Shown here: positions 1 through 32,201 of the stretch, one piece after another
Layout of the letters: each line of letters begins with the position of its first letter
How positions within the stretch are numbered: the first letter of the stretch is position 1
Source of the DNA: Nitrososphaerota archaeon
GTDB lineage: Archaea > Thermoproteota > Nitrososphaeria > Nitrososphaerales > Nitrososphaeraceae
DNA: 32,201 nucleotides
Direction: 5' to 3'
NCBI GenBank assembly: GCA_005877075.1
Contig: VBPX01000051.1
Coordinates: 1-32,201 of the forward strand
Notes under the pieces: generated by a model
The model's input: only the letters and a program-made list of their open reading frames with translations
What the model was told of the DNA's origin: nothing
The model's database searches: none
Position numbers and translations under genes: made by a program

Positions 1-542
1 TATCCAAAGAGTCCATGCCAAAATGGTGCAAATCCAGAACCTTTCCACGGGCCTCCAAACTCGTGCCATGGTCCGACTCCATGTCCTTTCCATGATGACG
101 CTAATGAAGCCATTGCGAAACCTTCTGACGTATAGAGAACTTTACCATTTCCAGCATCTACAATTACCTTGTGTCCTGTCTCATTAGTTGGGTCTACAAC
201 AAAGTATGTGTATGTTAAATATCCTTGAGTTACCCCCAAATGACCTCCTAATACTTTTCCGTTGGGAATTTGTTTTAGTGCAGTTTCAGCTGCGGTTGTA
301 AAGGGAATCTTCGTATTCTCTTTAAAAAAGTTCTTTAGTTGTTGTCCTACATTTATTGAACCATTGATTTTAGGCATGTTGTCATGCATAGAGATGTTGC
401 TGTTCGTTATCATTTGTTGTTGTGCCCACAAGTACCCAAATGGTGAGGCCATCAAGATAGCTGCTGATAATAAAATCCCTGTCCCTATAATAGCAGAAGC
501 TAGGATTAGCTTCTTATTCACAATCTTTTTTACTGTTGTCAT
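1..542 (-). CDS. PepSY-domain exported protein, 3' end cut by window edge
   Basis: Reading the minus strand from ATG at 542 gives an open frame of 180 codons that runs off the left edge. An N-terminal hydrophobic helix (about residues 10-35, ending before a run of Gln) looks like a signal peptide or membrane anchor. Residues about 70-150 resemble a PepSY domain: an amphipathic helix ending 'ALKQIPNG', then strands with 'GYLTYTYFVVD' and 'VIVDAGNGKVLY'. The remaining visible part is rich in Trp, His, Gly and Pro, which could bind metal or form a flexible tail. PepSY domains are usually extracytoplasmic and thought to inhibit proteases or bind ligands; the role here is unknown. A palindrome lies about 50 bases upstream (592-604). 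The family call is by eye. Confidence 0.72.
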   Translation of the reverse strand, partial: MTTVKKIVNKKLILASAIIGTGILLSAAILMASPFGYLWAQQQMITNSNISMHDNMPKINGSINVGQQLKNFFKENTKIPFTTAAETALKQIPNGKVLGGHLGVTQGYLTYTYFVVDPTNETGHKVIVDAGNGKVLYTSEGFAMASLASSWKGHGVGPWHEFGGPWKGSGFAPFWHGLFG

Positions 543-886
543 AAGATAAAGAGTCTAAGCGACTATTTTATTCATTATTTACCTATGACACGTAACTTTG
601 TTACCTGATAACTTATCTCGTTCTTAATATTATAATTCGTAGAATGCAGAACACATTAGTTAAGTGAAAATCTTGGAAATCTACTTTATTTACCAATGTC
701 TCATAGAGAGTGATATGGTAAATATTCATACGTATTTCCCAATAATTCGTAATAGAATTTACTCCAGCCAAGTTCTAGTTTGCATTTATTTCTTTTATAA
801 AACAATCAACATCATAAATTACCAGCTCTTGTTGATAACGACTTCAGTCCAGACAGAGTCAACTCTACTTCGGCATTTAGATCAAA
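543..886. other. Intergenic region between PepSY gene and wHTH gene
   Basis: No convincing gene. A frame on the + strand (664-897) has no recognisable protein pattern and is probably chance. The segment holds the minus-strand promoter of the PepSY gene (A/T-rich box near 565-575) and the 13-base palindrome at 592-604. Confidence 0.5.
586..604. promoter_or_regulatory. Candidate operator 1: TGACAC + GTAAC-TTT-GTTAC palindrome
   Basis: TGACAC is followed by a perfect 5-base inverted repeat GTAAC/GTTAC around TTT (592-604), about 50 bases upstream of the PepSY start on the minus strand. The same TGACAC plus palindrome recurs at 1144-1162. The shared flank and the position upstream of two genes around a winged-helix regulator suggest a binding site for that regulator (inference). 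Confidence 0.45.
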
Positions 887-1153
887 TTGGTACATGAATA
901 TCGCGACAGGATATACATAAGGAAGGATATTCTCTTGAAACTTTACGAGTATGGTGAACTTAATCAAAGCAAACTTATGAGCTATTGTGGACTAAACAAT
1001 GTGAAGCACAAAGAAATTCTTGATGATATGGTCAAAAAAGGAATTATAATCAGAATGGAAGAAGCTTGGGGAAATAAAACAATAATAAAATACAAGACTT
1101 CAGACACGAGATGGATAAATTATGATAGTGACGATTCTCATGATGACACGTAA
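887..1153 (+). CDS. Small winged-helix DNA-binding protein
   Basis: This 88-residue protein has the pattern of archaeal winged-helix transcription regulators: helix 1 'ILLKLYEYGELN', a helix-turn-helix 'QSKLMSYCGLNNVKHKEILDDMVKKGII' region (residues about 26-54), and a basic wing 'NKTIIKYKTS'. It ends in an acidic Asp/Ser/His tail. The start is taken as TTG at 887; the upstream frame is closed by TAG at 878-880 and the ATG at 894 is out of frame. The stop overlaps the second palindrome (1150-1162). The next gene starts 46 bases downstream on the same strand. Such proteins bind DNA as dimers; the target is unknown, though the two flanking palindromes are candidates. Confidence 0.8.
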   Translation: MVHEYRDRIYIRKDILLKLYEYGELNQSKLMSYCGLNNVKHKEILDDMVKKGIIIRMEEAWGNKTIIKYKTSDTRWINYDSDDSHDDT

Positions 1154-1162
1154 CAAAGTTAC
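1144..1162. promoter_or_regulatory. Candidate operator 2: TGACAC + GTAAC-AAA-GTTAC palindrome
   Basis: This is a second copy of the 586-604 motif with the same TGACAC flank; the spacer is AAA instead of TTT. It overlaps the stop codon of the wHTH gene and lies directly upstream of a TATA-like box (TTTTATATT, 1171-1179) serving the gene at 1200. In archaea that position suits an activator next to BRE/TATA or a repressor. Confidence 0.45.
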
Positions 1163-1199
1163 TATTACAGTTTTATATTGCAAGTAGGGGTAATCAGTA

Positions 1200-1646
1200 G
1201 TGACAACAAACTCAAACAGTAACAACGACCAACCCAAAGAGAATCCCTTTCACATAATGGATGGAATAATTCAACAGCTCAACAGGACAAAAAAGATGTT
1301 TATCATAATGATTCTCACTATCATGATCATTCCACCAATAGCTTTCGCCGTTACATTTGCATTACTCGGGCCACCATTTCCATTTCACGACGCAGGAAGC
1401 CCCCATGATAGGTTTGGTCCTGGTTTCAACCCTGCCTTTGGCATCGTGCGCGTAATTCCATTTCTGATTTCCCTAATATGGTTAGGTATAGGAATAAGGC
1501 AATGGTTTGTACTTTCGAAGTGGACCAAGAAATATGAACGATATAAAGAATTACAAAAAAAGATCGATGAGAAATTATCCGATTACGACAATGCCGATGA
1601 CGAAGTAGACAAAAAAGAGAACAATAATAATGACAGACACCTGTAG
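1200..1646 (+). CDS. Two-helix membrane protein, unknown function
   Basis: 148 residues starting at GTG 1200, about 25 bases after a TATA-like box at 1171-1179, which suggests a leaderless transcript. There is a polar, Asn-rich N-terminus, one membrane helix at about residues 33-57, a Pro/Gly/Phe/His-rich loop ('PPFPFHDAGSPHDRFGPG'), a second helix at about 80-98, then a charged coiled-coil-like C-terminus (residues 105-148) ending in Asn/Asp. Both termini are probably cytoplasmic. It follows the winged-helix gene on the same strand, and a regulator-target or partner relationship is plausible. No named family was recognised. Confidence 0.72.
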   Translation: MTTNSNSNNDQPKENPFHIMDGIIQQLNRTKKMFIIMILTIMIIPPIAFAVTFALLGPPFPFHDAGSPHDRFGPGFNPAFGIVRVIPFLISLIWLGIGIRQWFVLSKWTKKYERYKELQKKIDEKLSDYDNADDEVDKKENNNNDRHL

Positions 1647-1820
1647 AGGCTTATTTTGATCGTATTGTATTGAATAATTTTACTCGAACAATTATTTTCA
1701 GATTCAACTAGTGTACAAATATACATGATTCCCACCAAACCCGACTTATAGGTTGTCAAATTAACATGGCTTCATATTGTAAACAGAAATTAAAAATTCT
1801 ATAATGGAAATACTGATTAG

Positions 1821-1853
1821 GTTCCGATTGAATATACAGTCATATCCCGACGG
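1821..1853 (+). repeat. Dispersed repeat, type A (copy A1)
   Basis: Pattern GTTCCGA, core TTGAATATACAG, then TCATATCCCGACGG. CCGA and CCGACGG are separated by exactly 19 bases. Sister copies lie at 3622, 7411 and 11978, with degenerate ones at 7942, 21342, 25096 and 26701. Confidence 0.85.
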
Positions 1854-1880
1854 CCCTACCAATATTTTAGGAATCTCAAA

Positions 1881-1905
1881 TTTGTTTCACAAACCACTGA
1901 GTCTG
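1881..1905 (+). repeat. Dispersed repeat, type E (copy E1)
   Basis: TTTGTTTCACAAACCACTGA matches the consensus built from six copies (TTCACAAACCACTGACCC). It sits about 30 bases after repeat A1. Confidence 0.65.
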
Positions 1906-1996
1906 CATAATAATAATAACATTAACTTATAGTTCTGAAATTCATTATTTTATAAATAAATAATTCATTCATTAAAAGTTAACTTATATTGTCTGG

Positions 1997-2431
1997 TTAC
2001 CATCCTGCTATATTCTTTTGACCAATAACTCTGATTGGTTTAATTTTTATCAACAGTTCTCCTTCTGCGCTATTTCTCCTACCATACGCTTCTGACTTAT
2101 TATAACCCATATACCTTGCGGCAATAATTTTAGCCCATTTGTAAACTTCGCTTGGTTCATTACTAATTATTTCTGCTATACCGTCAATAGTAACAAATGA
2201 GAAAAGAGGAGTCTGATCATCAACACATAAACGGACTCGACTGTCACGTCCAATATTTTTTGCCTTTACTGATTCTTCACCTGTATTAAAAATAATATTA
2301 TCATCTTCGTCTAATGTATACCATATCGGAACTACATGTGGTGTCCCATCCTTGTTAATGGTTCCTAATTTACCTGTAAAAGTTCCTTTCAAGAGAAAAT
2401 TTCTGATTTCATCCTTGGTCATTTCGGACAT
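1997..2431 (-). CDS. PPOX-class flavin/F420-binding split-barrel protein
   Basis: 144 residues with the split beta-barrel pattern of the pyridoxamine-phosphate-oxidase-like superfamily. The N-terminal helix 'MTKDEIRNFLLKGTFTGKLGTI' is followed by 'DGTPHVVPIWYTLDEDD' (the typical 'G.P...P.w...' strand pair), 'KAKNIGRDSRVRLCVDD', and a C-terminal 'IKIKPIRVIG' strand. Many archaeal members bind F420 or FMN and reduce small organic molecules; the substrate cannot be told from sequence. ATG at 2431 fits the family start. A second, divergent superfamily member lies at 6893-7339. Confidence 0.85.
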   Translation of the reverse strand: MSEMTKDEIRNFLLKGTFTGKLGTINKDGTPHVVPIWYTLDEDDNIIFNTGEESVKAKNIGRDSRVRLCVDDQTPLFSFVTIDGIAEIISNEPSEVYKWAKIIAARYMGYNKSEAYGRRNSAEGELLIKIKPIRVIGQKNIAGW

Positions 2432-2537
2432 TAGTATTATTAACTACGCAAAATTAATATAATTTATACCATAGAATATCGAAGCATTATTTCTGAACTA
2501 CAAAATTGTGACAAATGGTTCTGGGTTCTTTCATTTT

Positions 2538-2571
2538 GGATCCGAATTGTTAACAATTGGATTCCCGACGG
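2538..2571 (+). repeat. Dispersed repeat, type B (copy B1)
   Basis: GGATCCGA, perfect palindrome ATTGTTAACAAT, then TGGATTCCCGACGG. CCGA and CCGACGG are 19 bases apart. It lies just beyond the 3' end of htpX. Confidence 0.85.
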
Positions 2572-2627
2572 GCCCGTGATAAAATTAGTTCTCTGTGGCA
2601 TGAACGTAGATAAATGCTAATTCGTTA

Positions 2628-3509
2628 TCAGTGCGTGCCAGTCATCATTTCCTTGAGTTTCTGGACTCTTTTTTCAACTGGTGGATGAGTTGAGAAGAGG
2701 TTAGCGATGGAACTCCCTGATAAGGCAGGGATAATAAAGAATGCATTCATTTTCTGTACCTTTTGCAATTCGTTAGCTGGAATCTTGTTCATTCTTCCGC
2801 TTATTTTCATAAGTGCGTCTGCCAATTTATCTGGCCTTCCAGTCATTATTGCACCTCCTCTATCTGCTGAATATTCTCTATATCTGGAAATTGCCCTAAT
2901 TATGAGAAAACTTACCACCCATGTTACTATTGCAACCAGTATTACAATTGCCGTTGCATTTCCACTACCACGATTTCTACTTTGGTAACCGCCAAAAAAT
3001 CCAAATTGAGCGAGATACCATGCAACCGTAGAAAATACGCTAGCTAGTGTCAGAACCAGGACGTCTCGATTTCTAACGTGTGTCAATTCATGTCCTATTA
3101 CTGCTTCGAGTTCTTCATCATCGAGCAGGCCCAGTATACCAGTTGTTACTGCTATTAGGGAGCTCCTGGGGCTTTTCCCTGTGGCAAAAGCATTAGGGAC
3201 GGCTGAATTAACTACAGCTACTTTAGGTTTCGGAATACCATTTTTATTTACGAGGTTTTCAACAATATTATGTAGCTGTGGATATTCCTCTTTTGATACG
3301 ATCTTGGCTCCAGAAGTCCAGAGTACTATCTTATCGGAGAAGTACCATTGCGCCATGATCATACCCCCTGCTATAAAGGCTAGAGGAATGTAACCTACCC
3401 CAAGATAATGTAGTATGCTCAAAAATACCACATATAGAATTCCTAAAATAATGAAGCTAAGGGTCATTCGAGCAGTGAGTCCTGAGTCTCTTTTCCAAGT
3501 GATAGACAT
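2628..3509 (-). CDS. htpX: HtpX-type membrane zinc metalloprotease
   Basis: 293 residues, the normal size for archaeal HtpX (M48 family). The zinc site HELTH is visible (His140, Glu141, His144), and the third ligand is probably Glu212 in 'REYSADRGGA'. Two membrane helices precede the catalytic domain (about 15-35 and 41-58) and two follow it (about 152-172 and 186-206), the usual topology with the active site on the cytoplasmic face. HtpX degrades misfolded membrane proteins, so it belongs to membrane quality control with Hsp20 at 20500. It stands alone: repeat B1 lies past its 3' end and repeat A2 lies upstream. ATG at 3509 gives the expected N-terminus. Confidence 0.95.
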   Translation of the reverse strand: MSITWKRDSGLTARMTLSFIILGILYVVFLSILHYLGVGYIPLAFIAGGMIMAQWYFSDKIVLWTSGAKIVSKEEYPQLHNIVENLVNKNGIPKPKVAVVNSAVPNAFATGKSPRSSLIAVTTGILGLLDDEELEAVIGHELTHVRNRDVLVLTLASVFSTVAWYLAQFGFFGGYQSRNRGSGNATAIVILVAIVTWVVSFLIIRAISRYREYSADRGGAIMTGRPDKLADALMKISGRMNKIPANELQKVQKMNAFFIIPALSGSSIANLFSTHPPVEKRVQKLKEMMTGTH

Positions 3510-3621
3510 TGAATGGTTTAGATATACTATGTACTATTCCTTAATTAAACTAATCTGTTTTATAGGCACAACTCTTCTAGGTCTATCCTAATGTTATCCT
3601 GATACATTCAAATTTGCCAAG

Positions 3622-3654
3622 GTTCCGCAATAATATTCAGTCATATCCCGACGG
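3622..3654 (+). repeat. Dispersed repeat, type A (copy A2)
   Basis: GTTCCGC, AATAATATTCAGTCATATC, CCGACGG. The left end has drifted to CCGC, yet the 19-base spacing is kept. It sits between the htpX start and the 3' end of the gene at 3780. Confidence 0.82.
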
Positions 3655-3779
3655 CTGAACACCAGCCAATTAAAACTTGAGTATCACAGATAATTATCAT
3701 ACAAAGGCAGATTATCGCACTATTATCAAGCTCGATTCATTTGAGATGCCTATATACTATCTTTTGTTATGTACTATTT

Positions 3780-4118
3780 TTAATATGTAAATTGTGCTAA
3801 CTTGTTTCTCATAATACTATCTACATCTTCGGGTTTCAATTTACAGCGAATTACACCTGATGCGTCCACTATTTTGTTAACATACTTTGATTTATAGTTC
3901 TCTTCAACAATTTTGAATTTACCCCTCCCCTTATGTAATATCTTTGCTTCTATTTCTAATCCATCGATAAGGAGAACAGACCAGCAAGAGTATTTTTCCA
4001 TTATTGTACTAGAATCTTCATTGTTATTGTTATATTGTATTGAATAACACTTATCAAAATGAATTGTATCATTATCAGTAATGATTTTTCTTTTGAAATA
4101 ATTGATTATCCACATCAC
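3780..4118 (-). CDS. Hypothetical protein, small beta-rich
   Basis: 112 residues, no recognised family. It starts with a short hydrophobic segment 'MMWIINYF', followed by basic residues, an Asn-rich stretch 'YNNNNED', and alternating strands such as 'WSVLLIDGLEIEAKILHKG' and 'GVIRCKLKPEDVDSIMRNKL'. The last segment is helical. Codon and base composition match its neighbours. The start is ATG at 4118, with a second Met immediately after. It is an isolated gene between htpX and the cupredoxin; no function can be proposed. Confidence 0.6.
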   Translation of the reverse strand: MMWIINYFKRKIITDNDTIHFDKCYSIQYNNNNEDSSTIMEKYSCWSVLLIDGLEIEAKILHKGRGKFKIVEENYKSKYVNKIVDASGVIRCKLKPEDVDSIMRNKLAQFTY

Positions 4119-4262
4119 TTTATCACTTTTGTACCAATAATAAGTATTAAATTCGGAGCTCCCATTATTGATGGGGATGTGTTTGCCATATTCAAGTAAA
4201 AATCAAAATCAAAAAAGAGAGTGGAAGGCGAGACCGCCATTGAACATTACTTCCTATATTCC

Positions 4263-4868
4263 CTATGCAGCTTTTGGCAGGACCAATACCTGGCCAACCA
4301 TGTTAGGTAAATGTACGTGGCAAATGTAGGTTATGGTTCCCGGATTGTTTGCCACAAATGATACTGTGTGTATTTGTCCTCTCATCAGTTCAAAGGTATC
4401 TACTCCTTGAATAGTAATGGCATGGTGTGCTCCTTGGACTCCTATGAAGTGCAGAGTGACTTTATCACCTTGGTTGACTACTATTTGGTCTGGCGAGAAT
4501 GTGAACGATCTGAAGTCCCAAGCTCCGACTTTATTTGGTTCCGTTATTCTGAAACCTCCACCAACAGGAATTGTTGAATTTGCAGGAGGCTGCTCAGCTG
4601 GATGTAGGGGAGTGTTTTGAGGACATGTATCACATTTTATGCCAAGATTCAAGTTTGTGTTTCCATCAAGGTGTACTGTATTTATCCAGAATTCCTTGTT
4701 TGTCGATTGGTTTGGATTGACCATTTTGAATGTTGTCGTATTTTCTGCGAACGTCTTTTGTAGACTTTGGTCACTGGTTGCACTTATTACAGCTGTTACT
4801 GATAGTGCGACCATAAGGGTCGATGCTATCAGCCATTTTTGTTCTGACTTATTTTTTTGGTTATTCAT
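4263..4868 (-). CDS. Exported blue-copper (plastocyanin-like) cupredoxin
   Basis: 201 residues. A signal peptide or anchor occupies about residues 11-31. A low-complexity linker with a Cys pair 'CDTC' (79-82) precedes a cupredoxin domain at about 105-199: 'FSPDQIVVNQGDKVTLHF', 'GAHHAITIQGVD', and the copper loop 'CHVHLPNM'. Likely type-1 copper ligands are His148 or 149, Cys183, His186 and Met190. Ammonia-oxidising archaea carry many such proteins as soluble or membrane-tethered electron carriers; the specific partner is unknown. It is divergent from two small membrane proteins (4982, 5349) with about 110 bases between starts. A C-terminal fragment of a close paralogue lies at 18829-18985. 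Confidence 0.9.
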   Translation of the reverse strand: MNNQKNKSEQKWLIASTLMVALSVTAVISATSDQSLQKTFAENTTTFKMVNPNQSTNKEFWINTVHLDGNTNLNLGIKCDTCPQNTPLHPAEQPPANSTIPVGGGFRITEPNKVGAWDFRSFTFSPDQIVVNQGDKVTLHFIGVQGAHHAITIQGVDTFELMRGQIHTVSFVANNPGTITYICHVHLPNMVGQVLVLPKAA

Positions 4869-4981
4869 TTTCGTACTGGCTGTTCCTTTTATTTTTGATA
4901 TAAACGAAAAGACGAAGCTTAAGTTTGGAATCCAGCTCTGGAGTTCAGATGTGGATTTCGTAGATCTATATTTAAGTTCTA

Positions 4982-5347
4982 ATGCCTATGCATAAGTTAA
5001 AGAATCTCAATGGAGAAGGAAATGGTAATCTAGTTAAATTGATACAATTTGAATATCACTTAATCGATGCCATTTTTTATTTTGCAGGTTTTACAATCCC
5101 AATTTACTTTATCTTGAAGTCAAGAAGTAAAAAGATTGAAGATGATATTCTTGTAAAACTAATGATGTTATTTGCTAGTTTTATGTTAATCCAATTCATT
5201 TATCATATTGCCGGAATGTTAAATCTGAAGCTACTCTCAAAAGGAATTCTCGAACCAATATCTGCAGTGGCTTTAACAATATTTGCAATTATCTATTACT
5301 TTTCAATAAAAAAAATGAAGAGAAAAGAGGAAGAGGCTAGTATCTAA
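4982..5347 (+). CDS. Three-helix membrane protein, unknown function
   Basis: 121 residues with hydrophobic segments at about 29-46, 57-76 and 88-108, and a strongly basic end ('KKMKRKEEE'). Two in-frame ATGs (4982, 4988) could start it. It is divergent from the cupredoxin gene and is followed one base later by another membrane protein of similar size, so the two are almost certainly co-transcribed. No motif ties it to a named family. A role with the neighbouring copper protein at the membrane is only inferred from position. Confidence 0.7.
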   Translation: MPMHKLKNLNGEGNGNLVKLIQFEYHLIDAIFYFAGFTIPIYFILKSRSKKIEDDILVKLMMLFASFMLIQFIYHIAGMLNLKLLSKGILEPISAVALTIFAIIYYFSIKKMKRKEEEASI

Positions 5348-5348
5348 T

Positions 5349-5693
5349 TTGAATCTCGATTTAAATCCAGAATTAATTCCATCTCTGTCTATAATCACAT
5401 CGATTCTTTTTTTAGTATCTTTGGCTTTCTTTGTGCTGTTATCAATTAAATCCAAGAGTATCAGGACTTTCCAATTTCAAATTTCATTATTCATAGGACT
5501 GTATGTTCTAGGAGAGATAATTGAGATCAAAGAGCTCGCTGCATTTTTATCCATACCTGAATCGTTAGGGTCACAAATACATGTTGGTGCAACAATTTTT
5601 CTGACCTTTATTATATGGATTCGATTTTATTATTCCGAAAAAGGTATCAAAAATCTTGTCGATAGCCCTGCTGATACTGATACTCAAAAATAA
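5349..5693 (+). CDS. Membrane protein, partner of the preceding gene
   Basis: 114 residues beginning at TTG 5349, one base after the stop of the upstream gene; no ATG is available in the matching N-terminal region. Helices are predicted at about 13-33, 43-60 and 78-94, then a polar Asp-rich tail. The acidic motif 'GEIIEIKEL' lies between helices. Its size and helix count resemble the preceding protein, so the pair may be diverged duplicates or subunits of one complex. Function unknown. Confidence 0.68.
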   Translation: MNLDLNPELIPSLSIITSILFLVSLAFFVLLSIKSKSIRTFQFQISLFIGLYVLGEIIEIKELAAFLSIPESLGSQIHVGATIFLTFIIWIRFYYSEKGIKNLVDSPADTDTQK

Positions 5694-5710
5694 GATTTCA
5701 TTTTTTGCTT

Positions 5711-6067
5711 TTATTCGATTGAAAGGAATTTTTTCATTACTTTTTTTAGTGCATTAATATTTTCTTCAGCTTCAACGATAATGGTACCATCTTGTTCGTA
5801 CTTGACAGCTATTGACTGAAGGGTAGCATGAACCAAACTCGATTTCTTTCCATCTGGCGTAATTTCAATTCTATCAACCACAAGAAGTCCTTGCTTTAGA
5901 AGCCACTTTGTCTTCCTATATGCCGTGGTGTAAGGGATATTCTGTTCTCTCATGATTGAATTGACTGATTTCGACATGACCATAACTGCATTCAATATCT
6001 TTGTCATATCCTCGTCAGCCAATGCAGCAAGGATTGCCTTTTTCAGAGCTTGAGTCGTAATTATCAT
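5711..6067 (-). CDS. ArsR/winged-helix type transcription regulator
   Basis: 118 residues. Residues about 20-65 form an HTH: 'ILNAVMVMSKSVNSIMREQ' then 'IPYTTAYRKTKWLLKQGLLVVDR', where 'TTAYRKTKWLLKQGLL' is the recognition helix typical of archaeal wHTH proteins. A wing 'ITPDGKKSSLVHATLQSI' and a C-terminal amphipathic helix 'NALKKVMKKFL' (dimerisation) follow. It lies convergent to the membrane-protein pair, 18 bases after its stop. The target is unknown. Confidence 0.85.
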   Translation of the reverse strand: MIITTQALKKAILAALADEDMTKILNAVMVMSKSVNSIMREQNIPYTTAYRKTKWLLKQGLLVVDRIEITPDGKKSSLVHATLQSIAVKYEQDGTIIVEAEENINALKKVMKKFLSIE

Positions 6068-6258
6068 TATTGGCTCCCGAGTTCCATTTTAATTCATACT
6101 GTTCTAATTATTTATGTATTGATGGACCTTGTTACCAATGAAATTGTCATTACAGATGCAATCAAATTTGTTCATCAAAAGAAAGAAGAATTGTCGTGAA
6201 GTTAATGACAATAAGCTATAAACTGTCCCATACAAAATCCTTTGATATATTTTGAAAA

Positions 6259-6669
6259 TCAATCTGCTACTCGCCAGTAATTTCTTGTTATGAATTCTAC
6301 AAGGTTCCCAGCAGGATCTCGAAAATAAATTGATCTGGACTTGATATCATTTTCCCACGCCATTTCCTTTTCGATTTGTATATTATTTTTTTCTAGCAAA
6401 TCCCTTGCTTCCTCATATTGGTCTAATTCGATTTCAAAGGCAACATGAACCATTGAAGGCGGAGTAAGTGCACCATGACTGGTTTCTTTTTCAACTGCAG
6501 TTACCCCGTGATTAAAAATAAGAAGCATATTTTTATCCGTCTTTAAAAAAACATGCCTGCCTTTCTGTTCAGAGACGAGCTCTAAACCCAATTTATCAAC
6601 ATAGAATTCTTTCATTTTTTCTAAATGAGATGAATATATTGACGTTTCAACAATCTTTCTGAATTTCAT
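6259..6669 (-). CDS. VOC-superfamily (glyoxalase/bleomycin-resistance fold) protein
   Basis: 136 residues with two beta-alpha-beta-beta-beta repeats. Visible hallmarks are 'MKEFYVDKLGLELVSEQKGRHVFLKT' in the first half, and 'MVHVAFEI', 'SRSIYFRDPAGNLVEFITR' in the second. The likely metal ligands are the His in 'MVHVAF' and the Glu in 'NLVEF', plus a residue of the first strand. Members act as dioxygenases, glyoxalases, epimerases or drug-binding proteins; substrate assignment is not possible. It is a single gene with ATG at 6669. Confidence 0.87.
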   Translation of the reverse strand: MKFRKIVETSIYSSHLEKMKEFYVDKLGLELVSEQKGRHVFLKTDKNMLLIFNHGVTAVEKETSHGALTPPSMVHVAFEIELDQYEEARDLLEKNNIQIEKEMAWENDIKSRSIYFRDPAGNLVEFITRNYWRVAD

Positions 6670-6892
6670 TGTGAGCTAATGAATATAACAGATCAAACAA
6701 AATAAAGTATCTGATAGTAAAATTAGTTCTCTTATGTGGAGGTTGGAAGCGTTATGATGATATAGCTGGTTCTTAATCTAGTAATTTAAATTCATCCTGG
6801 ATCTTAATTTGGAAATCTACCGCAAGAGCAGTTTCATCAACTAATTGCTAAGTTAACTTTATCTTTTGTTAATGCTTACTCTTCAGTGTCAA

Positions 6893-7339
6893 ATGGCAAA
6901 ATCGATATTTACCCAAAAGGAAGTAGAATATCTAAAGTCTCAACGTCTTGCAAGAATAGCTTCAGCTGCAGCTTCTACACAACAAGAAGGATCCGTACAA
7001 CCTGATGTTGTACCTGTTGGGTTTGATTTTGATGGTGAATATCTGTATGTAGGCGGGATGAACCTTCTTAAATCCACAAAATTTAGAAATGTTTTGAAAA
7101 ATAACAAGGTTGCAATGGTGGTTGATGACTTGAAAAGTATCGATCCATGGGATCCAAGAGGTATAAGGATCTATGGCACTGCTGATATTGTTACTCGCCA
7201 AGGAGGTTATATGGAAAACACTGACCACCCCAATCTCCAATATATAAGGGTAAATCCCAAGAAGAAGTGGAGTTGGGGAGTTGAAGAACCTGTATTTGTA
7301 CAAGGAAAGTTCAAGGTTAAAAAAGCAAGGGCAGAATAG
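6893..7339 (+). CDS. PPOX-class F420-dependent oxidoreductase
   Basis: About 148 residues from ATG 6893; the open frame extends back to TTG 6866, but family members start with this 'FTQKEVEYLKSQRLARIAS' helix and a T-rich box near 6856 is better placed for 6893. The split-barrel pattern includes 'PDVVPVGFDFDGEYLYVGG', 'KFRNVLKNNKVAMVVDD', 'DPWDPRGIRIYGTADI', and the C-terminal 'YIRVNPKKKWSWGVEE'. The sequence fits the 'PPOX class F420-dependent' subgroup, in which deazaflavin F420 is the cofactor; the substrate is unknown. It is distinct in sequence from the one at 1997-2431. Confidence 0.85.
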   Translation: MAKSIFTQKEVEYLKSQRLARIASAAASTQQEGSVQPDVVPVGFDFDGEYLYVGGMNLLKSTKFRNVLKNNKVAMVVDDLKSIDPWDPRGIRIYGTADIVTRQGGYMENTDHPNLQYIRVNPKKKWSWGVEEPVFVQGKFKVKKARAE

Positions 7340-7410
7340 TTATTAAAGATAAGTGAAGCCTCCATAGTTCGACTCGGATTATAAACTGGTAAAGCAATTA
7401 ATGGATACAA

Positions 7411-7443
7411 GTTCCGATTGAATATTCAGTCATATCCTGACGG
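7411..7443 (+). repeat. Dispersed repeat, type A (copy A3)
   Basis: GTTCCGATTGAATATTCAG, TCATATCC, then TGACGG (one change from CCGACGG). The spacing is conserved. It lies about 70 bases after the stop of the PPOX gene, and its tail CCTCATTATATTTTAG matches the tail of A4. Confidence 0.85.
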
Positions 7444-7580
7444 CCTCATTATATTTTAGTGTCGTTCTTGATGATGAAAAATATCAAATTTGTTAAGTTT
7501 ATAAAAAATTCCGTTATGAATATACAAATTTAGATCTTGACTACGAAATATTTAGATACAACATAATAAAGAAATAATTT

Positions 7581-7772
7581 ATGTCTTCAATAGCCCTAGG
7601 TTGTCTTAAATGCGGTTCTAGTTATGAAGTTATTCCACCGGATGGTGTCTATACTGAAGCTCATTCAAAACCTAATGATCCTCCTGGTGATTTTGTCGAA
7701 ATGAAGAAAGAATGTTTTTCCTGTAAAAATAAAAATACAATTTATTGGTACAAGCCGGAAGCTAAACAATAA
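7581..7772 (+). CDS. Small zinc-ribbon protein
   Basis: 63 residues with two Cys pairs, 'CLKC' (8-11) and 'CFSC' (45-48), separated by about 33 residues. This fits a zinc ribbon or rubredoxin-like knuckle. The middle is Pro/Asp-rich ('PPDGVYTEAHSKPNDPPG'). The start is ATG 7581 after an A/T-rich leader. Such proteins are frequent in Nitrososphaerota and mostly uncharacterised; DNA, RNA or protein binding is possible. Confidence 0.75.
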   Translation: MSSIALGCLKCGSSYEVIPPDGVYTEAHSKPNDPPGDFVEMKKECFSCKNKNTIYWYKPEAKQ

Positions 7773-8091
7773 TTTATTTTTCAGAATTGTTTTAGCATAC
7801 GACTTTATTAAATTATGATAAATACATGGATATGGAAACTGAAATGTATTGAAAATATTCTGGACAAATTACACAATATCTAAATCATCCAAAATTAATG
7901 AAACAAATAAAATTGTATTTGGTTTTTGAAATCCTAATAATGGTCCACTTCAATATTCAATTGTATCCCACTTGAGTTGGATCCGAATTGTTAACAATTT
8001 GGTTCCCGACGGTAAGATGTGAATCCTTTTGTTATCTCACGCAGTCAACCCTATTTCCTTCCATTTGTTGTCGTTGTAGGATTCACAAGCT
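7773..8091. other. Convergent intergenic region with composite repeat
   Basis: No gene is visible between the zinc-ribbon gene and the CHRD gene. It holds the composite A8-B2 repeat at 7942-8012. Confidence 0.6.
7942..8012 (+). repeat. Composite dispersed repeat (degenerate A8 + B2)
   Basis: A degenerate type-A half (GGTCCACTTCAATATTCAA) is followed directly by a full type-B unit from 7979: GGATCCGA, palindrome ATTGTTAACAAT, TTGGTTCCCGACGG. B2 keeps the 19-base spacing. The same A-then-B order occurs at 21342-21400 and 25096-25163. Confidence 0.82.
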
Positions 8092-8601
8092 CTACTGTGT
8101 TGCGTTGCCTTTAACTGTGATTTGTCCCCTTATCTCTCCATCTGGATGATCACTTGTATGAATATTAACATATGTCTCATTAGTGCCCATCGCGGATTGC
8201 AGATCAGATAGAGCTTTTCCTTTCATGGAACCTTCAAAGTCAGAAGCAGTAAAGTTTCCTTCAATTGTAACTCCTCCCGGTGTTTTATTCTTCTCACCTG
8301 TTTTTAATAAATCAACTATTGGATCACCATTCTCGCCCTTTTTTCCTGTGTGTATGTGAGCGCCTGAAACATCTGTTATTCCAGTTATATTGATCTTAGA
8401 TTTTATTGCATCATCCTTTACTTTGAATGTGGCTACACCTTCTGCTGTTGAATTTACGGGTGGGACTTCATTATTTGCATCGAGTTTTGCTCTAAATTTG
8501 TTTTGTGCATACGTAAAATTCGAGTATGTAGTTGCAAGGAGTAGCAACGATAACAGTGCACTGGCTAATATGACTAAATGTAGTGTTTTGTTGTAATGCA
8601 T
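8092..8601 (-). CDS. Exported CHRD-domain protein
   Basis: 169 residues with a signal peptide at about 7-32 (cleavage likely near 'TYAQ'). The rest is one CHRD domain: 'FRAKLDANNEVPPVNSTAEGVATF' start, 'GAHIHTGKKGENGDPIVDL', and 'YVNIHTSDHPDGEIRGQI' end. The paired 'H-I-H' and 'NIHT..HPDGEIRGQ' motifs are diagnostic. CHRD domains occur in chordin and many prokaryotic surface proteins and may bind metal or other surface molecules; the role here is unknown. It is a single gene with its promoter in the 8602-8700 region. Confidence 0.92.
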   Translation of the reverse strand: MHYNKTLHLVILASALLSLLLLATTYSNFTYAQNKFRAKLDANNEVPPVNSTAEGVATFKVKDDAIKSKINITGITDVSGAHIHTGKKGENGDPIVDLLKTGEKNKTPGGVTIEGNFTASDFEGSMKGKALSDLQSAMGTNETYVNIHTSDHPDGEIRGQITVKGNATQ

Positions 8602-9044
8602 GAAGGAAGTGAATAATTAATCCCTTATAAAGGTTAATTGACTGTGCTAAAATGCACAAATTTGCCATCAATATATATATTATTTCCTTGCTTCATTTAT
8701 TTTCCAACTATGAATTAGTGAAAACTTTAGCCTCGTCGAACAAGACTAATGCAACAATAGTTAGTAAAGTCAAAAAGCTAAATACAATGTAGCTGAATCG
8801 TACTACATGTAAGATTCGAATCCCCATGAACCCGTTCGAATAAATTTGAATAAAAACAAGTTGCAATTCCAATTCCTAAAAGAAAAACCTATATCAAAAA
8901 CCTTGGAACTCTGTAATGTATATTATCTTTTCAGTTTTATTTGGAATGTTCATAACTTTTTAACTGTATTCTAGGAACAGGTGTATAGGCTGCAAAACAA
9001 GTAAAGCTAGAAAGTCTGGGATTGCAGGAACTCTTCTTGGTTTC
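8602..9044. other. Intergenic region with repeat D1 and possible 5' part of the next gene
   Basis: No complete gene. It contains repeat D1 (8771-8830). From 8970 to 9044 the frame of the following gene stays open and encodes 'YSRNRCIGCKTSKARKSG', but it begins after a TAA and has no ATG, GTG or TTG. Confidence 0.5.
8771..8830 (+). repeat. Dispersed repeat, type D (copy D1)
   Basis: CAAAAAGCTAAATACAATGTAGC is followed by a 29-base block around TACATG and ending GAATCC. It aligns without gaps to the 29-base blocks of D2 (10096-10152) and D3 (15721-15778). GCTA/TAGC can pair in the left half. Confidence 0.6.
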
Positions 9045-9227
9045 TTGATAGGTGTGTGTCCAGCATGCTTTTCATTTATTGGATTTCTAGTTCCTCTTAG
9101 CGCCAGCATTTTCTTGACAACCTTTGCATCAATATTTATGACAGCTTCAATCATGATAATCTCATATTCTATTCTTAGAGTTGGTGGATTTAAGTCAATA
9201 TCCATTAATAGAGAAATTGAATCGTAG
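9045..9227 (+). pseudogene. Membrane protein with CPACF motif, N-terminus incomplete
   Basis: From TTG 9045 the frame gives 60 residues: a hydrophobic helix with 'GVCPACFSFIGFLVPLSA' (Cys-x-x-Cys at the membrane edge), a second helix 'IFMTASIMIISYSIL', and a short tail. The frame stays open upstream to 8970 and encodes a basic stretch with another 'CIGC' pair that would suit the same protein. That part has no standard start codon and is cut off by TAA. The gene has therefore probably lost its N-terminus, or the upstream stop is a sequence error. The CPAC motif suggests thiol or metal chemistry at the membrane; the family is not identified. Confidence 0.5.
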
Positions 9228-9292
9228 ATAGTAAATTAGTTCTAGTATGGCGGGTCTCAAAATCGTGTAAAATTTGGTGTTAGCTCATGTAA

Positions 9293-9913
9293 TTATTTTT
9301 TATAACAAAAGACAAGATAAAGACGTACTGGTTCCTCATAACTTTCCATAATCTTTTTGATTTCAAAATAATCAGATAAAAATGACTTTATTTGTGGTTT
9401 GGTAAAAAATCTAATTTGAAAACCATTTATTTCATAAATATTACTACCTACTTTCTTGCCTTTATTGTATAGAACATCCTTATCACTTCGAACGGAAAAA
9501 TAGAATAAACCATTATTTTTTAATACTCTACTAGAATCTATGAAAAGAGGCTTCAGTTCCTCATCTGTGAAAGACATATTATAAAACATGTGTGAATATA
9601 TTGCATCAAAATAACTGTTACCAAATGGTAAATCTCGCCTTGCTTGAAAATGTTTTAAATATAAAGAAATTTTTTTTTCTCTTATTTTTTGATATATATT
9701 TTCTATTGCTACTTTAGAAGAATCTATTGCATGAACATCTAAACCGTTCGTTGCAAAAAATATTGTATCTCTTCCCTGACCACATCCTAGTTCTAATAAT
9801 CTTTTCACTCTATATTTAATAAAATCCTCATAACATATCAGAGCAAAATTACTGGTCTCTTCTCCAAAAAAAGATGAATCATTCGAATAGACCTTGTCCC
9901 AAATTCCACTCAC
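9293..9913 (-). CDS. Class I SAM-dependent methyltransferase
   Basis: 206 residues. Motif I is 'LLELGCGQGRDTIFFA' (about 39-54), followed by the acidic motif II 'VHAIDSSKVAI', motif 'LPFGNSYFDAIYSHMFY' (post II/IV) and 'SRVLKNNGLFYFSVRS'. This is the Methyltransf_11/25 type. The GxGxG loop and binding Asp are intact. The acceptor is unknown; the 'GxGRDT' form is seen in small-molecule (for example tellurite or thiopurine-like) methyltransferases, but this is weak evidence. Single gene, ATG at 9913. Confidence 0.88.
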   Translation of the reverse strand: MSGIWDKVYSNDSSFFGEETSNFALICYEDFIKYRVKRLLELGCGQGRDTIFFATNGLDVHAIDSSKVAIENIYQKIREKKISLYLKHFQARRDLPFGNSYFDAIYSHMFYNMSFTDEELKPLFIDSSRVLKNNGLFYFSVRSDKDVLYNKGKKVGSNIYEINGFQIRFFTKPQIKSFLSDYFEIKKIMESYEEPVRLYLVFCYKK

Positions 9914-10003
9914 AATAAATATGTGTTTTTAATACTATTTGACTTTTGACAAGAATTAACTCAATTCTACAACTAACTAATTGAATTCCCAAATTTACGT
10001 CAA

Positions 10004-10030
10004 ATTTGATTCACAAATGACCAGTCCCAA
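10004..10030 (+). repeat. Dispersed repeat, type E (copy E2)
   Basis: TTTGATTCACAAATGACCAG matches the type E consensus, more divergent on the right. Repeat D2 follows about 65 bases on. Confidence 0.55.
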
Positions 10031-10095
10031 ACCCGATGTTGTCCTTTATTTAGTCTGTTTCATAAATATACAATTAAGAAGATTATAATCAGAAC

Positions 10096-10152
10096 AAAAA
10101 GCTAAATACGGTTTAGTTGAACCCTAATACATGAAGGGAACTAATCCCGACG
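10096..10152 (+). repeat. Dispersed repeat, type D (copy D2)
   Basis: AAAAAGCTAAATACGG, then CCCT-AATACATGA-AGGG (a 4-base stem), then AATCCCGACG. It aligns gaplessly with D1 and D3 over 29 bases. The sequence just upstream, TCAGAACAAAAA, also occurs upstream of the UspA gene (14955-14966). Confidence 0.65.
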
Positions 10153-10491
10153 CATCAGCACTTATAGTTTCTTAATTTGACTGGTGTGAAATTCCACATT
10201 GTTACCACCAAAGCTGATACAAAATTTATATTTTTCGAATCTGTTGTTTATGGGTTACATCTCTTTATAATAACCAAAGGTCAAGACTAAATATTGATTT
10301 TTGGTAACAAGCTTATAATTCATTCAATTTATGACATATCACGTAGTGTGGCTTGGTTGAATCTTGGGCACTGTCACTAATCTACCAAAATCCATTGAAA
10401 ATCTAATTATTTGATTTTTCCAAGTATAATTAGGGAACAACAAAATCTAATTTACAGCAACTTAATATATTTGAGCCGTAAATAATAACTG

Positions 10492-10788
10492 GTGAGCTTT
10501 CAAAACATTTCAATGTGGAAGTTAGCACTAATTTTCATTGTTGCGGGAATAGTTATAATATTAGCGTTGTTGGGCTCATCTGCAAAAAATTTGTTTAGTG
10601 CAGCCATAACTGAGGATGTGCCTGTTAAGCTGAAGAAAGACAACAATTGTGTTGTCGAGCCGTCAGACAAGATACCAAGGGTGATCTCAAATTGCAATTA
10701 TGCCATTGGAGATATCCTGTCGGTAACCTATAAGCCCAAGCAACCTGCAATTGAAAAATATGAGTTAAAGAATTCTTCGAACCCCTAA
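10492..10788 (+). CDS. Single-helix membrane-anchored small protein
   Basis: 98 residues from GTG 10492, about 25 bases after the TATA-like CTTAATATAT, so probably leaderless; ATG 10513 is an alternative. One strong membrane helix (about 9-28) is followed by an extracellular-type domain of 70 residues. Two Cys (in 'NNCVVEPSDK' and 'SNCNYAIGD') could form a disulfide. It ends in a Lys/Glu/Asn-rich stretch. No family was recognised; the layout suggests a small surface-exposed protein. Confidence 0.65.
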   Translation: MSFQNISMWKLALIFIVAGIVIILALLGSSAKNLFSAAITEDVPVKLKKDNNCVVEPSDKIPRVISNCNYAIGDILSVTYKPKQPAIEKYELKNSSNP

Positions 10789-11272
10789 TGAAGGAACAAC
10801 TTTATGTTTTTTCACAGTTTTGTAGTTATTTAATTTATTTTAGTTTCGTTTAGCGTAGAGAAAATAATTCTAATATTATCAATCTATTGGTACTTCAATG
10901 AAAAACCAAGTACTACTATCAAGATTTAATCAGAAATCCAATTAAGATCTGAAATGAATATTTGGTTAGCTATTACTTCGAGTAACATTTGCTCCATCGT
11001 TAAAAACAGTAATATTTACTAGTAACCCTAATATTTACTAGTAACTCTAATGTTTTGGCATAGCGCTATGTAAAAAGTAAAAATAGCATCATATACTTCA
11101 TCGAACAGTTCTATTTCTTAATTCTATTAAATGCGAATTTGAATTTGATTTTGTCGGGATCTTGGATAAAAATTGAATCTTTAATATCGACACTACCGTT
11201 TTCTAACTCTGCTAGGTTTATTTATTTCCTCCAAAACGACATCCCTAAATATTATTTTGATGATTCAATAAT
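10789..11272. other. Intergenic region with a short tandem repeat
   Basis: 484 bases with no gene seen. It contains two tandem copies of a 19-base unit (11011-11048) and the A/T-rich promoter region of the gene at 11273. Confidence 0.55.
11011..11048 (+). repeat. Tandem duplication of a 19-base unit
   Basis: AATATTTACTAGTAACCCT is followed directly by AATATTTACTAGTAACTCT (one difference). The unit contains the palindrome TACTAGTA. It lies about 225 bases upstream of the membrane protein gene at 11273; a regulatory role is possible but unsupported. Confidence 0.85.
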
Positions 11273-11818
11273 ATGGAATCATCAAGTGGGATTGTTATAA
11301 AAAGACCTCCTGGTATAATTGCAGGTCTGACTGCGGCTTGGGCGATTTTTGGATTATTCCTAGCTTTAGATCAGGAAATGGGACTAGAGCCAGGTGCGTT
11401 GTTTCAGATGGTTGGAATTGGGTTTGGAATAGATACCTCTTACGCAGTATATATTGGATTTCTCTTGTATATGATAACTGCCGTTATTATAGGAATTATT
11501 TACAGTGGTATATCAATGAGGATTAAAGTATTGCATATTAATTCAGTATTAAAGGGAGTAGGAACGGGCATTCTGGCAGGAATAATTGTGTGGGGAGTTC
11601 TATTCTTGCCAATAAATTATGTAATCATGCAACCAACCTTACAAAAAATTCTTGTAGAATCAAATCCATCAACTTCACTATATGCGATGACAAAAAAACT
11701 TATTGAGCTTTCAAATACCATCTTTTGGGGTTCATTATCATTACATATAATATTTGGTGGAGTAATGGGATTTTGTGCAAGACTTGCTATAGCTGAAACA
11801 AGTATAATACATGATTAA
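11273..11818 (+). CDS. Four-helix membrane protein, paralogue of the NDH-2 fusion's membrane domain
   Basis: 181 residues with about four or five hydrophobic helices. The block 'LYMITAVIIGIIYSG' ... 'GTGILAGIIVWGVLFLPINYVIMQPTLQKIL' aligns by eye with residues 71-133 of the NADH dehydrogenase fusion at 22368-24371 ('IHTITAISIGIVIGVF' ... 'LFAGSVILIVFFIPVYLLILQPEINRIL'). The final helix 'HIIFGGVMGFCARLA' matches 'HLVFGITVGVTSSTL' there. So this is a stand-alone version of that membrane domain, with the shared signature 'P-x-x-Y-x-(I/L)-x-QP-x-(L/I)-x-(K/R)-IL'. Function unknown; it could anchor or partner a redox enzyme. Confidence 0.78.
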   Translation: MESSSGIVIKRPPGIIAGLTAAWAIFGLFLALDQEMGLEPGALFQMVGIGFGIDTSYAVYIGFLLYMITAVIIGIIYSGISMRIKVLHINSVLKGVGTGILAGIIVWGVLFLPINYVIMQPTLQKILVESNPSTSLYAMTKKLIELSNTIFWGSLSLHIIFGGVMGFCARLAIAETSIIHD

Positions 11819-11977
11819 TTAGCGGATGAAGAAAAATAAGGTTAGTCGAAATCTACAGATTAAAAATGCGATAATATCAAACGGATTAGTTCTGATTTCA
11901 GCGTCAGTCCCTCTGGACTCATTTAATAGTCGAATTCGCCACTAATATGAATATCTAAATCTCAGATTCCGACAGAG

Positions 11978-12010
11978 GTTCCGAATGAATATTCAGTCAT
12001 ATCCCGACGG
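11978..12010 (+). repeat. Dispersed repeat, type A (copy A4)
   Basis: GTTCCGAATGAATATTCAG, TCATATCCCGACGG, with the 19-base spacing. The tail GCTCATTATATTTTAA matches A3 (7441-7460) and resembles the type-B tail GCTCATAAAATAACG. Confidence 0.87.
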
Positions 12011-12073
12011 GCTCATTATATTTTAATGTTGATTTTGTAGTGGGAATCGAATTCTACAAAAATTCTATTTAGA

Positions 12074-12197
12074 GTCAAAAATGGTTCACAAATCACTGAC
12101 CCTGTTATATTATATTGCTTCTAAATATTAGTAACTTAGCTCGACAGCATCCTTAAGTACTTGTTTTTAGTTTTTTCCACTGATAATAAGAACGAAA
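12074..12197 (+). repeat. 124-base block repeated at 29890-30015 (contains E3)
   Basis: It starts GTCAAAAATGGTTCACAAAT and ends GATAATAAGAACGAAA. Against 29890-30015 I count about seven substitutions and a two-base longer T run. It carries the type-E motif at 12081-12105. Both copies are immediately followed by a different Cys-rich reading frame. Confidence 0.88.
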
Positions 12198-12198
12198 G

Positions 12199-12372
12199 AT
12201 GGTAGAACAACTTCATTAAGACGAGCTCGAGGATTTAATCTTGTTGATAACAAACTTACATCAAGGAGGAAAAATAAACAAACCTAGACCTACAGCCCTT
12301 GTATGTTCTAGCTGTGGGAACAGCTGTATGGCTGATTCAATTTACTACAATAAATGTGGCCATAAAATATAG
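12199..12372 (+). pseudogene. Broken small zinc-ribbon gene
   Basis: ATG 12199 opens a frame with a TAA after six codons (12217-12219). The same frame then continues for about 50 codons: 'DELEDLILLITNLHQGGKIN', then 'CSSCGNSC' and 'YYNKCGHKI', stop TAG at 12372. The helical start resembles a SHOCT-like segment and the end a zinc ribbon whose second knuckle has lost one Cys (YYNKCG where YCxxCG is expected). The early stop and the lost Cys argue for decay. Restart at TTG 12241 after AAGGAGG-like bases is not possible because that purine run lies downstream. The 124-base repeat abuts its start. Confidence 0.5.
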
Positions 12373-12515
12373 AGATTAACCGGAATAGGTTATTTAATTT
12401 TAAACTCAAATTAATCTTGTGAAAAATAAATGTTAGAGTCATCATATAATGAAATAATGTAATTGGCCATTGATTGCAGCATGAATACGATGACAGTGCT
12501 AATTCGATCTGTTTC

Positions 12516-14252
12516 CTATTCCTGGAGTACTTTATGAATAAACGAAATCGCGATTGATCCTTCGCCGACCGCGGACGCAACACGCTTGACGCTGCCACCT
12601 CGCACGTCACCCACCGCGAAAATCCCCGGCAAACTGGTTTCGAACAGGTACGGCGGACGGGCAAGGGGCCAGCGAGCTGCCATCAGATTTTCTGGCGACA
12701 GGTCAAAACCAGTCTTAATGAAGCCTTGAGTGTCTAGCGCCACGCAGCCGTCGAGCCAATGGGTATTCGGAGTAGCGCCGGTCATGACGAACACGTGCCT
12801 GATCTTGTGCTCTTCAGTCTGACCCGATTGATTGTTTCGCCACCGAACGGACTCGAGGTGATCGCCTCCTTCAAGCGCCAAGATCTCAGTGTGTGGCCGG
12901 AATAGTATCTTAGGAGTCTCTTCGATTCGGCGAATTAGGTAGCGCGACATGCTCTCAACCAAACCCGCAGACCTGACAAGCATGTATACGCGCTTCGTCA
13001 TCTCAGCAAGAAACACGGCAGCCTGACCAGCTGCATTTCCTCCACCAACCACAATCACTTCTCCATCGCACAATTGTGCTTCCACAAATGTCGCACTGTA
13101 ATAGACACCCGCACCTTCAAAACGCGACAAGTTTTCCCATTCTGGCTTCCGATACTCCGCCCCGGTTGCGATAACAACAGTTCGTGCCGGAATTCGATTC
13201 CCATTCTGAACTTCGACGACGTACGGTTTGTTGTTGCAAACGAGTCGCGTGGCCTTGATGATGCGCATCACCGCACCGAACTTTTGTGCCTGATTGTACG
13301 CTCGAGCTGCGAGCTCTTGACCCGAGATACCTGTGGGAAATCCCAAGTAATTTTCGATTCTTGAGCTTGAACCTGCCTGTCCACCAGGCGAGCTCGTTTC
13401 CAGCACCAGTACGTCAAGCCCTTCTGAGGAGCCATACACTGCCGCAGCCAGCCCCGAGGGACCCCCGCCAATGATGACTAGATCGCGCACTTGGATTTGG
13501 TCAATAGATTCGTTGAAGCCGAGGCAGTCCGCAATTTGTTGGTTACCGGGGTTGCGTAACACAATTGTGCCTCGGCAGATCACCACGGGTATCTCGTTGG
13601 TGGTGATACGGAAATTATCTAATAAGCCCTGTATATCAGGATCTTGTTCGAGGTCTAAGAAGGTGTAGGGATGTCCATTGCGCATCAGGAACTCTTTGAT
13701 CCGAAGCGTACCAGATGAATGCGTTGACCCGATGAGCACTACGTCTCCCACGCCAGCCGCCACCAACTCAACCCTGCGTAGAATAAAAGCCCGCATAAGA
13801 ATCTGGCCAAGCTCAGAATCGCTCTGCACCAAAGCTAACATCTGTTGCCGATCAACTTCGATCACCTTACCCTGCTTAGTAACACGCACGCGAAAGATGG
13901 TCCGCCGGCCTGAAAGCGTGCCGACCTCACCAGTGAACTGACCAGATCGATACACGGTGACAAGGGTCTCAACGGCGCCAGGTCCCGATGGGCGCACAAC
14001 CTCTAGTTCGCCGGAGACAACCACAAAGAACGGTACGTTGATTTCTCCCTGCTCATAGAGCACTTCGCCACGCTGGATGGCATGCATTTTTCCGCGTGCT
14101 GTAATGCGGCCAATCTGCGCTGGTGTTAATTTTGGAAATATCTGCTCAACATGAGCTCTGGTTAGCGGAAGTCCCTTGCGTGTATCGTTCATAGGGAATT
14201 TTTCCGAACCATCAGCTTCAGAAATTTCCTTTTTATAAGAATTACCCGGCAT
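12516..14252 (-). CDS. cNMP-binding / thioredoxin-like / FAD-NAD(P) reductase fusion
   Basis: 578 residues in three parts. Residues about 36-150 are a cyclic-nucleotide-binding (CAP/Crp-type) domain ('RGEVLYEQGE', 'FFVVVSGELEV', 'GQFTGEVGTLSGRR'). Residues 171-245 are a thioredoxin/glutaredoxin-like fold with no CxxC. Residues 257-578 form a thioredoxin-reductase-like flavoprotein: FAD loop GGGPSG (262-267), 'ATGAEYRKP', NAD(P) loop GGGNAAGQ (403-410) and 'FAVGDVRGGSVKRVASAVGEGS' near the end. The CxxC redox pair of true thioredoxin reductases is absent: the site reads 'YYSATFVEAQLCDG'. Composition is far more GC-rich than the surroundings (38 of 60 bases G/C at 12601-12660 against 21 of 60 at 15001-15060), and the switch occurs almost at the gene borders, which indicates recent transfer, probably from bacteria. 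Met21 (14192) is an alternative start, in ATGA overlap with the upstream frame, and matches where homology and high GC begin. Confidence 0.93.
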   Translation of the reverse strand: MPGNSYKKEISEADGSEKFPMNDTRKGLPLTRAHVEQIFPKLTPAQIGRITARGKMHAIQRGEVLYEQGEINVPFFVVVSGELEVVRPSGPGAVETLVTVYRSGQFTGEVGTLSGRRTIFRVRVTKQGKVIEVDRQQMLALVQSDSELGQILMRAFILRRVELVAAGVGDVVLIGSTHSSGTLRIKEFLMRNGHPYTFLDLEQDPDIQGLLDNFRITTNEIPVVICRGTIVLRNPGNQQIADCLGFNESIDQIQVRDLVIIGGGPSGLAAAVYGSSEGLDVLVLETSSPGGQAGSSSRIENYLGFPTGISGQELAARAYNQAQKFGAVMRIIKATRLVCNNKPYVVEVQNGNRIPARTVVIATGAEYRKPEWENLSRFEGAGVYYSATFVEAQLCDGEVIVVGGGNAAGQAAVFLAEMTKRVYMLVRSAGLVESMSRYLIRRIEETPKILFRPHTEILALEGGDHLESVRWRNNQSGQTEEHKIRHVFVMTGATPNTHWLDGCVALDTQGFIKTGFDLSPENLMAARWPLARPPYLFETSLPGIFAVGDVRGGSVKRVASAVGEGSIAISFIHKVLQE

Positions 14253-14563
14253 TTAGTTATTCCATTAACAACACGAAAGTTAATGTACCTTTCTTGCGAA
14301 AATGTAGTAATTAGTTTAAGGTCTATAGGCCAAGACGAAAATGGCGTTAGGGATCGATTCACCAATAATTTTACTATTCTCCATTCTGTTATAGATCTGC
14401 TGTTCGTATATTTACTGGCTTGTTCGATGGGGGATTTGCCCTGGAATTCTCGTATTTGCGTACCGGTCCCATTGTTAAATACCATTTCGAGCACGTCGTA
14501 TTCCCCGGTTCCTGACGGCTCGTGACCTAGGATTTTAATCAGCTCCATAGTATGAATTTTCAT
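14189..14563 (-). CDS. Hypothetical protein upstream of the transferred reductase
   Basis: 124-residue frame, ATG at 14563, ending in a TGA that overlaps the internal ATG (14192) of the reductase. The first 70 residues look protein-like ('GTGEYDVLEMVFNNGTG', 'GKSPIEQASKYTNSRSITEWRIVKLL'). The last 40 are basic, hydrophobic and less convincing, and lie where the host-like sequence meets the transferred gene. It may be a host gene whose 3' end was replaced at the insertion junction, or a small gene coupled to the reductase. No family recognised. Confidence 0.42.
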   Translation of the reverse strand: MKIHTMELIKILGHEPSGTGEYDVLEMVFNNGTGTQIREFQGKSPIEQASKYTNSRSITEWRIVKLLVNRSLTPFSSWPIDLKLITTFSQERYINFRVVNGITKCRVILIKRKFLKLMVRKNSL

Positions 14564-14682
14564 TCATTAACTTTCCATTTTCCCAGCAACGGTTATTGTT
14601 CAGTAAGAATCTTTCAAAATGTTATTATCTTTAGTGTACGACGAGAGATCAATACGGATTTTGGAGTCGGAGGACCGTATGT

Positions 14683-14737
14683 ATGATGACCGCATGCATC
14701 ATCCTCAGATACACCTCCTTTCTCCATGTCCGGAGGT
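14683..14737. other. Two adjacent stem-loop sequences
   Basis: ATGATG/CATCAT (14683-14702, 8-base loop) is followed by ACCTCC/GGAGGT (14713-14737, 13-base loop) within a patch richer in G+C than its surroundings. It could be a structured RNA or a terminator; no named RNA family matched by eye. Confidence 0.4.
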
Positions 14738-14840
14738 AGTTGTTTTGTAATTCGTTAAGAGTAATATATTAAAACGTCAACTCCTTCTTTTTATGGATAC
14801 CAAGCTTAGTAGTTCTTCTAATACCTAGAACATCGTTTTA

Positions 14841-14870
14841 GAACCGATAGCTCGTGGGTACCGATGTGCC
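14841..14870 (+). repeat. Dispersed repeat, type C (copy C1)
   Basis: GAACCGATAGCTCGTGGGTA then CCGATGTGCC. It aligns with C2 at 22006-22036. Two CCGA elements are 14 bases apart with GGTACC at the right junction, reminiscent of the CCGA-spacer-CCGA layout of types A and B. Confidence 0.6.
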
Positions 14871-14917
14871 TGTTTCAATTAAAATCTTTTTATGATGTGT
14901 CTAGAAATCTTGGCAAC

Positions 14918-14940
14918 TTTGATTCACAAACTACTAACCC
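14918..14940 (+). repeat. Dispersed repeat, type E (copy E4)
   Basis: TTTGATTCACAAACTACTAACCC ends about 34 bases upstream of the UspA start, so it is placed where a promoter or operator would be. Confidence 0.6.
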
Positions 14941-14973
14941 ATTGAATAACTTTAATTCTTATCAGAACAAAAA

Positions 14974-15444
14974 ATGACTATGATGCAAAAGGTAAATGAT
15001 AGAAAAACATTTTCTAAAATACTTGTTGCCATACATGACCCAAGGAAATCGGCAGATAGAGCAGTAAATTATGCGATAAAAGTTGCTGAAGACTATGATG
15101 CAAGATTGGTAATTCTTTATATCATTCGAGGTGATGCTAATGTACACACTGTAAATCTTCAAAGCCACATAATTCAATTGAAGAGAGAGGCAGAAGCCTA
15201 TTTTATTAAAATATCAGAAAAAATACATAAACACAGCAATAAGGAAAATATTATAAGAGTTAAAACAGAAATTATTGCATCAATTAGAATTGCTGATGCT
15301 ATTGTAAGTTATGCCAAAGATAAACATATAGATTTAATTATAATCGGAACCAGAGGCAGGTCCAAACTTAAGAGTATAGTGCTTGGGAGCGTTGCATTGG
15401 ATGTTGTGAGACATGCTCATTGTCCAGTATTAACGGTAAAGTAG
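14974..15444 (+). CDS. Universal stress protein, UspA family
   Basis: 156 residues with the alpha/beta UspA fold: 'KILVAIHDPRKSADRAVNYAIKVAEDYDARLVILYII' at the N-terminus and the ATP-binding signature 'GTRGRSKLKSIVLGSVA' (G-x2-G-x9-G-S pattern) near the C-terminus, ending 'HCPVLTVK'. Such proteins bind ATP, dimerise and act in stress tolerance. ATG 14974 and ATG 14980 or 14983 are close alternatives. Repeat E4 lies just upstream. The next gene follows within about 65 bases on the same strand. Confidence 0.93.
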   Translation: MTMMQKVNDRKTFSKILVAIHDPRKSADRAVNYAIKVAEDYDARLVILYIIRGDANVHTVNLQSHIIQLKREAEAYFIKISEKIHKHSNKENIIRVKTEIIASIRIADAIVSYAKDKHIDLIIIGTRGRSKLKSIVLGSVALDVVRHAHCPVLTVK

Positions 15445-15509
15445 ATGATTTAAATTATCACTCAGTTAATTTGTTCTTATTACTAGGAAGATTCTATCAA
15501 GTTAATGTG

Positions 15510-15713
15510 ATGGAACGGACCAAACTTTATGAGATTAACTCAATTTATCGAATGTCAGAGAATAGCAAATTCAATTATACTTATTTGACTGGAAAACTCA
15601 GTGCAACATTAGTAATTCCTATCGACATTGTTAAGAAACATGGATTAGACAATCCTTCAAATGTGGTTATAGAAGAAACCGAAAACGGGATTTTGCTAAG
15701 AAAAAGTAATTAA
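15510..15713 (+). CDS. AbrB/SpoVT-like small DNA-binding protein
   Basis: 67 residues from ATG 15510; the frame stays open back to 15420, overlapping UspA, and ATG 15552 is also possible. The C-terminal half 'LSATLVIPIDIVKKHGLDNPSNVVIEETENGILLRK' has the swapped-hairpin AbrB pattern: strand, 'IP..I....GL', 'S.V.IE....GI.L'. AbrB-fold proteins are transcription regulators or antitoxins. No toxin gene lies next to it. Probably co-transcribed with UspA. Confidence 0.72.
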   Translation: MERTKLYEINSIYRMSENSKFNYTYLTGKLSATLVIPIDIVKKHGLDNPSNVVIEETENGILLRKSN

Positions 15714-15720
15714 ACAGAAG

Positions 15721-15778
15721 AAAAAGATAATACCAAGTTAGTAGGACCCTATTACATGCAGGGCAGTAATCCTACCGA
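15721..15778 (+). repeat. Dispersed repeat, type D (copy D3)
   Basis: It begins right after the AbrB-like stop. GGACCCTATTACATGCAGGG carries the CCCT/AGGG stem, followed by CAGTAATCCTACCG. It aligns with D1 and D2. Confidence 0.62.
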
Positions 15779-15836
15779 AGTGGAACTAACTCTCTTATGT
15801 GACTATCGTTACTATAATGAATAATCAGATCGTTTA

Positions 15837-15965
15837 TCATCTATTCCTTCTTCTTTCGAAATAGCCCATTACATGTTTAATTATATAGATAATTGCAAAC
15901 GTTCCTCCGATAGATAAAGCAATCACAGAGATAAACCATACTGCAGCGCTGCTTTGCAAAACCAT
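15837..15965 (-). CDS. 42-residue single-helix membrane protein
   Basis: On the minus strand ATG 15965 opens a 42-codon frame ending in TGA at 15837-15839. Residues about 8-30 form one hydrophobic helix ('VWFISVIALSIGGTFAIIYI'), followed by a basic cytoplasmic tail 'KHVMGYFERRRNR'. The clean hydrophobic helix plus positive-inside tail argues for a real short gene. Small one-helix proteins of this type often associate with membrane complexes; the partner is unknown. Confidence 0.55.
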   Translation of the reverse strand: MVLQSSAAVWFISVIALSIGGTFAIIYIIKHVMGYFERRRNR

Positions 15966-16197
15966 ATCTTTCTTTACCAACCAGAAATTAAAACGTAACT
16001 TGTTGTTTATAAATTCAATCTATGGTTCGAGATTTCATTCTCTTGCTTGCTATGAAATACCCACAAAGATAGTAAAATATGACATGGATGCAATAAGATT
16101 AATTGGTTATTGTGATGAACATATAATGACTTTAGAAACGGTTGTCGAGTATTATTTCCTTTTAAAACTTAATATTTCATATTGGTTATATTTCTCC

Positions 16198-16479
16198 ATG
16201 GAATTTAATCTGACAGCGAAGGATAAACACGCGCTTAAAAAAGTGGCGATAGATTTGCAGGATATGCTCAATACGAAAAAAGGTGAGGCCCCTGATTACG
16301 AATTCTCAATTGATCTTTCATTCTTTAAACAAGAAGGCAGAGGCCTTGATGCAATTCTCGAGTGGGTTGAAGATTTTAGGAAAAGAATGGATGATGCTGA
16401 GAAAAAACAATCTAAGGAGGAATTAGATTTAGAAGAAAAAGAACTCGTTAATGCTGGATGGATAGTGAGAGTAAGTTAA
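16198..16479 (+). CDS. Small acidic alpha-helical protein
   Basis: 93 residues from ATG 16198. The frame is open upstream to 16000, but an A/T box (CTTAATATTT, about 16170-16179) lies about 25 bases before this ATG, and the upstream residues look non-coding. The protein is highly charged: 'MEFNLTAKDKHALKKVAIDLQDMLN', 'ILEWVEDFRKRMDDAEKKQSKEELDLEEKELVNAGWIVRVS', with a probable coiled coil at about 55-85. A copy of its last codons plus 3' flank is duplicated at 20365-20453. No family recognised. Confidence 0.65.
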   Translation: MEFNLTAKDKHALKKVAIDLQDMLNTKKGEAPDYEFSIDLSFFKQEGRGLDAILEWVEDFRKRMDDAEKKQSKEELDLEEKELVNAGWIVRVS

Positions 16480-16660
16480 AAAATGGAAGCGTAATGAAAA
16501 ATTCGAGAGTTACTTAAGTTATAACTCACGAAAAATACTTGCAATAATCTGAAATAATTGTACAAGTACAGTATAAAAAATTGTGATTATTATTAATTTT
16601 CCCATATTAGTCGCTTTTATGGTAACATTGGAATTTTATTAAACTGCTATTTAGAACAAG

Positions 16661-16685
16661 AATGGATCACAAACCACGGGTCCTA
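16661..16685 (+). repeat. Dispersed repeat, type E (copy E5)
   Basis: AATGGATCACAAACCACGGG between two convergent genes. The upstream bases CTATTTAGAACAAG also resemble those before E3 (CTATTTAGAGTCAA), so the repeat extends leftward. Confidence 0.55.
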
Positions 16686-16743
16686 TTTACCTGATCATAT
16701 GAAATAATTAAGTAAAATTCCCTCTCGTTTTTTATTTTACTTC

Positions 16744-17547
16744 TTACTTCGCAATTACTAAATTACCGTCCTTATCTCTTAAATTTCCATCCTTATCTTT
16801 ATACAAACCAGTTCCTTGAGGTCGACCACGTATCTTTTGTAATTCTTCCAATGTTTTTAAATCAGAATCACAAAATTGGTCCCAACTATATCCTGTTTGA
16901 CGAGTACCGTAATGGCTATTATCTTTAGCAGGTGTTCTATAATATAGGTGATTACCGCCGGCTAACACTTCTATAAAGGTACCAGGACACTTCGCTATCA
17001 AATCTTCTATGAATTTCCTTCTCTCTTTTGCATTATTAGCTGGTAATTCGATATAATGTTCAAACGTCACACCTTGCACTTTATGTTTACCTATGGGTTT
17101 TCCAGTTTCTGGGTCATTTGGTGTATTATTATCATCATACTGGAATTTCATTTTTGGCTTCTTATAATATCCTTCAGAAAATTCAGCCTTAATTTCCTCA
17201 CCAGTCCATTTAAATCCATAATAATATCCATTATAAAATAGACAGTCTTTCTTTATAGGTTTACCATCTTTACCAAATGTCTTAATCTGTTGTCTAGATA
17301 TTGAATCAATTACTTTTCGGATTGGTCCTTTTTCTGGTTTAACTATGGAATCAAACTTCTTAAGTCTCTTTAATTGATTTATTTCAGAATGAGGAAAATC
17401 ATGTGGATATTCTAACACCAGTTCTACTTTTCTAGCCGCTTCTTTCCAAGATTCTATAGTCTTATATTGGTGAGTATTTGTATAGTCAATGTTAATCCAT
17501 TCTTTACTTTCCTCAGGCATATCTGTATACAAAATAAAGAACGCCAT
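16744..17547 (-). CDS. Hypothetical protein, orphan-like
   Basis: 267 residues, ATG at 17547, no recognised family. It is soluble, Lys/Asp/Gly/Tyr-rich, with 'LFYNGYYYGFKWTGEEIKAEF', an 'HYIELPANNAKERRKFIEDLIAKCPGTFIEVLAGG' helix-strand region, and a C-terminal pair of short repeats 'KDKDGNLRDKDGNL'. The Tyr/Lys/Asn-rich composition and lack of family motifs are common in mobile-element or viral genes, but no integrase or capsid gene is nearby. It lies 43 bases downstream of a small membrane gene on the same strand and probably forms an operon with it. Confidence 0.65.
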   Translation of the reverse strand: MAFFILYTDMPEESKEWINIDYTNTHQYKTIESWKEAARKVELVLEYPHDFPHSEINQLKRLKKFDSIVKPEKGPIRKVIDSISRQQIKTFGKDGKPIKKDCLFYNGYYYGFKWTGEEIKAEFSEGYYKKPKMKFQYDDNNTPNDPETGKPIGKHKVQGVTFEHYIELPANNAKERRKFIEDLIAKCPGTFIEVLAGGNHLYYRTPAKDNSHYGTRQTGYSWDQFCDSDLKTLEELQKIRGRPQGTGLYKDKDGNLRDKDGNLVIAK

Positions 17548-17590
17548 TTCTTAAATATATTTTGATTCTTACTATTTTTTCTATTCTATT

Positions 17591-17845
17591 CTATTTTATA
17601 ATTATTATGCACTTTTTGGAGAACCAATAAATTATTAAACATAGAAAGAATAAAAGACCCGACAATCCGAAACCCCAACCGAATAATCTTTTGACGAATG
17701 TTGAGAATACTGATCCTTCGTTTCTACCACGACCCTCAAACACAGTATGGTTAGAATGAACATCAATTCTAATGGTAACGTATGAACTGTCTTGACTTAT
17801 TACTTGGAATGGAATCTGTTTCAAAAGAGGATTCAAATAAGACAT
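17591..17845 (-). CDS. Single-helix small membrane protein
   Basis: 84 residues, ATG 17845, preceded at about 25 bases by an A/T-rich box (AATATAATAA on the minus strand), which suggests a leaderless transcript. The N-terminal 45 residues are polar with strands ('YVTIRIDVHSNHTVFEG'). A membrane helix occupies about 54-75 ('GWGFGLSGLLFFLCLIIYWF') and the end is basic-hydrophobic. It is the first gene of a likely two-gene unit with 16744-17547. Function unknown. Confidence 0.6.
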   Translation of the reverse strand: MSYLNPLLKQIPFQVISQDSSYVTIRIDVHSNHTVFEGRGRNEGSVFSTFVKRLFGWGFGLSGLLFFLCLIIYWFSKKCIIIIK

Positions 17846-17933
17846 GATTTATTTATTATATTTCTTTGAAGTTTTAGGGTTCGATAATATAATAAAATAA
17901 AGAATCATAACTAGGAATAACTAAATAATTCTA

Positions 17934-18734
17934 TTGTCCGAAGAATTTATTGATAATTTTTCTCGTCATTCAAAAGAATATTCTTCCTCAAGACCAACTT
18001 ATCCTGATTTACTTTTTAAATTTTTATCTGCAATACCACCTCAAAAAGATCTTGCTTGGGATTGTGGAACCGGAAATGGACAGTCTGCTATAGGGTTATG
18101 CAAATATTTTAAGAAAGTAATTGCAAGTGATGCAAGCGAAAATCAAATTCGACATGGTTTTCAAAGAGAAAATATAGACTACAAGATATTTCCAGCTGAA
18201 AATCCAAACTTGGACAACGATTCCGTCGATCTTGTGACTGTTGCTCAAGCATTACATTGGTTTGATTTTGAAAAATTTTACATTAATGTAAAAAGAGTTG
18301 GCAAAAATGATGGAATTATAGCAGTGTGGTGTTATGATATGCACAAGATAAATCCACAGATAGATAGGATTAGTAACAGTCTGAGTGTAGATGGTGATAT
18401 TCTTGGTAATTATTGGGCCAAAGAAACAAAATATGTTAAAGAAAAGTACAAAACAATTCCTTTTCCATTTAAGGAAATTTCTGTTCCAGTTTTTAAGACG
18501 ACATTATACTGGAATTTGCGTCAACTATGGAATTTTATGAAAACTTGGTCTTCAGTAAAAAAGTATTATTCTGAAAATAAGCATGATCCGTTAGATCTCG
18601 TAAAGTCAGAGTTAAAAAGCTTGTGGGGAGGTGAGCTTGACAAAAAAGAAGTTACATGGAATATAAATATTCGTGTCGGATTCATAAAATCACATGTACA
18701 ATATTATATCTTCTTTACCATAATAAGGATTTGA
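17934..18734 (+). CDS. Class I SAM-dependent methyltransferase, Methyltransf_11/25 type
   Basis: 266 residues from TTG 17934. The N-terminal 'FSRHSKEYSSSRPTYPDLLFKFL' is typical of the group of trans-aconitate-methyltransferase-like proteins. Motif I 'WDCGTGNGQSAIGL' (about 42-55), motif II 'VIASDASENQI', and 'VDLVTVAQALHWFDFEKFY' (the 'Q..HWFD' signature) are intact. Homologues usually end soon after a 'W.l.lrvG' strand; here, after 'VTWNINIRVGFIKSH', a run of hydrophobic residues replaces the normal end, so a late frameshift may have altered the last 15 residues. The acceptor is unknown. Confidence 0.87.
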   Translation: MSEEFIDNFSRHSKEYSSSRPTYPDLLFKFLSAIPPQKDLAWDCGTGNGQSAIGLCKYFKKVIASDASENQIRHGFQRENIDYKIFPAENPNLDNDSVDLVTVAQALHWFDFEKFYINVKRVGKNDGIIAVWCYDMHKINPQIDRISNSLSVDGDILGNYWAKETKYVKEKYKTIPFPFKEISVPVFKTTLYWNLRQLWNFMKTWSSVKKYYSENKHDPLDLVKSELKSLWGGELDKKEVTWNINIRVGFIKSHVQYYIFFTIIRI

Positions 18735-18828
18735 AAACAAAACTCTTTCATAATCTGATCTTTATTCCAGTAAAAATGAAAACAAAAAAAATAGGGAAGC
18801 GGCGATTTCAGTTTAACATTGCTTTGTA

Positions 18829-18985
18829 TTAACTTTGTGCTATAGTTCTAGGTAACACCAATATTTGGCCAACCATGTTCGGCAGATGCACATGGCAGTA
18901 ATAATTTATGGTTCCTGGGTTGTTAGCTACGAATGACACATTGTGTACTTTAAGATAGAGTTCAATGGTATCAAGGAGGGACGAA
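18829..18985 (-). pseudogene. C-terminal fragment of a cupredoxin gene
   Basis: The minus strand encodes about 50 codons closely related to the end of the cupredoxin at 4263-4868: 'DTIELYLKVHNVSFVANNPG', 'YYCHVHLPNMVGQILVLP', then a TAA at 18829-18831. The copper loop (Cys, His, Met) is retained with one codon lost, but the first three quarters of the gene, including the other His ligand and the signal peptide, are gone. It is therefore a relic of a paralogue rather than a working protein. Confidence 0.85.
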
Positions 18986-19104
18986 GATTAAGAACCATTT
19001 GTATCATATAAAATTTGATTTACGTAAATATCATAGAATGACTAAACCTCCTAACAAATAGATAAGTTTGAAAAGATAAAGCACATACTCAATTCATAAG
19101 ACAT

Positions 19105-19587
19105 ATGGAAATCAAGTCATTAAAAATAGAACCTCCAACTGATGTTCAATTCATACTGGCACAGAGCCATTTCATAAAGACAGTTGAGGATGTTTCAGAA
19201 TGTCTAGTGAACTGCGTTCCTGGAATTAAATTTGGATGTGGCTTTTGTGAGGCAAGCGGCTCATGTCTGGTAAGGCATGCAGGCAACGATGAAGTTCTCG
19301 AAAAAATGGCCGGTGAATATGCATACAGTATCTCTGCCGGACATAGTTTAGTAATTTTGTTAAAGAATGCATTCCCGATAAACGTACTAACAAGGTTAAA
19401 AGAAGTTCCTGAGATAGTAACTGTCTATTGTGCAACCGCTAATCCAGTTGAAATATTATTTATTGACACATTACAAGGTAGGGCAATAGTTGGTGTTGTT
19501 GATGGATTTAAACCAAAGGGCATAGAAACAACCAATGAGATAGATGAAAGAAAAAAATTTCTACGGAATATTGGTTACAAGTTTTGA
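19105..19587 (+). CDS. Adenosine-specific kinase family protein (DUF355 type)
   Basis: 160 residues, full length for the family. Diagnostic stretches are '[20 protein letters not shown]' (written here in part), '[18 protein letters not shown]', '[13 protein letters not shown]' and the C-terminal '[12 protein letters not shown]' plus '[12 protein letters not shown]'. A hyperthermophile member was described as an adenosine-binding kinase-like protein; the biological role remains uncertain. It may feed nucleoside salvage. ATG 19105 gives the expected N-terminus. The gene stands alone; the cupredoxin relic lies upstream on the other strand. Confidence 0.9.
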
Positions 19588-19849
19588 ACACATCATTGCT
19601 TACTCTGTTTTCGACAGTGGTTAATTATGTTCATGTAGACGGGATAAATATATGAAGGAAAAAAAATTGCCAGCATACTCTAGAGAACACTCGATCAGAG
19701 TGAGCATGGATCTTGTTGCGTGTACAGTTACAAACAAGAGTTTCCAATATCAGAATTATTTTTATCCATATAACTATCGTTATAACATGGGTTTAATCGA
19801 AAAAGCAAGCGTAAGTTAATTTATAATATGGGATGACCCATGAAACCTT

Positions 19850-20248
19850 ATGTCTACGGTTACAGAATTTAGCGGATTTGACCAATATAGAAAAACTTGC
19901 TCAGTAATATTTGGTAATGCAACAGCATCACAATTGAAATATCTTGATGCTTCTATAGAACTGCAACAAACAGCTCTTACTTCGTGTGACGGCATTATCG
20001 CTAATCAATTAAATTGGCTTGAAAATTATTTCAGCAAAAATAAAGACAGCAGTTCGGTTATAGATGCATTTCTCAAAACTTAAACTGCTATAGTCAATAT
20101 GTTCCTAAATTTTGTCTCTATGTCATACGACTTGACAACAGCAAATATACAATCCTATACTAAGAATCTACATTCTCTCAATGAATGTTTTTTCGGAATT
20201 AAGGAAGGCAGAGGGAAAATAGATGGCCTACCAGTTTCCGAGTCCTAG
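19850..20248 (+). pseudogene. Helical (phasin-like?) protein gene split by an in-frame TAA
   Basis: ATG 19850 encodes 77 residues ('FDQYRKTCSVIFGNATASQL', 'LQQTALTSCDGIIANQLNWLENYF') ending at TAA 20081-20083. The very same frame then continues open for 54 codons to TAG 20246-20248 ('TAIVNMFLNFVSMSYDLTTA', 'IQSYTKNLHSLNECFFGIK'). Both halves are amphipathic helices with similar periodicity, so the two parts look like one ancestral protein of about 132 residues broken by a nonsense change. The size and helical pattern recall phasin-like granule proteins, but that is a guess. The shorter 77-residue product may still be made, and restart at ATG 20099 is possible. Confidence 0.6.
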
Positions 20249-20364
20249 TCAAAAAGATCGGATTACTAAAATTTCTTTTGTACAAGAACACTGAAAATCA
20301 ATTATGGTATGCTATAGATTGTTAGTATGTTAGTAAAAAGGTAACTAAGGAAGGAATGAAAGTT

Positions 20365-20453
20365 TTAGAAGAAAAAAGAACTCAGTGATGCTGGATGGAT
20401 AGTGAGAGTAAGTTAAAAAATGGAAGCGTAATGGAAAATTCGGAGTTACCTAA
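20365..20453 (+). repeat. Duplicated 3' end of the gene at 16198-16479
   Basis: TTAGAAGAAAAAAGAACTC, then a block shared with 16430-16516 covering the last codons, the stop and about 40 bases of 3' flank. It differs by one extra A (frameshift) and a few substitutions. The rest of the gene is missing, so this is a relic of a duplicate or of an imprecise transposition. Confidence 0.88.
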
Positions 20454-20499
20454 ATAGTAAAGATGTGAACTCAAGTATCAATATCCAATCAACTCTACT

Positions 20500-21126
20500 C
20501 TATCGTGATCTCCTTATCTCAGGCTTTTTCTTCTTGTCAAAAGTTATTTCTAGAAGACCATTGTTAAATGTGGATCTTGCTGTCTCGATATCTATATCAG
20601 GAGGTAGCTCAACTACACGTTTGTATTTTCTATCAGCCTTTCCAGCAATAATTTCAGCAGAACCATCATATGCATTTATTTTGATATCCTCCTTGGTTAT
20701 GCCTGGTAATTCGACTACGACTTTAATTTCCTTATCAGATGTAACTATATCAGCCAGAGGTTCTCTTTCAGCTATTAATTCCGCTTTTCTGGTTCTCCCG
20801 CTAGTACCTAGTCCCGTTCTAGCAGAAGGCCTAACATTTCCAAACTCCTTCACATTTGGTCTACCATCAGGTCCTATCGTTACAGAGTAACCGTAGACAA
20901 GTGGTCCAATTTCCTTCACTTTGCCACCTTCTGGCGTTTCGTATTCTCTGACCAGTTCCTTTGGAGCCGATGATTGAATTTCTTGCAATTGTTCTTCAAA
21001 CATTCTTTCCATTTCTTTCCTCATATCATCAAATTCCCCGAAATCTTTTTCAGGAAATGGTGCTCTCCAAGGATTTCTCATGAACCTAGTAAACCAATCA
21101 GATGGTTCAATTCCCCAAATACTCAT
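20500..21126 (-). CDS. hsp20: Small heat-shock protein, Hsp20/alpha-crystallin family
   Basis: 208 residues from ATG 21126 (a TTG two codons upstream is less likely). The N-terminal arm holds 'WFTRFMRNPWRAPFPEKDFGEFDDMRKEMERMFEE'. Residues about 70-110 form a Gly/Arg-rich linker. The alpha-crystallin domain starts near 'REPLADIVTSDKEIKVVVELPGITKEDIKI' and ends with 'FNNGLLEITFDKKKK'; the usual 'A-x-x-x-NG-x-L' appears as 'ARSTFNNGLLEI'. ATP-independent chaperone that holds unfolded proteins, cytoplasmic. The extended linker form is common in Nitrososphaerota. An A/T-rich box about 25-30 bases upstream on the minus strand suggests leaderless expression. Confidence 0.94.
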   Translation of the reverse strand: MSIWGIEPSDWFTRFMRNPWRAPFPEKDFGEFDDMRKEMERMFEEQLQEIQSSAPKELVREYETPEGGKVKEIGPLVYGYSVTIGPDGRPNVKEFGNVRPSARTGLGTSGRTRKAELIAEREPLADIVTSDKEIKVVVELPGITKEDIKINAYDGSAEIIAGKADRKYKRVVELPPDIDIETARSTFNNGLLEITFDKKKKPEIRRSR

Positions 21127-21132
21127 TACCAA

Positions 21133-21448
21133 AAATATGAGGAAGAAAGTATTTAATTATTTTGCCAGAATAATATCTAATGTGAAAAAAATCTTCGAAA
21201 TATGTTTTTAGTCGTAGTTTAAACTACAACTAGAGATTATGGATCCGAATTGTTAATAATATGGTTCCCGACGGGCTCATAAAATAACGTTTACTCTTAT
21301 TTGCATCTAATAAAATTCTAGTTTTAGAAATTCTAATTGGTGGTCCGATTAAATATTCAGTTAATATTCTTCGGCTTGAATCCGAATTGTTAATAACGTG
21401 GCACTTGGTTTCAGTCAATACTATTTCGTAATATCATTTCGTTACTGT
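21133..21448. other. Intergenic region largely filled by repeats
   Basis: It contains Hsp20 promoter sequence next to 21126 and then a compound B-tail-A-B repeat array (21241-21400). No gene is visible. Confidence 0.6.
21241..21400 (+). repeat. Compound repeat B3 + tail + A6 + B'
   Basis: B3 (21241-21274: GGATCCGA, ATTGTTAATAAT, ATGGTTCCCGACGG) is followed by a tail GCTCATAAAATAACG with a TTCTA/TAGAA inverted repeat, then a degenerate type A (21342-21373), then a truncated type B (21379-21400). The same B-tail-A order is found at 26601-26735. Confidence 0.82.
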
Positions 21449-21760
21449 TTATATTCCCAACTCTCTGATTGCCTTTTTGAAATCGGGAAGACGTCTTAAA
21501 ATTATTGATAATGCGGTTATCTTTTCAGTATCAGGTATGGGTTTTGCGTATCTTTGCCTATAATTGTCTGCAATCAAATCTAAGGCACTCACCATCACTG
21601 CACCGAGATAGAAATCTGATTTATTAGTTAAACCAAATTCAGTTGTATCTATATTTTCATTACCAAACAGTGAAAAAATAACAGGCGTCATTTCAATTGC
21701 CTTCTCAATATTTTCATTAATGATGTTAATTGAATCATCTTTATTTTCACCCATTAGCAT
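21449..21760 (-). CDS. Hypothetical helical protein
   Basis: 103 residues, ATG 21760 (or 21754, 'MGENKDDS'). It is helical throughout: 'INIINENIEKAIEMTPVIFSLFG', 'DFYLGAVMVSALDLIADNYRQRYAKPIPDTEKITALSIILRRLPDFKKAIRELGI'. Negatively charged N-terminus, basic C-terminus. No family recognised. Repeats follow its 3' end. Confidence 0.65.
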   Translation of the reverse strand: MLMGENKDDSINIINENIEKAIEMTPVIFSLFGNENIDTTEFGLTNKSDFYLGAVMVSALDLIADNYRQRYAKPIPDTEKITALSIILRRLPDFKKAIRELGI

Positions 21761-22367
21761 TGAAGCTGGTATCCATCGTTTATATCTTTTAGAGTTTAAT
21801 AACTTGTAAAAATTGGAGGTTTATACAAAGGATGATAAAGGTTACAAACTATACTCAATCAAATAATCTTTAGAAAAATGTAATTCTCGCGAAATGTTAA
21901 ATCCTCTTCAACATGAAGGTTATGTACAGCATTGATGAACCTGTTCTGAAATGGCTAAATGAGATATAGAAGCAGATAGAAATTGGGTATTGGAACCTAT
22001 TTTAAAAACCGATAGCGGCGTGGGTACCGACGGGCCAGTGTCAATCTTGTCTCTTTATTTGTCTGCACAGAAGATGAAAATGTTTGCCATCGCCATCAAC
22101 ATGTCTGCCTATGATATGATATTTTAATGGAATGTCCGGGTTGATTGTTATTTTTAGTATTAGTGCATATTAGTAGTAGCGTATATGATTGTACTGCAAT
22201 TCACTGCAAGCAAAAAGAAATGAAATTGAACTGAATATATTCTTGGTTCATGTAACCATTCGGCACAATGCTGTAGACCCATCAACTGAAGAATTCAAGA
22301 GTACTAAAGCTGAAAACGGTAAATGAATTCAGGTCAAACTATCACAATATTTTTGGATATGTCATGA
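21761..22367. other. Long intergenic region with repeat C2
   Basis: 607 bases. It contains repeat C2 (22006-22036) and an inverted repeat TGGTT-CATGT-AACCA (22244-22258) similar to the left half of type E. A 45-codon frame (22189-22326, TTG start, 'LNIFLVHVTIRHNAVDPSTE') may be a gene relic but is too short to support. Confidence 0.5.
22006..22036 (+). repeat. Dispersed repeat, type C (copy C2)
   Basis: AAACCGATAGCGGCGTGGGT then ACCGACGGGCC. It aligns with C1 (14841-14870) over about 28 bases. Confidence 0.6.
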
Positions 22368-24371
22368 TTAGGTAGTAAAGGAACGATCGGAAATATTAGG
22401 CTTGAAGCCAATTTCCTCTGCAGGGGTTTTAAGTCTGGTTACATCCCGCTTGAAGAATAAGTCTATAATCCAGTCCACTAAAACTCGCAATTTCTTTTCT
22501 ACTGTAGGAAGATTAACTAGATAGTATGAGCGCCAAAACCACCAAGCTGCAAATCCATGAACCTTATGTCCAAGTATTACGCCAACACCATTTCTCTTTC
22601 CTATCAACGTCATAACCCCCTTTGTCTTGTAATCAAATGTTTCTTTATGATTTTCTTGAGCCTTAATTTTAGAGATCAAATTGATTGCAGCAACCTTTCC
22701 CTGTCTTAATGCGTGTTGGGCGGTTGGGGGATAAGGTTTTCCTGTATTAGGATCTGTGACACAGGCACAGTCGCCTAGGGCCATAATACTATCAGTATAT
22801 CCAGCAACTTCAAGGTAATTGTTGGTCATTATTCTACCAGACTTGTCGTGTTCACAAGAAAGAGCGGATAGTAAGGTTTGAGGCTTTCCTCCTCCAGCCC
22901 ATATTATTGTTTGGGTTGTGATAATAGTTCCTTGATCTAGTTTAACATTGTCTGAGGTGACCTCCACCACACGTGTGTTTACAAGCACTGCGAGTCCATT
23001 TTTTCTTATTTCCCGTAAAGCAAAGTCTGCTAGATCCTCAGTTACTTCGGGAAGTATCCTTCCCCCCGAATTTATGAGTATTATTCTTGCATAGGATTTT
23101 TGTAGATTGTGGTAAAAATATTTTATTGAATCTAGTATGAAGTCATTCAATTCGCCGACAATTTCAATGCCAGAAAAACCTCCGCCAACTACCACGAAAG
23201 TCAACAGTCTTTTCCTAAGGTCAATATCTTCATGTTCAATGTCGGCCTGTTCTAACATATTTATCACATGATTGCGTAAGACTATGGCATCGCCAAGGTT
23301 CTTTAGAGTAAAGGCTTGTTTAGCAGCCTCACTCACACCAAAGAAGTTTGTTTCACTTCCTAATGCTAAGACAAGGTAATCGTATTTCAGCATATGACTA
23401 CGCCACTCGATAGGCTTTGTATGCTTTCCGATCCTATGGGTTATAACGACTTCCTTCTTCTCCAGATCAATTGACTCTATCTCTGTTTCATAAAATTTTG
23501 CTCTATTGCAAAAGGCTCTCAGCGGTGTTACTATATGTCTTGTCTCGATCATCCCTGATGATATTTCAGGAAGCATTGGTGTAAAGAGGAAAAAGTTGTC
23601 TCGACTTACCAGTGTTATGTCAATTCTAATATCGTTCTGAAATGTTTTTTGAAGCTGCCGTAAAACTTCTATTCCTGCGAATCCGCCTCCCAAAATTAAA
23701 ATGCGTGTTAATTGAATTGGTTTTTCTCCGTGAATAAGTTCTACATGTTTTTGGTATGAATCGATCCTAGAAAAAGAAATATCACATTTTGTACACCTAT
23801 ATCGGCTGCCAAATTTAATTGATAAAGTAGATGACGTTACTCCTACAGTGATACCGAAAACAAGATGCATAATAATATAACTTACAATCACCAGTGGGAA
23901 GCTATATTGAGATAATGTTGTACCGTATTCATCATAGGTGTATTCATCATAGGATTCTGGCATCGTGTTAGTTAGAATACGGTTGATCTCTGGCTGCAGA
24001 ATTAACAAGTAAACAGGTATGAAAAAAACAATTAGGATTACAGAACCGGCGAATAACCCATAAAGCAAGCCATTTGAAAGCTTACTTATATTCAGTATTC
24101 CAGTTTTATAGAGAAATACTCCGATAACAATGCCTATTGAAATAGCAGTTATTGTATGAATTGCTACTCCTGCAAAAGCTGCGTCAGAAGAGTAGACGCC
24201 TACGACATGTCCAAATGCTAACCATGTAACATAATAAGGCAAGCCCATTCCAACTTCAAAAGCAGTCGGAATAAGCATCGATACTGCTCCTAGCATTGCC
24301 CCTATGACAACAAAGAATACCTCGCGTTTAAGAGAAAAATCTACTCTTATTTCCGTAGTTTTCCTCTTCAT
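22368..24371 (-). CDS. NDH-2-type NADH dehydrogenase fused to a membrane domain and a C2H2 zinc finger
   Basis: 667 residues. Part 1 (about 17-185) holds four or five membrane helices; its 'FFIPVYLLILQPEINRIL' block is shared with the protein at 11273-11818. Part 2 is a canonical C2H2 finger with Cys193, Cys196, His209 and His214 (C-x2-C-x12-H-x4-H). Part 3 (about 221-667) is a type II NADH:quinone oxidoreductase: FAD loop GGGFAGIE (228-235), NADH loop GGGFSGIE (396-403), 'IMALGDCACV' around 529-538, 'PPTAQHALRQG' (quinone-site region) and an amphipathic C-terminal segment. NDH-2 oxidises NADH and reduces quinone without pumping ions; usual length is about 400-450, so the first 220 residues are an addition. 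Start ATG 24371. Single gene. Confidence 0.93.
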   Translation of the reverse strand: MKRKTTEIRVDFSLKREVFFVVIGAMLGAVSMLIPTAFEVGMGLPYYVTWLAFGHVVGVYSSDAAFAGVAIHTITAISIGIVIGVFLYKTGILNISKLSNGLLYGLFAGSVILIVFFIPVYLLILQPEINRILTNTMPESYDEYTYDEYGTTLSQYSFPLVIVSYIIMHLVFGITVGVTSSTLSIKFGSRYRCTKCDISFSRIDSYQKHVELIHGEKPIQLTRILILGGGFAGIEVLRQLQKTFQNDIRIDITLVSRDNFFLFTPMLPEISSGMIETRHIVTPLRAFCNRAKFYETEIESIDLEKKEVVITHRIGKHTKPIEWRSHMLKYDYLVLALGSETNFFGVSEAAKQAFTLKNLGDAIVLRNHVINMLEQADIEHEDIDLRKRLLTFVVVGGGFSGIEIVGELNDFILDSIKYFYHNLQKSYARIILINSGGRILPEVTEDLADFALREIRKNGLAVLVNTRVVEVTSDNVKLDQGTIITTQTIIWAGGGKPQTLLSALSCEHDKSGRIMTNNYLEVAGYTDSIMALGDCACVTDPNTGKPYPPTAQHALRQGKVAAINLISKIKAQENHKETFDYKTKGVMTLIGKRNGVGVILGHKVHGFAAWWFWRSYYLVNLPTVEKKLRVLVDWIIDLFFKRDVTRLKTPAEEIGFKPNISDRSFTT

Positions 24372-24660
24372 TATTAATTACTTCTGGAGCTCCAGATGTC
24401 TGAATACACAAATAAAATGAATGTCAGAGACTTATTAACTTGACAGTTCCCTACATTGTGTCAGGTCAGGATGGTGGTTCTTAACAAGCTTTGCGTAGCC
24501 ACATCAGCATCAAGTATATCCGCTACAAAACTTATTATATAATTTCTGGTCCACCAGCCAGGTCCAGCCAAAGGTTACGAAGAATTAGCTTGAGTTGTAT
24601 GGGATTCATAGCATTTTTTGATCCAATTGAATTCTAAGCAACTGCTATCTGTATGTTATA

Positions 24661-24994
24661 GTATGTGTTCAAAGGCCAAGGTGATAAAGCGCTAGGTTCT
24701 TCCGGTAACATTTATGTTACCTATATTGGTAATAATCGTATTCAAAAGTTTTGTACAAGCCTACCATGTCCAGAAGGTACGACACAAGTCACCTTTGGAG
24801 CATGCCTTATTAGAACGGGGATTTGAAGGTTCGGCTAGCGGGCAGTTTGAGGGCCCAACTAGTGTAGCTATAACCTCTTCAGGAAACGTTCATGTGCTGA
24901 TTCTAGTAATAATCGTATTCAAGTATTTTACTGGTGGACGAGCAACGCTGGAGGTACTGGTGGAGGTAATCAACCTGTTACTGCTACTAGGTAG
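24661..24994 (+). pseudogene. Decayed NHL-repeat (beta-propeller) gene fragment
   Basis: Blade-like segments appear in shifting frames: 'SSGNIYVTYIGNNRIQKF', then (after a frame change and stop) 'GQFEGPTSVAITSSGNVHV', then (after another shift) 'DSSNNRIQVFYWWTSNAGG', stop TAG at 24992-24994. These match the NHL pattern 'G.f..P..vAvdssGnvyVaD..NnRIQvF'. At least two frameshifts, so it is a relic. It is on the opposite strand from the larger NHL relic at 26909-27942. Confidence 0.75.
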
Positions 24995-25095
24995 AATGAA
25001 ACCGCTTTATTTATTTAATTTAGTTTATCCAATTCTAAAGTTGTAAAATTTGTGCAAAGATGATTCCAACTCCATAAAGCCAAATTCTAACTAGT

Positions 25096-25163
25096 GTTCC
25101 GATTGATATTCAGTCATACTCCTTTGATTGGATCCGAATTGTTAACAATTTGTTCCCCGACGG
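25096..25163 (+). repeat. Composite dispersed repeat (A5 + B)
   Basis: GTTCCGATTGATATTCAGTC (type A with one base lost) is followed by a type-B unit from 25130: GGATCCGA, ATTGTTAACAAT, TTGTTCCCCGACGG, spacing 19. It lies upstream of the gene at 25262, and a longer frame for that gene would have to read through it. Confidence 0.82.
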
Positions 25164-25261
25164 TATTCGAAATTTATTCCCTAATTGCTCATAAGCTTTC
25201 GAAGGTCGCAGGAAACGAAAACGATATCAAACTAATATATGCGATACAAGACATTGCTTTA

Positions 25262-25933
25262 ATGGTAATATTCAACATATCCGGAACGTGGAATAATGGT
25301 CATAACAGAAGTTTCAGAGGATTTGATCCTGATGATGATAAAGTCGAAGTACGCGCTAATGGTAACACTCCATGCATGATAGACGGTAACGGTAATTGTA
25401 CGATTACTGGAGATAGGCGAAGAATTTATTGTCACTATAATAATTATAACGCTATACTTACCGTTACATTGATACCACACTTTGCAGGTACGAATGACAA
25501 CTGTTCATTGAAAATGAGGTCAAGGCATAACGAACCAGGTATGACATGCAAAGGAGGTAGTCCGCTAGATGGTAATAGATTCGGTGGATATGGATTTGCC
25601 GTAAACAAAATCGGATGGGATGCAAAGAGAGAATCTACACACAACTGCCATGACCAGCACAAGTCAGATTCAATTCCAAAGAAAATACAAAATGAGAAAG
25701 CAGTAAAGTTACGGCAGACAGTTAAAGATGAAGGCGGAATGGTGCATCAAATAGGTGAGATTGACTATATGGATGGAAAGGGTCTTCATAAAGTAATGGA
25801 CTTTTTCGATAATTCACCCGAACCCTGGATGGTAGATAGAAACCTGTATGAGGCAAAGTCATACTTTTGGGTAAGAAATAATGGTTCTGGCTCCATTACA
25901 ATCAGAGATGTCAGCTTAGAAATTCTTCTATAA
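25262..25933 (+). CDS. Beta-rich protein, possibly a surface glycan-binding or lyase-like fold
   Basis: 223 residues from ATG 25262; the frame extends to 25094 but that part covers the A5/B repeat, so it is unlikely to be coding. It is strand-rich with 'GTWNNGHNRSFRGFDPDDDK', 'LKMRSRHNEPG', 'NRFGGYGFAVNKIGWDAKRE', and an end 'AKSYFWVRNNGSGSITIRDVSLEI'. The 'RSRH' plus 'RFGGYGFAV' pattern and the final strand are reminiscent of jelly-roll carbohydrate-active proteins, but I cannot name a family. Six or so Cys are scattered. No signal peptide is visible with this start, so a true start further upstream or a cytoplasmic location remains open. Confidence 0.62.
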   Translation: MVIFNISGTWNNGHNRSFRGFDPDDDKVEVRANGNTPCMIDGNGNCTITGDRRRIYCHYNNYNAILTVTLIPHFAGTNDNCSLKMRSRHNEPGMTCKGGSPLDGNRFGGYGFAVNKIGWDAKRESTHNCHDQHKSDSIPKKIQNEKAVKLRQTVKDEGGMVHQIGEIDYMDGKGLHKVMDFFDNSPEPWMVDRNLYEAKSYFWVRNNGSGSITIRDVSLEILL

Positions 25934-25950
25934 TTTTGTATTTTTAAGGT

Positions 25951-26517
25951 TTAGTTTGTTATCCTAATAGGATTGATAAATATCCACTTTGCTTCATCAA
26001 AAGACATATCAATAACAATTTTATAATTTTGGAATTGTGCATCATTTGGTATGGTGAAATTAAAATCTGCACATTGTTGAATAGATAGAGTACCGCATTC
26101 ATTATTTTCCAATTCTACACTTGGTATAGAATTCTTCGCAATTTCATCATCTTCCGCATCACTCTTAACTAGATAGATTTTGGTTAGCAAGGGACCTACA
26201 CTCGTACCGCATTCATCGTTACTATCACATTCTAATTCTAGAGATGAGCCATTTACTTTTTTGTCTAATGTCATGTTCTTAACTGACTTGGCATCAAAAT
26301 TTTTTTGGATTACTGTTTCATCTCCAAAGTCAATTGAAAAATCAGCGCCCAATCTGTATTCACGATTATCTGTACTGATTTTAGTTATTGGTATATTATC
26401 AAATGGAACAGTGGCAAATTTAGCAGCATCAACGTGAATTAGCTGCAAAGCAATAAAATTGATAATCAAGAACAAAATGGTGCTAAATAATAGAATATAG
26501 CCGTTTCTTGTTGTCAT
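25951..26517 (-). CDS. Exported hypothetical protein
   Basis: 188 residues, ATG 26517. A signal peptide or anchor lies at about 7-32 ('ILLFSTILFLIINFIALQLIHVDAA'). The mature part is polar and strand-rich. Five Cys are placed as 'CDSNDEC', 'NNECG' and 'QQC', allowing two disulfides. It is convergent with 25262-25933 (18 bases between stops). No family recognised; probably a cell-surface protein. Confidence 0.7.
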   Translation of the reverse strand: MTTRNGYILLFSTILFLIINFIALQLIHVDAAKFATVPFDNIPITKISTDNREYRLGADFSIDFGDETVIQKNFDAKSVKNMTLDKKVNGSSLELECDSNDECGTSVGPLLTKIYLVKSDAEDDEIAKNSIPSVELENNECGTLSIQQCADFNFTIPNDAQFQNYKIVIDMSFDEAKWIFINPIRITN

Positions 26518-26908
26518 CCATGTATAATAAACAAGTAATTAAATAAATTTTGTCCATTATAATCAAATACTTAAGACCAAATGAAGTTTGTCGTCATTAT
26601 GGAACCGCACTGTTAACAACACCAATCCCGACTGGCTCATAAAATAACGTTTCCTCTTATTCATATCTAATAAAATTCTAGTATTAGAAATTCTACTTAT
26701 GGGCCACTTGAATATTCAGTCAAAATCCTTTTGGTTGATATTTAATTTTTATAACGTATTTTGAAACCGGTAACATATAATCGCCTATATATTACAATTT
26801 GCGTCCATATTATCCTTTGATTTGGTAACAATTATTTAAATCTTCCAAGATAAGGACCAAGTAGTTATGATTGGACAAAGGTGTGTTATCACCTATATTA
26901 CCATCTTT
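26518..26908. other. Intergenic region with compound repeat
   Basis: No gene is visible. It holds the B4-tail-A7 repeat (26601-26735) and A/T-rich sequence. Confidence 0.55.
26601..26735 (+). repeat. Compound repeat B4 + tail + A7
   Basis: B4 (26601-26636: GGAACCGCACTGTTAACAAC, ACCAATCCCGACTGG) has drifted in sequence but keeps the 19-base spacing. The tail GCTCATAAAATAACG with the TTCTA/TAGAA inverted repeat is nearly identical to 21275-21340. A7 (26701-26735) follows. Confidence 0.82.
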
Positions 26909-27942
26909 TCACTCTATATGGAACACTTGGACTCTAGAATTTTGGGTGTCTGTGATAAAAACCTCACCAGTTTTGTTGTTTATGGCAATATCTTCAGGTT
27001 TGTTAAGTTCACCTAATGAAGAACCTTTAGAACCCCACATTGCTTTTAAAGTACCGATGCCGTCAAACTTTTGAATACGAGATTCCAATCTATCAATCAC
27101 ATAGACAAATCCTTTGGAATCAACGGCAATTCCAGGAATGCTCCCCGAAAATAGATCTTTTCCAGTGCCGTAAGAACCCCACGTTAAAATAAACGTACCA
27201 TTCTTATCAAACTTCTGGACTCTTGAGTTTCCCATGTCCGTGATGTACATATAATCTTTAGAGTCAAAGGCAATGGCGTGAGGCCTAACAAATTGCTTGG
27301 CTCCTGATCCATATGCTCCCCATTTTTCCATAAAAGTTCCATTATTATTGAATTTTAAAACTTCAGATCCTCCCCTGTCTGAGGTAAACGTATCCATAGG
27401 AATCTACAGCCAATTGGTGAGGTCTTCTGTCGGCTCCTGCACCTCCAGTATAATTGAAATCCCATTTTGTAAGAAAAGTACCGTTATTGTCAAATTTCTG
27501 AACCCGGTGATTTGCAAGTTCTACCGTGTAGACAAAATTCCCTATTGGATCGACTGCAATATCATGTAATTGGTTGAATTGTCCATCCCTGCTACTTTTT
27601 GATCCCCATTTTTCAAGGAGCGTACCATTGGAAGAAAATTTCTCGACCCGATTGTTACCAGTATCTGTGGGACATATACATTACCAAATAGATCTATTGC
27701 AAGACTATGAGGAATCTTAAATTGGCCGTCACCTGTACCTTTTGATCCCCAACTTCTTTCAAAAGTATACTTCTCTGCTAGTTCTTTTTTTGGTCTTGTT
27801 GTTGTTGACCAAATGCCGTTATTCCCGTACCCTGGTGAAAGTTATCATAATAAGATGACAGATAAAAAAGGGAAAGAATAATCGGTCCCATCAGGAACCC
27901 AACAAATGGCTTGTTACTGGCAAGAAGTCTAAATTCGGCCAT
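26909..27942 (-). pseudogene. Frameshifted six-blade NHL beta-propeller gene
   Basis: The minus strand starts with ATG 27942 and a membrane anchor ('FLMGPIILSLFLSVILL'). It breaks at a TGA and then continues through at least three more frame changes to TAA at 26909. Put back in register, six NHL blades are readable, each like 'KWGS.G.G.GQF..P..IAVD..GNVYVTD..NNRVQKFD.NG'. The largest open piece (26909-27397) keeps blades 4-6 (162 residues) and could still be translated from its ATG, but it lacks the anchor. NHL propellers on a membrane anchor act as surface or scaffold proteins. One shift falls in a run of seven A, so sequencing error must be excluded before calling it dead. Confidence 0.82.
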
Positions 27943-28244
27943 ATCAAATGGTATTTGTCAGGCGTTTTAATCTAATAAATATTAGGTAATGATCGTTTTA
28001 CGCTATCAAAAATAGCTACGCGTATAAATAAGTAGTTGTACAGCGCTTGACCCAGCTGACTCCAAAGCAGGACAAGCTCCTGGTGTTGATACTTGATTCA
28101 ATCTCCTCGACGGATAGGAACAATGATTAGGCGCGTACTCGAACATGTGTAGTAAAAGGATGACGAAAATGTACATATTCAATAAGTTTCCCACAAGTCA
28201 AGTAGATTAAATTTAATATTAACGAAAAATTATATCTGAAAATA
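27943..28244. other. Intergenic region with a GC-richer patch
   Basis: No supported gene. Positions about 28035-28115 are richer in G+C than the flanks. They encode 'RLTQLTPKQDKLLVLILDSI' on the + strand without a start codon, possibly a gene remnant. The 5' end of the NHL relic and the promoter of the gene at 28245 lie at the edges. Confidence 0.4.
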
Positions 28245-28913
28245 ATGAATGATATTGAGCAAAAGATAAATAAAATCAATGGTCAACAGATAGCCGAAGA
28301 GATGGATGAGAAAGGATATATTTTGTTATCACAATTCTTGCCTGTAAAATACTGTAAAGAACTTATCGACAATTATGGTAATGAGGATCTTTATCGTAAG
28401 ATTATTAATATGGAAAAATATCGTTTCGGTTTAGGAGAATATAAATATTTCAAGTATCCATTGCCCAATATCGCAAACAATTGGATGCGGCTGCTAAACC
28501 TAAAAAGACAATTTCCTAATGACTTTGAAACACTTCAAAAGATATGCCACGATAACAATCAAACTGAATGCACAGTTCTTATTCTACGATATGGCAAGGG
28601 AGGATTTAATACATTACATCAGGATTTATATGGAAATATTTTTTTCCCCATACAACTCGTACTCTTCCTGAACGAACCAGATGAAGACTATTCTGGAGGA
28701 GAATTTGTATTGACGCAGCAAAATCCTAGAGCACAATCAAAAGCCATAGTACTTAGACCACGTATTGGAGATATGCTCATTCTTACTACAAATTTCAGAC
28801 CCATGAAAGGCAATAAAGGTTATTATCAAGTGCAAATGAGGCATGGTATAAGCGAGGTTCATGAGGGGGAACGACATACACTAGGAATTATTTTTCATGA
28901 TGCCCTGCATTAG
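28245..28913 (+). CDS. 2-oxoglutarate/Fe(II)-dependent oxygenase
   Basis: 222 residues. The double-stranded beta-helix core carries the iron triad His125, Asp127 ('TLHQDLYG') and His200 ('MRHGIS'), with Arg210 ('GERHTLGIIFHD') as the likely 2-oxoglutarate ligand. 'LVLFLNEPDEDYSGGEFVL' is the typical strand before the helper region. The set resembles prolyl-hydroxylase-like 2OG oxygenases. The substrate is unknown; the neighbour 140 bases downstream is AlkB-like, so a role near nucleic-acid or damage repair is possible. ATG 28245, A/T-rich promoter. Confidence 0.88.
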   Translation: MNDIEQKINKINGQQIAEEMDEKGYILLSQFLPVKYCKELIDNYGNEDLYRKIINMEKYRFGLGEYKYFKYPLPNIANNWMRLLNLKRQFPNDFETLQKICHDNNQTECTVLILRYGKGGFNTLHQDLYGNIFFPIQLVLFLNEPDEDYSGGEFVLTQQNPRAQSKAIVLRPRIGDMLILTTNFRPMKGNKGYYQVQMRHGISEVHEGERHTLGIIFHDALH

Positions 28914-28940
28914 TAATCTGAATTTAACGGAAGTAACATT

Positions 28941-28964
28941 GAATTAATTAATTAATTAATTAAT
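28941..28964. repeat. Short (AATT)n simple repeat
   Basis: About six units of AATT in tandem lie between the two oxygenase genes. It probably varies in length between relatives. Confidence 0.9.
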
Positions 28965-29053
28965 CCATTATAAATCAGAAAAAATTCAGACGCAAATCAC
29001 CAGTGCGTTACAAAGATGGAAAATATCTGCTCTAACATAGATGATTCATTATT

Positions 29054-29698
29054 TTGCATTCATGTGACACAAGGATTAAGTATAAGATAATAAAAAGTAT
29101 TTTTCTTATTGAAAGCCAAATAACTAATCTACTTAGTGAGGATGGTATAGCATATTACTACGGCAAGATCTTGACGTTTGATGATGCTAACGGATACTTC
29201 CATTCATTATTACAAAATATTCCATGGAAGAATGATGAAGTATTTGTATTAGGAAAACATATTGTTACCAAAAGAAAAACTGCCTGGTATGGCGATTCTA
29301 ACTATGTGTATATTTATTCAAATACTATAAAGCAAGCATTACCATGGACTAGAGAACTTGTAAACATTAAACAAATTGTAGAGAATCTTTCGAATACAAA
29401 ATTTAATTCCTGTTTATTGAACTTGTATCATGATGGCAATGAAGGTATGGGATGGCATAGCGATGATGAAAAATCAATTGAAGATAATAGCTCCATAGCT
29501 TCAGTAAGTTTTGGGGCGGAGCGGAAATTCTCCTTTAAGCATAAACAAAGTAACAAAACTATTTCAGTACTACTTGAACATGGTAGTTTACTGTTAATGA
29601 AGGACGCGACACAAAAAAACTGGCTACATAGTCTACCCAAATCTAGGAAAATCACTCGACCAAGAATAAATTTAACATTCCGAAGAATGGTCACCTAA
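29054..29698 (+). CDS. alkB: AlkB-like 2OG/Fe(II) dioxygenase
   Basis: 214 residues from TTG 29054 (no in-frame ATG near). The catalytic core is clear: His135 and Asp137 in 'GMGWHSDDE', His192 in 'WLHSLPKS', and the two-arginine signature 'RINLTFR' (Arg204, Arg210). 'LLNLYHDGNE' before the HxD and 'ASVSFGAERKFSFKHK' after it match the ALKBH2/3-type group. Such enzymes oxidise N-alkyl groups on DNA or RNA bases, releasing formaldehyde and restoring the base. It lies 140 bases after another 2OG oxygenase on the same strand. The 5' end is uncertain because of the TTG start. Confidence 0.92.
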   Translation: MHSCDTRIKYKIIKSIFLIESQITNLLSEDGIAYYYGKILTFDDANGYFHSLLQNIPWKNDEVFVLGKHIVTKRKTAWYGDSNYVYIYSNTIKQALPWTRELVNIKQIVENLSNTKFNSCLLNLYHDGNEGMGWHSDDEKSIEDNSSIASVSFGAERKFSFKHKQSNKTISVLLEHGSLLLMKDATQKNWLHSLPKSRKITRPRINLTFRRMVT

Positions 29699-29889
29699 AT
29701 TCTCTTGTTCATTATAGTAAGACGAGAGGAGTAAAGTCCACTCTCCCACGGTAAGAAAATGAGCAGTATCTCAGGCTTTGAGAAGATTAATAATACAATT
29801 AATTTAAGAAATCATTTGATAGCAAATAGCGCTTAAATATTTAACATCTTTCCATTTGAATATTCCTGAAATTTGAACCTAAAAATTAA

Positions 29890-30015
29890 GTCAAAAATGG
29901 TTCACATACCAGTGACCCTGTTATATTATATTGCCCCTAAATATTAGTAACTTAGCTCGACAGAATTCTTAAGTACTTGTTTTTAGTTTTTTTTCCACTG
30001 ATAATAAGAACGAAA
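29890..30015 (+). repeat. Second copy of the 124-base block (contains E6)
   Basis: Nearly identical to 12074-12197: about seven substitutions and two extra T in a T run. It includes E6 (29897-29920, TGGTTCACATACCAGTGACC). Confidence 0.88.
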
Positions 30016-30152
30016 TTTGCTTTAACTGCTACACCGAATTTCATCCAACACTTTCAAAGCCTTTATGCCCAAATTGCCTTTTTTGTTATTGGTGTAGAGA
30101 TTTTACATGTTTTCATCATGACGTAAATAGTAGTCGACAGAAGAGACAATAA
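30000..30152 (+). pseudogene. Cys/His-rich reading frame without a start codon
   Basis: An open frame of about 50 codons ends at TAA 30150-30152 and encodes a dense metal-binding pattern: 'CFNCYTEFHP', 'CPNCLFCYWCRDFTCFHHD'. Nine Cys or His fall within about 35 residues, hard to explain by chance. No ATG, GTG or TTG lies in frame after the upstream TAA. The 5' side is the repeat block, so the gene was probably truncated there. Confidence 0.45.
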
Positions 30153-30298
30153 TGATCCTATGAATGGGATTCAAATACGAAAACCAGAAACCGTGAATAA
30201 AAATTGACATATCTAATAGACGTAAGACATCCATCTTGTTCGTACAGCAGTAACATCTGAGTTTATTTATCTTCACCTAATAGGAGATATGAGTATAA

Positions 30299-30499
30299 AT
30301 GAAAAAGAGTTTGGTAAAATACAAAAAGCTAGGGTTTGAAGAGATAGAGAAATGGGTTGATAAAATAAAGCAAGTAAAGCAACATGAAAAAGATGCCAAG
30401 GTTGGAATAGTGGCAGAAGCAAACAAGACCTACGGAGCTTTTGGCCCCGGAACTGTGAATTTGTTTATGCAGTGTTTAAGTTACCATATTTTTCATTGA
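30299..30499 (+). CDS. Small basic helical protein
   Basis: 66 residues from ATG 30299, preceded by TAGGAG about 15 bases upstream. The first 55 residues look coding ('KLGFEEIEKWVDKIKQVKQHEKDAKVGIVAEANKTYGAFGPGTVN'). The last ten come from sequence that also encodes the end of the nitroreductase on the other strand (35-base overlap), so the 3' end may be abnormal. No family recognised. Confidence 0.5.
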   Translation: MKKSLVKYKKLGFEEIEKWVDKIKQVKQHEKDAKVGIVAEANKTYGAFGPGTVNLFMQCLSYHIFH

Positions 30500-30977
30500 A
30501 AACCAGTTCACGAAGAGATAAACGATTCTTTCCACCGCCTGTCAGCTTTCTTAGTGGATATCCAAATCCAATTATTGCAGTAACATTCAACTCTGGGGGA
30601 ATTTCAAAGTCCTTTCGGAATTTATCTTCCTTTATTCCCGTAAATATGCCTGAAGCTACTCCATAATTCCATGCGGTAAGTTGCATGTTCTGTAGAACTC
30701 GTCCCGCATCAATCATGTGAAAATCATATTTTGGATTTGTTAGAATTATTATTGCAAAATTACAATTTACAACCCAATCTCCACTCGTGCTATCGTCCGC
30801 AAGCTTCTTTATATTCTCTTTATCCTCAGCTACAACAAACCTCCAGTGCTGTGTGTTAAGACCAGTTCCTGTTAATCTAGCAGCTTCAAGGACCTTTAAT
30901 TTTATTTCCTGTGATACATCTCCGCTGCTGAATTCTCTAATATCTAGCTTGGTCCTTATAGATTCAAAAGTGTCCAT
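30465..30977 (-). CDS. Nitroreductase-family FMN oxidoreductase
   Basis: 170 residues. The family pattern is visible: 'SIRTKLDIREFSSGDVSQEIKLKVLEAARLTGTGLNTQHWRFVV' (FMN phosphate contacts in R-x-x-R-x-F-like start and 'NTQHWRF'), 'DAGRVLQNMQLTAWNYGVASGIFTG', and 'IIGFGYPLRKLTGGGKNRLSLRELVF' (the G-x-P...R-x-x-L end). These enzymes use NAD(P)H and FMN to reduce nitro compounds, quinones or flavins. The length is on the short side of the family. ATG 30977; single gene. Confidence 0.92.
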   Translation of the reverse strand: MDTFESIRTKLDIREFSSGDVSQEIKLKVLEAARLTGTGLNTQHWRFVVAEDKENIKKLADDSTSGDWVVNCNFAIIILTNPKYDFHMIDAGRVLQNMQLTAWNYGVASGIFTGIKEDKFRKDFEIPPELNVTAIIGFGYPLRKLTGGGKNRLSLRELVFNEKYGNLNTA

Positions 30978-31151
30978 ATGTTCTTATTTCTTCTAAACGT
31001 CTTAAAGCTTTAAAATCGATATTAAAACGATTTTTCATTATTTCAAAATCCAATGATAGATGGATTCAGTATTAAGTCATAATATATTGTGACTAATCGG
31101 TTTACTGAACTGCTATAATACATTAATAGATATTAATGGTTGTAATAATGC

Positions 31152-31373
31152 ATGATCCGAAAACTTCAAGCTGATAGGGCAAATAAGACAGTGGCATTGG
31201 AAATGAGCGAGAATGATCTCAGTAATATAATAGAGTCAATCGACAAAATGGTAGACAGACAACAAAGAATACTATTAGAAAACCTTCCATCCGACGACCA
31301 ACTAAGAGTAAAATTAGATAGCTACAAAGCATTAAAGGAAGATCTTAGGAAGATTTGGGAAACGCTAGTTTGA
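31152..31373 (+). CDS. Small helical (coiled-coil) protein
   Basis: 73 residues from ATG 31152 with an A/T box about 25 bases upstream. It is entirely helical and charged: 'VALEMSENDLSNIIESIDKMVDRQQRILLENL', 'VKLDSYKALKEDLRKIWETLV'. Heptad-like spacing of Leu/Ile suggests a two-helix hairpin or coiled coil. No family recognised. Confidence 0.65.
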   Translation: MIRKLQADRANKTVALEMSENDLSNIIESIDKMVDRQQRILLENLPSDDQLRVKLDSYKALKEDLRKIWETLV

Positions 31374-31584
31374 TGTTTGCAACTGAGCAAAAAGTCATGT
31401 TACACTTGCATCATGGGGAGAGTTGATTATAGGACCGTGTTTTTCAATTACAATATATTTAATACTATTGCTGTAAACAATAACGACATTTCTAATTAGA
31501 AAAGATTAGCATTTTTCTAATAAAATAATATTTGATTTTTATAGATTTTTGTCTAGACTAAATTTTCAGTATATCCATGAACAA

Positions 31585-31725
31585 TTAGCCTCTCAATCTA
31601 TCTTGATTAAACTCAGGACTTCCATATTCACTGATCTTTGGCTTTCTCCCGTGGACATTTTTATGAATACGGAAACGCTCTTTTTCTTCGAATTGTGAAC
31701 CACAAATCTTACATTTAAAGGTCAA
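31585..31725 (-). CDS. 46-residue C2H2 zinc-finger protein
   Basis: On the minus strand TTG 31725 opens a 46-codon frame ending at TAA 31585-31587. 'FKCKICGSQFEEKERFRIH' begins a classic finger: C-x2-C-x12-H-x3-H (Cys5, Cys8, His21, His25), with Phe and hydrophobic core positions in place. A basic linker 'GRKPK' and a polar tail follow. No ATG is available. Single-finger mini proteins of this kind are frequent in archaea and may bind DNA. The finger has the same Cys and His spacing, apart from one residue, as the one in the NDH-2 fusion (residues 193-214). Confidence 0.68.
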   Translation of the reverse strand: MTFKCKICGSQFEEKERFRIHKNVHGRKPKISEYGSPEFNQDRLRG

Positions 31726-31887
31726 CTTGACTTATTAACTTCAAACTTTTAGAAAAGAATTTCTAATCCAAAATTAATTGTAGGAGTTCTTGGTCAATTC
31801 TACCCGTCCTACATATCTTAGAGTTATTTGCACTACCATCCATTCAGACATTCTTTAGGAATAAGTAAATCGGAAGCTAGCCAAACA

Positions 31888-31895
31888 TTTATATA
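31888..31895 (+). promoter_or_regulatory. TATA box of the MarR gene
   Basis: TTTATATA lies 46 bases before the ATG at 31934 and about 12 bases before a palindrome. Confidence 0.6.
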
Positions 31896-31906
31896 CATAT
31901 TATTAG

Positions 31907-31925
31907 CCTCCTAATTATTAGTAGG
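31907..31925. promoter_or_regulatory. Candidate MarR operator palindrome
   Basis: CCTCCTAAT-T-ATTAGTAGG is an inverted repeat with 8 of 9 matching pairs, between the TATA box and the ATG of the MarR gene and so over the expected transcription start. MarR proteins commonly repress their own gene by binding such sites (family knowledge); binding here is inferred. Confidence 0.6.
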
Positions 31926-31933
31926 TATTTGCA

Positions 31934-32201
31934 ATGCAGTCTTACGACTTTAAAAATAGTATTGGTTTTATAGTTAATCGAACTGCCAAGGTGTTCGTAA
32001 AGGCTCTTGATTCTGAACTACGTGAAAAAGTAGGAGTAACCTTTGGTCAATGGAAAGTCGTTGTAATGTTGTCTATGCAAGATGGTATTACCCAAAAGGA
32101 AATTGCTAGTAGACTAGGGCTCGAAGCCGCAACTCTTATCCCAATTATCGATAAAATGGAAAAAGAAGGCTTAGTAGTAAGGCAGGTGGATCAAGCTGAT
32201 A
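31934..32201 (+). CDS. MarR-family transcription regulator, cut by window edge
   Basis: 89 codons from ATG 31934 run off the right end. The MarR winged-helix pattern is clear: 'NSIGFIVNRTAKVFVKALDSELREKVGVTFGQWKVVVMLS' (dimer and first helices), 'GITQKEIASRLGLEAATLIPIIDKMEKEGLVVRQ' (helix-turn-helix with recognition helix), then 'VDQAD', the start of the wing. MarR proteins sense small phenolic or oxidative signals and repress efflux or stress genes. The target operon would lie to the right of the window. A palindrome and TATA box precede it. Confidence 0.9.
   Translation, partial: MQSYDFKNSIGFIVNRTAKVFVKALDSELREKVGVTFGQWKVVVMLSMQDGITQKEIASRLGLEAATLIPIIDKMEKEGLVVRQVDQAD

Follow-up and report, generated by a model that had tools for sequence, protein, structure and literature searches.

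Cis-mobilizable elements are units that are bounded by attachment sites and have no recombinase genes of their own. The closest known system to the array described here is the set of ssrA-specific genomic islands of Dehalococcoides, and the report on them names both such elements and accretion (PMC3146451). These islands lie in tandem downstream of a single RNA gene and are marked by 20-bp direct repeats of its 3' end, each with a conserved 15-bp motif just upstream; all repeats fall within 100 kb (PMC3146451). Integration modules are absent from 15 of the 31 islands, which were proposed as possible cis-mobilizable elements (PMC3146451).

The window, the whole 32,201-nt stretch analyzed here, comes from a Nitrososphaeraceae genome. 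A sequence-only reading of it had reported nine copies of CCG[AC]-N19-C[CT]GAC, built on two unrelated palindromes (A and B). Our pattern search returned these nine and no others, all on the + strand, whereas 100 dinucleotide shuffles gave a mean of 0.17 and a maximum of 2 matches; the motif thus clearly exceeds the shuffled level. The reported start positions are correct, with the CCG itself lying 3–4 bases later; the CCGACTGG variant belongs to the copy at 26601 and not, as reported, to that at 25130. Only the copy at 25130 falls on an ORF of 90 aa or more, itself unverified; the other eight are clear of such ORFs. Rfam returned no match for the window, and structured RNA was dropped as a candidate on that ground. 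The sites and units of the window are given in Table 1. The sequence-only reading had missed their single orientation, the further left-arm types and the identity of the right box with a tRNA 3' end.

Table 1. Attachment-like sites and geneless units in the window
Feature	Position	Strand	Description
Site A1	1820–1857	+	28-bp A arm and tRNA-Lys 3'-end core
Site B1	2538–2576	+	28-bp B palindrome and core TTCCCGACGGGCCCG (14/15 to tRNA-Lys 3' end), then R2 module
Site A2	3621–3654	+	Drifted A arm and core
Site A3	7410–7448	+	
Degenerate A arm, then site B2	7942–8012	+	A arm 7942–7968; B2 7979–8012
D-type site	8771–8834	+	Right side CCCCATGAACCCG
D-type site	10095–10152	+	Core ATCCCGACGC
Site A4	11977–12015	+	Core ATCCCGACGGGCTCA
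Degenerate E-type site	14802–14872	+	GATAGCTCGTGGGTACCGATG
Degenerate D-type site	15720–15775	+	
Site B3	21241–21279	+	
R1-A unit	21269–21369	+	Geneless, ~90–100 bp, core to end of next A arm (21342–21369)
Degenerate B arm	21378–21405	+	Directly 3' of A arm 21342–21369
E-type site	21982–22039	+	Core TACCGACGGGCC
Composite: A arm and site B4	25096–25163	+	A arm 25096–25123; B4 25130–25163
Site B5	26601–26639	+	CCGACTGG variant
Second R1-A unit	26629–26727	+	

Genome-wide (1.97 Mb in 123 contigs), the pattern occurs 14 times, every time with an A or B core, and nine of these matches are in the window's contig. A looser pattern, CCGA-N6..36-CCGACGG, gave 21 matches. Eleven of them are A or B copies at N19. 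Another is a B copy at N20 (C44:8133), and in one more an A copy is hit again from a CCGA farther to its left; the rest comprise three E-type arms (N14), a single D-type arm and four other matches. Across 40 contigs or stretches of the genus, copies that keep the core have N19 in 38 of 40 cases for B (the other two have N20 and N26) and in 21 of 21 for A; left arms without a recognizable core within 20 bases add 9 B-like and 17 A-like cases. Fixed spacing with exchangeable palindromes, as had been proposed, therefore holds across the genus. Within the window alone, core-like 15-mers with at least 10 matches number 14 on the + strand and 9 on the – strand (Markov control: mean 8.3, maximum 13). 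Window-only core counts thus fail to separate signal from chance, and the left arms are needed for signal.

The right box, TCCCGACGGGCCCG, is the 3' end of the tRNA-Lys(UUU) gene of the window's genus. In G006, this gene has an Rfam tRNA match of 58.8 bits and the terminal sequence ATCCCGACGGGCCCG; in G000 and G001 it is 99% identical. The junctions are direct repeats of an RNA gene's 3' end, as in the ssrA islands. The left parts are exchangeable: palindromes A and B and at least two more arms, D and E, all run into the same tRNA-derived core. B sites, which were found without use of the core, agree with the last 14 nt of tRNA-Lys at a mean of 10.1 positions, with at least 11 matches in 20 of 45 sites versus 37 of 20,000 random positions; such counts carry some circularity for the E and R types, though not for B. 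In a sister genus, a third unrelated, imperfect palindrome, ATTCAA-CC-TTGAAT, stands by our by-eye reading at the same distance, with 10 nt from its centre to the ATCC of the tRNA core. The site core covaries with each genus's own tRNA-Lys. Where the T-stem is CCCCAC, in the sister genus, D sites have CCCACG in 11 of 16 cases and CCGACG in none; where the tRNA has CCCGAC, in the window's genus, they have CCGACG in 7 of 15 and CCCACG in none. The D-site pattern was one base too long here, so matches end one base late, which leaves the comparison unaffected.

These observations bear on the earlier proposal of an operator, in which a regulator binds the palindromes and a protein reads the two CCGA boxes on one face of the helix. 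The palindromes do keep a fixed spacing, and four of the nine window copies lie 84–113 bp upstream of a minus-strand ORF start. Four others, however, lie between convergent ORFs, and no consistent position relative to gene starts was found. The right box is tRNA-Lys 3'-end sequence common to the unrelated arms A, B, D and E and varies with the genus's tRNA; it is therefore no operator half-site, and the two-box protein is unsupported. Nor would an operator explain co-orientation with tRNA-Lys over 100 kb, and cross-genome homology breaks at the core above chance (both below). We find this reading hardly credible.

In relatives, the sites are anchored on tRNA-Lys itself. In G000, G001 and G006, homology in the region 5' of the gene extends to 10 bases beyond the start of the core (20 between G001 and G006), after which the three genomes have three different right sides. 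tRNA-Lys was recovered in only 3 of the 12 genomes of the window's genus, all fragmented. Three single-contig genomes of the sister genus (G018, G019 and G020) have sites that follow tRNA-Lys for up to 140 kb, at about one per 1.6 kb; the count is 32–45 per genome within the 120 kb covered. Altogether, 112 sites are oriented as tRNA-Lys and 3 are opposite, all 3 within one 20-kb stretch of G019, and 240 kb of control sequence gave 0; control shuffles in these searches preserve base composition only. Stretches not used as seeds gave 38 versus 3. In G016, of the same genus, all 15 sites in 40 kb are oriented as tRNA-Lys. In another strand count, of 140 to 2, some sites were entered under two types and contigs had been pre-turned to the majority strand, so the orientation claim rests on the counts in which tRNA-Lys sets the direction. 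Repeats that follow the RNA gene in its own orientation, a feature of the ssrA islands, are thus found in the relatives; in the window's genome, the array and tRNA-Lys are on different contigs. Long arrays are not general among relatives. With the sister-genus models, G037 and G038 had one site each in 40 kb, and no site was found in 20 kb each of G017 (again of the sister genus), G054, G041, G013, G015 and G036.

A dispersed MITE- or REP-like repeat moved by a transposase is suggested by the recurrence of geneless ~90-bp units (R1-A; L059 and L063 share 217 bp at contig ends, so one unit is counted twice in the unit count). Yet target duplication was not recognized, orientation is nearly single, the core follows the host tRNA, and the 240 kb control is empty, all of which makes such a repeat highly improbable. 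The related suggestion that the motif is the core of a non-autonomous mobile element came near; the copies are best read instead as attachment-site junctions between consecutively integrated units.

Neighbours change at the core. Among 313 cross-genome block ends, which are not independent because each alignment is counted from both sides, 25 are no more than 40 bp from a site, compared with a mean of 7.7 and a maximum of 16 over 1000 random draws; the other 288 are not at a site. Two cassettes, one ending in B and the other in E, each occur in three or more contigs and continue into three different right-hand sequences from the core on. Neither a circular form nor a pair of empty and filled sites within one species was seen. 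The block at 6843–7457, a gene plus site A3, shows 87% identity to G006 contig C130, and both stop 20 bases beyond the start of the core. With their 11-6-11 layout, A and B had suggested the chromosome-dimer site dif, a candidate we dropped, since block ends cluster at the tRNA core and not at the palindrome centre. A and B may be recombinase sites. Ordinary rearrangement acts too, as in other genomes some shared genes (NHL protein, Hsp20) are turned around with respect to the sites. Searching a viral collection for the exact patterns of A, B and D gave 0 matches each.

Between species, some array segments are 95–97% identical, versus mostly 77–83% for the backbone pieces compared, and one such segment begins directly after CCCGACG. 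This argues against a dead relic, that is, an old, decayed accretion of integrative elements shuffled later by homologous recombination between repeats, although misbinning could yield high identities. Repeats of ~40 bp are also short substrates for homologous recombination, and stop-free recombinase genes adjoin tRNA-Lys in six other genomes. The many degenerate sites, and the recovery of nothing more than recombinase fragments from the window's own genome, would fit a relic, which we judge unlikely but worth keeping in view.

Tyrosine recombinases have the catalytic set R-K-H-R-H-Y. A divergent family of them, P0001, is encoded 9–138 bp 3' of tRNA-Lys, on the same strand, in seven genomes (G001, of the window's genus, G016, G019, G025, G055, G056 and G058; the G025 gene is broken). 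A recombinase beside the RNA gene, another feature of the ssrA islands, is thus found in seven genomes of the family, whereas the window's genome gave five P0001-family fragments only. The six catalytic residues are invariant in 5 of 5 aligned members. P0001 matches PF02899 weakly, below the cut-off, and has no NCBIfam, PHROG or PDB match; the G016 recombinase has a weak XerA-like NCBIfam match, far below the cut-off. PF00589 searches of the window's genome gave one weak partial match in one search and two in another, and no recombinase gene was recognized among the window ORFs scanned. In G016, 17.1 kb past the recombinase gene, there is a D arm bearing the tRNA end; in G001, no recognized arm follows the gene within 6 kb. 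Twenty recombinase loci of relatives (L090, L116–L134) were scanned for sites, and a convincing one was seen only in G009:C115, whose recombinase scores 23 bits with TIGR02249 (cut-off 265 bits).

Co-oriented sites, short gene units, changed neighbours and array scale would all suit a true integron, with the sites as attC moved by an IntI integrase. However, attC sites carry R/L boxes, and the core here is tRNA 3'-end sequence. The arms look, by inspection, too short for the attC fold, and neither P0001 nor the G016 recombinase gave an integron-integrase match. With no attC boxes seen and no IntI, attC sites were dropped; a true integron is very unlikely.

The nine copies are very probably attachment-site junctions, formed by serial integration (accretion) of tRNA-Lys-targeting units into an integron-like array. 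The tandem array would have grown at the 3' end of the tRNA-Lys(UUU) gene. The right half of a site, corresponding to the T-stem and acceptor 3' strands, would be the integration target, and the left half would be the 'P arm' that ends the unit integrated before. The arms would then fall into different families (A, B, D and E), of which A and B are 28-bp palindromes that keep one constant distance to the tRNA core. A tyrosine recombinase would join the tRNA-like core of a circular unit to tRNA-Lys or to a core already in the array; recombination there would place units head to tail, in one direction, with exchangeable neighbours. The cargo of a unit would range from no gene to a few genes, and most units would have no recombinase of their own. 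As no recombinase gene was recognized in the window, its units would be moved in trans or be relics. We infer that a P0001-type recombinase acts on the array sites. The palindromes would be its binding sites, and the array is probably still active.

Nitrososphaeraceae include major soil nitrifiers, and their gain of accessory genes is, to our knowledge, poorly known. A directional small-unit array at one tRNA gene would, if real, be a concrete route. The array may also explain assembly breaks in these regions, and an arm plus tRNA 3' end gives a sequence handle for exchanged genes in metagenomes. It opens the testable question of integron-like cassette shuffling on tRNA-type double-strand sites. 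More tentatively, the family might possess an integron-like gene-collecting platform on tRNA-Lys instead of attI: arrays of at least 100 kb made of small gene units, each unit ending in one of several interchangeable palindromic arms whose distance to the tRNA-derived core is fixed. A dedicated family of tyrosine recombinases would assemble and reshuffle these arrays, even across species. Our literature search, covering the main text of openly accessible papers, found no account of an array at tRNA-Lys from these archaea.

Ccr-type recombinases are of the serine type. The Dehalococcoides islands, kilobases in size, have such recombinases and occupy the tmRNA gene of a bacterium (PMC3146451); the array here, by contrast, is archaeal, sits at tRNA-Lys and has a tyrosine recombinase family, several exchangeable arms and geneless ~90-bp units. 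Like cis-mobilizable elements, its units would be bounded by attachment sites and mostly lack a recombinase; any mobilization of them would be in trans. Integrated elements of the same archaeal group also target tRNA 3' ends with short attachment sites (median 17 bp), and tandem reuse of a site is reported; they are, however, 74 separate multigene elements, and the available text mentions no long small-unit array at tRNA-Lys (PMC6563490). Integrons, including archaeal ones, share an anchor site, co-oriented sites, small gene units and arrays that often lack the recombinase (CALIN), but their attC sites fold as single strands and are recombined by IntI (PMC9668308). In the present array, the cores derive from a tRNA, and the candidate recombinase lies inside it, 3' of the anchor. 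With these differences, the array looks like an archaeal counterpart of bacterial integrons.

The right box of the sites is the 3′ end of a tRNA-Lys gene. In a relative from the window's genus (G006, contig C130), a tRNA gene ends in CTCGGGTTCGAATCCCGACGGGCCCG (Rfam, 58.8 bits). ARAGORN labels it tRNA-Stop; we read it as a probable tRNA-Lys(UUU) and attribute the label to an anticodon-loop intron. The same gene, 99% identical, is present in the window's genome (G000, contig C93) and in a second relative, G001. Homology among the three regions is lost 10 bases beyond the start of the core (20 bases for G001 against G006); what follows the gene in each genome is listed in the table. When B sites are gathered without use of the core, they agree with the final 14 nt of tRNA-Lys at a mean of 10.1 positions. 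A tRNA-Lys(UUU) gene was seen in 3 of 12 assemblies of the window's genus versus 42 of 58 other family genomes, and array repeats at tRNA-Lys may break assemblies.

The sequence-only reading had described nine intergenic copies of CCG[AC]-N19-C[CT]GAC with a constant spacing. All nine are present, on the + strand of the window, against a mean of 0.17 matches in shuffled sequence. A search of the whole assembly (123 contigs, 1.97 Mb) with the exact pattern gave 14 occurrences, of which this 32-kb contig has 9. Among copies with the core kept, the N19 spacing holds in 38/40 B and 21/21 A copies. In the GTDB r220 collection, 17 stretches contain the exact B 19-mer: 15 belong to assemblies titled Nitrososphaeraceae, Nitrososphaerales, Nitrososphaeria or Thaumarchaeota, the other two to bacteria. 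With up to 2 mismatches it is found in 10/12 genomes of the window's genus and, at 1–2 copies each, in 9/58 other family genomes; the reversed pattern, used as control, matched in 4/70 genomes. The earlier idea of exchangeable palindromes also stands, in that unrelated cores do lie at a constant distance, but this is better stated as a distance to a fixed recombination core. By eye, the palindromes of A, B and the sister genus are unrelated in sequence, and each is centred 10 nt before the ATCC of the tRNA core. The D arm is a partial inverted repeat only, at a different distance. We infer that the palindromes would be bound by the recombinase or an accessory protein.

Because the bins of the window's genus are fragmented, we examined other genera with tRNA-Lys. 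In G016, of the sister genus, a tyrosine recombinase of the P0001 family adjoins tRNA-Lys, and 17.1 kb farther along comes a D arm joined to the tRNA end; G037, a single contig from another genus, has a tRNA-end copy 16.2 kb downstream. In three single-contig sister-genus genomes (G018, G019 and G020), the scan for D-type sites and one other palindromic type (ATTCAACCTTGAAT..ATCCCCACG) covered six stretches of 20 kb per genome, at 0–100 and 120–140 kb downstream of tRNA-Lys. Sites facing as tRNA-Lys numbered 32, 35 and 45, respectively, versus 0, 3 and 0 in the opposite direction. None was found in twelve control stretches totalling 240 kb, among them the 20 kb lying upstream of tRNA-Lys in every genome. 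A recount with both-strand seeds and overlapping matches merged gave the same numbers, with a median site spacing of ∼1.6 kb. In the 80–140 kb part, from which no seeds were taken, 38 sites faced as tRNA-Lys versus 3 opposite. Sites thin out beyond 60 kb in G018 and continue to the 120–140 kb stretch in G019 and G020. In G016, 40 kb contain 15 sites, every one oriented as tRNA-Lys; in G017, of the same genus, 20 kb contain none. In other genera, G037 and G038 gave one site each in 40 kb, and no site was seen within the 20 kb scanned in any of G054, G041, G013, G015 and G036; among the genomes examined, long arrays are thus limited to the window's genus and its sister. The tRNA-Lys T-stem reads CCCCAC in the sister genus and CCCGAC in the window's genus. 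Accordant differences appear in the D sites, with CCCACG in 11/16 and CCGACG in 0/16 of the sister genus versus 0/15 and 7/15 of the window's genus. The strongest evidence is this covariation of D sites with the tRNA, together with the orientation as set by the tRNA.

A listing of all TCCCGACGGG-like cores in the collected contigs (53 entries, unrelated ones among them) shows that one common right box is preceded by at least four kinds of left arm, A, B, D and E. To the right, modules R1 to R4 recur, and a single module is found behind different left arms. Of 10 R1-like matches, 7 have an A arm ∼90 bp after R1, forming a geneless unit; one place, present on two overlapping contigs, accounts for two of these seven. 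D arms are also joined to CCCGATGAACCC and once to CCCACTGGCCCCA, which look like other tRNA 3′ ends; CCCACTGGCCCCA has a tRNA-like match in G011. These junctions suggest that D-type units may not be confined to a single tRNA, and hint that other tRNA genes carry arrays as well.

Neighbors change at the sites. With 121 sites placed on 40 contigs or stretches of the window's genus, 25 of 313 ends of between-genome homologous blocks (≥200 bp) fell within 40 bp of a site, versus 7.7 expected and a maximum of 16 in 1000 draws. Most block ends lie away from cores, and some genes are flipped with respect to the sites. A cassette on L066 (G006) and on L148 and L036 (both G009) ends in the same B core and has three different continuations; likewise, an E-ended cassette found on L069/L071, L149 and L065 is followed by three different sequences. 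A 2195-bp segment shared by G000 and G001 has 96% identity, versus 77% and 82% for the long backbone pieces compared, with two short pieces at a tRNA gene reaching 90–95%. In G001 the segment starts directly after CCCGACG; its remaining edges are away from cores. Between G001 and G006, array segments are 95.6–97.4% and backbone 79–83% identical. As metagenome bins, the genomes may include wrongly binned array contigs, a real caveat for these high identities. The close pair G001/G004 (97%) is uninformative for neighbor exchange.

P0001 itself (G001) has 424 aa and weak family matches. Tyrosine recombinases are expected to have six catalytic positions, and all six are invariant in five aligned relatives. 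Relatives are present in 54/70 family genomes. Of the 45 genomes in which tRNA-Lys was matched at ≥85% identity, at least 7 have a same-strand member 9–138 bp 3′ of that gene. In G020 a member lies ∼14 kb downstream on the opposite strand; the window's genome has five fragments of the family.

The window's proteins, which include CHRD, Usp, cupredoxin-like, M48 peptidase, Hsp20 and NDH2-like members, are an ordinary accessory mix. Its thioredoxin-reductase-like gene is probably a recent import, judging from a G+C of 52.7% versus 34.4% for the window outside 12300–14600. The 70-bp repeat is possibly a partial gene duplication, and the oxygenases possibly a DNA-damage repair pair. The CAAAnnTGnTTCACAnA motif may be another unit end, because a similar motif precedes a core in L058.

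Features of the tRNA-Lys regions, arms, window and compared contigs
Feature	Location	Details
3′ of tRNA-Lys, G006	just 3′	B-like half site, by reading
3′ of tRNA-Lys, G000	start ∼43 bp on	A arm
3′ of tRNA-Lys, G001	start ∼9 bp on	recombinase gene
P0001 member	directly 3′ of tRNA-Lys, same strand	G001, G016, G019, G025 (with stop), G055, G056, G058
D arm	left of common right box	AAAGCTAAATACC..AGAACCCTA.TACATG.AGGG..
E arm	left of common right box	..CGATAGCGTCGTGGGTACCGACGG
D arms with other ends (examples)	L064 (∼2235), L135 4585, L154 7683	
∼140-bp repeat	window 12073–12215, 29889–30033	93% identity across 104 bp; opens with CAAAnnTGnTTCACAnA
CAAAnnTGnTTCACAnA motif, also	window 1877, 10001, 14914	
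Similar motif	L058 (∼2440)	
70-bp repeat	window 16436–16505, 20373–20442	94% identity; first copy spans end of ORF 16000–16479
Thioredoxin-reductase-like protein	window 12516–14252	with cyclic-nucleotide-binding domain
2-oxoglutarate/Fe(II) oxygenases	window 28245–29698	adjoining pair (Oxygenase-NA, 2OG-FeII_Oxy_2)
Presence/absence, two close genomes (97%)	L069 2497–3375 (array orientation) versus L071 4245–4254	∼880 bp; 10-bp repeat at edges; within array, away from recognized core

Integrated elements at thaumarchaeal tRNA genes are known and have short sites with some tandem use (PMC6563490; PMC8371274). Archaeal integrons combine attC with IntI (PMC9668308). By the tests made, the tRNA-Lys array is not an integron, but it resembles one in scale and layout. 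Functionally it would be an accretion array, and by layout the nearest case is that of the Dehalococcoides ssrA islands (PMC3146451).

Follow-up and report, generated by a model that had tools for sequence, protein, structure and literature searches.

Gene structure

The locus described here raises the question of whether an NADH dehydrogenase of the NDH-2 type, a membrane domain and a C2H2 zinc finger truly form a single protein and, if so, what a zinc finger does in a respiratory flavoenzyme. The window that we analysed comprises positions 1 to 32,201 of contig VBPX01000051.1 of a Nitrososphaerota archaeon. The original prediction, which was made from the letters alone, had read such a three-part gene in it, and Pfam matches, motifs and hydrophobicity all agree with this reading, including a real C2H2 finger (Table 1). 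The proposed gene coordinates and ligand numbers (193, 196, 209 and 214) proved exact. The "several membrane helices" announced at the N-terminus are indeed present and are better read as four, and the strand has been corrected to minus.

Table 1. Features of the fused gene and of its membrane-domain paralogue in the window
Feature	Position	Strand	Basis
Whole gene: membrane domain, C2H2 finger and NDH-2, 667 aa	22368..24371	-	ATG start, Pfam
N-terminal membrane domain, aa 1-185, four predicted helices, DUF6789-like	23817..24371	-	Hydrophobic peaks, model
C2H2 zinc finger, aa 191-214, ligands C193, C196, H209, H214	23730..23801	-	
Linker from last His to FAD domain, length near-constant among homologues	23706..23729	-	
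NDH-2 catalytic part, aa 223-643	22443..23705	-	Pfam, solved homologues
FAD-binding GGGFAG, aa 228-233	23673..23690	-	Motif
NADH-binding GxGxxGxE, aa 396-403, with catalytic-type Glu403	23163..23186	-	Motif, PMC5299459
Quinone-site motif AQxAxQ (AQHALRQ), aa 551-557	22701..22721	-	Motif, PMC5299459
NDH2_C membrane-contact domain (PF22366), aa 584-643	22443..22622	-	Pfam, over cut-off
Membrane-domain paralogue, standalone, 181 aa, without finger or NDH-2	11273..11818	+	27-28% identity

Distribution and genomic context

Comparing the N-terminal 222 residues with 250 genomes of the order, a search of archaeal genomes that had been suggested as a check, recovered the membrane-finger-NDH-2 fusion in 29 of them, with strong matches lying within long reading frames. 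The fusion spans two families, the window's own (f1) and a second one (f9), and includes single-contig genomes; three closed genomes (G238, G210 and G099) carry it in a single frame. Because one unbroken frame recurs across many independent genomes, closed ones included, the open reading frame is not an assembly artefact, and its recurrence rules out an origin by assembly error or by the fusion of neighbouring genes. One close relative was found in a named collection, the metagenome-assembled genome Nitrososphaerales archaeon TH703 (89% identity). Outside the order, neither the fusion nor a finger-NDH-2 protein was seen among 398 genomes sampled across the phylum. The fusion is thus genuine, conserved and, within the genomes sampled, restricted to one lineage. 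The fused protein does not count as a core enzyme, since most of the sampled genomes of the same genus lack a close NDH-2 of the fused kind in a search with the catalytic part.

No upstream or downstream neighbour common to most fused loci was found, so a conserved operon gave no clue. Locally, the fused gene of four f9 loci (L064, L065, L066 and L068) is preceded on the same strand, at a distance of 1-8 bp, by a class I/II aminotransferase gene. At L066, an ArsR-type regulator, DoxX and a gene joining a Rieske [2Fe-2S] domain to a glutamate synthase FMN domain (L066:9036-10622) come next.

Catalytic and membrane domains

In the whole protein, Pfam detects Pyr_redox_2 at residues 223-558 (E = 2.5e-40) and NDH2_C at residues 584-643 (E = 1.5e-8), both above the cut-off. 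Two dinucleotide-binding GxGxxG motifs, GGGFAG (228-233) and GGGFSG (396-401), are kept in the fused members, the catalytic Glu of GxGxxGxE is present as Glu403, and AQxAxQ occurs at 551-557, its final Gln being replaced by Glu in some fused members. The definitions of the last two motifs come from an NDH-2 survey (n = 1762) from which proteins with fused domains were excluded (PMC5299459). Among the fused proteins, the FAD, NADH, Glu and quinone motifs are all intact and point to NADH and quinone as the probable substrates. The nearest solved structures are bacterial and yeast NDH-2. Some f1 copies (L051, L055, L056 and related ones) are longer, about 780-800 aa, their NDH-2 part being interrupted by several inserts of 10-40 residues, among them ones that follow window residues 316, 320, 382, 471 and 573. 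Elsewhere in the window (12516-14252, minus strand), a 578-aa protein joins a cyclic-nucleotide-binding domain to a thioredoxin-reductase-like Pyr_redox_2 module.

The membrane domain displays four hydrophobic peaks (aa 18-36, 69-87, 106-124 and 160-178), matched by four long helices in a model of the N-terminal region that is of moderate confidence (mean pLDDT 61.5); these helices and their positive ends suggest an N-in/C-in topology. The standalone paralogue in the window aligns with this domain at E = 9e-10 and 6.9e-9. The DUF6789 profile (PF20587) has no Pfam match in the window protein itself and is matched weakly by standalone relatives only (E 7.7e-5 and 0.002, and up to 0.03), all below the curated cut-off, the top score being 23.2 bits against 27.1. 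It is through these below-cut-off matches that the membrane part appears to resemble DUF6789. A Foldseek comparison of the N-terminal model with the PDB gave a top match at E = 0.43, too weak to be informative.

Zinc finger

The finger, C193-x2-C196-x3-F200-x8-H209-x4-H214, has the full canonical spacing together with the hydrophobic core position, and the zf-C2H2 profile (PF00096) matches it at residues 191-214 with E = 0.0012 (19.6 bits, below the cut-off of 25.2). In 20,000 shuffles of the protein, the pattern C-x2-C-x12-H-x3-5-H arose twice, and never with an aromatic residue four positions after the second Cys, which rules out a chance pattern. A profile of the N-terminal region retrieved solved fingers from PDB sequences at E = 3e-14, the listed matches aligning only to the finger end of the profile. 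Zinc binding is predicted. The finger lies about a dozen residues past the last helix and ten residues ahead of the FAD-binding strand; it is unmodelled in the N-terminal model, and the full-length model, built on an alignment of two sequences only, has a mean pLDDT of 31.6, confidence at the finger being too low in both models to show a beta-beta-alpha fold.

In an alignment of 32 sequences, broken and truncated ones included, C193, F200 and H209 are conserved in all copies and C196 and H214 in 30 each. All four ligands occur together in 29 copies. Of the remaining three, two belong to broken genes, namely the frameshifted L048 (Cys196 to His, His214 to Gln) and L049 (His214 to Thr); the third, L047, has an intact frame with Cys196 changed to His. 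One additional residue separates the two cysteines in L060. Because architecture and ligands are both conserved, neither of the two circumstances that the original prediction had named as speaking against it, a lack of the ligands in most homologues or a merger created by assembly, applies here. Constraint follows the same pattern: when the window gene is compared with four close homologues, dN/dS is 0-0.07 in the finger, 0.12-0.15 in NDH-2 and 0.14-0.29 in the membrane part, the finger value being rough given the short segment but in the same direction in all comparisons. Spacing is kept as well: 10 residues separate the last His from the FAD strand in most of the fused proteins (range 9-17), and the distance is similar in finger-NDH-2 proteins that have no membrane domain.

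These data bear on the possibility of a zinc or redox switch, in which the catalytic unit would shift, and NADH oxidation be tuned, once zinc is lost or the CxxC pair is oxidised or nitrosylated. Within the finger, a segment under strong constraint that adjoins the FAD-binding strand at near-fixed spacing, conservation is highest at the four ligands, and the ArsR-type regulator, DoxX and Rieske genes near some related loci would suit such a role; however, ligand conservation is equal in structural fingers, and in the intact L047 zinc could stay with the His that replaces Cys196 although the dithiol is gone. We consider a switch unlikely. More doubtful is the extended proposal that the finger gates access to the quinone pool by sensing zinc, NO or peroxide, and that ammonia-oxidising archaea in this manner adjust NADH oxidation to their redox state.

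The connection with DNA or RNA that the original prediction had entertained was not borne out. In that reading the finger would bind nucleic acid and keep the membrane enzyme attached to chromosome or ribosomes, and some features go in this direction: the finger profile matches eukaryotic DNA-binding fingers, the f1 finger has basic flanks and an R-x-D helix start, and the C2H2-like AFV1p06 of an archaeal virus, the one characterised archaeal C2H2 comparison found, binds DNA (PMC3541406). Against this, only a single finger is present, its spacing to the FAD domain is near-fixed, its helix-face residues vary from family to family and are not conserved in f9, and the net charge of the finger region ranges from -3 to +8 in the fused proteins and from -2 to +3 in the N-terminal segments of membrane-less ones. 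Since neither the helix-face residues nor the charge are conserved, a nucleic-acid role is disfavoured, and we hold it to be very improbable.

Domain combinations and origin

The modules occur in several combinations: plain NDH-2, finger-NDH-2, membrane-finger-NDH-2, membrane-finger without NDH-2, and the standalone membrane domain, which is common. Ten proteins, all from f9, are of the finger-NDH-2 type without membrane domain (L109, L115, L116, L139, L144, L145, L146, L148, L150 and L151). Conversely, L063:4538-5200 and L071:6474-7187 encode a membrane domain followed by one or two C2H2 fingers and no NDH-2. In genome G153 (L070:4496-6402), the fused gene is split by a stop, with a membrane ORF on one side and a finger-NDH-2 ORF on the other, by true fission or sequencing error; this split gene may illustrate how the membrane part came to be lost.

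A maximum-likelihood tree was built from 101 catalytic domains, after dropping L081, a gene truncated at the end of its contig that had been classed as plain. The fused members make up one f1 group and one f9 group, with the finger-NDH-2 proteins nested inside the latter. A constraint uniting the f1 fused group with the f9 group raised the likelihood by 7.5 units and was not rejected (AU p = 0.678), and two independent origins of the fusion are not needed. Since uniting the finger lineages is not rejected, a single origin of membrane-finger-NDH-2, with some f9 lineages later losing first the membrane part and then the finger, is a fair though not proven reading.

This modularity weighs on two further explanations. 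That the finger is a passive, functionless remnant of gene fusion seems scarcely credible to us: its loss has left some NDH-2 of this tree intact, but its dN/dS is the lowest in the protein, its ligands are largely retained and mostly lost in broken genes, and it persists after loss of the membrane domain. Alternatively, it may be a protein-docking module that brings a dehydrogenase or a regulator to the membrane, alike in membrane-bound NDH-2, membrane-less NDH-2 and membrane-finger proteins. Its recurrence with varied partners (NDH-2 alone, the membrane domain alone, or both) and the aminotransferase gene just upstream in four f9 genomes would fit, but a neighbour conserved across most members is missing and the finger surface residues vary among families; docking in this general sense is conceivable and, on balance, rather improbable.

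Proposed function

The explanation that we favour, with about even confidence, builds on the architecture, motifs, conservation, constraint, modularity and spacing observed above, and takes the protein to be a membrane-integral NADH:quinone oxidoreductase whose finger serves as a zinc-stabilised joint or docking element. The fused gene would encode a non-proton-pumping enzyme of an ammonia-oxidising archaeon, whose NDH-2 module would lie on the cytoplasmic side, oxidise NADH via FAD and hand the electrons to the quinone pool. The N-terminal four-helix, DUF6789-like bundle would additionally anchor the enzyme in the membrane. The finger, as a structural joint or docking element stabilised by zinc, would pack on the FAD domain and set the position of the catalytic unit, and it probably exposes a surface that a partner could use. 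A structural or docking role is favoured because of the near-fixed spacing to the FAD domain and the strong constraint, and we infer it to be the most likely function of the finger. Nevertheless, the finger is not simply a joint between the membrane and NDH-2 parts, since it is kept when either of them is missing.

The route by which NADH feeds the quinone pool of ammonia-oxidising archaea is poorly understood. With a completeness of 94.9%, the host genome contains a match to archaeal AmoA and the 49-kDa subunit of complex I (NuoD). NuoF, the 51-kDa NADH-binding subunit, is absent from it, and the fused gene itself is its single NDH2_C match, missing sequence being possible in both cases. With a complex I core devoid of NuoF and a single NDH2_C match, the fused protein could therefore be the NADH entry point, and it may constitute the NADH:quinone route of this genome.

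Comparison with known systems

The original prediction knew of no characterised example of this fusion, and none was found in the searchable literature; in the literature searched, an NDH-2 or NADH dehydrogenase with a zinc finger is not described in these archaea, which is weak evidence given that few subscription journals were covered. Some ammonia-oxidising archaea appear to possess an NADH-oxidising respiratory enzyme that has acquired both a membrane anchor of its own and a conserved zinc finger; this arrangement was seen in no other group searched. The plain, finger-only and membrane-plus-finger enzymes found within one order provide a natural comparison set for the effect of the finger on a respiratory flavoenzyme.

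Unlike usual C2H2 domains (PF00096), the finger is single and lies within a membrane flavoenzyme, the window copy scoring below the Pfam cut-off. DUF6789, a membrane family, weakly resembles the standalone relatives; unlike it, the domain in the window is fused to a finger and to NDH-2. The catalytic part is homologous over residues 223-644 to the NDH-2 of Caldalkalibacillus thermarum (4NWZ, E = 4.5e-43) and to yeast Ndi1 (4G6G, E = 8e-40). Finally, the fused protein shares with known NDH-2 the FAD, NADH, Glu, AQxAxQ and C-terminal membrane-contact features, whereas those enzymes are monotopic and have neither the N-terminal membrane bundle nor the zinc finger, both of which are present here.
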